Origin: Hyphomicrobiales bacterium
Lineage (GTDB): Bacteria > Pseudomonadota > Alphaproteobacteria > Rhizobiales > Rhizobiaceae
NCBI GenBank assembly: GCA_017305935.1
Contig: JAFKJU010000036.1
Location: 1-56,632, forward strand
DNA length: 56,632 nt
Direction: 5' to 3'
Shown here: piece after piece, positions 1 to 56,632 of the stretch
Position numbering within the stretch: position 1 is the first letter of the stretch
How the letters are laid out: the number at the start of each line of letters is the position of its first letter
The notes under the pieces: generated by a model
Database searches by the model: none
What the model was told of the DNA's origin: nothing
Seen by the model: the letters and a program-made list of their open reading frames with translations, nothing else
Position numbers and translations under genes: made by a program

Positions 1-1
1 C

Positions 2-172
<171 letters not shown>

Positions 173-267
173 CACTGCCTCGTCTTTCACCTGACTTGAT
201 CGGGTTCTTGATGAACCTACATTCGCGCAACGCAGCCGAATGAATAAGCAGCCGTGAGGCACATGGC

Positions 268-1263
268 ATGAGGCAGAAGCTAATCGATGTTGCAAAGCTC
301 GCCGGCGTCGGGCACGCAACCGTCGACAGGGTTCTCAACCAGCGCGGTGGAGTGAAGCCGGCCACAGCCAAAAAGGTCATCGAAGCGGCGCGTGAACTCG
401 GTGTGGATCGCAAACTGCCCTCTATCTATCGGCAAGGGCTTCGGTTCGAAGTTCTGCTTGGAAGACGACAAATTCCGCTCTGTGCGAGGATGAGCGACGC
501 GTTCGTCCGGGCTGGTCGACCTTTCGAAGATATCGTCGCCGTCGAACGCACCTTTGTCGATGACACAAAGCCGGAGGCACTCGCCCAGGCTATCCTGAAA
601 AGCCGAAGCAATGCGTTGATTGTCTACGGCCAGGAGCACGAGCTGGTCGTCGATGCGATCGCCGAGGTGACCTCCGCTGGTAAGCCCGTGGTGACAATCG
701 TGTCGGACGTTCCATCCGCTCCGCGATATGGCTATGTCGGCATCGATCACTATAAGGCAGGCCGGTGTGCGGCTTTTTTTCTTAGCAGGATGGCGTCGGA
801 GGGAACCGCAATTCTGCTGTGCAGCGACCTTTCCTACAGGGCGCATGCGGAGCGCGTCAGCGGTTGCAGGGATGGTCTCGACCAATATTCGGGCGGGCGG
901 CTGGTGACCGAGCTGATCGAGGCGAGCGAGCGCGATGTCCTAGCCAATCAGCACCTGCTAGATATGCTGTCGGGGACGAACATTGCCGGTATCTATTGTG
1001 CTAGCGCCAACCATCCAACGCTTCACCGGCTGCTTGCCAGGAAGAGTATTGCGCGCCCCTCCGTTTTGATCGGCCATGATCTAAGTGGTGAAACGGAACG
1101 CTTGCTACGCGATGGGACCATGACCCTCGTCATCGACCAAAACCCGGATCTGCAAGTGCGCAAGGCGCTGGTAACTCTGGCGCTTCGGTTTGGACTGGCC
1201 GGCGCGCTGCCGGAGGAAACAACAGTACCCTTCACGATCCATGTTTCCGATAATATCGCCTGA
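268..1263 (+). CDS. LacI-family transcriptional regulator
   Basis: A 331-residue regulator. Residues 1-50 form a LacI helix-turn-helix (VAKLAGVGHATVDRVLNQRG, then VKPATAKKVIEAARELG). The rest is a periplasmic-binding-protein-like effector domain with the usual VGIDHYKAG and SDLSYRAHAER blocks. Such proteins normally repress a neighbouring sugar or polyol operon and release on binding the sugar. It lies upstream of, and in the same direction as, the TIM-barrel/hydroxylase/ferredoxin genes and so probably controls them. The ATG at 268 is used because the helix-turn-helix begins directly after it; no strong ribosome binding site is visible. The effector cannot be read from the sequence. Confidence 0.88.
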   Translation: MRQKLIDVAKLAGVGHATVDRVLNQRGGVKPATAKKVIEAARELGVDRKLPSIYRQGLRFEVLLGRRQIPLCARMSDAFVRAGRPFEDIVAVERTFVDDTKPEALAQAILKSRSNALIVYGQEHELVVDAIAEVTSAGKPVVTIVSDVPSAPRYGYVGIDHYKAGRCAAFFLSRMASEGTAILLCSDLSYRAHAERVSGCRDGLDQYSGGRLVTELIEASERDVLANQHLLDMLSGTNIAGIYCASANHPTLHRLLARKSIARPSVLIGHDLSGETERLLRDGTMTLVIDQNPDLQVRKALVTLALRFGLAGALPEETTVPFTIHVSDNIA

Positions 1264-1453
1264 GTGCTTTTCGCGAGAGACGCTCGGGTCGAAGTCTAGC
1301 GGCGAACAGGGTCCGCAATTCAATGCACGTGATGATCGGTGAGGGAAATCCCTCAACTTATCCGTGGGACCGAGCCTGGCACCTGATAGGTGTTGGCCAA
1401 GGAAGTTGCGGTATCTGTGGCTGTAGCTCAGCCCGGCTTACTGGGAGGCATGA

Positions 1454-2317
1454 ATGACTAAGGCGATGGTTTTTACCCAGTCGATGTGGGCGATGGAGCG
1501 CCGCGAAATCAATCAGCCGGAATTGACCCGGGATGAGAGCCTCCAGAAGATCGCAGAGGCAGGTTTCGACGGCATCAGTGGCCTGTGCATCGATATAGGG
1601 ACTGCTGACGCATTGGCGTCGGCTGCGAAATCCTTCGGTTTGGCGCAGCATGCCGAGTGGCAGTGCTTTCCGAAAACTATCGACGACCTCAAGCCTGTCC
1701 TGGAATTCACGGCCAGATGGGGGGGGCACCACATCTGCCTCCAGCCTGATGTTCGTCCGAGGGGTCTAAGCGAGGCCTTGCCTCTAATGGAGGGCTGGCT
1801 AAAACTGGCCGAGGAGGCCCCAATCCCGCTGTGGATTGAGACGCATCGCGATCGCATGACGACGGATCTCTATTTCACGCTGGACCTTTTGGATGCGTTT
1901 CCGCAGATGGAGTTGGTCGCCGACCTCTCTCATTTCCTCGTTGGGCGGGAGTTTTCCTGGCCGGTAAGCGAGGAAAACCATTATTACATCCATCGCATCC
2001 TCGATCGGGCGCGCGCGCTTCACGGCCGGGTCGCTAGCCGGGAACAGGTGCAGATCGAGATAAGCTTTCCGCATCACAAGCCACTGGTCGACCAGTTCCT
2101 CGGCTGGTGGGAAAGGGCGATGCGCACCTATCTTCTCGATGCGCATGACATCGCACCTTTCGCTTTCAATTGTGAACTCGGCCCGCGACCCTATGCGATA
2201 ACCGATCGGGACGGGCACGACACAACCGATCGCTGGGCCGAGGCGCTGATGCTGAGAGACCTGGTCCGGGAGCGCTGGAGCAAGCTCCAGCATGAGACCC
2301 GCGCGACGGCAGCCTAG
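1454..2317 (+). CDS. Xylose isomerase-like TIM-barrel protein (IolE/MocC-like superfamily)
   Basis: A 287-residue soluble protein of the sugar phosphate isomerase/epimerase TIM-barrel superfamily. Candidate metal ligands sit at strand ends in the family order: Glu/His in WIETHRDRM, Asp/His in VADLSHFL, His in ISFPHHK, and Glu in FNCELGP. Members isomerise, epimerise or dehydrate sugars and inositols (IolE, MocC, hydroxypyruvate isomerase). The start is supported by a GGGAGG ribosome binding site ending 3 bases before ATG; the ATG at 1451 is closed at once by a stop. The next gene begins 20 bases downstream, so the two are likely co-transcribed. The substrate is unknown; a sugar-like or inositol-like compound handled with the adjacent oxygenase is the natural inference. 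Confidence 0.75.
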   Translation: MTKAMVFTQSMWAMERREINQPELTRDESLQKIAEAGFDGISGLCIDIGTADALASAAKSFGLAQHAEWQCFPKTIDDLKPVLEFTARWGGHHICLQPDVRPRGLSEALPLMEGWLKLAEEAPIPLWIETHRDRMTTDLYFTLDLLDAFPQMELVADLSHFLVGREFSWPVSEENHYYIHRILDRARALHGRVASREQVQIEISFPHHKPLVDQFLGWWERAMRTYLLDAHDIAPFAFNCELGPRPYAITDRDGHDTTDRWAEALMLRDLVRERWSKLQHETRATAA

Positions 2318-2337
2318 AGACTACTGGAGGACGCCAT

Positions 2338-3336
2338 ATGACCGATATTCAGCACCCCGAAAGGCCAAATACGGGCGGATGGGCTCCGCCCAAACCGGTG
2401 GAAACGCCGCCGCTCTTCGTATGGCCTCCCAAGCCGATGGCCCTGTTTCGCTGGCTGTTCGGCAAGGAGGGCTACTTGCTGCCCTTCAACATCCCAATCA
2501 TGATCATCTCCACGCTGATTTGGTGGTATTTGATCCCGGACATGGAGACGATGAAGACGTTCCAGTTCGGCTGGATCGCGCAGGTGTATCTCGTCAACCT
2601 CGTCGTACTCGCCGCCTGGACCAGCCTTTGGTACGCGCGCTTCTACATCCAGCGGGCGCAGGACATCGAGTACAAGTACAACAAGCGGTGGCCGAAGAAC
2701 ACGGAGACGTTCATGTTCGGCAGCCAGCTGCTGGACAACATGTTCTGGACGCTCGTCAGTGGCGTGACGATCTGGACGGCCTATCTCGTGGTTACGCTCT
2801 GGGCCATGGCGAACGGCTGGCTGCCTTACCTCGATATCGGCGAGCATCCTTATTACTTCGCGCTCTTCATGTTCATGATTGGGCTGTTCCGCGAGTTTCA
2901 CTTCTATACGGTGCACCGCATTCTGCATATCGGCCCACTCTACAAGTGGTTTCACTCCATCCACCACAAGAACTCCAACCCAACGCCGTGGTCGGGAATG
3001 GCGATGCATCCGGTCGAGCACGTGCTCTACATGTCGGGCGTGCTGATCCATTGGATAATCCCATCCAATCCGCTGCTCGTTATCTACCACCTGCAACACC
3101 TGGCCTTCCTGCCGGCGCCCGACCACAGCGGCTTTGCCAAGCTGGTCGTCAACGGCAAGCCGCAAGTCGATATCGCTACGTACATGCATTACCTGCACCA
3201 TCGTTATTTCGAGGTGAACTATGGCGGCGATGGCTCGGTGCCGCTCGATCGCCTGTTCGGCACCTGGCACAACGGCTCTGCGGAAGCGCATGAGCGGATG
3301 AACCAGCGCTTCGAGAAAAAGAAGTACAAGCGCTGA
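2338..3336 (+). CDS. Sterol desaturase / fatty acid hydroxylase family membrane di-iron oxygenase
   Basis: A 332-residue integral membrane protein with the histidine clusters of the fatty acid hydroxylase superfamily: HRILH at 193-197, HSIHH at 206-210 and HYLHH at 284-288, with further His around 225-260. These bind two irons and activate O2 for hydroxylation or desaturation. Hydrophobic segments near residues 48-66, 82-98, 135-155 and 170-188 precede the catalytic loop. The reaction needs electrons, and the next genes encode a Rieske ferredoxin and two reductases, so a complete electron chain is present. The set recalls the mocD/mocE/mocF rhizopine oxygenase, though my recollection is that MocD belongs to the fatty acid desaturase rather than the sterol desaturase family. 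The substrate is unknown. Confidence 0.88.
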   Translation: MTDIQHPERPNTGGWAPPKPVETPPLFVWPPKPMALFRWLFGKEGYLLPFNIPIMIISTLIWWYLIPDMETMKTFQFGWIAQVYLVNLVVLAAWTSLWYARFYIQRAQDIEYKYNKRWPKNTETFMFGSQLLDNMFWTLVSGVTIWTAYLVVTLWAMANGWLPYLDIGEHPYYFALFMFMIGLFREFHFYTVHRILHIGPLYKWFHSIHHKNSNPTPWSGMAMHPVEHVLYMSGVLIHWIIPSNPLLVIYHLQHLAFLPAPDHSGFAKLVVNGKPQVDIATYMHYLHHRYFEVNYGGDGSVPLDRLFGTWHNGSAEAHERMNQRFEKKKYKR

Positions 3337-3426
3337 CCGTAAACCCCGAACTGGATAAAGCCTCGTCGGCGAGGCCCCGTGCGGGCCTTGTCCGGCAGAT
3401 GAAAGCCGACCGATAGGAGATGCTCC

Positions 3427-4671
3427 GTGCACCAAGAGAATATGGTGATCGTCGGCGCCGGTCATTCCGGTGCCCGAGCAGCCCAGGCGCTTCGCGCCAA
3501 CGGGTGGCAGGAACGTATCACAATCATCGATGCAGAGGGACGCACCCCTTACGAGCGCCCACCGCTCTCCAAGGCGGTGTTGAAAGGAGAACGGGCAGCT
3601 GAGGTCGCGCCGCTATTTCCGGCCGGCTACCTCGCCGAGAACGGCATTGATTTTCTCTCTGGTATAGGCGCGACGGCGATCGATCGTGCCGGACAACGCC
3701 TCGCTCTGTCAGATGGAAACACGCTTCCCTACCATCGTCTTCTTCTTGCGACGGGCGCCATTCCTCGCGATCTGGGCGTGCCGGGACGGGATGCGAGCGG
3801 AATCTACCCACTGAGAAATGCCGCCGATGCAGAGAGTATCGCGCAGCGTCTACAGCCGGGCGTTGATATCGTGATTGTCGGTGGCGGGCTTATCGGGCTC
3901 GAAGCAGCATCGGCCGCCATTTCGCGCGGGTGCAACGTCACGGTCGTTGAGGCGGGACCGCGTTTAATGATGCGCGCCGTTCCTGCCCCGCTGTCCAGCA
4001 AGATCAGGCATCATCATGAGAGCAAGGGCGTTCGGTTCCTTTTCGGCCGGAGGGTCGTGGGGTTCGGTCAGCATGCCGGTGGGCTGAATTCGGTTAGCCT
4101 CAACGACGGAACGACGCTCACCTGCTCGGCGAGTATCATATCGATCGGTGTCCTGCCACGCACGGAGCTTGCCGAACGCGCTGGCCTCACTCTTGACAAC
4201 GGTGTTGCGGTCAACTGCTTTTTGCAGACCTCTGATCCTTACATCTACGCCGCCGGCGACGCATCCTCCTTTGCGCTTGGCCCCGGGGTGCGCATGCGGC
4301 TTGAATGCTGGAAGAATGCCGAAGACCAAGGAAGCGTCGTCGCCCGGAATATGATGGGTGGCTGCGAACCCTATTTGCCGTTTCCCTGGATGTGGTCTGA
4401 TCAGTTCGACCAGACCATGCAGATCGCCGGCATTGCCGATGGCGCGGTCGACCATGTGGAGCGCCAGTGCGAGGACGGTACATTGCTGATCTACCATCTC
4501 GATGACGCGGAGAAGATCCAGGCGGTCAGCGGTTTCGGATCGATTCGCGAAGTGTCACGCGGGGTCCGGGCCGGACAGATGTTGATGGAGCGAGGCCTTC
4601 GACCGTCCCGGCAGGCGCTACAAGACCCGAATTGCGACCTCAGAATGTTCGCGAAAGCTGTAGTTGCCTGA
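3427..4671 (+). CDS. FAD-dependent NAD(P)H:ferredoxin reductase (first copy)
   Basis: A 414-residue pyridine nucleotide-disulphide oxidoreductase of the rubredoxin/ferredoxin reductase type (BphA4, MocF-like). The N-terminal FAD fold starts IVGAGHSGARAA. PPLSK at about 48-52 is typical of the family. The NAD(P) fold is IVIVGGGLIGLEAASAA at about 142-158, and the second FAD motif is YAAGDASSF. A C-terminal reductase domain contains PYLPFPWMWSDQFDQTMQIAG. It passes electrons from NAD(P)H to a [2Fe-2S] protein. The GTG start at 3427 is preceded by GGAG at the right distance. It sits between the hydroxylase and the Rieske ferredoxin gene and almost certainly serves them. Confidence 0.9.
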   Translation: MHQENMVIVGAGHSGARAAQALRANGWQERITIIDAEGRTPYERPPLSKAVLKGERAAEVAPLFPAGYLAENGIDFLSGIGATAIDRAGQRLALSDGNTLPYHRLLLATGAIPRDLGVPGRDASGIYPLRNAADAESIAQRLQPGVDIVIVGGGLIGLEAASAAISRGCNVTVVEAGPRLMMRAVPAPLSSKIRHHHESKGVRFLFGRRVVGFGQHAGGLNSVSLNDGTTLTCSASIISIGVLPRTELAERAGLTLDNGVAVNCFLQTSDPYIYAAGDASSFALGPGVRMRLECWKNAEDQGSVVARNMMGGCEPYLPFPWMWSDQFDQTMQIAGIADGAVDHVERQCEDGTLLIYHLDDAEKIQAVSGFGSIREVSRGVRAGQMLMERGLRPSRQALQDPNCDLRMFAKAVVA

Positions 4672-4734
4672 CAGGAGAGTTGGCTTCGCGCCGCCTCTCA
4701 AAACTATGCTCGAAATACAGAACCGGAGTGACAC

Positions 4735-5058
4735 ATGTCGGATACTAAAAATTGGATCAAGGCCCTGGATACAACGAAAGTAGCACGTGGGGACGTGGCT
4801 CGTTGGGATCACGATGGCCGCAGCTATGCGATCTTCAGGACGGATAGCGACGCCTTTTACGCGACCGACGATATTTGCACGCATGAATACGCCCATATCT
4901 CCGATGGCTATGTCGAGGGAACGACGATCGAATGCCCAAGGCATGCTGGCTGTTTCGATTTCCGCACGGGGCAGGCGCTCAACCCGCCCGTATGTGTCAA
5001 TCTCAGGACCTTCCCCGTCAAAGTTGAGGATGGGGCAATCTATATAGATATTGCCTGA
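4735..5058 (+). CDS. Rieske-type [2Fe-2S] ferredoxin (MocE-like)
   Basis: A 107-residue soluble Rieske ferredoxin. The cluster ligands are Cys48-x-His50 in ICTHEYA and Cys67-x2-His70 in ECPRHAG, with 16 residues between the two pairs. The length matches free-standing electron carriers of multicomponent oxygenases rather than a domain of a larger oxygenase. It would shuttle electrons from either flanking FAD reductase to the membrane di-iron hydroxylase. It lies 63 bases after one reductase and about 105 bases before the other. Rhizopine MocE and the ferredoxins of ring-hydroxylating systems are the closest functional analogues; the partner assignment is from context only. Confidence 0.9.
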   Translation: MSDTKNWIKALDTTKVARGDVARWDHDGRSYAIFRTDSDAFYATDDICTHEYAHISDGYVEGTTIECPRHAGCFDFRTGQALNPPVCVNLRTFPVKVEDGAIYIDIA

Positions 5059-5164
5059 GCTCCGCTGTCCGCAACTTGCTCCCTTTCGCGCCTCAGGAGT
5101 CCATTTGAGTATTCTGCAATTCGTGACATGTTGAGCCCAAGAGCAATGTCTGATGAGCTGACGT

Positions 5165-6385
5165 ATGTCTGAGCGAATTGTGATCATTGGGGCTGGGCAG
5201 TCTGGGGGAAGAGTTGCTCAGATCCTCGCCAGCAATGCCGATACGAATATGAGCATCACTCTCATCGGATCGGAGCCTCACCGGCCCTATAACCGGCCGC
5301 CCCTCTCCAAGGGCGTGCTTCTGGGGAAATCCGGACTGGATGACTGCCTGGTCTGGCCGCAAGACGGCAGTGTCGAAAGTCGGGTCATGTTCCATGCGGG
5401 CCGCAGGGCCAAGTCATTCGATGCGCGACAACAGTCAGTTGAACTCGATAACGGCACAGTGCTCGAATACGATAAGCTCGTGCTCGCAACAGGGTCGCGG
5501 GTGCGCCATCTTTCGGTTCCGGGAGCCGGCGCGGAAGGAGTTTATACGCTTCGCACCTTCGACGATGCGGAAAGGATCGCCAGGCAGTTTCGAACAGGGA
5601 AAAGGCTTCTCGTGGTCGGCGGCGGTTTCGTGGGGCTCGAAATCGCGGCCGCCGCTCGCGCCAGAGGGCTGGAAACCGTGGTCGTCGAGGCGACTCACCG
5701 CCTTCTTTCGCGCATCGTGCCGGAAGAGGTTGGCGCCGCCTTGGCGCGGTATCACGAAGAGGCTGGTGTTTCGTTTCGCGTCGGATCTATGGTTGAGGAG
5801 TTGGTGACAACGAGCTCGAGAAAGCCCAACGCTGCTGTGCTATCGAACGGCGAGACGCTGCCCTATGACCTTGCGGTCGTCGGCGTTGGCGTGACAGCCG
5901 ATACGGCGCTTGCAAAGGCGGCTGGCCTGGATGTTCAGGTCGGAATTAGAGCTGACTCATCTCTGAGAACGTCGGCGCCAAACGTATTTGCCTGCGGCGA
6001 CGCCGTATCTTTCTGGCATCCCGTGTTCGAGCGTCATGTACGAGTGGAAGCCTGGCACAACGCGGAGGACCACGCGCGTGTCGTCGCTGATCAGTTGCTG
6101 GGACGGCCGGCAGTCTGCAATACCGTGCCGTTCTTCTGGTCCGATCAATACGATCGCTCGATGCAGATCGTCGGCATCCCGCATTTCGGCAGCGAACTTG
6201 TAAGCTGCACGCTCAACGATGCCAAGATATTGTATCACCTCGATGCGTATGGTGTTCTTGTTGCCGCAACAGCATTGGGGCATGACAGAGTAATCGGTAG
6301 AAAAATATCAGAAGCCCGTCGCTTGATCATGCGCAAGGTAAAGCCCGATCCCCATCTTATGAAACAAGGCCGTTCTCTTCTCTAA
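5165..6385 (+). CDS. FAD-dependent NAD(P)H:ferredoxin reductase (second copy)
   Basis: A 406-residue paralogue of the reductase at 3427-4671, with the same order of elements: IIGAGQSGGRVAQ at the N-terminus, RPYNRPPLSKGVLLG, the NAD(P)-binding LLVVGGGFVGLEIAAAA, the FACGDAVSF motif, and the C-terminal PFFWSDQYDRSMQIVG. Two such reductases flanking a single ferredoxin is unusual. One may serve a different oxygenase encoded elsewhere, or they may differ in NADH/NADPH preference. ATG at 5165 is chosen because the FAD motif begins within five residues of it; the ribosome binding site is weak. It is the last gene of the cluster and is followed by decayed sequence. Confidence 0.88.
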   Translation: MSERIVIIGAGQSGGRVAQILASNADTNMSITLIGSEPHRPYNRPPLSKGVLLGKSGLDDCLVWPQDGSVESRVMFHAGRRAKSFDARQQSVELDNGTVLEYDKLVLATGSRVRHLSVPGAGAEGVYTLRTFDDAERIARQFRTGKRLLVVGGGFVGLEIAAAARARGLETVVVEATHRLLSRIVPEEVGAALARYHEEAGVSFRVGSMVEELVTTSSRKPNAAVLSNGETLPYDLAVVGVGVTADTALAKAAGLDVQVGIRADSSLRTSAPNVFACGDAVSFWHPVFERHVRVEAWHNAEDHARVVADQLLGRPAVCNTVPFFWSDQYDRSMQIVGIPHFGSELVSCTLNDAKILYHLDAYGVLVAATALGHDRVIGRKISEARRLIMRKVKPDPHLMKQGRSLL

Positions 6386-6558
6386 GCACGCGGTTTCGTT
6401 GCCGAAGCAGGCTGCCGCGAAGCACTCTCCGATGTGGCCGACGGACCGGATGCGGCAGATCGGCCAGTTCCCGCTTCAAGCGGATCTTCATCCCAACGTA
6501 CGCTTGCACAATGCGTCCTTTGACATGAGGTGCTTTGGCTGCGTCCGATCCGCTCATG

Positions 6559-7342
6559 TCACAACCCACAGATCCGAAACGACGTGCGGCCGGAGAACTC
6601 CGGCACGGCACCGACCCCCTCCAGCCGCTCGAACGGCCGCATCCCGCCCAACGCGACAACCGCTGCCAAAGCGGATGCCGGCACGGAATCGTCTTCGAGC
6701 ACTTTCGCGATCACCGCGCCGGTGCCCTGGTGCGGACCTTCGATGCGGCGGCGACAAGCGCGTCCGCCCGGCGGACGATTTCCAACGCCGAACGCAGCAT
6801 CGCGCCGGCCCCTCGGTCAAGGCAAGGCAGACGGCCTAGGCAAAGACCGGATCGCCTGGACGCAGGCGGACCCTGCCCCCAAAGCGTCTTGAAGGCGAGC
6901 CCATGGCGCTCGGCCATCAGCAGCAGCACAGCAAAATCCCATTTCAACATCACGGTGATCAGCCCATCGGCGAGCGCCCACGCCAGCGATTCGGCGTCCG
7001 GGCGGTCGCTGTAAATTGCCGTCACAAGCTCGACCGCGGCGAGGGGGCCGGCCGACCGGCCTACAGCACCCTGTTACCATGGTCGACGGCTTCGACAAGC
7101 GGCTTATCCCAGACGAGGCCAGGCAGATCGACCAGTTCCATCACGCTTTTCGTAGAAAAGTCGGGCTTTCGCCCGGGAAACCTTTTGTAGGTCAAGAACT
7201 CCCTGTCCGCCGGGCCAGGATCGTCACCGGCCGCTTTCAGCAACACGGCCTCGCACAACGCTGCCTCATGCTCACTGCGGCCCATCAGCCGGACCGCACC
7301 GACGGCGCATTTCAGCGCCTGTCGCACGCGTGGAGAACCAGC
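6559..7342 (-). pseudogene. Decayed DUF1403-family gene, 5'-truncated, with two frameshifts and an in-frame stop
   Basis: On the minus strand, pieces of one protein lie in order but in changing frames. VRQALKCAVGAVRLMGRSEH followed by AALCEAVLLKAAGDDPGPAD is at 7330-7200. VELVTAIYSDRPDAESLAW plus ADGLITVMLKWDFAVLLLMA lies after a shift near 7070. RPGDPVFA, a TAG, then AVCLA follow. GAMLRSALEIVRRADALVAA then leads, after another shift near 6715, to GAVIAKVLEDDSVPASALA and a C-terminus SGRTSFRICGL. The layout and the final (F)R(L)YGL-type end match DUF1403, a family of unknown function in rhizobia and other Alphaproteobacteria. The N-terminus is missing, cut off next to the start of the DUF892 gene. 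The family name is from memory, not a search. Confidence 0.7.
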
Positions 7343-7837
7343 ATGAAATCGCTGTCAGATATTTTCGAGCACACTCTTCAAGACATTTATTACGCCGAAA
7401 ACGCGATCACCAAGGCGTTGCCCAAAGTCGCCAAGGCGGCCAGGAGCCCGCAGTTGAAGAAAGCGGACGAGGAGCATCTTTTGGAAACGAAGGAACAGAT
7501 CAAGAAGCTGGAGCAGGTCTTCAAGTCGATCGGGAAAAAGGCATCCGGCGAAAAGTGCGATGCCATTGAAGGCCTGATCAAGGAGGCTGACGGACTGATG
7601 GAAGAGGCCGAAGGTACGGCGCTGGACGCGGGGCTCCTCGCCGCCTGCCAAGCCGTCGAACATTATGAAATCGCCCGCTACGGTTCGCTCCGCGAATGGG
7701 CGAAGGATCTCGGCCACGATGAAGCGCATAAACTGTTGAGCGAAATCCTCGATCAGGAGAAGGCGACGAATAACAAGCTGACGAACCTGGCGGTGACGGA
7801 AATCAACACTTCGTCCGCCGGCACGAAGGCAGCTTAA
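7343..7837 (+). CDS. DUF892 ferritin-like protein (YciE/YciF type)
   Basis: A 164-residue, almost fully helical protein beginning MKSLSDIFEHTLQDIYYAEN, the signature start of DUF892 (YciF) proteins. Ferritin-like carboxylate/histidine positions are visible: E in YYAEN, E/H in DEEHLLETKEQ, and E-H-YE-x2-RY in AVEHYEIARYG. The C-terminal half has HDEAHKLLSEILDQEKATNN. Family members are small di-iron ferritin-like proteins tied to general stress responses; a precise activity is not established. ATG at 7343 is used because the family signature begins there; the upstream in-frame extension has no resemblance. It begins exactly where the DUF1403 remnant is cut, so an insertion or deletion probably brought them together. 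Confidence 0.88.
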   Translation: MKSLSDIFEHTLQDIYYAENAITKALPKVAKAARSPQLKKADEEHLLETKEQIKKLEQVFKSIGKKASGEKCDAIEGLIKEADGLMEEAEGTALDAGLLAACQAVEHYEIARYGSLREWAKDLGHDEAHKLLSEILDQEKATNNKLTNLAVTEINTSSAGTKAA

Positions 7838-8063
7838 CGGCGTCAACCGAAGCGCAACATAATTGGCGACATCAAGCGGACGATCTCGATCGCCACGCAA
7901 CCATGTATAATCGCAAAATCACATATGAAAATCTCCAATTGCGAATGCAACTGTGCCCATCTGCGGCTTTTCGGAAAGGAGCGGGAGAATGATCAGGTTC
8001 ATGGATAGTCATGCCTATCCCGGATGCCCGGCCGTGGCCGAGGACCTGCCGCAGGAGTGATCT

Positions 8064-8251
8064 GTGCATGTGGAATTCAGCGGCGGCACGGTGGCGGGCG
8101 GGCGCATCGCCCGCCGCGACGACGGCGGGATCGCATTGACGATCGCGCCCACAGCACCGCCAAGGGAACGGCGATCGCGCAAAAAACCTGGCTGCTGGAA
8201 AACCGGGGTGAGGATCGCTGGCGCGTCAGCCGCCGGCTCAACCGGGACTGA
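8064..8251 (+). pseudogene. Small hypothetical gene broken by one frameshift
   Basis: From a GTG at 8064 (GGAG six bases upstream) the reading VHVEFSGGTVAGGRIARRDD then GGIALTIAP looks protein-like. One frame over, the continuation STAKGTAIAQKTWLLENRGE then DRWRVSRRLNRD ends at a stop at 8249-8251. A single-base shift near 8147-8150 would join them into a basic protein of about 62 residues. I do not recognise the family. A 24-codon reading frame at 7989-8060 with a good ribosome binding site precedes it and could be a leader peptide or chance. A sequencing error instead of a true mutation is possible. Apart from this, 7838-8321 shows nothing else I recognise. Confidence 0.45.
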
Positions 8252-8321
8252 CCGCCGGCAAGAGGGACGTCAGGTCGCGCCGCCCTTTCGATCTGCATCG
8301 ATGTCACGGACGCATGCATGA

Positions 8322-9161
8322 TCATGCCGTTGCCGGCCTGTCATCCAGAAAGGGTTCATAGGCCATAGCCGCGAGGACCGCGCCATCGTCGGTTTCGGGA
8401 TCGCCACAGATGGTAATGCGCGATCCGGAGACGAGACCTGCAATCTCTTCCACATATTGCATCAGCGGATCGGACGGCGAGGAGGAAATCAACGCCGGCA
8501 CCGACAGCAGCGGCAGACGGTCGCGCTTGGCATAGCGGGCCACGGCCGAATAGGAGATGTGATAGGTGTTCAGCGCCTTCAGCACCTCGACGACGAACTC
8601 GTGCAGCCGTTCCGGCGAAGGCATGTCGATGTTGCGGCGCGTCGCTTCGCGACGGTCGTACCAGGGGGCGAAGAGGAACTGATCGCGGCAATAATTCCAT
8701 GCCCAGTTGAACTGGCTGCCCATGGCGTCGGGTCTGACCACCGGGGAATTGTTGGCGATCTGGTTCTGCTGGCGTTGCGCCGACCACAGGCCCATATTGT
8801 CGATGATGATATGGGCGACCCGTTCGGGCTTTTGAATCGCGGATTCGAGCGCGATGCTCGCCCCGCTATGGCTGCCGAAGAGATCGCAGCTTTCGATGCC
8901 GAGCGCATCGATCGCTTCCCAGGTCGCGGCGGCGAAATCGGCGATTTCAGGCGTGCCGGTCAGCGCCGTCGAATCGCCGTTGCCGCGCGTGTCGAGCGCA
9001 ATGGTGCGGCGGCTCTTGCCCATTTCCCGCAGCAGCGGGGCCAGCATCAGGCCGGAGCCCGGCGAGGGATGGAGAAGGACGAGAGGGCGGACGCCGCCCT
9101 CCCCGCATTCGCGATAATGCACTTGCCCACCGGGCACATCGAGAAAACCACGTCGGATCAT
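8322..9161 (-). CDS. Alpha/beta-fold hydrolase
   Basis: A 279-residue soluble alpha/beta hydrolase. The nucleophile elbow is LFGSHSGAS with Ser98. The oxyanion region is LLHPSPGSG near residue 30, and LDTRGNGDS (57-64) matches the family's conserved strand/loop. Candidate acid residues lie in the SSPSDPLM region. The usual catalytic His is not obvious near the C-terminus, which reads CGDPETDDGAVLAAMAYEP, so activity may be altered. It is the last gene of a three-gene operon: its ATG overlaps the methyltransferase stop by four bases. It could hydrolyse an ester, lactone or C-C bond; the substrate is unknown. A TGTnnACA element in the operon promoter suggests control with the neighbouring catabolic genes. 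Confidence 0.85.
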   Translation of the reverse strand: MIRRGFLDVPGGQVHYRECGEGGVRPLVLLHPSPGSGLMLAPLLREMGKSRRTIALDTRGNGDSTALTGTPEIADFAAATWEAIDALGIESCDLFGSHSGASIALESAIQKPERVAHIIIDNMGLWSAQRQQNQIANNSPVVRPDAMGSQFNWAWNYCRDQFLFAPWYDRREATRRNIDMPSPERLHEFVVEVLKALNTYHISYSAVARYAKRDRLPLLSVPALISSSPSDPLMQYVEEIAGLVSGSRITICGDPETDDGAVLAAMAYEPFLDDRPATA

Positions 9162-10216
9162 TTGATTGCCTTGATAATCGTCCAGGGAAGGCGCCAGGTT
9201 TCGCCGCGCGGCGCGTCGTCCTCGGCAAAGCTGCTGATTTCGACGGCGCTGAAACCCGCCGCCCGGTGATCGCCGTCGAGATCCATCCCGGCGAGCGTAT
9301 GCATGAAGGGCTCGGCGTTGCGATCCGAATGACCGTGATAGAGCGCGGTCAGGAAGGCATCGTCCGGCGGCAGGAAATCGAGATGCACCGCAACGCCGCC
9401 CGGCGCGAGCAGGCGATAGGATTCCGAGATGAGCTGGCGGATGGCTTCTGGCGGCATTTCATGCAGCAGCATCGTCGAGGTGACGACGTCGAAGCTGCCA
9501 TCGGGAAGCGGCACTTCAGCGCCGTCCGCCTGGATGTAACGGGTGTTCGAGCCTTCCGGCCGCTCCTCGGCGATCTGGGCAGACAGGCGCACGCAGGAGG
9601 CCGAAAGGTCGATGCCGACCGCCTCCACATCCGGGCCGAGATCGGCGAAAGCCTGGGTGCTGCGCCCGAAGCCGCAACCGATATCCAGCACGCGCTTCGG
9701 TTTCCTGTCGCCGAGCGCCGCCTTGGCGAAGCGGTTGTGCAGACCGGCCTTGCCGACGACGCCGGCCGCCGCGCCCGCGCCTTCCCGGTAGACCACCGCC
9801 GCGATCGCATCGCCGCCGAGACCGCCGGGATGCTGATGGAAGTCGTTTTCCTGATAATAATCCGGCGCGGCGAGATCCGGATTCTCGGTCAGCCGGCCTT
9901 GCGACAGCGGCCGGGCAAGCTCCTGCTCCAGCTTTTCGCGATGCGTTTCCACAGCGGCCGCGATGCCGCGCCGCGAGGAATATTTCATGTTCTGCAGATT
10001 ATATTCGAACCAGCCGAAGAACTGGTGCGTCGGCAGCGCCTGCAGCCGGGTTTCGAAACCGGCGCCATCGCCGAGTTCCTTGGCCTCGTCGCGCAAGCGG
10101 CGATAAAGCGGGCCGGCCCAGAGCTTGCGCATCTGGCCGATGAAGCGCTGGTATGCGGCCGTATCCCCATCGAGGGTGACGGCGGCGACGGGTTCGTTTC
10201 CTGTGCGTGCGTTCAT
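9158..10216 (-). CDS. Class I SAM-dependent methyltransferase with N-terminal extension
   Basis: A 352-residue protein. The SAM-binding motif I is RVLDIGCGFGRS at about 175-186. Motif II is the acidic turn AVGIDLSAS, and motif post-I/IV is DGSFDVVTSTMLLHEM, with RLLAPGG following. These define a Rossmann methyltransferase of the UbiE/methyltransf_11 type in the C-terminal half. The N-terminal ~150 residues form a separate helical segment with WAGPLYRRLRDEAKEL and QFFGWFEYNLQNMKYSSRRG that I do not recognise and that may bind the acceptor. It starts nine bases downstream of the 77-residue gene and overlaps the hydrolase by four bases. The methyl acceptor is unknown. Confidence 0.87.
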   Translation of the reverse strand: MNARTGNEPVAAVTLDGDTAAYQRFIGQMRKLWAGPLYRRLRDEAKELGDGAGFETRLQALPTHQFFGWFEYNLQNMKYSSRRGIAAAVETHREKLEQELARPLSQGRLTENPDLAAPDYYQENDFHQHPGGLGGDAIAAVVYREGAGAAAGVVGKAGLHNRFAKAALGDRKPKRVLDIGCGFGRSTQAFADLGPDVEAVGIDLSASCVRLSAQIAEERPEGSNTRYIQADGAEVPLPDGSFDVVTSTMLLHEMPPEAIRQLISESYRLLAPGGVAVHLDFLPPDDAFLTALYHGHSDRNAEPFMHTLAGMDLDGDHRAAGFSAVEISSFAEDDAPRGETWRLPWTIIKAIK

Positions 10217-10225
10217 GGAAAGCTC

Positions 10226-10459
10226 TCACATTTGAGGAAGTGGACGCGCAAGATGGCCGAAGACGTCGGCGACGAAATCTTCGGCCGCGCGGGCCGGATC
10301 GTCGCCCGCCGGGGCAATACCCTGCGCCTGTTCGAGCTGCGCGACGCGCTCGCGCAGGATGGACACTTCGGCGGCCAGCGCCACCACGCTGGCAAAGACA
10401 CGCTCCGTCATCTCATCCGCAAAGAAGCCCGGTTGCGGGCGGTCAGGCATGGTCGTCAT
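10226..10459 (-). CDS. Small hypothetical protein with a coiled-coil segment
   Basis: A 77-residue acidic protein, first gene of the methyltransferase/hydrolase operon. Residues ~14-45 form one amphipathic helix (DEMTERVFASVVALAAEVSI, then LRERVAQLEQAQG) with a heptad pattern suited to a coiled coil. The rest is an Ala/Asp-rich tail. I do not recognise the family. Spacing of nine bases to the methyltransferase gene suggests tight co-expression, and it could be a small subunit or chaperone for that enzyme. ATG at 10459 gives the longest frame; a start at the fourth codon (MPDRP) is also possible. Confidence 0.6.
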   Translation of the reverse strand: MTTMPDRPQPGFFADEMTERVFASVVALAAEVSILRERVAQLEQAQGIAPAGDDPARAAEDFVADVFGHLARPLPQM

Positions 10460-10578
10460 GGCGAAACTCCGGTGAAAAATGCAGCTGTTTGGACATCTCG
10501 TAAAGCGGAGGCCGCTCCCAGGCCCGGCCTGGTGACGCAGAACCGGAATGACGCCAGCTAATCGCGATCCGAAAAATC

Positions 10579-10667
10579 TGTCAACACTTTTCTGAAAAAT
10601 TGCGCTAATTACTTAATTTCTGTCGGATTTCCGGTTTATACAGCAAAAAACCGCAAAAGTGCTGACA
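10579..10667. promoter_or_regulatory. Paired TGTnnACA operator candidates in an inverted arrangement
   Basis: In the 309-base gap between the small-protein gene and the lyase gene, TGTCAACA lies at 10579-10586 and TGCTGACA at 10660-10667. With flanks they form a long inverted repeat (GTCAACACTTTT against AAAAGTGCTGAC, one mismatch). The stretch is AT-rich and unlike its GC-rich surroundings, as expected for a promoter of the minus-strand operon starting at 10459. Matching elements occur in the promoters at 12.4-12.6 kb and 26.4 kb. The likely binder is the FCD-type GntR protein encoded at 11723-12415. Confidence 0.6.
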
Positions 10668-10768
10668 CTAATCTGTATCGTTGCCGTTTACAGATCGGCA
10701 CGCCGGGATCGTCCGGCTTCCTTCGGGAGCAGTATGGCAGGAAGCGCTGGGCGCGCTATGCGGCGATC

Positions 10769-11716
10769 TCAGGCCGTGTACGCGGTGTTGTATTTGACGG
10801 CATATTGATTGACCGTCAGCAACTGCTTCTCCAGCGCCTGCATGGCGGGGAAACCCATCAGAGTCCAGATGTCGTCGATGCCCACCAGCAGATCGGGGCG
10901 ATCGGCCGGCACGCCGGTCTCCATGACCTCGCGCATGACCGCGAGCGCCTCGCGCATCGCTTTGATCGCGGCGGCGGGCAGCATGCGCGGCAGGCTGACG
11001 CGGCGCACGCCGAGTTCCTTGAGGCGCGGCAACGGTATCAGCGGCGTCGTCGGGCGGGCGCGGATGCCGAAGCCCATATTGACCGAAACCGGCCTGCCGC
11101 CGGCCGCCTCGACAATGCGGGCAATCTGCTCCTCGGACTTGACGGCGTCGGGAAAGATCGCGTCGGCGCCAGCCGCGACATAGGCGCGGATGCGCTCCAG
11201 CGTCGCGTCGAGCCCTTCCACCGCCAGCGCATCGGTGCGGGCGATGATGACGAAATCGTCGTCGCGGCGGGCGAGACAGGCCGCCTCGATCTTCTTCACC
11301 ATCTCATCGCGCGAGACCACCTCCTTGCCCGGCATGTGGCCGCAGCGCTTGGGACTGACCTGGTCCTCCAGATTGACGCCGGCGACGCCGGCCTCCTCGA
11401 ACATCTGCACGGTGTAATGCACGTTCATCGGATTGCCGTAGCCGTTGTCGGCGTCGCAGGTGAGCGGGATGGAGATGGCACGCGCCAGATGCCGGCAATG
11501 GTTGACGTTTTCGCTCAAGCCCATCATGCCGAGATCTTCGACACCGAGGATGGCGTTGGCAATGGCCGCGCCGCTGGTGCAGGCGCTCTTGAAACCGGCC
11601 GCCTCGACCAGGCGGGCGCTGTAGCCGTCGAAAACGCCGGGAGAGACGATGAACTCGCCGGAATTTAACAGGGCGCGGAACGCGGACGGGGCCGATATAT
11701 TGGGTCTGGCACTCAT
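10769..11716 (-). CDS. Isocitrate lyase / PEP mutase superfamily C-C lyase
   Basis: A 315-residue TIM-barrel enzyme of the ICL/PEP mutase superfamily. The metal-binding block is CDADNGYG at 87-94. The lyase loop is SPKRCGHMPG with catalytic-type Cys125, which favours a true lyase (methylisocitrate or dimethylmalate lyase type, or oxaloacetate decarboxylase-like) over PEP mutase. NLEDQ and FVIIARTDA are further family blocks. These enzymes cleave a substituted malate to pyruvate or glyoxylate plus an acid. It follows the GntR gene by six bases and lies divergent from the aconitase-family hydratase, a pairing seen in methylcitrate and dimethylmaleate pathways. The exact substrate cannot be read. 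Confidence 0.87.
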   Translation of the reverse strand: MSARPNISAPSAFRALLNSGEFIVSPGVFDGYSARLVEAAGFKSACTSGAAIANAILGVEDLGMMGLSENVNHCRHLARAISIPLTCDADNGYGNPMNVHYTVQMFEEAGVAGVNLEDQVSPKRCGHMPGKEVVSRDEMVKKIEAACLARRDDDFVIIARTDALAVEGLDATLERIRAYVAAGADAIFPDAVKSEEQIARIVEAAGGRPVSVNMGFGIRARPTTPLIPLPRLKELGVRRVSLPRMLPAAAIKAMREALAVMREVMETGVPADRPDLLVGIDDIWTLMGFPAMQALEKQLLTVNQYAVKYNTAYTA

Positions 11717-11722
11717 GAATAC

Positions 11723-12415
11723 TTATCTCTCCGCGCCGCCGGCGCCTGGATGTCGGGTTTCGGGAACCTGAGCGAGCACCTGGCGGCCGGCGCGCTCGAC
11801 ATGCGAGCGCATCAGGGATTCGGCGAGCGCCGCGTCACGGGCCTTGACCGCGCGCAGGATCTGCCAGTGCTCTGTGAATGCGTGCTCCTTGCGCTCGGGA
11901 ACCGCACCGGAAATGCGGCGATAGATCCGCAACAAATGGTAGAGATCGCCGCAGAGACTATCGACGATACGGCTGTTCCCGCTCGCCCGGACGATCCGCT
12001 CGTGAAAGTCGAAATGGGTCTTGTCCGCCTGCGGCCCTAAGGCATGGGCTGTCTCCAGATCGGAGATCAGCTTATCGATCGCCTCGTCGGTCATGTGCAA
12101 AGTGGCCAGCCGACAAGCATATCCCTCCAGCGCCTCGCGCATCTGGAAGAGTTCGAGAATAGCCTGCGGCGACAGGGAGACGACGCGGGCACGCATGAAG
12201 GCTTCGCGTGAAACCAGCTGAATGCCCTGAAGACGGCGGATTGCCTCACGCACCGGCCCCCGGCTGACGCCGAAGCGAGTCGCCAGGGCCGACTCGTTGA
12301 CAACCATCCCCGGCTCCAGTTCGCAACTGTAAATGAGATCGAGAATGCGATCGAAGATCTCGTCCCCAAGCGTTTCCGAGCGTCGATCGCTTACGTCTTC
12401 ATCCTGCATCTGCAT
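11723..12415 (-). CDS. GntR-family transcriptional regulator, FCD (FadR) subfamily
   Basis: A 230-residue regulator. The winged helix is at about 17-80 (ESALATRFGVSRGPVREAIR). The C-terminal FCD effector domain carries the usual metal/ligand residues (FDFHERI, EHWQIL, RSHVERA). FCD proteins sense carboxylic acids or related metabolites and often repress adjacent catabolic operons. It is transcribed with the lyase gene and divergent from the aconitase/hydantoinase/amidase operon. A TGTnnACA site lies 30 bases upstream of its own start, suggesting autoregulation. Several further copies elsewhere make it the candidate master regulator of the 8.3-26.4 kb regulon. Confidence 0.88.
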   Translation of the reverse strand: MQMQDEDVSDRRSETLGDEIFDRILDLIYSCELEPGMVVNESALATRFGVSRGPVREAIRRLQGIQLVSREAFMRARVVSLSPQAILELFQMREALEGYACRLATLHMTDEAIDKLISDLETAHALGPQADKTHFDFHERIVRASGNSRIVDSLCGDLYHLLRIYRRISGAVPERKEHAFTEHWQILRAVKARDAALAESLMRSHVERAGRQVLAQVPETRHPGAGGAER

Positions 12416-12444
12416 ATCCTCTCATTAGCAAGAAACCATAAATG

Positions 12445-12610
12445 TGTCAACAGTTCGATCCCTATCGAAACATTCAACTTGTCTTTATCGTCTCAAAAAA
12501 CCACTTATAGTCGCAGTTTCACCGCTTTTGGATCAGAACTGCCGCAATTTTCGGCGCAGACAGAAGTGAAGGTGTTGACAATTCGCGGAGCGGTCCCCAT
12601 CCTGTCGACA
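12445..12610. promoter_or_regulatory. Divergent promoter with three TGTnnACA operator candidates
   Basis: The AT-rich intergenic region between the GntR gene (minus) and the aconitase-family gene (plus) holds TGTCAACA at 12445-12452, TGTTGACA at 12573-12580 and TGTCGACA at 12603-12610. The last is a perfect palindrome 21 bases before the ATG, a repressing position. The 12445 copy shares the longer context AATGTGTCAAC with the copy at 26381. Sites close to both start codons fit autoregulation plus control of the catabolic operon. Confidence 0.62.
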
Positions 12611-12631
12611 CCTTATTAGATGTTATGAGCG

Positions 12632-15349
12632 ATGTCGCAATCCTTGAATCCCAATGACGTTCTGGCCGCCGACGCCGTCGCGGGGCACTATGTCCCGCTC
12701 GCCGCGGTCGCGGCGCGGGCCGGCGTGTCCGTGGCCGAATTGCCCTATGCCTGCCGGGTTTTCGCGGAGAACCTCGAAAGGGGCCGGCTCTGCGACGCTA
12801 ATATCGGCAATGACGACGTGCTGGCCATGCTGCATTGGCGCGATCATCGCGGCGTCGGCGTGCCGCTGAGCATCGGCCGGGTGATCCTGCCAGATTCCAG
12901 CGGCCTGCCCGTCTTGCTCGACCTCGCCTCGCTCCGCGATGCCGTAGCCGAGGCCGGCTGCGATCCAGCCGGCGTCGAGCCGCGCATTCCGGTCGATATC
13001 GTCGTCGATCATTCGCTGCAGGTCGACGTTTCGGCCGTTCCCGACGCCATGGGGCGCAACATGGCGCGCGAATTCGAGCGCAACGGCGAGCGCTACAGTT
13101 TTCTCAAATGGGCGCAGCAGGCCTTCCGTTCCGTCCACGTCCACCCCCCCGGAACCGGCATCATCCATCAGGTCAATCTGGAACACATCGCTCCGGTTGT
13201 CACGCGCGTCGCGACGCCGTTCGGCGAAGTCTCCTGTCCGGATTTCGTCATCGGCGGCGATTCCCACACGCCGATGATCAACGGCATCGGCGTGCTCGGC
13301 TGGGGTGTCGGCGGCATCGAGGCGCAGGCGGCGATGCTCGGCCAGCCCTATATCTTCCCGGTGCCGGAATTCGTCGGCGTCCGGCTCGCCGGGACGCTGC
13401 CGCCGGGCGCGACCGCCACCGATCTCGTGCTCACCGTCACCGAGCGGCTGCGGCGCGAGAGCGTCGTCTCGACGGTGATCGAATATTTCGGGCCGGGCGC
13501 GGAGGCGCTGCCGGTCCCCTCGCGGGCGACGCTCGCCAACATGGCGCCCGAATACGGCGCGACCGCCGGCTTCTTCCCCATCGATGCGCAGACCGTGGCC
13601 TATATCGCCCGCACCCGCTCCGCCGAACATGCCGCCTTCGTCGAGGCCTACGCAAAGGCGAATGCGCTGTTTCGCGCGCCGGGCCTGCCCGATCCGCTCT
13701 ATTCGCGCGTCATCGAGATCGACCTTGCCGAGGTGCGGCGCAGCGTCGCCGGCCCGCGCCGCCCGCAGGACCGGCTGGATCTCGCCACGGTCGCGGCGGA
13801 GTTTGCCGGCCGCCTGTCGCAGCCACTCGCCGAGGGCGGCTTTGCCGCCGATCCCGATGCATCCGTCCCGGTCGCGACTCCCGCCGGCCCGGCGGCGCTG
13901 CGGCACGGGGCGCTGGCAATCGCGGCGATCACCGCCTGCACCAACACCTCCAATCCGGCCGTGATGATCGCCGCCGGCCTGCTGGCGCGCAATGCCGTCG
14001 TGGCGGGGCTTGCCGTTCCCGCCTGGGTCAAGACCTCGCTGGCGCCGGGCTCGCGGGTGGTGACGTGCTATCTCGACGAATTGGGGCTGCTGTCGCCGCT
14101 GGAAAAACTCGGCTTCGGCGTGGTCGGTTATGGCTGCACCACCTGCGGCGGCAAATCCGGGCCGTTGCTGCCGGCCATGGCGCGGGCGATCGACGAGGGG
14201 AGGCTGGTCGCCGCAGCCGCCCTTTCGGGCAACCGCAATTTCGAAGGCCGCATCCATCGGCAGGTGCGCGCCAACTACATCATGTCGCCGCCGCTCGTCG
14301 TCGCCTTCGCTCTGGCCGGGCGCATCGACATCGATCTCGAAAGCGAGCCGCTCAACGGGCCGGATGCGGAAAACCCGATCCGCCTCGCCGATCTGTGGCC
14401 CGACGACGCGGAAATCGCCGCGCTGACCACCCGCGCCGGCGATCCGCACCTGTTTCGCGCGGTCTATGGCGACAGGCCCTCCAGCCTGCTCTGGGACGAG
14501 CTGCCCGCCCCCACCGGCCTGCGCTTCGGCTGGGACCGGCAATCGAGCTACCTGGTCGAGCCGCCCTTCCTCGATCTCGCCCGCGAGCGGGCGCGCGAGG
14601 GCGTGCCGCAGGCGCTGCATGGCGCGCGGGTGCTGGGCGCCTATGGCGATTCGCTGACCACGGACCATATCTCGCCGAGCGGCGAGATCCCCGTCGACAG
14701 CCCGGCCGGGCGTTATCTGATCGGGCTCGGCATCGCGCCGAAGGCGTTCAACACCTATGTCGGCCGCCGCTGCAATCATGAGGTAATGGCCCGCGCCACC
14801 TTCGCCAACCTGCGCATCAGGAACCGGATGGTGCCGGACCGCGAGGGCGGGTTCACGCGGCTTCTGCCGGAGGGCGAGATCGTCAGCGTCCACGAGGCGG
14901 CGACGGAATACGACAGGCGAGGCGTGCCGCTGATCGTGCTCGGCGGCAAGGATTACGGCATGGGCTCCAGCCGCGACTGGGCGGCCAAGGGCTCGGCCCT
15001 GCTCGGCGTGCGCGCCGTCATCGCCGAAAGCTACGAGCGCATCCATCGCTCCAACCTGATCGGTATGGGCGTGGTGCCGCTGCGCTTCGCCGGGGGGGAA
15101 GGCTGGCACCGGCTCGGTCTCGACGGCAGCGAGACTTTCGACATCGAAGGGCTTGCGGATGCGGTCGAGGGCAGCGCTCCGGCAACGGTCACCGCGACCG
15201 GCGCTTCGGGGCCAATCCGCTTCACGGTCACGGCCGACGTTTCGACACGCAGCGAGCGCGCCTGCCTGCGCCATGGCGGCGTCATGGCGGAAGTCCTGGC
15301 TTTCTTTACCCGGCGCGACGCGCCGAACACGATGACGGAGCATTCATGA
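12632..15349 (+). CDS. Aconitase-family hydratase (single-chain AcnA type)
   Basis: A full-length, 905-residue [4Fe-4S] hydro-lyase. The cluster cysteines are Cys436 (TACTNTSNP), Cys502 and Cys505 (YGCTTCGG). Substrate-side motifs GGDSHTPMINGIGVLGWGVG, GDSLTTDHISPSG and DYGMGSSRDWAAKGS are intact. All four domains are present, so it is a working enzyme. It could be a true aconitase, but its place next to a cyclic amidohydrolase, an amidase and a PEP-mutase-type lyase argues for a dedicated hydratase acting on a substituted maleate/citraconate-like acid. The following ATG overlaps its stop by four bases. The promoter carries TGTnnACA sites. A housekeeping acnA copy should exist elsewhere; that is untested. 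Confidence 0.88.
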   Translation: MSQSLNPNDVLAADAVAGHYVPLAAVAARAGVSVAELPYACRVFAENLERGRLCDANIGNDDVLAMLHWRDHRGVGVPLSIGRVILPDSSGLPVLLDLASLRDAVAEAGCDPAGVEPRIPVDIVVDHSLQVDVSAVPDAMGRNMAREFERNGERYSFLKWAQQAFRSVHVHPPGTGIIHQVNLEHIAPVVTRVATPFGEVSCPDFVIGGDSHTPMINGIGVLGWGVGGIEAQAAMLGQPYIFPVPEFVGVRLAGTLPPGATATDLVLTVTERLRRESVVSTVIEYFGPGAEALPVPSRATLANMAPEYGATAGFFPIDAQTVAYIARTRSAEHAAFVEAYAKANALFRAPGLPDPLYSRVIEIDLAEVRRSVAGPRRPQDRLDLATVAAEFAGRLSQPLAEGGFAADPDASVPVATPAGPAALRHGALAIAAITACTNTSNPAVMIAAGLLARNAVVAGLAVPAWVKTSLAPGSRVVTCYLDELGLLSPLEKLGFGVVGYGCTTCGGKSGPLLPAMARAIDEGRLVAAAALSGNRNFEGRIHRQVRANYIMSPPLVVAFALAGRIDIDLESEPLNGPDAENPIRLADLWPDDAEIAALTTRAGDPHLFRAVYGDRPSSLLWDELPAPTGLRFGWDRQSSYLVEPPFLDLARERAREGVPQALHGARVLGAYGDSLTTDHISPSGEIPVDSPAGRYLIGLGIAPKAFNTYVGRRCNHEVMARATFANLRIRNRMVPDREGGFTRLLPEGEIVSVHEAATEYDRRGVPLIVLGGKDYGMGSSRDWAAKGSALLGVRAVIAESYERIHRSNLIGMGVVPLRFAGGEGWHRLGLDGSETFDIEGLADAVEGSAPATVTATGASGPIRFTVTADVSTRSERACLRHGGVMAEVLAFFTRRDAPNTMTEHS

Positions 15350-16707
15350 GTTTCGATCTGCTGCTGGAGGGGGGCGAGATCGTCTTCCCGGATATGGGTG
15401 TGCGCACCGGCTCGGTCGCGGTCAAGGACGGGCGCATCGCCGCCCTGCTGGCGCCCGGCGAGCGGGTGCAGGCGAAGGAGGTCGTGGATTGCCGCGGCAA
15501 ATGGGTGATGCCGGGCCTGATCGATCCGCATACCCATATCGGCTTCGGCTCGAACGACACAGATTTCGAGACGGAATCGCGCTCGGCGGCCATCGGCGGC
15601 GTCACCGGCCTGATGACCTTTCACCGCTCCAACGACCTGCGCCAGTCGACCGGGCCGTGGAAGGAGCACGGCGAAAGCCAGTCGCTGATCGATTTCGGCT
15701 TCCATTTCGGCGTCACCAGCAGGCTGCATATCGACACGCTGCCCGAATGCGCCGAACGCTTCGGCGTCACCTCGATCAAGGTCTACCTGATGTACAAGGG
15801 CGCGTCCGGCGCGGCCAAGGGCTTTACCGAGATCGACGACGGGCTGCTCTACCGGGCGCTGCTGCAGGGCGCGCGCATCAAGGGCGGCATCGTCGGCGTC
15901 CATTGCGAGAATGTCGAGGTCATCCCGGTGTTCCGCGAGCCGCTGAAGGCGGCCGGCCGCAACGACCTGCCCGTCTGGAACGAGCAGAGCCCCGGCTTCC
16001 TCGAAGCGGAAAATGTGTTTCGCGTGATCTATTTCGGCGAAAAGGCCGAGTGCCCGGTCAATATCGTGCATATGTCGAGCGCCGAAAGCCTGGAGATCGT
16101 GCGCCGGGCGAAACGCCCCGGCCGCGCGCCGATCCATGTCGAGACCTGCAGCCATTATCTGGCGCTGACCGACCGGTCGCCCATCGGCTTTCTGGGCAAG
16201 GTCAATCCGCCGCTGCGCTCGACGGACGATGTCGAGGCATTGTGGGAGGGCGTGCGAGACGGCACGATATCCACCGTCGGCTCCGATCACGTTCCGCGCA
16301 AGCGCGAGACCAAGGGGCCGGACATCTGGAAGGCGACCGCCGGCTTTCCCGGGCTCGGCACGCTGCTGCCGGTCCTGATCCATGAGGGCGTCCACAGGCG
16401 CGGCCTGCCGATCGAGCGCATCGCCGCCGTCACCAGCGCCAATGTCGCGAAACTCTATTCGATCCCGAACAAGGGCGGCATGGCGGTCGGCATGGATGCC
16501 GACCTCGTCGTCGTCGATCCCGACCGGGAGATCACCATCGATCCGGCGACGCAGGAATCCTTCTCCGACTATTCTCCCTATGAAGGCATGACCTTCAAGG
16601 GCGCGCCGGTCCGCACCATCCTGCGCGGCCGCACCATCGCCCGAGACGGGGTCGTCGACGCTGAAGCCCGCGCGACACCCGCCGGCCGCTATCTGCACCG
16701 CTCCTGA
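15346..16707 (+). CDS. Hydantoinase/dihydropyrimidinase-family cyclic amidohydrolase
   Basis: A 453-residue binuclear amidohydrolase. All metal ligands are visible: His62 and His64 (DPHTHIG), the carboxylated Lys145 (TSIKVYLMYKG), His186 (GVHCEN), His242 (VHMSSAES) and Asp314 (GSDHVP). This set fits dihydropyrimidinase, hydantoinase, cyclic imidase and allantoinase-like enzymes, which open cyclic amide, imide or ureide rings by hydrolysis. The start overlaps the aconitase-family stop by four bases, so translation is coupled, and the amidase gene follows after 21 bases. In this context I favour ring opening of a cyclic imide or lactam to a half-amide. The substrate is an inference. Confidence 0.88.
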   Translation: MSFDLLLEGGEIVFPDMGVRTGSVAVKDGRIAALLAPGERVQAKEVVDCRGKWVMPGLIDPHTHIGFGSNDTDFETESRSAAIGGVTGLMTFHRSNDLRQSTGPWKEHGESQSLIDFGFHFGVTSRLHIDTLPECAERFGVTSIKVYLMYKGASGAAKGFTEIDDGLLYRALLQGARIKGGIVGVHCENVEVIPVFREPLKAAGRNDLPVWNEQSPGFLEAENVFRVIYFGEKAECPVNIVHMSSAESLEIVRRAKRPGRAPIHVETCSHYLALTDRSPIGFLGKVNPPLRSTDDVEALWEGVRDGTISTVGSDHVPRKRETKGPDIWKATAGFPGLGTLLPVLIHEGVHRRGLPIERIAAVTSANVAKLYSIPNKGGMAVGMDADLVVVDPDREITIDPATQESFSDYSPYEGMTFKGAPVRTILRGRTIARDGVVDAEARATPAGRYLHRS

Positions 16708-16728
16708 AAACCGAAGGCTGAAGACATC

Positions 16729-17460
16729 ATGACCAAACGCATATGGGACGATTTCGTGACCGAGCGCGACAAGCAGGTCTATGCCGCCGCCGGCTATGGC
16801 AAGCGCGGCGGCTTTGGCAAGCGCCCGGCCCTGTTCATCATCGACGTGCAGTATAATTTCTGCGGCGACAAGCCCGAGGATATCCTCGAAGGTCTGAAAC
16901 AATACCGCACCCATTGCGGCCCGGAAGCCTGGGCGGCGGTAGAGCATATCGTGCCGCTGCTCGAACTGGCGCGCGAGAAGAACATCCCGGTCTTCTATAC
17001 CGAAAGCGCCCGCCGGCCGGACATGATCGATTCCGGCGTGCAGGTCGGCAAGAACCATCGCGGCGCCGAAAAAACCTCGACCGAAGGCACGCACGCCACC
17101 CAGACCGTCGCGCCGCTGGCGCCGCGCCCGCAGGATATCCGTATCGGCAAGCGCAAGCCGTCCTGCTTCTTCGGCACGATCTTCATGAGTCATCTCAACT
17201 TCTTCGACGTCGACACGCTGATCCTGACCGGCTGCACAACCTCGGGCTGCCTGCGCGCCACCGCCGTCGACGCCTATTCCTTCAATTTCAAGGTGATCAT
17301 CCCGGAGGAAACGGCCTTCGACCGCTTCCAGGCAAGCCACGCCATCAACCTGTTCGACCTCAACTGCAAATATGCCGACGTCATTCCCTCGGCCGAGGTG
17401 AAGGATTATCTGGACGGCCTCGAAGTCCGCGACGATCTTCCAACCGGCGTGCAGGGCTGA
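16729..17460 (+). CDS. Isochorismatase-family cysteine amidohydrolase
   Basis: A 243-residue hydrolase with the complete catalytic triad: Asp39 (LFIIDVQYNF), Lys143 (GKRKPSCFFG) and Cys174 (GCTTSGCLRAT). The TTSGC(V/L)RA block is typical of N-carbamoylsarcosine amidases and maleamate amidohydrolases (NicF-like). These release ammonia from a linear amide or ureide. It is the third gene of the aconitase/hydantoinase operon and would act directly after ring opening. A strong hairpin follows the stop codon. Maleamate-like or carbamoyl substrates are both possible; the neighbouring hydratase favours an unsaturated dicarboxylic half-amide. Confidence 0.87.
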   Translation: MTKRIWDDFVTERDKQVYAAAGYGKRGGFGKRPALFIIDVQYNFCGDKPEDILEGLKQYRTHCGPEAWAAVEHIVPLLELAREKNIPVFYTESARRPDMIDSGVQVGKNHRGAEKTSTEGTHATQTVAPLAPRPQDIRIGKRKPSCFFGTIFMSHLNFFDVDTLILTGCTTSGCLRATAVDAYSFNFKVIIPEETAFDRFQASHAINLFDLNCKYADVIPSAEVKDYLDGLEVRDDLPTGVQG

Positions 17461-17482
17461 AACCCCCACGATACCCGAAACG

Positions 17483-17520
17483 AGGAAGGGCGGCCCGGTT
17501 TCAACCAGACCGCCCTTCCT
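17483..17520. terminator. Bidirectional hairpin terminator between convergent operons
   Basis: An 11-base perfect stem (AGGAAGGGCGG at 17483-17493 and CCGCCCTTCCT at 17510-17520), with an inner GGTT/AACC pairing, is followed by GTTTTC. It lies between the stop of the plus-strand amidase gene and the stop of the minus-strand flavin reductase gene, so it can end transcription from both sides. Confidence 0.75.
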
Positions 17521-17540
17521 GTTTTCAGCTCCTGTCGCCG

Positions 17541-18053
17541 TCAGCCCATGTCGAGCGGCTGCATGTCCCGGCGGTAATAGATCAGCGGCGTCTCGTCCCA
17601 GGTGTCGTGATTGGCGCCGAGCACGTCGGCGAAGAAGACGCCATGCGTGCCGGCGGGATAGATATGGGTGACACAGCAATCCAGCCATGCCGACGCGCCT
17701 TCGATCAGCGGGCTTCCGGTGATCCCCGTCTGTTGCCCGATGCCCTGGAAGCGCGCCGCCTGATCGAGGCCGGGCGTGGCGAAGCGCCTTGCGATTTCCT
17801 GCTGCGAGCCGCCGAGAATGTTGATCGCATAGACCCCGGACTTTTCGATGGCGAAATAGCCCCGGCTGTTGCGGTTGAGGCAGATCAGCACGCGCGGCGG
17901 CGCGAAGGACACCGAGGTGAAGGAGTTGATGGTCATCCCAACCGGGCCGCCTTCATCGAAGCTGGTGACCACGACGACCCCGGTGGGCAGGCGCGACATC
18001 GCCTGGCGCAGGTCGTCCTGGCTGACGATGGAGACGGGATCGACATGCGCCAT
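17541..18053 (-). CDS. Flavin reductase-domain protein (NAD(P)H:FMN oxidoreductase)
   Basis: A 170-residue protein of the flavin reductase-like FMN-binding family. Typical blocks are MSRLPTGVVVVTS, GMTINSFTSVSFAPPRVLIC, YFAIEKSGVYAINIL and, near the end, GVFFADVLGA. These enzymes supply reduced FMN to a partner monooxygenase. The ATG at 18053 lies one base after the stop of the PucR-type gene and is preferred over the longer frame. It is the last gene of the seven-gene operon that also encodes the acyl-CoA dehydrogenase-like oxygenase, making the pair a likely two-component flavin monooxygenase. Confidence 0.85.
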   Translation of the reverse strand: MAHVDPVSIVSQDDLRQAMSRLPTGVVVVTSFDEGGPVGMTINSFTSVSFAPPRVLICLNRNSRGYFAIEKSGVYAINILGGSQQEIARRFATPGLDQAARFQGIGQQTGITGSPLIEGASAWLDCCVTHIYPAGTHGVFFADVLGANHDTWDETPLIYYRRDMQPLDMG

Positions 18054-18054
18054 G

Positions 18055-19797
18055 TCACGCCTCCCGCCGGTTCTGGCGGGCGCGCGCGCCCAGATATTCG
18101 AGCGCCGCGGCCAGGGTCGCGACATCCTGATACAAAGCGAGATCCAGCCGCGTCAGGGCGGCAGCGCGGGCGAGAAGGCCGGCCAGCACCTCGCTGTCAC
18201 GGTCGAGCGCCGCCGACAGCGCCGCCCGGTCCCCGTTATGTTCGATGAAGGCGTGCAGGACGCCGAGGATATCCTCCCGCTCGGCGCGTTCCAGATCGAG
18301 GATCGGCCCGAGCACGCCGCGCAAGCCCCGTTCGCCCTCGCCGCCGGCCAGATCCTCGACGATGTGGCGCAGGCGCGGCGCATCGGCGTAGAACGGCACG
18401 GAGGCCTTGTCCCCGGCCCGGCCGATGGCGGTCTGGGATTCCTTGTAGCCGGCGGCGATGGCGTCGATGCCGCTGAGGCCGGAGCTGACGCCGATCGACA
18501 CCTGCACCGCCAGAAGCGCCCGCAACCGCCGCAAACGATCCTCCGCATTCGGCGCATCGTCGCGAAGCAGGACGACGACATCGTTGCCCAGCGCCGCCGC
18601 TGCGATGACGCCGAGCCCGGCCTCCGAGGCGCGGCCGATGGCGGTCGCGCAGCGGAAGGCGGCCTCCGGCGTCGGGGTGCGGATCGAGGCCACGCGCAGC
18701 GGCGTGCGCGCCGAGATCGTCAGCAGGTCGGCCAGATCCTTGCGCCGGAGATCGTTGGATTCGCGCGCGCACAGACCGAGAAGCGCCAGCGGACGCACGA
18801 CATCGACCATGCGCCCTTCATGCTTGAGCATCCCGAGCTTGGTCGAAAGCAGGTCGGCGAGGCAAGCGATCAGCCGGGTCGCATCGACCTCGCGCGGCGC
18901 CACCGCCGGGGTGACAAGAATGGCGCCCGCCGCACGGCCGGTCTGCCCGTCGACGGACAGCAGCCGCCCGGTGATGTCGCCGGGAGCCGGCGCTTTGGCA
19001 AGCACCGCTTGCGCCGCCGCGCGCAGCATTTCCCGCTCCGCCCCGCCGGCGACCGAGGCCAGTTCATGACCCTCGGCGTCGACGATGAGGATCGAGCGAT
19101 TGAGCGCGGAGGAAACCACCTCCGCCAGATGGGCCGCGCGCGACGACGATTTGCCGATCGCCGCATCCAGCAGCTTCTGCTGTGCAAAGGAAACGCGGGC
19201 GCGGGCATTTTCCTGCTCGCGCAGGCTGCGGATCTGGTCGCCCGCCTGTCCCGCCTCGTTGCGCATCGCCTCGATGGACAGCGCGATGGCGACCGCGCCG
19301 GCGGCCGCCTGCCAGAGGCGGGAGGAGCCCGCCGTTTCGGGATCGGCCGGCGCCGGGCCGGCCAGATGGCAGGCGGCGACTGCGATGACTTCCAGCGTGC
19401 CCCGGTTGCGGCCGGCAACAATCAGCGGCACGACGAGCGTTCCCGCGTATCGGCCCGCCTCGTCGGTTCCGCCTGTCACGCCGCCCGGCTCTTCGGCCGG
19501 CGACCAGAGACGCGTTCCGGTCTCGCAGGCCCGGCCCACCGGCCATGCGTTGCCCGGAACCTCGATCCAGCCATCGGCGTCGGAGATGAGCTCGGCCTGT
19601 CGCGGCAGGCCCCAGGGCTCGAACGCCCTGACGCCGCCGTCGGTCGAGACCCAGAGATCGACCGCCACCGCGCCGAGCGCCTCGCCGATCAGCGCGGCGG
19701 TATCGGCGAGCGTCGCCGTCAGCGCCTGCAATTCGCCCCTGGCGAAAAGGCTTTCCAGCAGGCACGCATCCGTCCGTGTCGCGGCCGCCTCGCTCAT
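18055..19797 (-). CDS. PucR/CdaR-type transcriptional regulator with GAF-like sensor domain
   Basis: A 580-residue regulator. The N-terminal ~200 residues resemble a GAF sensor (LADTAALIGEALGAVAVDLW, later GTLVVPLIVAGRNRGTLEVI). A helical linker follows, then a GGDEF-like region near VSIGVSSGLSGIDAIAAGYK. The C-terminus has a PucR-type helix-turn-helix area (LGVLHAFIEHNGDRAALSAA), rather divergent from the consensus. PucR proteins commonly control purine, allantoin and other nitrogen-compound catabolism. The start at 19797 overlaps the stop of the oxygenase gene by four bases; the longer frame upstream is only the antisense-free shadow of that gene. It lies inside the operon it probably regulates. 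Confidence 0.75.
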   Translation of the reverse strand: MSEAAATRTDACLLESLFARGELQALTATLADTAALIGEALGAVAVDLWVSTDGGVRAFEPWGLPRQAELISDADGWIEVPGNAWPVGRACETGTRLWSPAEEPGGVTGGTDEAGRYAGTLVVPLIVAGRNRGTLEVIAVAACHLAGPAPADPETAGSSRLWQAAAGAVAIALSIEAMRNEAGQAGDQIRSLREQENARARVSFAQQKLLDAAIGKSSSRAAHLAEVVSSALNRSILIVDAEGHELASVAGGAEREMLRAAAQAVLAKAPAPGDITGRLLSVDGQTGRAAGAILVTPAVAPREVDATRLIACLADLLSTKLGMLKHEGRMVDVVRPLALLGLCARESNDLRRKDLADLLTISARTPLRVASIRTPTPEAAFRCATAIGRASEAGLGVIAAAALGNDVVVLLRDDAPNAEDRLRRLRALLAVQVSIGVSSGLSGIDAIAAGYKESQTAIGRAGDKASVPFYADAPRLRHIVEDLAGGEGERGLRGVLGPILDLERAEREDILGVLHAFIEHNGDRAALSAALDRDSEVLAGLLARAAALTRLDLALYQDVATLAAALEYLGARARQNRREA

Positions 19798-20996
19798 AGC
19801 GTGGCCTTCGGCGCCACGCCCCTGGTTTCCAGCGCCCAGCGCCCGAGGTCGCGTTCGCGGATCGTCAGCACGTCCTGGACGCTGAGGGTGCGGGCATTTC
19901 GCCAGAAGCGATCCAGCCTGAAGGCGTTCGAGCTGGACTGGCCGCCGCAGAGGATCTGCATCTCGCCGCTGACTTCCGTCGCCGTGCGCACCGCCATCAG
20001 CTTGGCGACGGCGGCCATCTGCATCGCTTCCGGTCCGGTGATGCCGTCCTGGCCGCGCAGGAATTTTTCGGTGAGGCGCGCCGATTGCGTCAGCGTCGAG
20101 CGCGCGGCGGTGACGGCGGCGGTATAGCGGCCGATGGCGCAGAGGATCACCGGATCCTCGGCGGCGCCGGCATAGGACGAGCGGTTGCGCATGAAATCGC
20201 ACAGGGCATCCAACGCGCCCTCGGCGATGCCGACCGACATGGCGGCAAGGTTGTTCTGGCGATCCGGGGCCGCCCAGGGCACGCTCGTTCCGGCGGTCGT
20301 CCAGTGGAACCCGTCCGGCACGAAGACGTCGTGATAGGTCACGGAATTGCTGCAGGTCGCCCGCTGGCCCATATTGTCCCAGTCGTTGAGAACCTCGACG
20401 CCTTCGCTCTTCAGGTCGATGAGCACTTCGTGGTCGCCGATCCGGGTGCCGTCGTCGGCCATCATGGCGACGGTGGAATGGACATAGGTCGAGCCGGTGA
20501 TCCCCGTTCCGAAATGCTTGGTTCCGCTGACGACGACGCCGCCCTTCACCTTGCGGCACGGCACCTCGAACAGGTGCCGGACCTTGTAGCGCTCGGCCGA
20601 TGCGTCGCAGAAGCGGACGCGCTCGGTCTTCATGCGCTCGATGAGGGTTTGCCTGGCTTCCGGCCCCAGCGGCGAGCCCTCGCGCAGATATTCGTAGCTG
20701 TGCTGGCGGGTGACCAGGAAGATCTGGGCGGTGGAGCTTTCGCCGGCCGCCAGGTCGGCGATGATCTCGGTCAGCGCCGAGACGTCGTCGATGCGGTCAT
20801 GGGAGGCCGAGCCGTTGTTGATGCCGGCGGGCACGCCGAGCGACAACAGGCCCGAATCCTCGATGAGACGGATATTGTCGAACGGATAGTCGCCGGTGCG
20901 GTCGACCTCGGCGGACGTCTTCTGCATTTCGGCGCGCACCGCCTTGGCGACCGGGATGAAATCGGCGGCGCATTTGGGTCTCGACGGTTGAAACAT
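19794..20996 (-). CDS. Acyl-CoA dehydrogenase-fold flavin monooxygenase (DszC/SfnC/indole oxygenase-like)
   Basis: A 400-residue protein with the acyl-CoA dehydrogenase fold: an N-terminal helical domain (LIEDSGLLSLGVPAGINNGS), a central beta domain (KGGVVVSGTKHFGTGITGST) and a C-terminal four-helix domain (QILCGGQSSSNAFRLDRFWR). No CoA gene context and a flavin reductase in the same operon suggest it is an FMNH2-dependent monooxygenase rather than a dehydrogenase. ATG at 20996 is preceded by GGAGG at the proper distance, so I prefer it to the GTG four codons upstream. Members oxidise N- or S-heterocycles, sulphones or indole. It follows the importer ATPase gene by only 24 bases. Confidence 0.8.
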   Translation of the reverse strand: MFQPSRPKCAADFIPVAKAVRAEMQKTSAEVDRTGDYPFDNIRLIEDSGLLSLGVPAGINNGSASHDRIDDVSALTEIIADLAAGESSTAQIFLVTRQHSYEYLREGSPLGPEARQTLIERMKTERVRFCDASAERYKVRHLFEVPCRKVKGGVVVSGTKHFGTGITGSTYVHSTVAMMADDGTRIGDHEVLIDLKSEGVEVLNDWDNMGQRATCSNSVTYHDVFVPDGFHWTTAGTSVPWAAPDRQNNLAAMSVGIAEGALDALCDFMRNRSSYAGAAEDPVILCAIGRYTAAVTAARSTLTQSARLTEKFLRGQDGITGPEAMQMAAVAKLMAVRTATEVSGEMQILCGGQSSSNAFRLDRFWRNARTLSVQDVLTIRERDLGRWALETRGVAPKATL

Positions 20997-21020
20997 GGAA
21001 TCCTCCACAGGCTGTATGAC

Positions 21021-22910
21021 TTAGAAACGGGGCTCGCTGGAAACCGGCGGCACGCAAGGAGCGTCGGCAGCGACATAGGTTCGCAAGGACGGCGGGGACG
21101 CTTGCAGCAGGTCCACGACGTAGTTCGTCTCCGGCCGTTCGAAGATGTCCTTGCAGGGACGTTGCTCGACCAGCTCGCCGTGCAGCATCACGGCCACCTC
21201 GTCGGCGATGGAGCGCACCAGCGGAAGCTGGTGGGTGATCAGCAGGATGCCGACGTCCCCCGAGTCCACCAGGCTGCGCAGCAGCTCGACGATGCCGGCC
21301 TGCACCGAGACGTCGAGCGATGCGGTAACCTCGTCGCAAAGCAGGAATTGCGGCTCGCAGACGAGGGCTCTGGCGATGGCGACGCGCTGGCGCTCGCCGC
21401 CGCTGAGCTGGCCGGGATAGCGGTGCCACAGCGCCTCGGACAGGCCGACGCGGCGAAAGGCGCGGGCGACGTTTTCCGCGCGCGCGGCGGCGCTTTCGCT
21501 TGGCATCACCGTGCGGCGGGCGTTGGCGACGCTGCCATGGGCGCGCCGCTTCGGGTTGAGGCAGGCATGCGGGCTCTGAAAGATATACTGGATGCGCCGG
21601 TGTGCCGCGCTGTCGCGATCCCCGGCGGCGGCGGCGAGCACCTTTCCGTCGAGCATGACCTGCCCGCCGGTATAGCGGTTGAGGCCGATGACGGCGCGGG
21701 CGAAGGAAGACTTGCCGCTGCCCGACTGGCCGACGAGCGCCACGCATTGACCGACCCGGACCTTGAGGCTGACGCCATGCACGACTTCGGTTCCGCCATG
21801 GCTGACCCGCAGGTCGACCGCCTCCAGCATCGGGCCGGGGCCGACGGCGCGCGGCTTCACCAGCATCGCCGACGCCAGGTCGAACGGCTTCACCTCTCCG
21901 CTTTTCACGCATCGCGCCAGATGGCTTTCGCCGACCTGACGCAATTCCGGCACCGCCGCCGTGCAGATATCGGCGGCGAGCGGACAGCGGGGATGATAGG
22001 CGCAGCCCTCCGGCCGCTGGTCGACGCGCGGCGGCTTGCCGGCAATCCCCTGCAGCCGGCTCGGCCGCGACATGTCGGGGGAAGCTTCCATCAGGCCCTT
22101 GGAATAGGGATGCCTGGGATCGCGAAGAACCGTCTTCAGCGGTCCCTGCTCGATGATCCGTCCCGAATACATCACACAGACGGAATCGGCGATTTCGGCG
22201 ACGGTATCGAGATCGTGGCTGACGAAGACCACGGCCGTGCGCTGCGAGCGGGCGAGCGCGGTGATCAGTTGCAGCACGCGGCGCTGAACGATGACGTCGA
22301 GACCGGTCGTCGGCTCGTCCATCACCACCACGCTCGGATCACCGCCGAAGGCGCAGGCGATCGCCAGGCGCTGCTGCTGGCCGCCCGACAGTTCATGCGG
22401 AAAACGCCGCAGGAAATTCCGGTCCGCCGGCAGGTCCACGCCGACGAGCAGCCTCGAAATCGTCGCGGCGATCTCGGCGGACGAGGCCGAGGGCAACCGG
22501 TGGCGCAGCAATTCCTCGATGATACGCCCGACGCGACGGGCGGGATTGAGCGCCGTGCTGGCGTCCTGCGGCACATAGGAGATGGCCCGGCCGCGCAACG
22601 CCCGGCGCCCGGCCTCGTCCAGTTCCAGCAACTGGCGTCCGCCGACCTCGACCTCGCCCGTGATCTGCAGGCCGGGCGGGGCATAGCCCAGCAGCGCCTG
22701 CGCCATCGTCGACTTGCCGGAACCGGATTCGCCGACGAGCCCGAGGATCTGGCCGACCTTCAAAGTCAGCGAGGCCGACTGGATGATCTGCGCACCACTG
22801 CGCATGGCCACCGTCAGATCGGTCGCCCGCAGCACATAGCCGCTTTCGGGACCGTCTGCGGGGTGGCCTTCGGTCGCGGCAAGCCTGTTTGGTTCGTTGA
22901 GTACAAGCAT
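21021..22910 (-). CDS. Peptide/nickel-type ABC transporter, fused double ATP-binding subunit (DppD-DppF fusion)
   Basis: A 629-residue protein with two complete ATPase halves. Half one has Walker A GESGSGKST, signature LSGGQQQR and Walker B VVVMDEPTTG. Half two has GQSGSGKSS, LSGGERQR and FLLCDEVTAS. The linker holds an oligopeptide-type C-terminal zone with Cys residues (CAYHPRCPLAADIC). It powers import by the two permeases upstream. The ATG at 22910 overlaps the permease stop (TGATG). Fusions of DppD and DppF are known in rhizobial importers of peptides, opines and other small molecules. The cargo is unknown; co-transcription with the monooxygenase suggests the pathway substrate. Confidence 0.9.
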   Translation of the reverse strand: MLVLNEPNRLAATEGHPADGPESGYVLRATDLTVAMRSGAQIIQSASLTLKVGQILGLVGESGSGKSTMAQALLGYAPPGLQITGEVEVGGRQLLELDEAGRRALRGRAISYVPQDASTALNPARRVGRIIEELLRHRLPSASSAEIAATISRLLVGVDLPADRNFLRRFPHELSGGQQQRLAIACAFGGDPSVVVMDEPTTGLDVIVQRRVLQLITALARSQRTAVVFVSHDLDTVAEIADSVCVMYSGRIIEQGPLKTVLRDPRHPYSKGLMEASPDMSRPSRLQGIAGKPPRVDQRPEGCAYHPRCPLAADICTAAVPELRQVGESHLARCVKSGEVKPFDLASAMLVKPRAVGPGPMLEAVDLRVSHGGTEVVHGVSLKVRVGQCVALVGQSGSGKSSFARAVIGLNRYTGGQVMLDGKVLAAAAGDRDSAAHRRIQYIFQSPHACLNPKRRAHGSVANARRTVMPSESAAARAENVARAFRRVGLSEALWHRYPGQLSGGERQRVAIARALVCEPQFLLCDEVTASLDVSVQAGIVELLRSLVDSGDVGILLITHQLPLVRSIADEVAVMLHGELVEQRPCKDIFERPETNYVVDLLQASPPSLRTYVAADAPCVPPVSSEPRF

Positions 22911-23746
22911 CACATATGCACACTTTGATCGAGGTAGCGGCGCGTCAGCCCGTCGGTGACGAGGTTCACGCCGACGCAGATCGCGACGATCGCCACCACC
23001 GGCAACACCACGCCCCAGGGCTGCAATTCGAGGCCGCTCTGGTTTTCCGCCAGCATGACGCCCCAGTCGGGCGTGAAGGGCGAAACGCCGTAGCCGAGGA
23101 AATGAACGGCGGTGGCCAGCGACAGCGATGCCGTGAAATAGATGGGAATGAGCGCCAGAATCTGCGGCACCACATTCGGCGCGATCTCCTGCACCAGCAG
23201 GCGGAACTTGCCGGTCCCGATCGCCACCGCGGCCTGGAAATATTCCGTCAGCGATATGGCGACCGCCGCGACCCGGATGATGCGCGCCACCGGCGGCGCC
23301 AGCACCAGCCACAGGACGAAGAGAACCGCTAGCTCGCTGTCGGTCGTGCCCGTCATGACCACGAGAATCAGCACCAGGGGCGGAAACACCATGATCCCAT
23401 CGAGGACGCGGTAGAGCAGATCGGCGCCATGTCCGCTGAAGACGCCGCCGGCAAGCCCGAGGATGCTGCCGATAAAGACGGCCCCCAGGGATCCAAGCCC
23501 GGCGACGCCCAGCAACTGCCAGCCGCCATGCAGGAAGCGGCTCAGCACGTCATGGCCTTCGAAATCCGTTCCGAACATGGCCTCCGGCGTCGGCGGCGAC
23601 AGGGGCATGTCGACGAAATCGATCGGCCCGTAGGCGCTGAACCGGCTGCCGAAGATACCGATCAGGATCACCGGCATCAGGGCGAGGCCGACGCAGGCCC
23701 GCGCCGAAAGGGCATACCAGTTGCGGATTGCGAGCTTTTTCATCAT
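22910..23746 (-). CDS. Peptide/nickel-type ABC transporter permease (DppC-like)
   Basis: A 278-residue inner-membrane permease. An N-terminal segment is followed by the periplasmic stretch FGTDFEGHDVLSRFLHGG, typical of DppC/OppC proteins. Transmembrane segments and an EAA-type cytoplasmic loop (AVAIGTGKFRLLVQEIAPNV) follow. The C-terminus has FTPDWGVMLAENQ, another DppC hallmark. It pairs with the DppB-like permease, whose stop it overlaps by four bases, and its own stop overlaps the ATPase start. It forms half of the import channel. Confidence 0.9.
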   Translation of the reverse strand: MMKKLAIRNWYALSARACVGLALMPVILIGIFGSRFSAYGPIDFVDMPLSPPTPEAMFGTDFEGHDVLSRFLHGGWQLLGVAGLGSLGAVFIGSILGLAGGVFSGHGADLLYRVLDGIMVFPPLVLILVVMTGTTDSELAVLFVLWLVLAPPVARIIRVAAVAISLTEYFQAAVAIGTGKFRLLVQEIAPNVVPQILALIPIYFTASLSLATAVHFLGYGVSPFTPDWGVMLAENQSGLELQPWGVVLPVVAIVAICVGVNLVTDGLTRRYLDQSVHM

Positions 23747-24792
23747 GCGCGGCGCGTCCTGTCTCTGGGGGTCGCAAGACGCGCGAGCACGTCCGAAACG
23801 ATGAACACACAGACCACCGCCACGGCGATGATGACCGTCAAAGCCTGCACGACCTGAATATCGCGATTGTGGACCGACTGGTTGAGCGCGCTGCCGACGC
23901 CCGGCAGGCCGAAGAGGATCTCCACCACCACCGCGCCGCCGAGCGTATCGGCAAGCGCGACGCCGATCGCCTGGATGCAGGTCGGCAGCGCATTCGGCAG
24001 CGCCTGCAGGAAGATGACATTGCTTTCCGGCAGGCCGTTGAGGCGGGCGCTGGTGACGTAGCTCATCTGCATCACGTCACGCATGGCCGCCCGTGCATTG
24101 TAGACCACTCCGGAGACGACGCCGAGCGCCAGCGTCAATGCCGGCAGGACAAACAGCGACAGTTGGTCCCAGAGCGGCTTGTCGGGGGAGATCGACGAGA
24201 TCGCCGGCAGCACCGCCCAGACGGAGGTCGCGAAAAGGAGGGTCAGCACCATCCCCGTCACCACGTTCGGCACCGCGCCGAAGATGACCGTGAGGCTGGC
24301 GACCGCGCGATCCAGAAACGAGCCCGGCCGCACGGCAGACAGCACGCCGAGCGTCAGCGCGACCGGATAGGCCAGGATGCTGGCGAACAGGACCAGGATG
24401 CCGGTGACGGCGAAGCGGTGCGCGACGAAATCCCAGACCGTCATGTCGTTGACAAGCGAGGTTCCGAAATCGCCGAAAACCGCCCGCTTCAGCCAGAGAG
24501 CGTATCGCTCCCAGGCGGGAAGATCGAGATGGAGCAGCGCGCGAAGCTGCTCCACGCGCTCGGGGCTCGCCTCCTGGCCGAGGATCACCCGGGCGGTATC
24601 CCCCGGCAGGATCTCGGTGGCCAGAAACACGGCCAGACTGATGACCAGAACGGTGACCGCGCCGGCGCCGATCCGCCGCACGAGGAACCCGGACCAGCTC
24701 CGCGGCTGCAACCAGTTGCGCAGCCGCGTGCGAAATGACAGTTCCGCTTGCCTGGTCACGACGGGATCAATCGACGCGCTGGAGGGAGGCAT
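23743..24792 (-). CDS. Peptide/nickel-type ABC transporter permease (DppB-like)
   Basis: A 349-residue inner-membrane permease with the DppB plan: a long N-terminal tail, a first membrane segment (VTVLVISLAVFLATEILPGD), an extracytoplasmic region with RLDLPAWERY-like spacing, and an EAA loop (TSARLNGLPESNVIFLQALP NALP split by a few residues). VEILFGLPGVGSALNQSVHN near the C-terminus is diagnostic. It overlaps the binding-protein gene by 26 bases and the DppC-like gene by four. The start at 24792 has no clear ribosome binding site, which fits translational coupling to the preceding gene. Confidence 0.88.
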   Translation of the reverse strand: MPPSSASIDPVVTRQAELSFRTRLRNWLQPRSWSGFLVRRIGAGAVTVLVISLAVFLATEILPGDTARVILGQEASPERVEQLRALLHLDLPAWERYALWLKRAVFGDFGTSLVNDMTVWDFVAHRFAVTGILVLFASILAYPVALTLGVLSAVRPGSFLDRAVASLTVIFGAVPNVVTGMVLTLLFATSVWAVLPAISSISPDKPLWDQLSLFVLPALTLALGVVSGVVYNARAAMRDVMQMSYVTSARLNGLPESNVIFLQALPNALPTCIQAIGVALADTLGGAVVVEILFGLPGVGSALNQSVHNRDIQVVQALTVIIAVAVVCVFIVSDVLARLATPRDRTRRA

Positions 24793-26314
24793 AGTCCGGC
24801 CGCAGCGTAAAGGCCTGCTCCGTCATGCCGGCGACATGCGGGGACGAAGCGTCAATCGCCTTGGGATAGACGGGGATCAACTCCGGACCGCGCTCGACCT
24901 CGATGCGCTGCAGTTCCGACATCAGCTCCTGACGCTTCTCGCGAGAGGCTTCTGCCCGCGCCTGCTCGAAGATCCGGGTGAAATCCGGATCGGTCCAGCC
25001 CGTCGCGTTGAACGGCGATTCCGGCAGCCGGCTGAGCAGGATGAGGGAGGACATGGTGTGGCCCGGCCAGTAGCTCGACGACAATTGCCGCGTCTTGTAT
25101 TCGGGACCGTAGAAGGTCGCCTCGTCGAGATTGCGGACGGTGACGTTGAGCCCCTGCGCCTTCCATTGCTGGCCGATGACATTGGCGAGGTTTACCTGGT
25201 TCGGAAAGCCGTTGTTGGTGTCGATGACGAACTCCGCACGGAGCGCGTCGGCTTCCTTCAGCAGGGCCTTGGCCTTGTCCGGGTCGTAGGGCAGCGGCTT
25301 GATCGAGCTGTCGTGGTAAGGATCGAGCGGCGCAAACACATCGTTGGCAACACTGGCATGGCCGGAGAAGGCCTGCTTGGCGATGGCCTCGCGATCCATC
25401 AGCATCTTCAGCGCCTGGCGCACGCGGACGTCACCGAGCGGCTTGATCGCCGTGTTCATGTTGATCTGCAGCGTGACGCTGGAGGTGTATTCCGAAACCT
25501 GGAAGCCCGGCTTGCGCTCCACCAGCGCCAGCAGGCGCGTGTCGAGGCGGGTGACCACATCCGCCTGGCCCGCCAGCAATCCGTTGACCTGGGCGGATGG
25601 GTCCTGAATGCTGAGCGTGACCAGGGAGTCGAGAAGGGGTTTTCCTTCCTTCCAGTAATTTTCGTTGCGCACGAATTCGCTGCGCGATCCCGGCGTGAAG
25701 GACTTGAACTTGAACGGGCCGGTGCCGATCGGGTTGGTCTTGTCGAAATCCTGCGGCACGATGAACAGGCGCCAGAGGACGAGATCGAGCATCGAATCGG
25801 GGCGCTTCAGATCGAATTGCAGCGTGCGCTCGTCGAGCTTCTTGAGGCCGGCCAGATCCACTGCGTTGAGCAGCGTGCCGTTGGTGCTGCCGGGCGACTT
25901 CAAGGCATTCGTAATCGTATAGATGAGGTCATCGACGGTGACCGGCCTGCCGTCATGGAAGGTGATCCCCTTGCGCAGGCGAATGACCCAGCGCGAGGGA
26001 TTCTCCATCGTCACCTCTTCGGCCACGACGAAATCGTAACCGCGCGGATCGGTCGACTGCTGGGTCAGCGTCTCGCAGATCTGGTTGATACGGGTCGACG
26101 AATAGGTGAGCGTGTTGGGATCGAGGCTATCGCCGCTGTTGCCCGAGGCGGCGATGATGAGCTGGCCGCCGGCCTTGCCCGCAGCCGCCCCCGCCTGCGA
26201 CGCCGCCCTGGCCGAGGTGACGACCCCCGGCATGGCGAGCGCGAACACGCCGGCGGCACCGAGCCGCAGAGCTTCCCTGCGATTCAAAGAGGTCTTCGAT
26301 TCTTCGTATGCCAC
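24767..26314 (-). CDS. Family 5 extracellular solute-binding protein (peptide/nickel ABC importer)
   Basis: About 515 residues. A Tat-like signal (SLNRREALRLGAAGVFALAM) ends near an Ala-rich cleavage zone. The mature part matches SBP family 5: LIIAASGNSGDSLDPNTLTY, KGITFHDGRPVTVDDLIYTI and VRQALKMLMDREAIAK. It captures the substrate in the periplasm for the DppBC/DF-like importer. I prefer the GTG at 26314, which has GGGGAG six bases upstream; the ATG at 26332 has no good site. It is the first gene of the seven-gene operon ending at 17541. Two TGTnnACA elements lie just upstream. Confidence 0.88.
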   Translation of the reverse strand: MAYEESKTSLNRREALRLGAAGVFALAMPGVVTSARAASQAGAAAGKAGGQLIIAASGNSGDSLDPNTLTYSSTRINQICETLTQQSTDPRGYDFVVAEEVTMENPSRWVIRLRKGITFHDGRPVTVDDLIYTITNALKSPGSTNGTLLNAVDLAGLKKLDERTLQFDLKRPDSMLDLVLWRLFIVPQDFDKTNPIGTGPFKFKSFTPGSRSEFVRNENYWKEGKPLLDSLVTLSIQDPSAQVNGLLAGQADVVTRLDTRLLALVERKPGFQVSEYTSSVTLQINMNTAIKPLGDVRVRQALKMLMDREAIAKQAFSGHASVANDVFAPLDPYHDSSIKPLPYDPDKAKALLKEADALRAEFVIDTNNGFPNQVNLANVIGQQWKAQGLNVTVRNLDEATFYGPEYKTRQLSSSYWPGHTMSSLILLSRLPESPFNATGWTDPDFTRIFEQARAEASREKRQELMSELQRIEVERGPELIPVYPKAIDASSPHVAGMTEQAFTLRPDYASLQRVD

Positions 26315-26380
26315 TGCGTTCTCCCCATCCATCCGGGCCAAGCGCCCCTCTGCGTAAAACCCTAACACCGCGCCCAAATG

Positions 26381-26441
26381 TGTCAACTCTTTTGTCGGAT
26401 TCTAGCCGTAGTACGCGTGTTTTCGGAGATTAATGTTGACA
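26381..26441. promoter_or_regulatory. TGTnnACA-type operator pair upstream of the ABC importer operon
   Basis: TGTCAACT lies at 26381-26388 inside AAATGTGTCAAC, a context almost identical to that at 12445. TGTTGACA follows at 26434-26441. The pair lies between the minus-strand importer operon and the plus-strand dapB-like gene, so either or both may be controlled. The arrangement (TGTCAAC left, TGTTGACA right) is the same as at 10579/10660 and 12445/12573. Confidence 0.58.
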
Positions 26442-26590
26442 GATAAGCTCCATAAGGGTGTTTGGACGTGATATGCACTCGCCGTTGGCATCGGCACGCC
26501 GCCAGCGGCCGGCAGGCCCGCGCGGTGCCGGCGACCCCAGCATTTCAAAGGGCTTAAGTTCGGTTCACGATGAGAAATGGACAAGCCGGA

Positions 26591-27361
26591 ATGACATCGA
26601 CAATCAAAATCGCGATTGCAGGATCGCGCGGCCGCATGGGCAAGACCATCGTCTCGGCCGCACGCGCGTTTCCGGCATTCCACTATATCGGCGGCATCGC
26701 TCACCCGGATCGCAGCGATGAGGGGTTGATCGATATTCCGCTCGCCCTGCAAACCGCGGATGTGATCGTCGATTTTTCCACGGCAGCGGCTGCGACGGCT
26801 CTTGCCCGGCAATGCGCGGAGCATGGAGGGCCGGCCCTCGTCATCGGCGCCACAGGGTTTGAAACCGGCCAGTTGCGGGAAATTTCCGAGGCGGCCCGCA
26901 AAATCGCGATTGTGCGCTCCGGCAACTTCTCCATCGGCCTCAACATCCTGACAGAACTAATATCCCATATCTCCCGCACGCTGCCGCCGGAGACATGGGA
27001 TATCGAGATCGTCGAAACGCATCACAGGCGCAAAGTGGATGCCCCCTCCGGAACTGCTCTCATGCTGGGAGAGGCTGCGGCAGGCGGTCGAGGAACATCC
27101 CTCCGGTCGGTGGAGCGCCGGGGCCGCGACGGGCTTGTCGGCGAGCGGCCGGCGGGAGAGATCGGTTTCTCGGTCGTGCGCGGCGGAGGGGTCGTCGGGG
27201 AGCATAGCGTGATATTTGCGGCGGACGACGAGGTAATCACCATTTCGCATTCCGCACTGCGGCTCGACATGTTCGCCCGCGGCGCGCTAACCGCAGCCCG
27301 CTGGGTCATCGGCAGGAAGCCCGGCGAATATGCCATGTCGGACGTTTTGAAACTGCCGTAA
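26591..27361 (+). CDS. dapB: 4-hydroxy-tetrahydrodipicolinate reductase
   Basis: About 256 residues. The NAD(P)-binding loop is IAIAGSRGRMGKTI. The catalytic signature is ETHHRRKVDAPSGTAL (E-x-HH-x2-K-x-DAPSGTA). VDFSTAAA and IVRSGNFSIGLNIL match the dinucleotide and substrate blocks. DapB makes tetrahydrodipicolinate in lysine and diaminopimelate synthesis. The start MTSTIKIAIAG at 26591 is preferred; seven upstream codons are also open. No dapA or other lysine genes are nearby, and the gene is divergent from the importer operon. It may be a second, accessory copy, perhaps acting on a related cyclic imine; this is inference. Confidence 0.87.
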   Translation: MTSTIKIAIAGSRGRMGKTIVSAARAFPAFHYIGGIAHPDRSDEGLIDIPLALQTADVIVDFSTAAAATALARQCAEHGGPALVIGATGFETGQLREISEAARKIAIVRSGNFSIGLNILTELISHISRTLPPETWDIEIVETHHRRKVDAPSGTALMLGEAAAGGRGTSLRSVERRGRDGLVGERPAGEIGFSVVRGGGVVGEHSVIFAADDEVITISHSALRLDMFARGALTAARWVIGRKPGEYAMSDVLKLP

Positions 27362-27420
27362 GCTTGCGTTTTGAAAGCCTGTTCCATCGCCTCAGGCTTC
27401 TTTAGCCAAGATGACGCCTA

Positions 27421-27552
27421 TCAATGATGAACCGGACTGGCCGGTAACTTCAACGCTTCGGCGACCAGCCGGCACGCCTCCATGAGCACGTCGTCGAGGT
27501 CTTCGCTTTGCAAGGCCAAATCGCCGAAGTCGGCCAGCACCGTCTCCCGCCT
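27421..27552 (-). pseudogene. Fragment of a GAF-domain sensor histidine kinase
   Basis: A minus-strand reading of about 43 residues, LADFGDLALQSEDLDDVLME then ACRLVAEALKLPASPVHH and a stop, matches the start of the GAF domain in rhizobial HWE/HisKA_2-type kinases (typically LADFG.LAL.S.DLD..L.EACRLV.EAL). Nothing of the kinase core follows, so it is a truncated remnant. The rest of 27362-27971 contains no other gene I recognise. Confidence 0.55.
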
Positions 27553-27971
27553 GAAAAAGACTGCGCGCTATTGTTTGCCAGGTAGCTCTCGGTTTGATTG
27601 TCGGATTCGGAGGGAAGCTCTCGAACCAATCCCCGCGACATGAGTTCCCGGCAGACATTGCCAAAGTGACGGAGACCTCGCCGATTTTGGCGGCTATCCG
27701 ACACACAAGCATCGAGCCAAGCGCCACCGCCGATCATACCGAGCCGTTGCGGAGCCATCGAGCACCACGGCGCCCGATCAGGCGGCTTCATCGATCAATA
27801 CACAGCTGTGTCACCGCACGCTCGGTTCCCTTCGGCGCTTTCGAGGTCAATGCATCGGACAACTCCGCCTGATTGTGGTTCGGCAAGAGAGATTTATTGT
27901 GCAGCGCAGCAACCATATCGCCGCCGAGGAGTTGGAGTCTACGCGCCAGCCCGGTGCCATCTGGAGATCCC

Positions 27972-29060
27972 ATGAGATCCTTATCCGATATACTCGAACG
28001 TCTTGCGCGGATGCGCTCGGTCAATACCGCCGTTCCGACCTTTTCCATTCTGAAGAAACTTGACCGTTTCGGAAGCAATCCTGGCGCATTGACCGCATGG
28101 CACCATGTGCCGAAACAATTGCCGCCCGCTCCGGCTTTGGTCGTCGTGCTGCACGGCTGCACGCAGACCGCCGCAGGGTATGACATCGGGTCCGGCTGGT
28201 CTGCGCTTGCCGAAGACTACGGCTTCGTGGTTCTCTTCCCCGAACAAACAAGGCAGAACAACGCCAACCTGTGTTTCAACTGGTTCAATGCTGCCGACAC
28301 GCGGCGCGGTCACGGCGAGGTGATGTCGATCCGGCAGATGGTCGCCACGATGGTTGCTGAACACAATATCGATGAGCGACGAATCTACATGACCGGCCTT
28401 TCCGCCGGTGGCGCCATGGCGAATGCCGTGTTGGCCTGCTACCCGGCAGTCTTTGCCGGCGGCGCCATCATTGCCGGCCTTCCCTACGCCGTCGCCTCGA
28501 CCGTCCCGGAGGCGTTCGATCGTATGCGCGGCCAAGGGCTTCCCGACACCCGCACCTTGCAGGCAAGCCTGCGCGACGCCTCACATTATAAAGGCATATG
28601 GCCGACGATTTCGATCTGGCAGGGAACGAGCGACAACACGGTGGTTCCCAAGAATGCCGCCGCGACCGTTGCCCAATGGCGCGGCGTGCATGTCGTACCG
28701 GACCGTCCAAGCGCGATCGAGACCTTCGATCGTTATTCCCGATCGGTCTGGCGTGACAACTGCGGCATCGAAGCGATCGAACTTTACACGATTGACGGCA
28801 TGGGACATGGAACACCCGTCGACGCATCCTCAGGCTATGGCGGAAGCGCCCCCTTCATGCTCGACGTCGGTGTTTCCTCGACGGTTGAGATTGCCAGAAA
28901 CTGGGGCCTTGCTGCGTCTTTCGAGCGCCGCGAACCCGAGCGTGCAACAACATCTGCGGAAAGATCGATCACACCGCCGACGCCAATGAGCGGTAGCGCC
29001 GACATCGATGTCCAATCGGTCATCGAGAATGCACTGCGTTCGGCCGGGTTGATGAAATGA
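27972..29060 (+). CDS. PHB depolymerase-family esterase (LpqC-like)
   Basis: A 362-residue alpha/beta-fold esterase. The oxyanion block is VVVLHGCTQTAAGYD. The nucleophile Ser144 sits in MTGLSAGGAMANAV. LFPEQTRQNNANLCFNWF is a family hallmark, and the catalytic His is in IDGMGHGTPV. Family members hydrolyse polyhydroxybutyrate or short ester/feruloyl bonds. No clear secretion signal is visible; the N-terminus is MRSLSDILERLARMRSVNTA, so it is probably cytosolic. The ATG at 27972 has GGAG upstream and starts the similarity. It stands alone, flanked by gene fragments. Confidence 0.87.
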   Translation: MRSLSDILERLARMRSVNTAVPTFSILKKLDRFGSNPGALTAWHHVPKQLPPAPALVVVLHGCTQTAAGYDIGSGWSALAEDYGFVVLFPEQTRQNNANLCFNWFNAADTRRGHGEVMSIRQMVATMVAEHNIDERRIYMTGLSAGGAMANAVLACYPAVFAGGAIIAGLPYAVASTVPEAFDRMRGQGLPDTRTLQASLRDASHYKGIWPTISIWQGTSDNTVVPKNAAATVAQWRGVHVVPDRPSAIETFDRYSRSVWRDNCGIEAIELYTIDGMGHGTPVDASSGYGGSAPFMLDVGVSSTVEIARNWGLAASFERREPERATTSAERSITPPTPMSGSADIDVQSVIENALRSAGLMK

Positions 29061-29186
29061 GGCGCGCAAACCGATGCGTCACCATCGCTCTCTCGACCAT
29101 GGCAACCAGGCGATCGATAAGGATCGAACGACGCGCGGGGGCGCGCCGGCCTGGCGATTTGATCGGCGCTTTCGGTTACATCCCGG

Positions 29187-29534
29187 TCAATGGACAAGCC
29201 GGTGGCGCCAGACGGGGACTTGCGCTCCGCCCTCGTTTTCCCATTCCTCCAGATCGCTTTCCCCGGAACGGAACAGCCTGCCGATCGGGCGGAATGCCGT
29301 CCTGAGGATGAGCGGCAGCCCCTGGATGGCGTAGCGTGGAAGAAGGAGGACAAAGATCATCTTGTGCTTCCGCGAACGGCCGAAAGACCGCTCCAGTTGC
29401 TTCCTCAGCGCGTGCCGCGAAGCTTCGCCGGAGACGCGAAACGACTTCAAGACGTGGGGACCGAACGAATTGACATGTGGAACATCGGCCGCGTCGCGCA
29501 CGCGCGCCACGACGATCCGGCCGATTCTGGGCAC
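29187..29534 (-). CDS. Possible hypothetical protein (uncertain)
   Basis: A 115-codon minus-strand frame (MPRIGRIVVARVRDAADVPH ...) with a basic, helix-compatible middle and LLPRYAIQGLPLILRTAF. I do not recognise it, no convincing ribosome binding site is visible, and the surrounding 29061-29948 holds remnants, so it may be a decayed gene or chance. It is listed mainly to account for this stretch, which otherwise contains only the BKACE fragment. Confidence 0.2.
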   Translation of the reverse strand: MPRIGRIVVARVRDAADVPHVNSFGPHVLKSFRVSGEASRHALRKQLERSFGRSRKHKMIFVLLLPRYAIQGLPLILRTAFRPIGRLFRSGESDLEEWENEGGAQVPVWRHRLVH

Positions 29535-29607
29535 ATTGTTGCGGGGAGTTGACCATCATGCCGAACGGGTTGTTTTCAACTACACTGTTTCGTAAACGTC
29601 GCAACCT

Positions 29608-29886
29608 ATCGACCTGCTGCCGTTTCTCGCCCCGGATGCGCCCCGTTTTTCCAATTGGAGTGTCTGCGCCTTCGGCAGACAAGAAACGGCCTGCGTTACC
29701 GCTGCCGCACTCCTCGGCGGAAATGTTCGCGTCGGATTCGAGAACAATCTCGATCTGCCCGGCAGCGGCCTCGCACCCTCGAACGCCGCTCTGGTCGTAT
29801 CCGCCGCCACATCGCTTCGCGGCCCAGGATATCAGTTCCACGATGCAGCGGCACTTCGGAGCGGCGATCTCGAAAACTCAAGATAA
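29608..29886 (+). pseudogene. C-terminal fragment of a BKACE (DUF849) beta-keto acid cleavage enzyme
   Basis: The plus-strand frame reads IDLLPFLAPDAPRFSNWSVC, AFGRQETACVTAAALLGGNV and RVGFENNLDLPGSGLAPSNA, then ALVVSAATSLRG, ending at 29884-29886. The W-x-C-A-F-G-R, LGGNVRVGFENNL and APSNAALV blocks are the C-terminal substrate and metal region of DUF849 enzymes, which cleave beta-keto acids with acetyl-CoA. About two thirds of the ~300-residue protein are missing, and a stop lies just upstream in frame. It is a remnant, close to a PHB depolymerase-like gene. Confidence 0.65.
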
Positions 29887-29948
29887 GCACGATGTCGGCT
29901 TGACTGGAGAACGGCATTCCCCCACTCGCGCAAAGGCTCTAGATGCGC

Positions 29949-30710
29949 TCAGCGCAAATAGTGAATATGCGGCCTCTGGTGATAGGCCGACGTCTCGACC
30001 CGAGCCTCGACTGAAAACACATCCTTCAGCAAATTCTCGGTCAGCACCTCTTCGGGCGTGCCCGACGCGACGATTTTCCCCTGCCGCAGGATGATCAGCC
30101 GGTCGCAGAACATCGCGGCGTGGTTGAGGTCGTGCAATGCGATGATGCTGGTCACGCGCAGGCTGGAAACGAGCTTCAGCAGGCCGATCTGGTGCTGCAC
30201 GTCGAGATGGTTGGTCGGCTCGTCGAGGATCAGTTCCTTCGGCATCTGGGCCAGCGCCCTTGCGATATGCGCCCGCTGTTTTTCGCCCCCCGATAGGCTC
30301 TGCCAGCGATCGTCGCGCTTGCCCTCCAGGCTGACGCGTTCGAGCGCGGCGTCCACGGCCAGTTCGTCCGCCTCCGTCCATCCGGAAAACATGGAACGAT
30401 GCGGGAAGCGGCCGAGCTTCACGACATCGACGACCCGCAGGTTGGCGTTGGTCGTGGCGTGCTGCTCGACGAAAGCGACACGTTGCGCGACCGCGCGGCG
30501 GCCAATCGACCGGATGTCCTTCCGGTCGAGCGCGATGCGGCCGGAATGCGGCTGCTTCAGCCCCGCGAGGAGCCGCAGCAGCGAGGTCTTGCCGGAGCCG
30601 TTCGGCCCGAGCAGGCCGAGCATACGGCCCGGCTGCGCTTCGAAGGAGACCCCGTCAATGATGGTCTTCCTGCCGATCTTCCAGATGAGGTCTTCAGCCC
30701 TGAAACTCAT
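29949..30710 (-). CDS. Ferric-siderophore/heme-type ABC transporter ATP-binding protein (FecE-like)
   Basis: A 253-residue ATPase. Walker A is GLLGPNGSGKTSLLR, signature LSGGEKQR and Walker B LILDEPTNHLD, with the H-loop in IIALHDLNHA. The NHLDVQHQ sequence and overall length match FecE/FepC/BtuD-type subunits of iron-complex, heme and cobalamin importers. The stop of the permease gene overlaps its ATG by four bases. It energises the permease and binding protein encoded upstream on the minus strand. Confidence 0.9.
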   Translation of the reverse strand: MSFRAEDLIWKIGRKTIIDGVSFEAQPGRMLGLLGPNGSGKTSLLRLLAGLKQPHSGRIALDRKDIRSIGRRAVAQRVAFVEQHATTNANLRVVDVVKLGRFPHRSMFSGWTEADELAVDAALERVSLEGKRDDRWQSLSGGEKQRAHIARALAQMPKELILDEPTNHLDVQHQIGLLKLVSSLRVTSIIALHDLNHAAMFCDRLIILRQGKIVASGTPEEVLTENLLKDVFSVEARVETSAYHQRPHIHYLR

Positions 30711-31747
30711 GACGCCCGCTGAAACCGATAGAGGATGAACGAGAAGAAGGGCACACCCACCAGCGCCGTCACCACGCCGATCGGCAGGACCTGCTGCGGA
30801 ACGAGCGCCCGCGAGGCGATATCCGCCAGCACCATGAAGATCGCCCCGCCGATGGCGCAGGCCGGCAGCAGGCGGATATGCAATGGGCCGACGACGAAGC
30901 GCGCCGCATGCGGCACGACGAGCCCGACAAAACCGATCGAGCCGACCATACTGACGATCGTCGCCGTCATCATCGCCGTCAGAGCGAAGAGCACGATGCG
31001 CGTGCGCCCGACATCGACCCCGAGCGCGGCAGCCGCCTCGTCGCCGAAAGCGAAGGCGTCAAGCACGCGCGCATAGCAGAGACAGGCGGCGAGCCCCAGC
31101 CCGACAACGACCGAGACCAGCATGAACTCCGGCCAGCGAACGCCCCCGAAGCTGCCCAGCAGCCAGAACATCACATCGCGCGCCTGCTGGGCGTTGCCCG
31201 ATGTGGTGACGATGTAGGAGGTAGCGGCGTTGAAGAGCTGCGAGGCGGCGACGCCGGCAAGAATGGTGCGATCCGCCCCGCCACGGGTGCCGTTCGACAG
31301 CAGCGCAACGAACAGGAACGCCGCGAAGGCGCCGGCGAAAGCGCCGGCCGAGAGCGAGACGGCGCCGCTGCCGATACCGAGAATAACGATCGCGACCGCA
31401 CCCGTGGAGGCGCCGGCCGAGATGCCGAGCACATAGGGCTCGGCGAGCGGATTGCGCAGCAGCGACTGCATGATCGCGCCGCAGAGCGCAAGTCCTGCAC
31501 CGCAGAAGGCCGCCACCAGCGCCCGGCTGAGCCGATAATCCCAGATCACGGTCTCATGCATGCGATTGAGCTCGACCGTCGTCAAGCCGATCCGGTTGGT
31601 GATCGTCTTAAATGTCGTCGAGAGCGGGATCGGCAGGTCGCCGATCCCGACGCTGACGCCGACAGCGAGCGCAATCGCCGTCAGGGAAGCCAGCAGCAGA
31701 GCTGCGAAGACGAGAAACTGCTGAAGAGAACGGCCCGTTGCAATCAC
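30707..31747 (-). CDS. FecCD-family ABC transporter permease
   Basis: A 346-residue multi-span permease. Family blocks are LSRALVAAFCGAGLALCGAI, MQSLLRNPLAEPYVLGISAG, GSIGFVGLVVPHAARFVVGP and LPIGVVTALVGVPFF. A single permease gene implies a homodimer, as in BtuC or HmuU systems. The GTG start at 31747 overlaps the binding-protein stop (GTGA), which I prefer to the much longer in-frame extension that runs through the binding-protein gene. It carries iron-siderophore, heme or cobalamin across the inner membrane. Confidence 0.9.
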   Translation of the reverse strand: MIATGRSLQQFLVFAALLLASLTAIALAVGVSVGIGDLPIPLSTTFKTITNRIGLTTVELNRMHETVIWDYRLSRALVAAFCGAGLALCGAIMQSLLRNPLAEPYVLGISAGASTGAVAIVILGIGSGAVSLSAGAFAGAFAAFLFVALLSNGTRGGADRTILAGVAASQLFNAATSYIVTTSGNAQQARDVMFWLLGSFGGVRWPEFMLVSVVVGLGLAACLCYARVLDAFAFGDEAAAALGVDVGRTRIVLFALTAMMTATIVSMVGSIGFVGLVVPHAARFVVGPLHIRLLPACAIGGAIFMVLADIASRALVPQQVLPIGVVTALVGVPFFSFILYRFQRAS

Positions 31748-32763
31748 TTCAGCAGGCCGAGCGTCTTCAACTGTTCGGCCACCTGTTCGGCGCCGTAGAT
31801 GGTGCGGATCGTCGGGTTCATTGCCTGGCCATCCATCACCACCATCGCCTTGTTCACGACGGCCTTCATCTGGCTGACGGCGGGATCGGTCGTGAGAAAC
31901 GCCATCTTGGCCTCGGGCTTGTCGAGTTCCCAGCGGTTGCGGTCGAGGCTGGCGACGACGATCACGTCCGGATCGGCCGCGATGATGCTCTCCCAGCTGA
32001 GAGTCGGCCATTCGGCTTCCGCCGTGATCGCATTGTGCCCGCCCAGCATGTCGGCGATGAAGCCGGACGCGCTGTTCTTGCCGCCGACATAGGCATCGGC
32101 GGAGGGCGACGGGCTGGAGAACCAGAAGACATAGGAGAGCTTTTTCCCATCCGCCGGCACGCTGGCGCGAAGCGCCGCCTCCCGCGCCTTGAAATCGGCG
32201 ATCAGGGCCTGGCCGCGATCGGCCACGTCGAAGATCTGCGAAAGCTCGTCGATCTCCCTGTAGAGGAGGGTCATGTTCCACAGCTCGTTCCGGCTGCCAT
32301 AAGCGTCCTTGACTTCCTCGGTGCTGAGGCAGGTGCTGGGCGAAAGATAGGACGGAATGCCGACCTTCTCGAAATCCTCGCGCTTGGCGACCTTGCTGTC
32401 CGGTCCGAGCAGAGTGGGCAATGCCGCGGCAACGAAATCGGGATTTTCGGCCAGGATCGCTTCGAAGGTCGGAAACTCGACCGTTAGCAGCTTGACCTTG
32501 GCGTTCGCTTCGGCCAATTGCGGCAGCACCTTGCTCGGCCAGAAGGCCGTGCCGGCCATCTTGTCCTCCAGTCCGAGCAGCAGCAGGATCTCGGCGCTGT
32601 TCTGGCCAAGCCCGATCGCGCGCTCCGGCGCCTTCTCGAACGTCACCTGCGCACCGCAGTTTTCGATTGTCAGCGGATAGCTTGTCGGGCCGGCGAATGC
32701 CGACATTACCGTGAAACCGAGCGCGGCGAAGAGGCCGGAAGCAGCGAGAAGTGATTTGAGCAT
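31744..32763 (-). CDS. Periplasmic iron-complex binding protein (FepB/BtuF superfamily)
   Basis: A 339-residue protein with a Sec signal peptide (MLKSLLAASGLFAALGFTVM, cleavage after SAFA). The mature part has the helical-backbone binding fold: PERAIGLGQNSAEILLLLGL near the start, FEAILAENPDFVAA in the middle and SWESIIAADPDVIVVASL in the second lobe. It delivers a siderophore or related complex to the FecCD/FecE-like pair downstream. The plus-strand remnant of a siderophore-interacting reductase directly upstream supports an iron role. Confidence 0.88.
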   Translation of the reverse strand: MLKSLLAASGLFAALGFTVMSAFAGPTSYPLTIENCGAQVTFEKAPERAIGLGQNSAEILLLLGLEDKMAGTAFWPSKVLPQLAEANAKVKLLTVEFPTFEAILAENPDFVAAALPTLLGPDSKVAKREDFEKVGIPSYLSPSTCLSTEEVKDAYGSRNELWNMTLLYREIDELSQIFDVADRGQALIADFKAREAALRASVPADGKKLSYVFWFSSPSPSADAYVGGKNSASGFIADMLGGHNAITAEAEWPTLSWESIIAADPDVIVVASLDRNRWELDKPEAKMAFLTTDPAVSQMKAVVNKAMVVMDGQAMNPTIRTIYGAEQVAEQLKTLGLLK

Positions 32764-32904
32764 GATAGAGGCATCCTGAGCCGAACAGGTTAAGAACTGC
32801 GGTGGTATAGTTCACAGAGACGCCAGAAACAAGAGAAAATTACTCATGTTTTTAGCTTGCGGTAAATTGCGTCCGCCCGCCGCTCGTCGCAGAAGATCGC
32901 GCAG

Positions 32905-33170
32905 AAAGGCACACCTCGCCCGCAGACGCACACTGGATTCTGCTCATCACCGACATCACCGGCCTGCCGGCCCTCGGCCGCATCCTGGATGAGGCGCCGG
33001 CCGACCAGCGGATACAGGCGCATGTCGAAATCCCCGATGCCGGGGATATCCAGCCCGACCTCGCCGACAACAGCGACATTTGCTGGCATCACGGCTTCGA
33101 CCGGAGACCCGAAATAACCAGGCCGGCGCAATCGCCCGTGACGTCCCCCTGCCCCCAGGCCCCGGCTATA
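32905..33170 (+). pseudogene. Remnant of a siderophore-interacting protein (SIP, FAD-linked ferric reductase)
   Basis: Plus-strand frame: ADAHWILLITDITGLPALGR then ILDEAPADQRIQAHVEIPDA and GDIQPDL, matching the C-terminal SIP domain (W-x-LLAGDETALPAI-x-RIL...APA..). A shift near 33110 leads to QAGAIARDVPLPPGPGYI, matching the next SIP block. The canonical GDET is changed to TDIT, and the FAD domain is absent. The remnant is cut at the 3' end of the PotC-like gene. Such reductases release iron from imported siderophores, which fits the adjacent importer. The minus-strand Cys-rich frame over it is a shadow. Confidence 0.65.
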
Positions 33171-34007
33171 TCAGCCCGTCCGGCGACCCAAAAGTTTTGC
33201 CGCGAGGGCGACGAGGCCGATTGACACGAGGAAGATCAGCGTGCCGACAACCGCGATCTGCGGCGGCAGTTCGCGGCGCATCAGGCCGTAAAGCCAGGTC
33301 GGGAACATGGTCGTTCCGCCGGCGGTGAAGTTGGTCAGCACAAAGTCGTCGAGCGAGATGGCGAAGGTGAGCAGCGCGCCGGAGAGGATGCCCGGCAGGA
33401 TGATCGGTAGCCAGATCGTGCGGAACACCGTGAAGCCGGAGGCGCCGAGATCGCGCGCCGCCTGCTCCAGCGTCACTCCGGCGCCGATGACGCGCGAGCG
33501 CACGTTGATGATGACGAAGCTCAAGCCCAGCGTCGTATGAGCGGCAATGACGCTCGGAAAACCGAGCGGATAGAACAGCCCGCCCGTCAGGGTCTTGAGG
33601 AGCGGGATCGTCGCCGTCGCCACGAAGAGGATGAGCATGCCGGCGCCAAGCACCACTTCCGGGGTCGCCAGGGGAATGAAGGTGAGGCCCGAAACCGCGC
33701 CGCGCCCGAGGAATTTCCGCCGCCCCAGCGCAAAGCCGACTGGCGTGCCGAGCAACCCAGCCAGCAGCGCCGAAACCGCAGCCACCACAAGGCTGTTGCG
33801 GATCGCCACGCCAAGCTGCGGCACCGCGAACGGATGGCGCCAGGCCTCCAGCGAGAAGCTGCCCAGCGCGTAATTGAAGCGTCCGCCGGGATCGTTGAAG
33901 GAGAAGACGATCATGGTGAGGACGGGCGCGAACATGAAGACGAGCGCAAACCCGATCATGGCGCGTACCGCCAGCCCTTCCCGCTTGACAGGCGTGCTAG
34001 ACGACAT
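33171..34007 (-). CDS. Spermidine/putrescine-type ABC transporter permease (PotC-like)
   Basis: A 278-residue permease with about six membrane segments. The EAA loop is intact: LEQAARDLGASGFTVFRTIW then LPIILPGILSGAL. FAISLDDFVLTNFTAGG is the PotC-type signature following it. It overlaps the PotB-like gene by 11 bases and is last in the operon. Together they form the channel for a polyamine-like or other cationic/organic solute. Its 3' end abuts the SIP remnant. Confidence 0.9.
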   Translation of the reverse strand: MSSSTPVKREGLAVRAMIGFALVFMFAPVLTMIVFSFNDPGGRFNYALGSFSLEAWRHPFAVPQLGVAIRNSLVVAAVSALLAGLLGTPVGFALGRRKFLGRGAVSGLTFIPLATPEVVLGAGMLILFVATATIPLLKTLTGGLFYPLGFPSVIAAHTTLGLSFVIINVRSRVIGAGVTLEQAARDLGASGFTVFRTIWLPIILPGILSGALLTFAISLDDFVLTNFTAGGTTMFPTWLYGLMRRELPPQIAVVGTLIFLVSIGLVALAAKLLGRRTG

Positions 34008-35037
34008 CGAGAAGCTCCGTACCGCGAATGAGACGCAGGAGAAGGGTCAGCAGCAGCATGGCGGCGACCAGCAGCGTCGCCGAAAGGGCGGCCGCCCCCG
34101 CATAGTCCAGTTCCACCAGGAATTTCGCCTGGATGACGTTGCCGAGCATCTGCGTGCGGATATCGCCGAGCAACGCGGCATTGACGTAATCGCCAAGCGC
34201 CGGGATGAACGACAGCACGGCGGCGGCAATGAAACCGTTGCGACTGAGCGGAAAGACGATCAACGCGAAGCGCTCCGTCATCGTGCCGCCTACCGCCGCG
34301 CCGAGACCTGCGGCCGCCAGCACGAAGGCGATCGGCCAGGTGGCAAAAATTCCGCCCCTGTCGAAAAAAACTGCAGCCAGCAGCAGCCCGATGGCAAGGC
34401 CGCCAACCGCGCCGATGGCCGCCCCGCGCCCGCCGCAACGGCCGGAATAGAGATCGTCCGCCGCCGCGCAAAGCGTACGATCGATGCGGTTGAAGGCAGC
34501 GTGGAGCGGCAGCAGCACGAAGGGCACGAGCTGGTAGGTGAGACCCGCCACGACCGCAAAGGGTGTGCCGAGCACCCGCACTTCCAGCCCGGCGATCTGC
34601 TGCAGCGGGCCGAACAGCGGCCCATTAGCGCCGAGCAGGGTCTGCCAGGCAACGATGCGGATCAGATAACTCGTCAGGAACGGTGCGAAGAAGGCGAAGA
34701 GCAGCACGGCCTTCCATCGCCCGCCATAGAAGGAAATGCCGTAGGCGACCGGCATGGCGATGGCGAAGGCGAGGATGGTCGCCGACAGGCCGATCAGCAC
34801 CGAATTCAGCAGGTTGTCCCAATAGAACGGGATCGAATCCGCGTAATTGGCAAGCGACCAGCCGGTTGCCGTCAGCGCGAAGGGATCGGCGCTGAACGAC
34901 ATGCGCAGGATATAGACAAGCGGCACGACGATGAGGGCGACGAGCCAGGCCAGCGTCGGCAGCATTTCCGGCCAGCCGGCCCGCGCCTTGAGGAAGCGCG
35001 GGCGGGCTGGTTTCGTGAGCGGGATCGCCTTAGCCAC
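33997..35037 (-). CDS. PotB-like ABC transporter permease with an extra two-helix insertion in the EAA loop
   Basis: A 346-residue permease, about 50-60 residues longer than usual PotB proteins. Residues 1-195 look normal (LTSYLIRIVAWQTLLGANGP, then VAGLTYQLVPFVLLPLHAAF). The coupling-helix region begins CAAADDLYSG (190-199) but resumes only at FALIVFPLSRNGFIAAAVLS (257-276) and FIPALGDYVN. Between them lie ~55 residues with two hydrophobic stretches, near 207-225 and 231-250. In ordinary PotB the two parts are joined by a few residues. The insertion is in frame and the downstream half is intact. The gene overlaps the binding-protein stop by eight bases. Confidence 0.88.
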   Translation of the reverse strand: MAKAIPLTKPARPRFLKARAGWPEMLPTLAWLVALIVVPLVYILRMSFSADPFALTATGWSLANYADSIPFYWDNLLNSVLIGLSATILAFAIAMPVAYGISFYGGRWKAVLLFAFFAPFLTSYLIRIVAWQTLLGANGPLFGPLQQIAGLEVRVLGTPFAVVAGLTYQLVPFVLLPLHAAFNRIDRTLCAAADDLYSGRCGGRGAAIGAVGGLAIGLLLAAVFFDRGGIFATWPIAFVLAAAGLGAAVGGTMTERFALIVFPLSRNGFIAAAVLSFIPALGDYVNAALLGDIRTQMLGNVIQAKFLVELDYAGAAALSATLLVAAMLLLTLLLRLIRGTELLDVV

Positions 35038-36151
35038 TGATCATCTGCATCCAGGTTCGGGCGATCTGGGCGCGTTCGCGCTGGTCCCAGGGCGCCGGAT
35101 AGGGAAACAGCCGGTCGAGCACATCGGCGGGCGGGAAGATCAGCGGATTGGCGGCAAGCGCCGGATCAATCTTTGCAAGCTCCTCCTTGACGCCGACGGC
35201 ATAGGGATATTGCAGCGTGTAGCGGCAGAAGCTCGCGGCGTTTTCCGGCCGGAACCACCAGTCGATGAAGGCGAGCGCGGCCTTCGGATCGGCGGCACCC
35301 TTGGGAATGCCGAGCCGGTCGACATAGGCGGGTGCGCCCTCCTTCGGCACGGCGAAGCCGACCTTTACCGGATCAAGCTGGGAGATGTTGACGGGCGGAG
35401 CCATGGAGGCGATCAGATCGCCGTTCGAGAGTTTCTGGCCGGCATTCTCGCCTTGCGCCGGCAGAAGCTGCCCGCTTTCGATGTGCGGTTTCAGGAAGGC
35501 CAGCACCTCCATCGCCTCCTCCAGCGTCATCTCGGCCGGCACATGGTCGATCTTGCCTTGCGATTTGAGGTAAAGCCCCCAGGCGGCGACGTTGACGACG
35601 GGCGTGGCATAGAGCCCGACCTTGCCCTTTACCGCCGGGTCGAGCAATTGTCCCCAGGATTGCAGCCCGCCCTTGAAATACGCGCGATTGAAGGCAAGGC
35701 CAACCGGCGCGAAGTCGAAGGGTATGGCGATATCGGCATGCTTGACCGATTTCAGCGACGGCAGCAGGTTCTTTTGCACATTCGGCAGGGCGGCGGGATC
35801 GAGCGGTTCGAGCCAGCCATTTTCCGCGTAGAAGGATGTATATTGGCTGCTGATGCAGATCACGTCGTAGCCGATCGGCAGGCCGGCGGTGAATTGCGGG
35901 CGGACGCTGGCAAAAAACTGGTCGGCGTCGGAAATGACCTCACGGTAGTCCACGGTGATGCCCGTCTGCTCCTTGAAACGGGCGATGTCGGCCGGGTCGC
36001 ATTCGCCGGAATTGGCGGCCCAGACGATGGTGTTCTCCGCGGCATGGGCCGCGGAGGACGGAAGGACGAGGCGGCCGCCCATGACGCCCGCTCCGGCGAG
36101 GAGGAGCTTGAGGGTCTGCCGGCGATTGGCCGTAAAACTGCACCTGTTCAT
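35030..36151 (-). CDS. Spermidine/putrescine-type periplasmic binding protein (PotD-like)
   Basis: A 373-residue secreted protein. A Tat-type signal (NRRQTLKLLLAGAG) ends after SSAAHA. Mature-protein blocks are IVWAANSGECDPADIARFKE, YDVICISSQYTSFYAENGWL and the closing lobe DWWFRPENAASFCRY. The ATG at 36151 has AAGGAG nearby and is preferred over the longer frame. It overlaps the PotB-like start by eight bases. The fold suggests polyamines or related organic cations, but amino-acid derivatives are also carried by this family. The gene order is ATPase, cupin, binding protein, PotB, PotC. Confidence 0.87.
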   Translation of the reverse strand: MNRCSFTANRRQTLKLLLAGAGVMGGRLVLPSSAAHAAENTIVWAANSGECDPADIARFKEQTGITVDYREVISDADQFFASVRPQFTAGLPIGYDVICISSQYTSFYAENGWLEPLDPAALPNVQKNLLPSLKSVKHADIAIPFDFAPVGLAFNRAYFKGGLQSWGQLLDPAVKGKVGLYATPVVNVAAWGLYLKSQGKIDHVPAEMTLEEAMEVLAFLKPHIESGQLLPAQGENAGQKLSNGDLIASMAPPVNISQLDPVKVGFAVPKEGAPAYVDRLGIPKGAADPKAALAFIDWWFRPENAASFCRYTLQYPYAVGVKEELAKIDPALAANPLIFPPADVLDRLFPYPAPWDQRERAQIARTWMQMISG

Positions 36152-36179
36152 GGACGTTCTCCTTTTTATTGAAATACGG

Positions 36180-36569
36180 TCAGTCGCGGACGTGGATGAA
36201 GATCTTGCGGATCGGTCCGGGCTGCTCCCAGCTGCCCTCATCCTTTTCGTTGTAGATCAGCAGGTCGCCGGAATTGGCGACATGCGTGCGGCCTTCCTTG
36301 TCGACGACCGTCACGTCGCCCTCGATGACGAAGTCGAAGCACTGGCCGGTGCCGAGCAGGTCGCCGTAATCGGCGTCGCGGCGCCAGAGGCCGACCGTCA
36401 CCCGGCCATCATTCGACTTCCAGACGGAGGCGTGCTGGCCGATCGGATTGCCCGGCGTGCGATCGCCTGGCATATCGCCGTAATCGTGCCAGTCATTGGC
36501 CGGATCGCCGAACTTGATGACCTGAACGCTGCTCTTGGCGGCGGTTTCGAGATTGGTATCCTTTGGCAT
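36180..36569 (-). CDS. Small single-domain cupin protein
   Basis: A 129-residue cupin of the DUF861/(S)-ureidoglycine aminohydrolase-like type: WKSNDGRVTVGLWRRDADYG, FDFVIEGDVTVVDKEGRTHV and SGDLLIYNEKDEGSWEQPGP form the two conserved motifs. Classical His metal ligands are largely missing, so a binding or sensing role is possible. AGAGGA four bases before the ATG at 36569 fixes the start. It is inserted between the ATPase and binding-protein genes of the Pot-type operon, which suggests it handles or senses the imported solute. Confidence 0.78.
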   Translation of the reverse strand: MPKDTNLETAAKSSVQVIKFGDPANDWHDYGDMPGDRTPGNPIGQHASVWKSNDGRVTVGLWRRDADYGDLLGTGQCFDFVIEGDVTVVDKEGRTHVANSGDLLIYNEKDEGSWEQPGPIRKIFIHVRD

Positions 36570-36615
36570 GCTGTCCTCTTTCATGATGGTGCCGCGGGGC
36601 GGCTCGGTTTGCCTG

Positions 36616-37653
36616 CTAGTTCGCAGGGATGAGGTAGGCTTTCGTCTCGTCGAAGGCGATGCGGCAGGCCGCACCCCGCGAAAATGCCGGCCGCTCCTGC
36701 TGCTTGAGCGTGACCGTGCCGCCATCGGCGAGCGTGGCCAGGATTTCGTGGTGGTCGCCGACATAGGTGCATTTGGTCAGCGTCGCGGCGATGCCAGCCT
36801 CGGCCAGCCGCATATGCTCCGGCCGCACCATCAGCAGACAGCGCCGGCTTTCCGGCGCCGTGGCCAGGCGCACCGTTACGCCGGCATCGAGGACGAAAGA
36901 CTGGCTGACGACCGTGCCGGGCAACAGGTTGGCGCTGCCGATAAATTCCGCGACGAAACGGGTCTGCGGCCGCTCGTAGATCTCGTCCGGCGTGCCGATC
37001 TGTTCGATGCGCCCGGCATTCATCACCGCAATGCGATCCGACATGCTGAGCGCTTCCGACTGGTCGTGGGTGACGAAAACGGTGGTGGTGCCGACATCGC
37101 GCTGGATCGTCTTCAATTCCTCGCGTAGCTGCTTGCGCATCAGGAAGTCGAGCGCCGAAAGCGGCTCGTCGAGCAGTAGCACGGCCGGCCGGTTGACCAA
37201 CGCGCGTGCGAGCGCCACCCGCTGCTGCTGACCGCCGGAAAGCCGGCCCGGCCGACGGCCGGCAAAATCCTGCATGCCGACCCTCTTCAGCTCGCCAGCC
37301 ACACGCTCGCGCCGCTCCGCCGCCGGCACCTTGCGGCGCTTCAGACCGTATTCGACGTTTTCGGCCACGCTCATATGCGGAAACAGCGCATAGTTCTGGA
37401 ACACATAGTTGGTCGGCCGGCGCGCCGGCGGCAGATGCGTGATGTCCTGCCCGCCGACCAGGATCTGCCCGCCGGACGGCGGTGCAAAGCCGCCGATCGC
37501 CTGCAGCGTCGTCGATTTGCCGCAGCCGCTCGGGCCGAGAAGCGTGAAAAATTCACCGGGCGCGATGGCGAGATCCATCGAGCGCACCGCTTCGACCGGA
37601 CCATAGCGACAGACCAGAGAGCGCAATTCCACGCCCTTCTGCGATAGCGACAT
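36616..37653 (-). CDS. Spermidine/putrescine-type ABC transporter ATP-binding protein (PotA-like)
   Basis: A 345-residue ATPase. Walker A is LLGPSGCGKSTTLQ, signature LSGGQQQR and Walker B VLLLDEPLSALD, with H-loop VFVTHDQSEAL. The C-terminal ~110 residues form the TOBE regulatory domain (CLLMVRPEHMRLAE, CTYVGDHHEILATL). The ATG at 37653 has GGAGG seven bases upstream. It is the first gene of the minus-strand importer operon and divergent from a GntR gene, whose candidate operators lie between the two. Confidence 0.9.
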   Translation of the reverse strand: MSLSQKGVELRSLVCRYGPVEAVRSMDLAIAPGEFFTLLGPSGCGKSTTLQAIGGFAPPSGGQILVGGQDITHLPPARRPTNYVFQNYALFPHMSVAENVEYGLKRRKVPAAERRERVAGELKRVGMQDFAGRRPGRLSGGQQQRVALARALVNRPAVLLLDEPLSALDFLMRKQLREELKTIQRDVGTTTVFVTHDQSEALSMSDRIAVMNAGRIEQIGTPDEIYERPQTRFVAEFIGSANLLPGTVVSQSFVLDAGVTVRLATAPESRRCLLMVRPEHMRLAEAGIAATLTKCTYVGDHHEILATLADGGTVTLKQQERPAFSRGAACRIAFDETKAYLIPAN

Positions 37654-37673
37654 CGTCACTCCTCCGCATCTAA

Positions 37674-37705
37674 AGTTTTTATTACTATAAAACTGAAATT
37701 TCAGT
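37674..37705. promoter_or_regulatory. Overlapping inverted repeats in the Pot-operon/GntR divergent promoter
   Basis: An AT-rich segment holds AGTTTT...AAAACT (37674-37694) overlapping a perfect 14-base palindrome ACTGAAATTTCAGT (37692-37705). A near copy, CTGAAATTTCTG, occurs at 37781-37792 at the start of the GntR coding sequence. The palindrome 39 bases upstream of the ATPase start fits an operator for the neighbouring GntR protein. Confidence 0.55.
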
Positions 37706-37773
37706 CAGCGTATCTTTTCTATGGCGCTTGTCAACGCTATTTCTGGGAAAATCGATTGGAACGGAAAACAGCG

Positions 37774-38442
37774 ATGCGATCTGAAATTTCTGAAGCGCAA
37801 GGCAAAGGCCAGCGCGACAACACGGGCTCGGCCGCCGGCCAGGCCTATGAAAACATTCGCGACCGGATCATCTCGCTGGTTTTGCCGCCCGGTGCGCCGC
37901 TCAACGAAGGAGAGCTTGCCGGTCATCTCGGCGTCGGGCTGACGCCGGTGCGCGATGCGATCAAGCGGCTGGCGCTCGAACATCTCATTATCGTCTATCC
38001 GCGCCGCGGCACCTTCGTCAGCGAAATCAACCTCGCCGACGAGCGCTGGCTGACCGAGGCGCGTGTGGAAATGGAAGGCCTCGCCGCCGAACTCGCGGCG
38101 AGCCGCGCCAGCGTCGAGGAGCGCCGAGCGATCAAGGAATGCGTCGAGATGCTGCTGGCCGAGTCCCAACAGTTGCGCATCAACGCGCTCGATACCGAAT
38201 TCCATCGCCGCATCTACCGGGCGGCGCACAACCCTTTTCTTGAGGCATCGCTGAACCAGTATCTCAATCTGAGCGTGCGGCTCTGGTATTACTGCCGCGA
38301 CCGGCTGCGCCCCAAGGCGACCAACGGCGATTTCCACCAGCAAGTCGCCGACGCCATCCTGGCCGGCGACCGGCAGGCGGCGCGGGCGGGGATCGTCGCC
38401 CATCTCAAGCAATCGTCGACCGAACTGCGCGAGGTCATGTGA
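37774..38442 (+). CDS. GntR-family transcriptional regulator, FCD subfamily
   Basis: A 222-residue regulator: N-terminal winged helix (YENIRDRIISLVLPPGAPLN, then LAGHLGVGLTPVRDAIKRLA) and an FCD effector domain (EFHRRIYRAAHNP, FHQQVADAIL, HLKQSS carry the usual His/Asp positions). It is divergent from the Pot-type importer and probably controls it through the palindromes between them. The ATG at 37774 is preferred; a TTG six codons upstream is in frame. Its 3' end lies 17 bases from the convergent hydrolase gene, with a short GGGCT/AGCCC hairpin between. Confidence 0.85.
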   Translation: MRSEISEAQGKGQRDNTGSAAGQAYENIRDRIISLVLPPGAPLNEGELAGHLGVGLTPVRDAIKRLALEHLIIVYPRRGTFVSEINLADERWLTEARVEMEGLAAELAASRASVEERRAIKECVEMLLAESQQLRINALDTEFHRRIYRAAHNPFLEASLNQYLNLSVRLWYYCRDRLRPKATNGDFHQQVADAILAGDRQAARAGIVAHLKQSSTELREVM

Positions 38443-38459
38443 CTGGCGCAGCGCGGGCT

Positions 38460-39179
38460 TCAGCCCTTGTAACCCGTGACCAGTTGCGTCAGCCGGGTCG
38501 GCCCAAAACTCTGGAAATGGCCACCATGGACGATGCGTGCGGGCAGAGCGGCGACGCGGGCGAGCGAGGTGCGATAGGCCGTCTTGTCGGAATGGAACGT
38601 GTCGTCGATGAGGTCGCCGTCATAGACGATGTCGCCGGCGATCAGCGTGCCGGTGGCGCGCTCGAACAGCGCGATGCCGCCGGGCGAATGGCCGGGGGTG
38701 TGGATGACCTCGAAATGCCGGTCGCCGAGATCGACCACGTCGCCGTCTTCGACGAAGGCGGTGGCCGGGCACGGCCTGACGCGATAGGCGGCGCTGTCCC
38801 AGCCGTGCGGCGGCACCATGAACATCTCCTCGTTGGCATAGCCGGCGGCGAGCGTCCATTCCGGGCGCGGATCGGCGAAGATCGCTGCTTCGGCCGGGTG
38901 GGCCAGACGAACATCGAATTCATGGGTGCTGCCGATATGATCGAAATGGGCATGGCTCGACACGCAGACGACCGGCCGTTCGCGCAGCATCGGCACATGC
39001 TTCCGAAGGCTGTAATGGCCAAGGCCGGTATCGACCAGCATATCCCGCTCCGCCCCGCGCACCAGCCACATGTTGCAGCGGAAGAAGGGATGGATCCAGG
39101 GTTCGTGGATGAGGAAGACGCCTTCGGCGAAAGGCACGACCTCGTACCAGTCCTCGGCGCGGATCGACGGTGTTTGCAT
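38460..39179 (-). CDS. Metallo-beta-lactamase-fold hydrolase
   Basis: A 239-residue MBL-fold enzyme. The zinc motif is SSHAHFDHIGS (His76, His78, Asp80, His81). Further ligands are in HTPGHSPGGIA (His), GDIVYDGDL (Asp) and HGGHFQSF (His). The overall plan fits glyoxalase II-like, lactonase-like or quorum-quenching hydrolases. It lies downstream of the first 2-oxoglutarate oxygenase gene with a 134-base gap and could be in the same unit. A short inverted repeat AGCGAAAACGCT lies at 39196-39207, right before the start. The substrate is unknown. Confidence 0.86.
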   Translation of the reverse strand: MQTPSIRAEDWYEVVPFAEGVFLIHEPWIHPFFRCNMWLVRGAERDMLVDTGLGHYSLRKHVPMLRERPVVCVSSHAHFDHIGSTHEFDVRLAHPAEAAIFADPRPEWTLAAGYANEEMFMVPPHGWDSAAYRVRPCPATAFVEDGDVVDLGDRHFEVIHTPGHSPGGIALFERATGTLIAGDIVYDGDLIDDTFHSDKTAYRTSLARVAALPARIVHGGHFQSFGPTRLTQLVTGYKG

Positions 39180-39313
39180 TGCCGGTCTCCATGAAAGCGA
39201 AAACGCTCTATCTCTTTACAGGACGAAACATCCCTGCGCACCGCCCGACGGGTCGGACGATGCACAGGGCGGGGAGAAAGTGGACCGCTCGGAAGCCTGC
39301 ACCTAGATGCGGT

Positions 39314-40174
39314 TCAGCCGGCGGTAGACGCGGTCGCGCTGAGGCGCGGCGAGACGTAGAGCGGCGTCGTGCGTCCGGAAGCGTTCATCTGGACCTTTTC
39401 GTTGAAGACGAAGCCGGGCGCATTGTCATAGGAGAAGGTGGCGACCATGCGGTCGCGTTCCCCATGGCAGGGGGCGACGCGATGGACGGACTGGTCACCG
39501 TAGAACAGCACCAGCGTGCCGGCATCCTGCGAGACCGAGATCACTTCGTCCGAGGTGCCGCGCAGCACCGCTTCGACACGGTCGAGACCGGGATTGTCCT
39601 TGTCGCGGGTATGCGGCACGAATTCGAACTCGCCGCCCTTTTCCGGGCGCTGCAGCAGCAGGGTGACCACCCAGTCATTGCCGTCGAAATGCCAGTCGTG
39701 GGTCTGGCCGTTGTTCATCATGATGACCGCGAGCGACAGGAAGGGATCGGCGATCTGGTGGACGCTCTGGCCCAGAATTTCCGCGAAGAACGGCGGCAGG
39801 CCGCCCCATTCGTAGATCTTGCGCAATTCGCTCGCGCCATCGAACACATCGGCCGGCAACATGCGCTGGACCAGCGGCTGGGGCTTGCGGAACGGATGAT
39901 CTGCCGGCAGCGACGGATCGAGCGTTTCCTGCGGATAGATGAAACGCAGGAGATCGCGGGGATAGGCCTTGCCCTTCAGGCTTTCCGCCTCGGCGACGCA
40001 GGTCGCAAGGCCCTTTTTGGTGAGAAAACCCGGGAAGAACGCAAGGCCGTTTTCGCGAAGCGAAGCCTTGGCGTTCTCGATCAGCGCCCGGCGCTTCGGG
40101 CTTTCCAGATCGTCGATCGGATAACGGTCGAGATCGACCAGATGGCTGACATCGGGGGCTTGCATGGCGCTCAT
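39314..40174 (-). CDS. Fe(II)/2-oxoglutarate oxygenase, BesD/HalD-like (first copy)
   Basis: A 286-residue oxygenase. The iron triad is His162-x-Asp164 (HDWHFDGNDW) and His231 (SVHRVAP); Arg242 is the likely 2-oxoglutarate anchor. VVTLLLQRPEKGGEFEFVPH is characteristic of the group containing the amino-acid halogenases BesD/HalD and related hydroxylases. Halogenases have Gly in place of the Asp, so this one is predicted to hydroxylate, not halogenate. The ATG at 40174 has GAGGAG upstream. It is divergent from a LacI gene, with an operator candidate between them. Free amino acids are the likely substrate class, by analogy only. Confidence 0.82.
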   Translation of the reverse strand: MSAMQAPDVSHLVDLDRYPIDDLESPKRRALIENAKASLRENGLAFFPGFLTKKGLATCVAEAESLKGKAYPRDLLRFIYPQETLDPSLPADHPFRKPQPLVQRMLPADVFDGASELRKIYEWGGLPPFFAEILGQSVHQIADPFLSLAVIMMNNGQTHDWHFDGNDWVVTLLLQRPEKGGEFEFVPHTRDKDNPGLDRVEAVLRGTSDEVISVSQDAGTLVLFYGDQSVHRVAPCHGERDRMVATFSYDNAPGFVFNEKVQMNASGRTTPLYVSPRLSATASTAG

Positions 40175-40225
40175 TTTGTGTCTCCTCGTTCGATTGCTGG
40201 TTAATGGAGCCGCGCCGGCTAAAAA

Positions 40226-40240
40226 CTTTAACGATATAAA
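40226..40240. promoter_or_regulatory. LacI-type operator candidate, degenerate copy
   Basis: CTTTAACGATATAAA matches 12 of 16 positions, including the central ACG and the right half, of the perfect palindrome at 44930-44945 when the alignment is extended one base to the left. It lies in the divergent promoter between the oxygenase gene (start 40174) and the LacI gene (start 40401), as expected for a repressor that controls itself and its neighbour. Confidence 0.5.
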
Positions 40241-40400
40241 AATGACGCAGGAATGCGAAAAGCGCAAGTGATTTGCGGCGAAAAATCCCGAAAAGCGCCT
40301 TGGCCCCCTCGAATGCGTGCAGCCGATACGGTAGCCGGTGGGCTGTGGCATCGTGTACTAACGGAGTTGTCGACTCGCACACCATGCCGAGGGAGGATCC

Positions 40401-41483
40401 GTGGACAACAAACGCAAGCCGCCGACCATCGCGGATGTCGCAGCCCTCGCCGGCGTTTCCGCGCAGACCGTCTCGAATTTTCTTACCGGGCGTTTCAAGC
40501 CACGCGGACAAAATCTCCAGCGCCTGCAGGCCGCCATCAGCGAGCTTGGCTACCGGCCGAGCGCCGCCGCGCGCGCGCTGCGGCTGAAGCAGACGGGCAT
40601 TATCGCCATGCTGCTGGAAGACGACGCCGATCCGCCCGAGGAGCGCATCCGCCATGGATGGGAGCCTCTGCACGGGATGTTCCTTTACGGGGCCACCCAG
40701 AAGGCCCGCGAACTCGGCTTCTACGTGACACCCGTCCTGACGCGACAGGGTGGGGCCGAGGCGGAAGCCGTGCGCCTGATCGGCGAAGGACGCGCCGACG
40801 CCCTGATCTGCAGCACCGAACTGATGCCGGAAGAGCAACTGGAACGCCTGCAAAAGATCGCCGGGACGGAACGGGTTCCCATCGCCATGCTGCAGGAAAG
40901 CCGCAAGCGCGATTTCATCTGCGCCGTCGCCGCGGCCGACGAGGATGGCGGCGAGCAGGCCGCCCGGCATCTGGCCGCCCTCGGCCATCGCCATGTCGCG
41001 CTGATGACCGTCAAGCCGAGCTGGCCGGGGCCCGTGCGCCGGCGCGCCGGCTTCGAGGCCGCCGCCCGCGAACTCGGCCTTGCCGTCGAGGTCTGGGAAG
41101 CCGACACCTACACGGTCGAGGCGATCCGTAGGCTGGCGGTGCCGGGGCTTGCCCGCCCGGACCGGCCGACGGCGGTTTTCGCGGTCAACGACGTGATCGC
41201 CGTCGCCCTCATGCAGCAGGCGATCGAGCTGAGGCTCACCATCCCCGGCGACCTCTCCATCCTCGGCTTCAACGATCTCGATGTCGCAAATTATGTCCGC
41301 CCGGCGCTGACCACCCTGCGCACACCCGCCGCCGCCATGGGCGCGCGGGCGGTCGAGGTTCTGGTCGATGCCATCTCGGGCAAGCCGCTCGTTTCCACGG
41401 CGCTGCTGCCCATCGATTTCGTCGCCCGCGACAGCACCGGCCCAGTGCCCGGGGCGCCGTCAGGTCAGGGCATTTCGGCGTAG
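40401..41483 (+). CDS. LacI-family transcriptional regulator
   Basis: A 360-residue regulator with a LacI helix-turn-helix (TIADVAALAGVSAQTVSNFL) at 9-28, the hinge (LGYRPSAAARALR), and a sugar-binding-type effector domain (VFAVNDVIAVALMQQ, ILGFNDLDVANYVRPALTTL). The GTG at 40401 is preceded by GGGAGGA and is the only sensible start. Oxygenase-bearing operons lie on both sides, each with an A/T-rich central-CG palindrome in its promoter, so it likely represses both. Its 3' end overlaps that of the convergent bicupin gene by 19 bases. Confidence 0.88.
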   Translation: MDNKRKPPTIADVAALAGVSAQTVSNFLTGRFKPRGQNLQRLQAAISELGYRPSAAARALRLKQTGIIAMLLEDDADPPEERIRHGWEPLHGMFLYGATQKARELGFYVTPVLTRQGGAEAEAVRLIGEGRADALICSTELMPEEQLERLQKIAGTERVPIAMLQESRKRDFICAVAAADEDGGEQAARHLAALGHRHVALMTVKPSWPGPVRRRAGFEAAARELGLAVEVWEADTYTVEAIRRLAVPGLARPDRPTAVFAVNDVIAVALMQQAIELRLTIPGDLSILGFNDLDVANYVRPALTTLRTPAAAMGARAVEVLVDAISGKPLVSTALLPIDFVARDSTGPVPGAPSGQGISA

Positions 41484-42349
41484 TCGGGCACGACGAGAAA
41501 CGCGAAGCGGATGTGCTCCGCGCTATGGTTCCAGTATTGATGCGGCGTTTGCTCCGGCAGGTAGAGAACGTCATGCGGGCCGAGTTCGAACAGCTCGCCG
41601 CTGCCGGGCAGATGGACATGCAGGCGGCCCGCCAGGCAGACGATGACCTTGTCCCCGGGATGCGTCCGGTCCTCGCTGCGCGCGCCGGGCATCAGCTCGA
41701 CCACGCCCGCCGTCAATTCCCGGGTGCTGGCATAGACCGATTCCAGCACCGGAAACCGTTCGCCGTGGATGAAATGCAGCGCCTCCGCCCGCGTGATGCG
41801 GGTGATCCCGCCCTCCTCCTCGGTCTGCGTGCGTGTTCGCTGCAAGGCCCCGGGCCATTGGCCCAGCAACTCGGTGCGGCCCGGCTGGGGCGCTTTCCCG
41901 GGCGTCGCATCGGCGCTGACGGCCTGCGCATCGCCAAGGTGGGACGGTCGCGTCTGCGGCGCATACCAGTCGAGCACCACGGTCTCGGCGGCCGTGAAAT
42001 TATAGGCCGAATGCCCCCTGGCCCGCCGCCAATGGATCGCTTCGCCGGCACCGGCGACCTGGATCTGGCCATTGCCGGGATCGTGGATCGTCAACTCGCC
42101 GGCGACGACGAAGTAGAAGCGGTCCTGATCGAAATCCGGCGCATCCGCATCCGCCAGGCGGAAATAGCCGCCGGGCTTCAAGCGGAAGGTCAGCGCGCCG
42201 ATGCGCGCATTGCGACCGTAGAAGATATCCGCGACCTGACCGGCGGCATCGCCGCCCCAGAGCGAGCGCTTCGCGGCCGCATAGGTCACCAGCCGGGGGC
42301 GGTCGAACACAGCCGCCGCCGGCGCATCGCTCGTCTTCGGTTCTTCCAT
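41465..42349 (-). CDS. Bicupin protein
   Basis: A 294-residue protein with two cupin barrels. The first contains FRLKPGGYFRLADADAPDFD and FYFVVAGELTIHDPGNGQIQ. The second contains GVVELMPGARSEDRTHPGDK, IVCLAGRLHVHLPGSG and the closing His in QTPHQYWNHS. The second barrel retains more metal-type residues (R/H/H). Bicupins include dioxygenases and ligand-binding proteins. It follows the second oxygenase gene by about 60 bases and probably belongs to its operon. The start at 42349 (MEEPKTSD) is where the similarity-like sequence begins. The substrate is unknown. Confidence 0.77.
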   Translation of the reverse strand: MEEPKTSDAPAAAVFDRPRLVTYAAAKRSLWGGDAAGQVADIFYGRNARIGALTFRLKPGGYFRLADADAPDFDQDRFYFVVAGELTIHDPGNGQIQVAGAGEAIHWRRARGHSAYNFTAAETVVLDWYAPQTRPSHLGDAQAVSADATPGKAPQPGRTELLGQWPGALQRTRTQTEEEGGITRITRAEALHFIHGERFPVLESVYASTRELTAGVVELMPGARSEDRTHPGDKVIVCLAGRLHVHLPGSGELFELGPHDVLYLPEQTPHQYWNHSAEHIRFAFLVVPDYAEMP

Positions 42350-42410
42350 GGGAAAACGGTTTCCTTTCGACTCCTGCTGCGACGGCGCACCTGCCCGGAT
42401 GCCGTCCGGC

Positions 42411-43229
42411 TTATCCGGCCGTCTCCCGGCCGAAGAACACCTTGTGGGAATAGCTCTTGCCGACAAAACCCGGCTCGTCGGCATAGGTGAGGATGGCGGT
42501 GATCCGCGGCTTCGCCCCGGCAACCGGCGTCACACGATGCAGGGATTTGTGGCCCCTGAAAACCGAAAGGGTTCCCGGAGGCGATTTGGAGCTGATCACC
42601 CCTTCGGGATCGCCGTCCAGAATCCTGCGGACGGTTCCGTAGTTCTCGTTCTCGTCCGACCGGGTGTTGGGCGCGAACTGGAATTCCCCGCCCGCGTCCG
42701 GCGCCTGCATCTGCAAGGTCACGGAAAAATCCGCCGAGTCGAAATGCCAGCCCAGTTCGCCGCCGGTCTCGGTATAGGAGATGCTGCAGGCGTTGATCGG
42801 ATCGGCGCTGCGGAAAAGCGTGCTTTTCCCGAGCACGGCCTGCAGGAAGTCCGTCAGCCCGTCCCATTCGTAGAGACGGCGCAGGATCGCCCCCGGCCCG
42901 AACAGATCCCAGGCGATGCAGGCCTGCGCCGACCGGGCCAGGACACGCCGGGGATCGTCCGCCGACAGGCCCTCGGGGATGTTTTCGGCGACATAGACCC
43001 GGAATTGCTCGTCATGCCGGAAAGCCTGGGGAAACAGCCCCTCCGCCTCGCGCACCATGGCCTCCAGCGCCTCCGGCCGAATGAAGCCTTCGAGACGGCA
43101 GGCGCCCCGGCTGGCCATGGTGGCATGGCAGGTTTCGAGAACCCGCCTTGCGCCTTCCGAATCGAGATCCTTGATCGGGTATCGATCGAAATCCACGATG
43201 GCATCGATGGTATCGAAATGGGGCGGCAT
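42411..43229 (-). CDS. Fe(II)/2-oxoglutarate oxygenase, BesD/HalD-like (second copy)
   Basis: A 272-residue paralogue of the oxygenase at 39314-40174. His162-x-Asp164 (GWHFDSADF), His231 (SLHRVTP) and Arg242 occupy the same residue numbers as in the first copy. The N-termini share FDRYPIKDL/LDRYPIDDL, and VTLQMQAPDAGGEFQFAPNT matches the family core. Asp164 again predicts hydroxylation rather than halogenation. GGAGGA just before the ATG at 43229 fixes the start. It is followed by the bicupin gene and preceded by an orphan binding protein. The two copies may act in sequence or on different substrates. Confidence 0.82.
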   Translation of the reverse strand: MPPHFDTIDAIVDFDRYPIKDLDSEGARRVLETCHATMASRGACRLEGFIRPEALEAMVREAEGLFPQAFRHDEQFRVYVAENIPEGLSADDPRRVLARSAQACIAWDLFGPGAILRRLYEWDGLTDFLQAVLGKSTLFRSADPINACSISYTETGGELGWHFDSADFSVTLQMQAPDAGGEFQFAPNTRSDENENYGTVRRILDGDPEGVISSKSPPGTLSVFRGHKSLHRVTPVAGAKPRITAILTYADEPGFVGKSYSHKVFFGRETAG

Positions 43230-43354
43230 GTCTTCCTCCGGTTCGATTGCGCCTGCAGCGCGGCCAAGGCCATGCGGTCGGGCGCAATCGCCCGGCCGCA
43301 GACAGGATGTTCTGGATAAAAGGAGATGCAGCGTCCGTTCGGACGTAACGCGTC

Positions 43355-44911
43355 TTAGGCGAACCACCAGCGCTCGGCGCAACGCGCGCCGTCGCCGCCG
43401 AGGTTTGCCGCCACCTTGCCGAAGCCGATCTTGCGGGAGGCGGCATCGACTATGTTGGTGAACATGGGAATGACCGACCCGCCATCGTCGCGGCAAAGTA
43501 GCTGCATCTCGTGATACATGTCGCGGCGCTTGTCGGTATCGAGTTCGCCGCGCGCTTCCTTGAGCAGCGCATTGAAGCGCTCGTTCTTCCAATGCGCCTC
43601 GTTCCAGGAGCTGTCGGCCGCATAGGCCTGCGTGAACATCCAGTCCTCGGTCGGGCGGCCGGCCCAAAAGCCCTGATACCAGGGCTTGTTCAGCCAGACA
43701 TTGTCCCAATAACCGTCCGAGGGCTCGCGCTTGACCTCGATGTCGATGCCAGCCTTGGCCGCATCCGCCTGGTAGAGGACGGCGCTGTCGATGCCGAGCC
43801 CGAGGATGGTGTCGGATGCGTGCAACTGCACCTTCAGCCGGTCATGCCCGGCCTTCTTCAGATGGAACCGGGCCTTGTCCGGATCGTAGGCCCGCAGCGG
43901 GATATCCTTGGCATAGAACCGGTTGACGGGCGCGATCGGGTGATCGTTTCCGACCACGCCATGCCCGTTCAGCACCGTCCTGACGAGATGCTCGCGGTCT
44001 AGCGCATGCTTGATGGCGAGGCGGACGTCGACATTGTCGAACGGGGCGGTGTCGACCAACATCGGCATGGTGATGTGCTGGGTTCCGACGACCTCGACGA
44101 GCTGGATGCTCGGAAGCTGCTTCAGCCGGTCGGCCGTCTTGAAATTCGCCTGGATGATCGCATCGACATTGCCGCTGATCAGGGCGCTGCTGCGGGCGGT
44201 GGGATCGACGAGATTGATCATCTCGACCTCGTCGAAATGCGCCCGGTCGGCCTTCCAGTAGTTCGGGTTCCGCTTCACGAGGGAGCGCACGCCTGGATCG
44301 AATTCCTGCAGCATATAGCCGCCCGTGCCGATGCCCTTCGAAAAATCCGTCGTCCCCTCCGGCACGATCACGAAATGATAGTCCGCCAGCACATAGGGAA
44401 AATCCACATTGGCGCTGTCGAGGGTGAAGATAACGGTATCGCCGTCCTTGGCGATATCGACGACCGGCTTCAGCAGCGACCGGGCGCCCGACTTGCTGCC
44501 TTCGGCCCGATGCAGGTTGATGGAATAGAGAACGTCCTCGGGCCGCAACGTCTTACCGTCGTGGAACGTGACGCCCTTGCGCAGCTTGAACGCCCATTTT
44601 TTCGCGCCTTCGCGCGGCTCGACGGATTCGGCGAGTTCCGGCACGAGTTCGAAATCGGGACCGATCTCGACCAGGCAGTTGCGAAGCTGGAAGTTGATAT
44701 GGGCGGCACAGGTGGTGTTGGAAAATTGCGGGTCCAGCGTGTCGGTGGTCTGGCCCTCGACCATGCCGAGGCGGAAACGGCCGCCGGGCGTCCGGGCCGC
44801 AGCGCGCGCCGGAACAGCGGAAAACGAAGCGGCCGCCATCAGGCCGGCCGCGCTGGCAAGCACCTGCCGCCGATTCATAAGCAAGGATGAGCGCGTATTG
44901 TCTTCAGTCAT
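43355..44911 (-). CDS. Family 5 extracellular solute-binding protein (peptide/nickel type), orphan
   Basis: A 518-residue secreted protein. A Tat-like signal (MNRRQVLASAAGLMAAASFS) follows an 11-residue lead and ends after VPARA. SBP-5 blocks are KLRKGVTFHDGKTLRPEDVL, VRLAIKHALDREHLVRTVLN and FKTADRLKQLPSIQLVEVVG. No permease or ATPase genes follow; the next genes are the oxygenase and bicupin. It therefore either borrows an importer such as the one at 21.0-24.8 kb or is a sensory protein. A perfect 16-base palindrome lies 18 bases upstream of the ATG, so it is likely LacI-controlled. Confidence 0.87.
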   Translation of the reverse strand: MTEDNTRSSLLMNRRQVLASAAGLMAAASFSAVPARAAARTPGGRFRLGMVEGQTTDTLDPQFSNTTCAAHINFQLRNCLVEIGPDFELVPELAESVEPREGAKKWAFKLRKGVTFHDGKTLRPEDVLYSINLHRAEGSKSGARSLLKPVVDIAKDGDTVIFTLDSANVDFPYVLADYHFVIVPEGTTDFSKGIGTGGYMLQEFDPGVRSLVKRNPNYWKADRAHFDEVEMINLVDPTARSSALISGNVDAIIQANFKTADRLKQLPSIQLVEVVGTQHITMPMLVDTAPFDNVDVRLAIKHALDREHLVRTVLNGHGVVGNDHPIAPVNRFYAKDIPLRAYDPDKARFHLKKAGHDRLKVQLHASDTILGLGIDSAVLYQADAAKAGIDIEVKREPSDGYWDNVWLNKPWYQGFWAGRPTEDWMFTQAYAADSSWNEAHWKNERFNALLKEARGELDTDKRRDMYHEMQLLCRDDGGSVIPMFTNIVDAASRKIGFGKVAANLGGDGARCAERWWFA

Positions 44912-44929
44912 TTCTTTGGTTCCCCTATT

Positions 44930-44945
44930 TTTATAACGTTATAAA
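44930..44945. promoter_or_regulatory. Perfect 16-base palindrome, LacI-type operator candidate
   Basis: TTTATAACGTTATAAA with a central CG, typical of LacI-family operators, sits just upstream of the minus-strand binding-protein gene. A degenerate copy lies at the LacI gene promoter (40226-40240). Position and shared core suggest the regulator at 40401 binds both. Confidence 0.65.
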
Positions 44946-45276
44946 CTCGGGGCCTGCTTTTTGTCAATCGGCGGGTGCGATGCTTCCAAATCAAAAGGGA
45001 ACGGCTCTATCCAAATGCCTTGTGCGGATGACGGGTGTTGCCGTTCGAACCATGAGGGGCAGTTGGGCAATGACCGTGACGGCGTCCGGCAACAGGTTCA
45101 CCGAGACGTCGTCGCGCTTGAAGATCCTGACGAAGACGTCGGCCATTCCGTTCCGCTGGACTGCGGGCTTCTGGCGGGCGTCGAACACGGCTCCATGCCG
45201 ATGTCGATAAACAGCGATCTGGTACACGAGGGCACTTTGCTGAACCACATTCTGCTTCGCGAAATTCATCCTGAGT

Positions 45277-45551
45277 TTGCGGACGGTCGGCTTCGCTCAT
45301 GCTTGCCAGCCTTTACAGGACGAGGAACTAACGTTCTTCCTCAATCGGCGTTGGCGGCGACTTGGGCTCAAACTTGATGACGCCGACTTCACGGACGTCG
45401 CCACGATGACCCGCATCACCGGCGGCAACTTCCGCCTCGTTCATCGGCTGCTTGTCCAGATGAGCGCGTCTTGCGCATCAATGGGCTGAAGGCGATCACT
45501 GCCGATGTGGTGGAGGCAGCGCGATCGGTCCCCGTCATCGGTGCCACATAG
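45277..45551 (+). pseudogene. C-terminal remnant of a TniB/IstB-like transposition AAA ATPase
   Basis: Plus-strand frame: CQPLQDEELTFFLNRRWRRL, GLKLDDADFTDVATMTRITG and GNFRLVHRLLVQM. After a one-base shift near 45455 it continues RVLRINGLKAITADVVEAAR SVPVIGAT (last part separate) to a stop at 45549-45551. The T-x-GNFRL-x-RL and I(T)xDVVEAAR blocks are typical of helper ATPases of Mu/Tn7-like and IS21-like elements. The N-terminal ATP-binding half is gone. It marks a lost mobile element between two accessory loci. I recognise nothing in 44946-45276. Confidence 0.6.
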
Positions 45552-45707
45552 CGCTGATAATCAGTGCCAATTACCGATTAACGGTACAAATCAGCACAGG
45601 CGATTTGTCGCGAAACTCAGAAAATTCGCGTCGTACTTCTGCGCAGCCCACAATTTGCCTCTAGAGACGTTAACAACCGATCGATTATCGGTAATCCCGC
45701 CGAGGTC

Positions 45708-45893
45708 GACGAACGCCATATGCAGAAACAGCTCGGCCAAGCGTCTGCCGAGATGACCCGCAAGTACCTGCGCAGGCACGATAGATTCCGGGTTAATCTC
45801 ACAAAGGCGGCAGGGCTGTCGCTGAGCCGGCTTGTCCGACGCGATCGCCTGGAGCAGGCCATCGTATCAGGGCGACGTTCCCCAACCTCTTAA
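45708..45893 (+). pseudogene. C-terminal fragment of a tyrosine recombinase/integrase
   Basis: The frame DERHMQKQLGQASAEMTRKY, LRRHDRFRVNLTKAAGL resembles the end of phage-type integrases, where (M/L)LGH(A/S)S..MT..Y carries the catalytic His and Tyr. Here the His is replaced by Gln (LGQAS), but the Tyr is present. Only about 60 codons remain. It lies directly beside the transposition ATPase remnant and before the iron-uptake locus, supporting past insertion here. Confidence 0.5.
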
Positions 45894-46687
45894 CTCAGGA
45901 TAAATTTGGCATTCGTCTTCGCGTCATGAACGATTTCGGGATCAATATCAAAGACGCACCTGACATGCTCTCTCGTCATGATGATGTTCGGCGGCCCCTG
46001 CTGCACAAGTTTTCCGGCCTTAAACATGACGATATGATCGGCGTGCCGCGCCGCCTGATTGACATCATGGAGCACGGCAATGACGGTCTTGCCGCGGGAT
46101 TTCACCAGCGTGGTTATGAGCCTCATGACTTCGGCCTGATGCGCAAGGTCGAGAAACGTGGTCGGTTCGTCGAGGAGAAGGATCTCCGTTTGTTGCGCGA
46201 GCGACATCGCAATCCATGCACGCTGCCTCTGGCCGCCGGAGAGGTTTTCAAGCGGCTGTTCCCGCAGATCCGCCATACCTGTCAGTTCGAGTGCTTCCTT
46301 GACCGCTTCCTCGTCCGCTCTGGACCAGCGCGAAAACAGACTTCGATGCGGATATCGGCCTTGGCGCACCAGATCCGATACCGTAAGCCCCTCTGGCGCG
46401 GCGGGGCCCTGTGGCAGGATGGCGATGCGTCTGGCGCATTCGCGCGCGCCAAACCGGGAGAGCGGCTTGCCAGCGAGCAGAACAGCGCCTCCCTTTGGCT
46501 TGAGCAGGCCGGCACAGGCTCTCAGCACCGTCGATTTACCTGAACCATTGCGGCCGAGCAGAACGGTGAACGCCCGCGACGGGATTTTCAGATCCAGCCC
46601 CTCGACGACCATCCTGTTTCCGTAGCCGAGCGACAGCGTGTCGAGGCGCAGGCCGGACCCTGCTTCGGTGGTCTCATTGACCGACAT
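45890..46687 (-). CDS. Ferric-siderophore ABC transporter ATP-binding protein (FecE/FhuC-like)
   Basis: A 265-residue ATPase. Walker A is LLGRNGSGKSTVLR, signature NLSGGQRQRAWIAMSLAQQT and Walker B EILLLDEPTTFLD, with H-loop VIAVLHDVNQAARH. TTFLDLAHQ is the usual sequence of FecE/FhuC-type subunits. The ATG at 46687 has GGAG upstream and overlaps the preceding permease gene by 14 bases. It is the last gene of the minus-strand iron locus and powers the two FecCD permeases. Confidence 0.92.
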   Translation of the reverse strand: MSVNETTEAGSGLRLDTLSLGYGNRMVVEGLDLKIPSRAFTVLLGRNGSGKSTVLRACAGLLKPKGGAVLLAGKPLSRFGARECARRIAILPQGPAAPEGLTVSDLVRQGRYPHRSLFSRWSRADEEAVKEALELTGMADLREQPLENLSGGQRQRAWIAMSLAQQTEILLLDEPTTFLDLAHQAEVMRLITTLVKSRGKTVIAVLHDVNQAARHADHIVMFKAGKLVQQGPPNIIMTREHVRCVFDIDPEIVHDAKTNAKFILS

Positions 46688-47663
46688 GGCGTCGTCTCCA
46701 GAGAAGGTAACCAAGGAAAGGAGCGCCGATCAGCGCCGTAACGATGCCGGCAGGCAACTGGGCCGGAGCAATAGCGGTCCGTCCGACAAGGTCGGCCGCC
46801 ATGAGGAGCAGCCCGCCCACCAGCGCGGACCCCGGGATCAGGCGTACATGGCCTTCGCCCACCATGTTGCGGGCGACATGCGGTGCGATCAGGCCGATGA
46901 AGCCGATCAGACCGCAAGCGGCGACCGTCGCACCCGATATCGTCGTGCACAGCAGGATCAGAAAGGCGCGGCCAAGATTGACGCGCTGCCCGAGACTTGC
47001 CGCGATATCATCGCCGAAGCGCATGAGATCAAGCTGGCGGACGGCGAGACAGGCCAGCACCACGGGCAGGACAAGCCATGCGGCCAGGCGGCGCAATGTT
47101 TCCCAGCTTGCCGCGTATACGCTGCCGGAAAGCCAGATCATCAATCGCTGCACATCCGCTACGTCAGCAAAGGCGATGAGGAAACTGCTTCCGGCGCCGG
47201 CAAGCGAACCGAGCGCGATGCCGATCAGGACGATGCGCAGCGACGAGGTGCCATTTCGCCAGGATAGGGCAAAGACGGCGGCAGCCATCAATGTCGCCCC
47301 GGCAAAGCCGGCCACCGGCAACAGCGCTGCCCCCGCGCCCTTCAAGCCGACGATGACCAGTCCGCCCGCCAATGCCGCGCCCGCGTTGATCCCGAGAATA
47401 CCGGGCTCGGCGAGAGGGTTGCGCATCACCGCCTGGGCGATCGCTCCCGCAATGCCCAGCGCCACACCAGCGGCAAGCGCCATCAGCGCGCGCGGGAGAC
47501 GCAGATCGAGCACGATCATGCGGATCTGTTCCGTCGCACTGCCATTGAAAAGGCTTCTCAGATCGGCGCGCGAAACCGTCTGGTCGCCGAGCGCCAGGCT
47601 GGCGAGCAGAAGTGCCGGAACGCTCAGGAGAGCGGCAGCCAGGACCACGTGCCGGGACGTCAT
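46674..47663 (-). CDS. FecCD-family ferric-siderophore permease (second subunit)
   Basis: A 329-residue permease: LRLPRALMALAAGVALGIAG, AIAQAVMRNPLAEPGILGIN and GLIGFIGLIAPHVARNMVGE are family core blocks, with LPAGIVTALIGAPFLGYLLW at the end. The start at 47663 (MTSRHVV) overlaps the stop of the other permease by four bases. Two different permease genes imply a heterodimeric channel, as in FecCD or FepDG. Confidence 0.92.
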   Translation of the reverse strand: MTSRHVVLAAALLSVPALLLASLALGDQTVSRADLRSLFNGSATEQIRMIVLDLRLPRALMALAAGVALGIAGAIAQAVMRNPLAEPGILGINAGAALAGGLVIVGLKGAGAALLPVAGFAGATLMAAAVFALSWRNGTSSLRIVLIGIALGSLAGAGSSFLIAFADVADVQRLMIWLSGSVYAASWETLRRLAAWLVLPVVLACLAVRQLDLMRFGDDIAASLGQRVNLGRAFLILLCTTISGATVAACGLIGFIGLIAPHVARNMVGEGHVRLIPGSALVGGLLLMAADLVGRTAIAPAQLPAGIVTALIGAPFLGYLLWRRRHVGQ

Positions 47664-48676
47664 GTACTGCGCAGCCGGTAACGGGCGAGCCACAGGAAGA
47701 ACGGCGCGCCGATCAGCGCCATCGTCACGCCGACGGGAAAGTCCTGATTGGCGAACAGGCCGCGTCCGATCACATCAGCGGTGACGAGCAGCAATGCTCC
47801 TCCGATGGCGCTGTACGGCACGATCCAGCGATAGTCGGCCCCGACCGTAAGGCGCGCGATGTGCGGTATGACAAGGCCGACAAAGCCGACAGGCCCCGCA
47901 AGCGCCACGGCGCTCCCGGCGAGCAGTACCACGATGACCACTGAAATCGTGCGCCACAATAGAGGTCTTTGCCCCAGCGCGCCAGAGATGTCGGAGCCAA
48001 GGCTGAGTGTCGTGAACTGCCGGCGCAGCACAAGCGCGGCCGCAAGACCCGTCGCGATGTAGGGGGCGACAGCCATGACCTGCCCCATGGTTCGCCCCGA
48101 CAGCGACCCCACGGTCCAGAGCCTTACGGCGTCGAGCGTCGCCTGATCGAAGATCAGGATGGCCGCTGTCAGCGAGGTGAGGAAGGTGCCGACCACCGCC
48201 CCTGCCAGAACGAGTTTCAGTGATGTCGGTCCGCCCGGCCCGAGTGATCCGAGCGCATGGACGGCGAATCCGGCAGTGGCCGCACCACCGAAGGCGTACC
48301 AGGTGAGGCCATTGCCGTCGCTCATCGAGCCGGTCATCTGAAGCGCCATGGCGGCGACCACGGCGAAGGCGCCGCCGGCATTTATGCCGAGCAGGCCCGG
48401 CGAGGCCAGCGGATTGCCTGTCGCGGCCTGCATGACCGCCCCGGCAACGGCAAGCGCCGCGCCCGCCATGGCACCGGCCAGCACACGCGGAAGCCTGAGC
48501 ATGGTGACGACGAGGTGATCACGCGATCCATCGAAGGCGAAGATTGCCTCGCAAACGGTCACAAGCGAAAGCCGCGATGTGCCTGCGCCGATCGCCAGCG
48601 CCGCGACCAGAATGCAGACGCAAAGCAGGATCGCGAGCCCGAGTGCCCGCAGAGGGTCTGCGTGCCTTCCTGTCAC
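47660..48676 (-). CDS. FecCD-family ferric-siderophore permease (first subunit)
   Basis: A 338-residue permease with MLRLPRVLAGAMAGAALAVA, MQAATGNPLASPGLLGINAG, GPVGFVGLVIPHIARLTVGA and FPVGVTMALIGAPFFLWLAR. It overlaps the binding-protein gene by four bases at its start and the second permease by four at its end, so the import genes form one operon. It pairs with the protein at 46674-47663. Confidence 0.92.
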   Translation of the reverse strand: MTGRHADPLRALGLAILLCVCILVAALAIGAGTSRLSLVTVCEAIFAFDGSRDHLVVTMLRLPRVLAGAMAGAALAVAGAVMQAATGNPLASPGLLGINAGGAFAVVAAMALQMTGSMSDGNGLTWYAFGGAATAGFAVHALGSLGPGGPTSLKLVLAGAVVGTFLTSLTAAILIFDQATLDAVRLWTVGSLSGRTMGQVMAVAPYIATGLAAALVLRRQFTTLSLGSDISGALGQRPLLWRTISVVIVVLLAGSAVALAGPVGFVGLVIPHIARLTVGADYRWIVPYSAIGGALLLVTADVIGRGLFANQDFPVGVTMALIGAPFFLWLARYRLRST

Positions 48677-49602
48677 GGCGCATTCACGATGTAGCGCTCG
48701 ACGTCGTCGAGAACGCGATGAGCGGAGGCGACCCCGTGAAAACCCATCCAGGTGCCGCGATCGACCCGGTAGGCCCGGCCGGCCTGGACGGCCGGCAACA
48801 TCTGCCAGAATGGATTCTTGATGGTCGCGGCCTCGAGCGCGTCGTCGGGCGCCTGATCGTATCCGCTCACGACGACGTAGAGCAGTGTCTTTCCATCGAG
48901 AAGACCGATCTCTTCCCAGCCGGGACGCTTGAATGCGGTATCGTCGGTGACGGTTTCGTAAGCCGTGCGCTGAACGCCCGCTTCGCGCAGCACGGCATAG
49001 GGCGCATAGGCGGCCGGGCCGGAGACGTAGACGTGGAACCCTGTCGGCGTGATCCGCAGGACGGAGACCGGAAAATGCGGGACGCGCGCGCGTATGGCCG
49101 CGACGCGGGTTTCATAACCCTCGAGCAACTCCGACGCGATTTCTTTGCGGCCGGTCATATCCGCCAGTACCTGCAGATGATCCTTCCAGTTCCGGACATC
49201 GATCAGCACCGTCGGCGTGATCTTTTCGAACATGCCGCGGACCTGTGCGTGCAGCGTGGCGTCCCCGATGATCAGATCGGGCTTCAAGGCAACGATACGC
49301 TCGAGGTTAGGCTGCCGCGCGTCACCAATATCCGTGACCGATGCCTTTTCCGCTGCCATACGCAGGTCCGCGTCCTGCGCCGTCATCAGCGGCGCGCCGA
49401 CAATCTGCAAACCGAGTTCGAGCCCCATTCCGAGATTATAGAACGGATCGAGCACGACAATGCGAGACGGCGCCATGGGGACGCAAACCGGCGCGCCGAG
49501 GACGTGTTCCGATATCACCCGCCCCTGACATTGCGCCGCCGCTGGCGTCAGTGAGATCAACATCGCCAGAGCGGAAATGATAAGGCACAACACCGTCTTC
49601 AT
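48673..49602 (-). CDS. Periplasmic ferric-siderophore binding protein (FecB/FepB-like)
   Basis: A 309-residue protein with a Sec signal (MKTVLCLIISALAMLISLTP, cleavage after AAAQ). Mature blocks are SRIVVLDPFYNLGMGLELGL, NLERIVALKPDLIIGDATLH and KTLLYVVVSGYDQAPDDALE, giving the two-lobe iron-complex fold. The start at 49602 gives a normal signal; an ATG five codons upstream is in frame. It lies 61 bases after the receptor gene and hands its cargo to the heterodimeric permease. Confidence 0.9.
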   Translation of the reverse strand: MKTVLCLIISALAMLISLTPAAAQCQGRVISEHVLGAPVCVPMAPSRIVVLDPFYNLGMGLELGLQIVGAPLMTAQDADLRMAAEKASVTDIGDARQPNLERIVALKPDLIIGDATLHAQVRGMFEKITPTVLIDVRNWKDHLQVLADMTGRKEIASELLEGYETRVAAIRARVPHFPVSVLRITPTGFHVYVSGPAAYAPYAVLREAGVQRTAYETVTDDTAFKRPGWEEIGLLDGKTLLYVVVSGYDQAPDDALEAATIKNPFWQMLPAVQAGRAYRVDRGTWMGFHGVASAHRVLDDVERYIVNAP

Positions 49603-49663
49603 GCCGTGAAATCCCATAAGTCGCGGCTGGAGCGATACCGAAGGATCGCTCCAGCCTGCATGC

Positions 49664-52084
49664 TCAGAACTTGACCTTGAGGTTCAAGCCGGCGCGACGG
49701 CGTTCCCCCAGCGTGGCAGCGATGTTGTTGTCGTTGTAGACGAAATATTTCTCGTCCAGCAGGTTCTGCACGAAAGCGTTGATCTCCCACCGGTCTGCCT
49801 TGTAGCCGGCCTGCATGTTCACGATCCAGCGGCTGTCCAGATAGTCGTGCGGCAGGCTGCCAAGCCGCGCCAGATAGCGCGAGGTGTATTTCGCGTCTGT
49901 GCCGACGAAGACGCCATTGTCGAATGTATAGCGCGCGCCCAGCCCGATGGTCCATTCCGGCGCCTCCGGGAAAGGCAGACCGGAGAGGTTGCCGTAGGTC
50001 AGATCGTTGAAGTCCTTGAACTCGGTGTGGACATAGCCGAGCGAGACGAAGGTTTCGAGGTTATCGTTCACCTTGAACGAGGGCTCGATCTCGAAACCCC
50101 AGGCTTCCGACGACGCGGCATTGAGGATGCGGCGCGTGAGTGGGTCAGCCGGGTCGAACTGCATCTGGACCTGCTGGTCGCTGTATCGGGTGAAGAAGAC
50201 GTTCGAGTTCAGTTTCAGCCGCTCGTCCAGGAAGCTCCCCTTGTAGAAGATCTCGTAGGTCGAAGCCGTTTCCGGCTCATAGCTGTACGCGGACGCGCTG
50301 AGTGAATTGTAGCTCGCGCCGCCGGTGCGGAAGCCCTGCGAATAGGTGACACCGACCGTCTGGGTGTCGCTTAGCTCCTTCGAAAGGCCGATCTTAGGCA
50401 CGAAATTGATCTCATCGAACGACGCGCCATAGTTGGTGAGTACGGTCGTCGTACCGCCCAATGGCTGGGTGCGGACGAGATGCTGGGTGATGTCCTGGTC
50501 GGTATAGTCGAGACGGCCGCCAAGGGTGACCTTCCATGTGGGAACGAACTCGTAGGTCGCCTCGCCAAAGATGGCGGCGTTGAACGATTTCTGCGTATTG
50601 TGCTGGACCTGGTTGCGGCCGATCGTCTGCGTCAGCGGGATCGTGCGATCGTAGAAGTTCTTCTCGTCTTCAAAGGCGAAGTAGGCCCCGCCAACCCAGT
50701 TCCACTTTTCACCCGAGTAGTTCAGGCGCACTTCCTGAGATGCGATCCATTCCTTGTAATAGCCGTGATAAGTGTTGACCTCCCCTGCCGTGCCGTAGTT
50801 CGGCGAAAAGCGATCGGTGTCGGAGTAGCTCAAGGCCGTAAGCGACGTCAGCTTCAATTCGTCGGTGAAGTCGTGGGTCACGTCCAGCCCGACATTATGC
50901 ACGCGGGTTGGCCGGTATTCGGTATAGGCCGGAATCTGGTAATCGCCGCGCTCTTCATCGAAGCTGAAGCCCATGGCGCCGGCGGGACCGCCGATGTCGC
51001 GGACATACGGATCATCATGCGAGAAGGAATAGCTCAGCAGAGCGCGCGTTTCAGGCATCTCCGCCGGCTCGAAGAGGACCTTGCCGCGGATCTGGTAATA
51101 GGTGTCATGCGTGAATTCGTTATAGCGGTCGTAACTTTCGAATGTCGGGTAATTGATATCGTTCTTGTTGCGCTGGAATTCCCCGGCGATACGCAAGGCG
51201 AGCACGTCCTCCATCAGCGGCGTGTTGACCATGAACGCCGTGCCATAGAGATTGCCCGTGCCGACCGTTCCGGAAAGTTCTCCCTCTCGCTCGAATACAG
51301 GATCCTTGGTTTTGACATAGATGGCGCCCGCCATGGCGGCGCGACCGGACAGCGTCGACTGTGGGCCCCGATAGACTTCGAGCTGTTCGACGTCGAACAG
51401 CCCGCGGGCGCCGCGCCGGGCGCCGCGAACCGTTTGCTGCACGCCATCGACATAGAGCGTCGCAAGCGGCGCGCCACCGGGAACAAGCCCCTCCGAATTG
51501 ACGCCGCGAATGACAAACCCTGCGTCGGTCCAGTCACCATCCATGACGTTGGCCATGCGCTGGAAGCCATCGCGGATACTGCGGACCTGGCTGTCGGCAA
51601 TCTCATCCGCGGTCAGGATTCCGACACTCGCCGAGGTATCATTGAGGGTCGTCGCATTGCGCGAACCATAAATCATGATCGGGGCCAGAACCGTGTCGCC
51701 AGACAGGGTTGCGGTATCGCCCGTGACGACTGCGGACGGAGCCGCGATGGTAACTGTATTGCCGTTGGTAAAGCGGTATTGAAGATCCGTACCTGACAAA
51801 AGGACGGAAACGGCCTCAGCCGCGGTCATGGAACCACGGACCGGTCGCCCGTTAAGCGACGCCGCGGACGTTTCGTCGAATACAATTGCGAGGCCTGCGA
51901 GCCGTCCGATATCGTTCATGGCCTGGCGAATGGGTTTCGCTGGAATATCGAAACTGTAGACCTGCTGCGTCACGGTCTGCGCCGTCGCGCTCCCAACGGC
52001 GAGAGGACCAACATCTACTGCGCCAAGCACTGTCGTTGCGAGCAGGATCGCCGCGTTGCGCCCCAATCTTCCGGTCGTCATCAA
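49664..52084 (-). CDS. TonB-dependent outer-membrane siderophore receptor with STN signalling domain
   Basis: An 806-residue receptor. After a signal peptide (to about residue 35), the STN domain (YSFDIPAKPIRQAMNDIGRL, LNGRPVRGSMTAAEAVSVLL) occupies about 42-120, marking a transducer that signals to FecR. The plug follows (TLYVDGVQQTVRGARRGARG, then FDVEQLEVYRGPQSTLSGRA). The beta-barrel ends with LNLKVKF, the final aromatic residue needed for assembly. It binds and imports a ferric siderophore with TonB energy and reports occupancy to the FecI/FecR pair upstream. The ligand (citrate, hydroxamate or other) cannot be decided. Confidence 0.93.
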   Translation of the reverse strand: MMTTGRLGRNAAILLATTVLGAVDVGPLAVGSATAQTVTQQVYSFDIPAKPIRQAMNDIGRLAGLAIVFDETSAASLNGRPVRGSMTAAEAVSVLLSGTDLQYRFTNGNTVTIAAPSAVVTGDTATLSGDTVLAPIMIYGSRNATTLNDTSASVGILTADEIADSQVRSIRDGFQRMANVMDGDWTDAGFVIRGVNSEGLVPGGAPLATLYVDGVQQTVRGARRGARGLFDVEQLEVYRGPQSTLSGRAAMAGAIYVKTKDPVFEREGELSGTVGTGNLYGTAFMVNTPLMEDVLALRIAGEFQRNKNDINYPTFESYDRYNEFTHDTYYQIRGKVLFEPAEMPETRALLSYSFSHDDPYVRDIGGPAGAMGFSFDEERGDYQIPAYTEYRPTRVHNVGLDVTHDFTDELKLTSLTALSYSDTDRFSPNYGTAGEVNTYHGYYKEWIASQEVRLNYSGEKWNWVGGAYFAFEDEKNFYDRTIPLTQTIGRNQVQHNTQKSFNAAIFGEATYEFVPTWKVTLGGRLDYTDQDITQHLVRTQPLGGTTTVLTNYGASFDEINFVPKIGLSKELSDTQTVGVTYSQGFRTGGASYNSLSASAYSYEPETASTYEIFYKGSFLDERLKLNSNVFFTRYSDQQVQMQFDPADPLTRRILNAASSEAWGFEIEPSFKVNDNLETFVSLGYVHTEFKDFNDLTYGNLSGLPFPEAPEWTIGLGARYTFDNGVFVGTDAKYTSRYLARLGSLPHDYLDSRWIVNMQAGYKADRWEINAFVQNLLDEKYFVYNDNNIAATLGERRRAGLNLKVKF

Positions 52085-52237
52085 ATGCCCCTATTCCCTC
52101 AGATCATTCGGGAATGGCGACAGATCCACTTCTATCGGTCCGCCGTCATCCTGTTGAGGTAACGGAGCTCACCGAGGGCTACCCTCATCAAAAAAGCGAA
52201 AAATTCAAATTTTTTGCACCGTCGACAAAAGAGCCGT

Positions 52238-53233
52238 TCAAGGCCTGACGATGACGAGGCGGCCTGCAACCTCGTTCATCGTAAATCCGACCAGTGACTG
52301 AACGGACGCGAGTGCCGTATTCGGGTCATCGACCGAGAAACTTCCGCTTACCCTTCTTTCGGCGAGCGTATCGGAAAGAAGAACAATTCGGCCCCGACGG
52401 TAGCGCTCGATCTGCCTGAGGACGTCCCCAAGGCGGGCATTGTTGAACACGAAACGCCCATCGTGCCACGCCGTGCGCTCTCCAAGATCTACCTTCTGCG
52501 GCCTACCGATCCCGGATGCGCTGTAGGCGACGCCTTCTCCCGGCGCAAGGACCACACGCTGTGATGTCGCAGCGCCGGTGACCTGCAGACTGCCGCTTTC
52601 GAGCGTCACCGACACGCCGTCATCCTGAACGGCGACATCGAAGGTCGTGCCGAGAACCCTCGCCTCGCCGTCCCCTGCCCTCACGACGAAGGGGACATCG
52701 GACCGTTTGACCGTAAAGAATGCGGTTCCGCGCAGGAGTTGGACACGTCTTTCCGACGGCCCCATATCGACATCGATGGCCGTGTCCGCATCCAGAAGGA
52801 TCGTCGAGCCATCCTTCAGTTCGACAGAGCGTCGCTCGCCGCGGGCCGTAACGTAGTCAGCCTGAAGATCCTGAAAGACGTTCGGCCTCTCAAGCCAGAT
52901 CCACGATCCCGCCAGACAGGACAGCAGACAGAGGCCAATGATGGCTCCGGCCTTACCTGATGTCTTCTTCTCACGCATGCGCCGGACATTATCCAGATGA
53001 CGTGAGAGCGTGTGTTCCTCCTCACGCGCTACATCCGCGCCTGGCCCAGCGGCCGTGGACCACAACATCTGAAGGTCGTCATACATGCGTCCGTGTGCCG
53101 GATCGGCGCTCAGCCAGGCCGCGAAGTGGGCACGATCGGCCCGCGAAGGCTTGCCGTTCATCCGGGTGAACCAGGCGACGGCTTCCGCTTCGACACCCGA
53201 CAGGTTTCCGGCCGCCTTTTCGTTATCTGCCAT
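52238..53233 (-). CDS. FecR-family anti-sigma/transmembrane signal transducer
   Basis: A 331-residue inner-membrane protein. The N-terminal cytoplasmic DUF4880 part (EAVAWFTRMNGKPSRADRAH, then FAAWLSADPAHGRMYDDLQM LW in two pieces) binds the sigma factor. One membrane span is near 94-112 (AIIGLCLLSCLAGSWIWL). The periplasmic FecR domain has ADYVTARGERRSVELKDGST and DTAIDVDMGPSERRVQLLRG, and the C-terminal domain meets the STN domain of the receptor. It lies 98 bases after fecI and 153 bases before the receptor gene. Confidence 0.92.
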   Translation of the reverse strand: MADNEKAAGNLSGVEAEAVAWFTRMNGKPSRADRAHFAAWLSADPAHGRMYDDLQMLWSTAAGPGADVAREEEHTLSRHLDNVRRMREKKTSGKAGAIIGLCLLSCLAGSWIWLERPNVFQDLQADYVTARGERRSVELKDGSTILLDADTAIDVDMGPSERRVQLLRGTAFFTVKRSDVPFVVRAGDGEARVLGTTFDVAVQDDGVSVTLESGSLQVTGAATSQRVVLAPGEGVAYSASGIGRPQKVDLGERTAWHDGRFVFNNARLGDVLRQIERYRRGRIVLLSDTLAERRVSGSFSVDDPNTALASVQSLVGFTMNEVAGRLVIVRP

Positions 53234-53331
53234 GGCCGTTTTACCTTAGATAGAGGAGACAAGCGCCCGATCGACCTTCCCGTTCAAGATGATAACGGAG
53301 CGAAAGGCGACCCGCCCTCATGCTGGAAGCG

Positions 53332-53835
53332 TTATTTGAAGCTTTCCCGGCAGGCAAGCAGGGCTTTCGCTATCTCGCGCTCTACCATGATGTAGCTGAG
53401 GCCCATCGTGGCAGCAATTTCCTGATAGGTGCAACCATGAACGCGGTTCAGCAGGAAAACGTGGCGGGTACGCTCCGGCAGACGCCGGATGGTGTCATCA
53501 ATGTGACGGATGCCATCCTTGGCTTCGACGATCTGGAGCGGCGTTGCGACTGGCGCGGCATATTGATCGGCGGTGATCTTCTCGGCCAGGGCCTTGTGAC
53601 GCTTCTCGACGCGCAGCTGATCGATTGCCGAGTTGCTTGCGCAGCGGCTCAGATAGGAGGGCGTCAGCACGACATGTTCCTTGGCCTTCTCCCAGATCCG
53701 CGCGAAGACCTCCTGGACCACGTCGGACGCCTGCGACGGGCCGACCTTGCGCGTGACCATGCGCTCAAGCCGGCGGCGCTCGGTCTGATAAAGCCTCTCG
53801 ATTTCGTCGGATCTGCTTGTCACTATGTCGACCAT
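53332..53835 (-). CDS. ECF sigma factor, FecI type
   Basis: A 167-residue sigma-70 factor of the iron-starvation ECF group. Region 2 is SQASDVVQEVFARIWEKAKE, and region 4 is LPERTRHVFLLNRVHGCTYQ followed by EIAATMGLSYIMVEREIAKA. It directs transcription of the receptor operon when FecR signals that the siderophore is bound. The ATG at 53835 is supported by region 2 spacing. A Fur or Irr/RirA site would be expected upstream, but I cannot point to one with confidence. Confidence 0.92.
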   Translation of the reverse strand: MVDIVTSRSDEIERLYQTERRRLERMVTRKVGPSQASDVVQEVFARIWEKAKEHVVLTPSYLSRCASNSAIDQLRVEKRHKALAEKITADQYAAPVATPLQIVEAKDGIRHIDDTIRRLPERTRHVFLLNRVHGCTYQEIAATMGLSYIMVEREIAKALLACRESFK

Positions 53836-53964
53836 GCAACGCCCATGCTACAAATTCACGTGTCAAGCATGCACATAACGCCAAAAAGTGGAATAGAAAA
53901 ATCAAGTTTAAAGGTCGGTCGCGTCAGCTTTCCAACATGCTGTTGCCCTGAAACATCATCACGG

Positions 53965-54858
53965 TTATTGCCCGCCCGTCAGCAAGGCGACATGCTTGCG
54001 CATTTTCTCGAGCAGCTCGGCGTCACGGATTGCCGGCGATTTCAGAACGCAGGTCGAGCATAAGGCGCCCTCTGCAACGGTGTAGTAGCGACAACAACCG
54101 CCTCTCGCCCGAAACGTCCAGGAACCAATCGGCTTCCGGTTATCATCGTGCAAGGTCAGGTCGAAGAAATGTAATTGCTTGTTATAGAGCGGCGAACCGG
54201 TGTGTTTGACCACGCGCATGGCGTCTTGCCGCGCCTGACCAAGGCAGTTGAGATGTCGGCCGACCTCCAACCATCGGCCCGCGACAGCGTCCGCTACCAG
54301 CCGCCAGAGAGCAGGACGTCCTAGGCCGGACCTTTTCGCCAAGGCCTCGACCAAGACTGAAAAATGATTTTCGATGGCGACCCGAAAGGCATCGCAAAGC
54401 GCTCCTTGGCCGGAAAGCAGCGTCGCATCTGGATGATGACCAAGAGACGCCCTATCCGTGGAGAAACAACGGGAAAGGTAGCGGATATCCGCACGACGAA
54501 CATTATGCACCTCGCCATCGTGTTCATGACGGTCGTCGAACATCCGCAAGGCAACGTGTTCAGGCGCGAGATCGGGCACGATGCCCGATGCGGCGACGAG
54601 CGGGATCGTGGCCAACATGAACACATAACAATAGTCGATTATCATCAAGGCAGCGCAGGTCTTGTCGTCCATATGCCTGTTATACGAGCGTTCGTATTCC
54701 AGGAAGGCGTCGACGGCGGTGGTGTCGTCGAAAAACGCACGTGCCGTCGTCCAGCCTTCCTCCATCACTCCGTATTCCACGCGGAATTCGGACCAGAGAG
54801 GTTTTTGGGCGTCCAGTGCCTTTTCTAGCGGATGATGAACCTGATCGGAAAATCTCAA
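53965..54858 (-). CDS. FhuF-type siderophore ferric reductase
   Basis: A 297-residue cytosolic protein. The C-terminal [2Fe-2S] signature is Cys255-Cys256-x10-Cys267-x2-Cys270 (CCRYYTVAEGALCSTC), diagnostic of FhuF. Upstream, LVEALAKRSGLGRPALWRLV and PLYNKQLHFFDLTLHDDNRK fit the family. FhuF reduces ferric siderophores in the cytoplasm to release iron. It lies 129 bases upstream of the fecI gene on the same strand and completes the iron-uptake pathway. The start at 54858 gives the usual length. Confidence 0.88.
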   Translation of the reverse strand: MRFSDQVHHPLEKALDAQKPLWSEFRVEYGVMEEGWTTARAFFDDTTAVDAFLEYERSYNRHMDDKTCAALMIIDYCYVFMLATIPLVAASGIVPDLAPEHVALRMFDDRHEHDGEVHNVRRADIRYLSRCFSTDRASLGHHPDATLLSGQGALCDAFRVAIENHFSVLVEALAKRSGLGRPALWRLVADAVAGRWLEVGRHLNCLGQARQDAMRVVKHTGSPLYNKQLHFFDLTLHDDNRKPIGSWTFRARGGCCRYYTVAEGALCSTCVLKSPAIRDAELLEKMRKHVALLTGGQ

Positions 54859-55803
54859 ATAATGCTGCCCTAGCTATCGATCTTGCTCCGCATACCAAAG
54901 CATGTGAGACAAGTCCTTTTCCAACATGGCGTGTATCCATAAGCATAACGCCTGCCGGGGCCTGTTACCCTCAGTTGCGGTAGATCTAAAAACGATAGGC
55001 AGCGTCGCGCCTGCGTTTGGCGCTCAGGAAGGTGCAGCGCACGTCTCCAGTGCCGAAATGCATTATCGGTCTCCTAGTTAAGTTCGCCTGCCCGGAAAGA
55101 GATGCCTGCTCTCTTTAGCTGGCGCCCGAAACCCTCCCTGTTCGCTATTTCGCGCAGTCCGAGCTCACGGACGATCCCCAGCGTGGCCTGCGGCGTTACG
55201 TCGATGTTCACCGGTAACCTGGTCGCCACCACCGAGGGCATCAAAAGCGGGAATGTGCAAGACCTCATCATTGCCGCAGTAGAACCAATGTCTGGCAGTA
55301 TGCCGGCGTGAATTCTTTCGGCAAGAACCGCAGGAATGATCTGCAATCTCATCTAACGGCCAGGCCTGTCGCGATGATCGCAGATGCGATCAAGGGTTGC
55401 ACAAAGCAAAATGACTGACCTGAGACCCGACCCGGATGCTGGAACTTCCGAATGCATGGAAAGAGCAGCACAAGCTTTTCGAACTCTGAGCCATACTCAT
55501 AACCATCAGACCTTCCAAGCCGGCTGCCGTCAGCCGGCCGTTTTCATTGCGTGAACTTGGGAGCATGGAAGCAGCGGCTCAGCCAGGGTGCGGTCAATGC
55601 GAAAAAGTCTCGAAAATGGCAGCCAGCAATGAAAAACTTGGGGCTGGTGGGAAAAGCCATTTGAGACAAAGCCCTGAACGGGAGACATCTCGGCGATTTC
55701 CAGCAGCTGGTCAGCGTAAATCGAGGGCGAGATATCCGCTAACCGTCTGATATACCGGCACTATTCTGGAGACCAACCAACGAGATTATTTGTCTTGGAA
55801 AAA
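54859..55803. other. Long intergenic stretch without a recognisable gene
   Basis: Between the FhuF-type gene and tRNA-Thr I find no gene with recognisable motifs. A 92-codon minus-strand frame at 55074-55352 (ending GLREIANREGFGRQLKRAG..) looks partly protein-like but matches nothing I know. The part next to the tRNA 3' end is a natural site for integration scars; I saw no copy of the tRNA 3' end elsewhere in the window. Confidence 0.5.
55519..55543 (+). terminator. Rho-independent terminator-like hairpin
   Basis: GCCGGCTG (55519-55526), loop CCGT, then CAGCCGGC (55531-55538) form a perfect 8-base stem, followed by CGTTTT. No plus-strand gene ends nearby, so it may belong to a lost gene or a small RNA. 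Confidence 0.5.
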
Positions 55804-55879
55804 TGGTGCCGCTTACGTGACTCGAACACGTGACCCCATCATTACGAATGATGTGCTCTACCGACTGAGCTAAAGCGGC
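55804..55879 (-). tRNA. tRNA-Thr, anticodon CGT
   Basis: The minus strand folds as a full cloverleaf: acceptor GCCGCTT/AAGCGGC, D-arm GCTCAGTCGGTAGAGC, anticodon stem CATCA/TGATG with loop TTCGTAA (anticodon CGT, reading ACG), and T-arm with GTTCGAGTC. Discriminator A and an encoded CCA end complete the 76-base gene. The 3' end points toward the accessory region, the usual side for integrating islands. Confidence 0.93.
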
Positions 55880-56370
55880 CCTTCGGGGCGGCGGAACGCC
55901 GTTCCCGTTTGCAAGCGGGCTGATACAGGGATTGGGTGGGGAATGCAAGACGGTTTTTGGAAAAATGTCCGGCCGATAGACGAAGCGTGCGGATGGGCGC
56001 GGGAGCCAGGCCGATGTTTCGATCCGGGAAGGACGGCCCGGGCGGAGGCGATATGCTGTGGGCCGTGGAGACCGGCAGCGCGCCGGACGATCAGGCGGGC
56101 TTGCGAATTCCTTTGCTTATCGTTACCGAATCCTGAAGGGCGGCGCCAAGCGGCAGCGGCGGGTTGTCGAAAAAACCGGCTTGCGTCCGGAATTGCGCCA
56201 AACCCTCGGGTTAAGCTTGGTCGGGCGCGGGCCGCGCCGGGAAAACGCAATGCCCCGTCGATTCGGGGAATTGCGCAGATGGAATGGATGGATCCAGCAT
56301 TGCTGGAGCAAGAACGGGCTGGCGCGGCGTCCCTGACGGCAGGAACGGCGCAGGCCATGAAGGACCGGGT
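55880..56370. other. Intergenic stretch upstream of tRNA-Thr and the last gene
   Basis: Overlapping open frames exist on both strands, but none has recognisable motifs, and their Arg/Ala/Pro-rich composition is that of high-GC shadow frames. It should hold the promoter of the minus-strand tRNA and of the plus-strand gene starting at 56371; I cannot name the elements. Confidence 0.4.
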
Positions 56371-56632
56371 GTGAACGGAATCGAAACGGCAATCAGAAAC
56401 GCCTTGGATAAGAGCGACCGCGGCGACCCCGATGCGCGCGCCCGCATCTATCGGTCGGCCCGCAATGCCGTCGATGTCGGCCTGCGCAAGCAGGGCATCA
56501 CCGATCCCCAGGTCATCGCCGCCCAATACGACTATCTGGAAAAGCTGATCGATACGATCGAGGCCGGCGAGCGCAATGCCGCCGTCGTCGAGGCGATCGC
56601 GCCCGCCGATGCCGGCCGGCTCGATCTCGCAC
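56371..56632 (+). CDS. Conserved hypothetical protein, N-terminal part (cut by window end)
   Basis: From a GTG at 56371, 87 codons read NGIETAIRNALDKSDRGDPD, ARARIYRSARNAVDVGLRKQ and GITDPQVIAAQYDYLEKLID, all helical and charged, then run off the window. I have an impression of similar N-terminal helical regions in uncharacterised rhizobial proteins, but cannot name a family. The start is chosen because codon composition becomes coding-like there and no longer upstream frame fits. Confidence 0.6.
   Translation, partial: MNGIETAIRNALDKSDRGDPDARARIYRSARNAVDVGLRKQGITDPQVIAAQYDYLEKLIDTIEAGERNAAVVEAIAPADAGRLDLA

Follow-up and report, generated by a model that had tools for sequence, protein, structure and literature searches.

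The window, a stretch of 56,632 nucleotides from the Hyphomicrobiales (Rhizobiaceae) assembly GCA_017305935.1 (contig JAFKJU010000036.1), contains a group of catabolic genes that a sequence-only reading had presented as a route for an N-heterocycle or cyclic imide. Every enzyme and importer gene named there is present as an open frame; the binding protein of the Opp-type importer (24767–26332) falls beyond the range of that reading, 10769–24792. The features, with the evidence for each, are as follows.

8322–9161, minus strand: alpha/beta hydrolase, accompanying the methyltransferase in L074 and L114 (recurrence, family match)
9158–10216, minus strand: methyltransferase, also beside the core in L074, L091 and L114 (recurrence, family match)
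10226–10459, minus strand: 77-aa protein adjoining the methyltransferase (by eye, L114 and L091 have small proteins of similar appearance in this position)
10769–11716, minus strand: ICL/PEP-mutase superfamily lyase (LYA), methylisocitrate/dimethylmalate-lyase type (family matches, motifs)
11723–12415, minus strand: GntR/FCD regulator of the core (family matches)
12632–15349, plus strand: AcnA-like hydratase (ACN) (family matches, cluster cysteines)
15346–16707, plus strand: cyclic amidohydrolase (AMH), hydantoinase/allantoinase/dihydropyrimidinase-like (family matches, metal ligands)
16729–17460, plus strand: isochorismatase-fold amidase (ISO), N-carbamoylsarcosine/maleamate amidase-like (PDB relatives, triad)
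17541–18053, minus strand: flavin reductase, neighbour of the core (family matches)
18055–19797, minus strand: PucR/CdaR-like regulator, a name inferred from a GGDEF_2 match only
19794–21008, minus strand: SfnB/DszC-type two-component flavin monooxygenase, neighbour of the core (family matches)
21021–22910, minus strand: fused Opp/Dpp-type ABC ATPase (family match)
22910–23746, minus strand: ABC permease (open frame; 29–30% identity to permeases of L086 and L117)
23743–24792, minus strand: ABC permease (open frame; 30–35% identity to permeases of L086 and L117)
24767–26332, minus strand: ABC substrate-binding protein, SBP_bac_5 family (family match)

The sequence-only reading did not mention the GntR and PucR/CdaR-like regulators, nor the methyltransferase, alpha/beta hydrolase and 77-aa protein (8322–10459); in other loci, too, some of these three lie next to the core.

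The diagnostic residues that had been ascribed to the four enzymes are all in place. LYA carries KRCGH (residues 123–127), DADxGYG and ARTDA, as expected of an ICL/PEP-mutase superfamily lyase, and has a conserved loop, NMGFGIRARPTTP, at residues 213–225; R219, R221 and R244 are kept in 65 of 66 aligned sequences. The 2,3-dimethylmalate lyase 3fa3 is among its best PDB matches. Its equivalog score for the methylisocitrate lyase PrpB is 246.5 bits against a cut-off of 354.4, so the model does not support that identification. ACN has the three cysteines (Cys436, Cys502 and Cys505), which we take to be cluster ligands, and the active-site arginines of an aconitase superfamily hydratase: C502, C505, R535, R540 and R721 are kept in 68/68 aligned sequences and C436 in at least 97%, while the residue after R721 is A, I or V, not G, in 65 of the 68. 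It exceeds the cut-off of the AcnA equivalog TIGR01341 (1040 versus 945 bits) and those of both NCBIfam AcnA subfamilies, so that a sequence model alone would name it a plain aconitase; for AcnD it scores 755 bits, below the 1420 required by the 2-methylisocitrate dehydratase equivalog. The possibility, raised with the original proposal, that ACN is the sole AcnA of the genome is ruled out by another AcnA-type frame of 913 aa, located on a different contig and 47% identical to ACN, which speaks against ACN as the housekeeping TCA-cycle enzyme; a third PF00330 match in this genome is a 495-aa frame.

AMH fits the cyclic amidohydrolase superfamily, with H62, H64, K145, H186, H242 and D314, presumably the six metal ligands, in all 74 aligned sequences, as is Tyr150. 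Its nearest relatives are hydantoinases and allantoinases, and among the matches listed it falls under the curated cut-off of each of 25 NCBIfam models. The suspicion that it might be an ordinary dihydropyrimidinase of a pyrimidine pathway was not borne out: it scores 291 bits in the D-hydantoinase/dihydropyrimidinase model (cut-off 393), and two genuine dihydropyrimidinases elsewhere in the genome pass that cut-off with 600 and 558 bits. ISO, which is better conserved than any other core protein, has D39, K141 and C174 (presumably its catalytic triad) in 8/8 aligned sequences and forms a tight family of its own, with at least 71% identity across the 80 loci kept. Its nearest solved relatives include N-carbamoylsarcosine amidohydrolase, others being 3ot4 and 4l07, which we take to be the maleamate amidases NicF and Ami; the likeness to these amidases is one of sequence similarity only.

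To describe gene neighbourhoods, 80 loci were picked by ISO (the best 80 of 85 relatives found), with gene calls and families from our own script (single linkage, >38% identity, 60% coverage); linkage counts are therefore conditional on ISO, and records very close to the window may be missing from this set. LYA, ACN, AMH and ISO occur all together in 64 of these loci, with individual counts of 75 for AMH, 71 for ACN, 65 for the GntR regulator and 64 for LYA; several of the 16 loci without the full four-enzyme set are contig-end or short-contig loci. In the order sample, LYA, ACN and AMH adjoin ISO in all seven genomes with a 77–80% identical ISO, and the GntR regulator lies beside the core in four of the seven, 29–31% matches in two others not being counted. 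None of LYA, ACN and AMH was found (0/6) in the genomes whose best ISO relative was 41–53% identical (G100, G230, G161, G211, G032 and G225, the G032 contig having only 4.5 kb). Many loci have ACN, AMH and ISO one after another in the same orientation, and in the window the frame of ACN runs into that of AMH. The clustering of the four enzymes exceeds chance, and they are linked across many genera. The conserved core thus consists of LYA, the GntR regulator, ACN, AMH and ISO, which is only part of the six-family set originally put forward: the fear that the cluster might not be conserved is dispelled for the core, and the expected co-occurrence holds for lyase, hydratase, amidohydrolase and amidase. 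It does not extend to the FMN monooxygenase and flavin reductase, which are in none of the 80 core loci, so that six families as one conserved set must be given up.

The link of the monooxygenase and reductase to the core is, given their absence from these loci, unproven, and co-localisation with the core beyond chance is not established for either of them or for the importer. No relative of the window's monooxygenase was detected at E<=1e-110 in 249 other genomes of the order (at most seven candidates scored per genome) or at 1e-80 in the plasmid collection. The transporters and oxygenases that accompany related cores differ from those of the window. With a probability that we place somewhat below even, the window's monooxygenase, reductase and importer have nothing to do with the core and form a desulfurisation or amine-oxidation operon adjoining it by chance, which would be compatible with any reading of the core. 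The SfnB/DszC-like character of the monooxygenase and the lack of both flavin genes in all 80 loci agree with this. However, in the window's genus ISO and the monooxygenase are confined to this genome, neither being found in the other two (E<=1e-60), as a single island would give, and other clusters too combine an oxygenase and an importer with the core.

Two types of module are found beside the core in relatives. One consists of a tricarboxylate-type transporter (TTT) with SDR or tricarballylate-dehydrogenase-like genes, and the other of an FAD monooxygenase, an arylmalonate-decarboxylase-like protein, an aldehyde dehydrogenase, an aminotransferase and an ABC importer. Tricarboxylate-type transporter genes without the FAD monooxygenase are present in 45/80 loci and a TcuA/flavocytochrome-c-like flavoprotein in 22/80, which, together with the extra conserved arginines in the LYA loop, point to a polyanionic substrate. 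Most TTT-type clusters showed no oxygenase, so that their substrate would have to enter the route as a ready-made imide or lactam, a point against the reading proposed below.

Hydroxymethylbilane synthase (HemC), which acts on porphobilinogen, recurs with the FAD-monooxygenase module in about six arrangements; 10 of the 61 genomes have it next to the FAD-monooxygenase/ABC module (six Bosea-type, Azospirillum, Shinella, a Burkholderiales MAG and Chachezhania). The Shinella arrangement was found on a plasmid too, and in Chachezhania the HemC-bearing module and the core are on different contigs. G534, which has HemC by the module, holds the sole FAD-monooxygenase match (E<=1e-75) among 385 genomes of the class. 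Proximity in genomes that were not read individually was taken from listed positions only, and the contig numbers of our handles need not equal accession numbers. HemC adjacency in at least three of 14 lineages has a probability of 3.4e-4 under an assumed p of 0.01, both p and the lineage count being estimates. In the HemC tree, where G534 is represented by an incomplete sequence (193 aa), the Shinella cluster copy groups with the Chachezhania cluster copy (98/94) and not with the other copy of Shinella. A second HemC lies elsewhere in the genomes of L048, L084 and L097. In L043, L044, L045, L049, G297 and G534, no HemC other than the cluster copy was found, which refutes the idea that it is always an extra copy; in these genomes the module may have a housekeeping HemC as its neighbour. 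In L091 the module is next to a hem operon. Of the 23 loci with an FAD monooxygenase, 15 showed no HemC by the module (most were inspected only up to 10 kb from ISO, the genome of L109 excluded), and the module was in none of 11 HemC regions away from the cluster (L141, L143, L148, L159 and L161–L167). Several of these 11 regions have tsaD- or hemD-like neighbours by eye.

From the families, the motif residues, the linkage of the core and the HemC association in relatives, we infer the reactions, their order and the substrate. Together the four core enzymes probably break down a nitrogen ring to central metabolites, first opening it and then cleaving its carbon skeleton: AMH would hydrolyse an imide ring to the half-amide, ISO would convert this to the free acid and ammonia, ACN would hydrate the double bond of a substituted cis-aconitate or maleate, and LYA would cleave the resulting hydroxy acid, yielding a carboxylate and an alpha-keto acid. 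A saturated skeleton might first be desaturated by the tricarballylate-dehydrogenase-like flavoprotein of some relatives. We give an even chance to the core being a regulated catabolic unit for the cyclic imide of a branched unsaturated polycarboxylate, the ring being most likely a maleimide or succinimide from a pyrrole with carboxylate side chains. One core would then be served by varied feeders, namely the TTT importer with SDR or dehydrogenase genes; the FAD monooxygenase, aldehyde dehydrogenase, aminotransferase and ABC importer, often with HemC; or, in this window only, the FMN monooxygenase, reductase and Opp importer. Hematinic acid would yield 2-oxoglutarate and propionate, or pyruvate and glutarate. 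The route of the sequence-only reading is in this way partly upheld, as a dedicated unit whose families fit its four steps, while membership of the monooxygenase and importer is not supported.

A specific version, in which the substrate is a porphobilinogen-type pyrrole bearing acetate and propionate, is a tentative and rather less likely proposal. The aminotransferase and aldehyde dehydrogenase would remove the aminomethyl group, the FAD monooxygenase (in the window the FMN enzyme) would oxidise the pyrrole to the imide with both side chains, the core would release ammonia, 2-oxoglutarate and succinate, and the co-inherited HemC would keep heme synthesis supplied or protected. The earlier guess of tetrapyrrole breakdown products gains from HemC beside the FAD-monooxygenase version in relatives. 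The pyrrole link is, for the window, borrowed from those relatives, since its genome has one HemC, at a distance from the cluster, its best aminotransferase match reaches only 32%, and scoring 5 of 48 candidates gave no FAD monooxygenase at E<=1e-75.

Other substrates would account for part of the evidence. Isonicotinate is degraded via citrazinate (2,6-dihydroxyisonicotinate) and cis-aconitamide; the papers listed by a literature search included none on this breakdown. If the ring were a six-membered glutaconimide such as citrazinate, AMH and ISO would give cis-aconitate via cis-aconitamide, ACN isocitrate, and LYA glyoxylate and succinate; plain cis-aconitate would explain all four core enzymes, as well as the AcnA-level scores of ACN and its invariant cysteines and arginines (C502, C505, R535, R540 and R721 in 68/68). 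We consider this improbable, because the hydration could be left to a housekeeping AcnA, LYA belongs with the methylisocitrate/dimethylmalate enzymes (KRCGH) and has an altered loop, HemC would be left unexplained and, by eye, no molybdenum hydroxylase genes were noticed among the called neighbours. Just as improbable is a generic methylaconitate/methylisocitrate unit with an imide side activity, its substrate varying by module and its HemC adjacency reflecting shared hot spots, which would suit the strong differences between upstream modules and the genomes with a single HemC at the cluster. Against it, HemC copies group by cluster and not by host (Shinella with Chachezhania), L048, L084 and L097 have a second HemC elsewhere, and HemC placement varies among lineages. 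A ureide, such as a hydantoin or dihydropyrimidine acid, is slightly less likely still: AMH would open it and ISO take off the carbamoyl group, while ACN and LYA would serve another compound under a common regulator. The proximity of AMH to hydantoinases and allantoinases and of ISO to N-carbamoylsarcosine amidohydrolase, its nearest solved relative, would also fit a hydantoin, but the product would be an amino acid, an unlikely substrate for ACN, and the tandem of ACN, AMH and ISO and the overlapping ACN and AMH frames speak against this reading as well.

The imide reading has counterparts in known systems. Nicotinate fermentation uses dimethylmaleate hydratase and 2,3-dimethylmalate lyase, and, as proposed for the core, a substituted maleate is hydrated there and then cleaved by an ICL-superfamily enzyme; dimethylmalate lyase shares KRCGH with LYA but differs in the loop. 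The known hydratase has a LeuCD-like make-up, whereas ACN is of the single-chain AcnA type, and in the proposed route hydration would follow the opening of an imide and the hydrolysis of its half-amide, so the parallel drawn earlier stands for the mechanism and not for the kind of hydratase. The 2-methylcitrate cycle (AcnD/PrpB) likewise pairs an AcnA-superfamily hydratase with a PrpB-like lyase; in contrast, ACN and LYA lie under the AcnD and PrpB cut-offs and the core is linked to imide-type hydrolases, and no citrate-synthase-type gene was noticed in the cluster by eye. NicF, Ami and N-carbamoylsarcosine amidohydrolase share the fold, the D-K-C positions and the DR motif with ISO, which stands apart as its own tight family. 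AMH has the six metal ligands and Tyr150 in common with the dihydropyrimidinase/hydantoinase/allantoinase family, yet lies under the curated cut-offs of the models listed. The first two proposed steps resemble the nicotinate pathway of Aspergillus nidulans, in which, according to the relevant passages of PMC9304392, the cyclic imidase HxnM opens an imide to a half-amide that HxnN deamidates, giving alpha-hydroxyglutarate; HxnM is described there as close to the Pseudomonas putida imidase and HpPgdA/PuuE and not to hydantoinases, and those passages mention neither an aconitase-type hydratase nor an ICL-type lyase.

The papers listed by searches of the open-access literature included none on this cluster or on porphobilinogen use, and showed no described bacterial route for pyrrole or imide acids, including tetrapyrrole precursors and breakdown products. 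If the proposal is true, it would provide genes through which to study how bacteria recover the carbon and nitrogen of pyrrole or imide acids, possibly including those tetrapyrrole compounds. It would also assign functions to four enzyme subfamilies currently annotated as AcnA, amidohydrolase/dihydroorotase family, isochorismatase family and ICL/PEP-mutase family, and genome annotations that take a catabolic hydratase for the TCA-cycle aconitase would be put right.

The window is the whole of contig C68 (56,632 bases), in a host genome of 6.5 Mb in 108 contigs. It encodes an ICL/PEP-mutase-type lyase (LYA), an AcnA-like hydratase (ACN), a cyclic amidohydrolase (AMH) and an isochorismatase-type amidase (ISO), a predicted four-enzyme catabolic core. 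This core is real and widely conserved, and within the literature searched it is undescribed; no paper on such a cluster was found in the open-access literature (most subscription papers lie outside this coverage). A sequence-only reading had placed a candidate imide or N-heterocycle pathway at 10769-24792; its gene positions agree with the open frames of the window, and the enzyme families it named were recovered in family searches of the window proteins. LYA carries the motif KRCGH at residues 123-127, ACN the cluster cysteines Cys436, Cys502 and Cys505, AMH the metal-ligand residues H62, H64, K145, H186, H242 and D314, and ISO the triad residues D39, K141 and C174. Two regulators, one of the GntR family and one PucR/CdaR-like, lie in the same range, and two features lie just beyond it:

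8322-10216, methyltransferase/hydrolase pair
24767-26332, importer binding protein

Among 249 genomes sampled from the order, ISO relatives at 77-80% identity were found in seven other genomes, with LYA, ACN and AMH adjoining ISO in all seven and a GntR relative near it in four. LYA, ACN and AMH were all absent from six genomes examined in which ISO identity peaked at 41-53%, one of these contigs being only 4.5 kb long. Species genomes were scanned with an ISO alignment, and the best 80 of 85 relatives were retained, from Bosea, Achromobacter, Bordetella, other Alcaligenaceae, Rhodobacteraceae and other Alphaproteobacteria, Azospirillum, Gluconacetobacter, Shinella and others. AMH was present in 75 of these ISO-selected loci, ACN in 71, the GntR regulator in 65 and LYA in 64; all four enzymes occurred together in 64, and at least one was missing in 16, several of which lie at contig ends. 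For the core enzymes, the logic of the earlier reading is upheld. Plasmid-borne ISO (77-82% identity) was found in two Shinella records and Antarctobacter (two regions read), and at E<=1e-60 neither of the two further genomes in the window's genus has an ISO match. This scattered occurrence suggests that the core is a mobile trait.

The exact six-family pathway was not borne out, as the window's FMN monooxygenase and flavin reductase had no tblastn match at 1e-10 in any of the 80 core loci. Oxygenase and importer flank the core in the window and were not seen beside it elsewhere. The FMN monooxygenase had no close relative outside its own genome in 249 order genomes (E<=1e-110; at most seven candidates scored per genome), nor in the plasmid collection (E<=1e-80), and it is absent, jointly with ISO, from two congeners. 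Because relatives were found neither near the core nor in the order and plasmid searches, the support for its link with the core is limited to adjacency and this joint absence.

Elsewhere in the window, two HalD-like genes (Pfam Halogenase D; modest matches of 57 and 60 bits) lie at 39314-40351 and about 42414-43700 (-), near a cupin protein and, by eye, a LacI-type regulator and an oligopeptide-type binding protein. Iron/siderophore uptake genes were recognized by eye at 29949-32763 and 45890-53233 (FecCD-like permeases, binding proteins and an FecR-like protein), accompanied by a TonB receptor with an STN domain. A possible operon at 1454-6385 (+), preceded by an epimerase-like gene with no Pfam match, combines a protein of the fatty-acid-hydroxylase family with two flavoproteins resembling ferredoxin reductase, one of which was checked.

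The upstream genes that would feed the core vary among relatives. In type (i), TctC and related tripartite tricarboxylate transporter (TTT) genes occur without an FAD monooxygenase (45/80 loci), with two SDR dehydrogenase families (39/80 and 20/80) and a flavocytochrome-c/TcuA-type FAD dehydrogenase (22/80); its TcuA score, 147 bits where the cut-off is 369, makes it no more than a relative of TcuA. Type (ii) is marked by a class A FAD monooxygenase (23/80), whose closest PDB match is PnpA, with HspB ranking fifth; both of these enzymes swap a ring substituent for oxygen. An arylmalonate-decarboxylase-like protein is found in 22 loci, always together with this monooxygenase, and further type (ii) genes encode an aldehyde dehydrogenase (18/80), a GntR-UTRA regulator (13/80), the binding protein of a polyamine-type ABC importer (13/80), a RidA-like protein (10/80) and a class III aminotransferase (9/80, with more just outside the loci). 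Transporter and monooxygenase genes occur together in three loci, and Bosea-type loci carry type (ii) genes plus the SDR and FAD dehydrogenases of type (i). In type (iii), the window's methyltransferase and hydrolase recur in two loci (L074 and L114), and the methyltransferase also in a third (L091). Diaminopimelate/ornithine-decarboxylase-like proteins (one of them checked) adjoin this variant at L074 2029-4832 and L114 713-2152. A CobW-type GTPase, present in 36/80 loci and placed after ISO in many betaproteobacteria, perhaps serves the metallation of AMH. MmgE/PrpD-like proteins were seen by eye in four betaproteobacterial clusters (L051, L055, L085 and L089; families f34 and f35), and an annotated MmgE/PrpD protein occurs together with a second AcnA on a Shinella plasmid (L145). 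Close to one of the core clusters (L031 539-3203 (-)), a further lyase of the ICL type shares 42% identity with LYA and adjoins what look by eye like LeuC/LeuD-type proteins and an ABC importer of the branched-chain type; this set resembles a dimethylmaleate-type hydratase/lyase pair.

In the proposed chemistry, AMH would open a cyclic imide to a half-amide, ISO would hydrolyse this to a diacid and ammonia, ACN would convert the diacid to a hydroxy acid, and LYA would cleave the latter to a keto acid and a carboxylate. This reading employs all four conserved enzymes, and we give it an even chance. The TTT transporters and the TcuA-like flavoprotein near the core in relatives point to a polycarboxylate substrate. 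In LYA the loop NMGFGIRARPTTP takes the place of a short one in methylisocitrate lyase (NITEFGATP in 1mum), and R219, R221 and R244 are present in 65 of 66 aligned sequences; R721 of ACN is followed by A, I or V in 65 of 68, where the genome's other AcnA has G. The loop change and the residue after R721 would fit an enlarged or extra-charged substrate; that ACN scores above the AcnA cut-offs counts against a special substrate for this enzyme and leaves the chance given above as it was. Nicotinate fermentation ends in hydration followed by lyase cleavage, and the last two steps proposed here would work alike. They would also resemble those of the 2-methylcitrate cycle, although the core proteins fall below the PrpB and AcnD cut-offs; AMH likewise falls below that for D-hydantoinase. 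In the nicotinate route of A. nidulans, as described in PMC9304392, an imide is opened and then deamidated, as proposed for the core, but by an imidase of another kind.

A pointer to the starting compound comes from HemC, the porphobilinogen enzyme hydroxymethylbilane synthase, which accompanies the module (the FAD monooxygenase/ABC importer gene set) in Azospirillum (L048) and Shinella (L084); the Azospirillum locus has the ABC importer and RidA, and the FAD monooxygenase was not found in the stretch read. In a survey of 61 genomes (12 including the window's own, plus 49), followed by reading of the regions, HemC lay beside the module in ten: six Bosea-type genomes, Azospirillum, Shinella (also on a plasmid), a Burkholderiales MAG and Chachezhania, where it belongs to a stand-alone type (ii) module with the core on a different contig. 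Independently of this survey, a search of 385 class genomes with the FAD monooxygenase gave a sole match at E<=1e-75, in a 70%-complete genome (G534), and HemC adjoins it. The catalytic Asp and the cofactor Cys, whose roles are described in PMC3949521, are conserved in all five aligned cluster copies (L043, L048, L084, L091 and L097). In the HemC tree, the Shinella cluster copy pairs with that of Chachezhania (98/94), apart from the second HemC of Shinella; another clade unites the cluster copies of Bosea and G534 (the latter a partial row of 193 aa) with one non-cluster Bosea copy. From this grouping, it seems that HemC has moved together with the module and has been recruited more than once.

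Against the HemC link, Chachezhania, G534 and four Bosea-type genomes yielded no HemC apart from the cluster copy, and a hem operon lies next door to the module in the Burkholderiales MAG, in whose other HemC KD is replaced by KN and the cofactor Cys is missing. HemC was not seen in the visible stretches of 15 of the 23 FAD-monooxygenase loci, and the window is without it. In four genomes of Bosea type (G256, G262, G263 and G265) the sole HemC found is an unusual cluster-type copy, canonical HemC not being detected; Bosea sp. Root483D1 has both types. At L138, an intact-looking HemC adjoins the cluster 1.2 kb from an altered homologue (15198-16118 (-)), in which the catalytic Asp and cofactor Cys are replaced and which directly precedes a hemD-like gene, by eye.

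Citrazinate and a ureide are both chemically plausible as starting compounds; we consider citrazinate unlikely and a ureide slightly more so. With HemC as the pointer, the most economical choice would be a pyrrole with acetate and propionate side chains, and the imide derived from it would yield 2-oxoglutarate and succinate. The tetrapyrrole guess of the sequence-only reading, which named tetrapyrrole breakdown products as one example of a possible substrate, is now testable.
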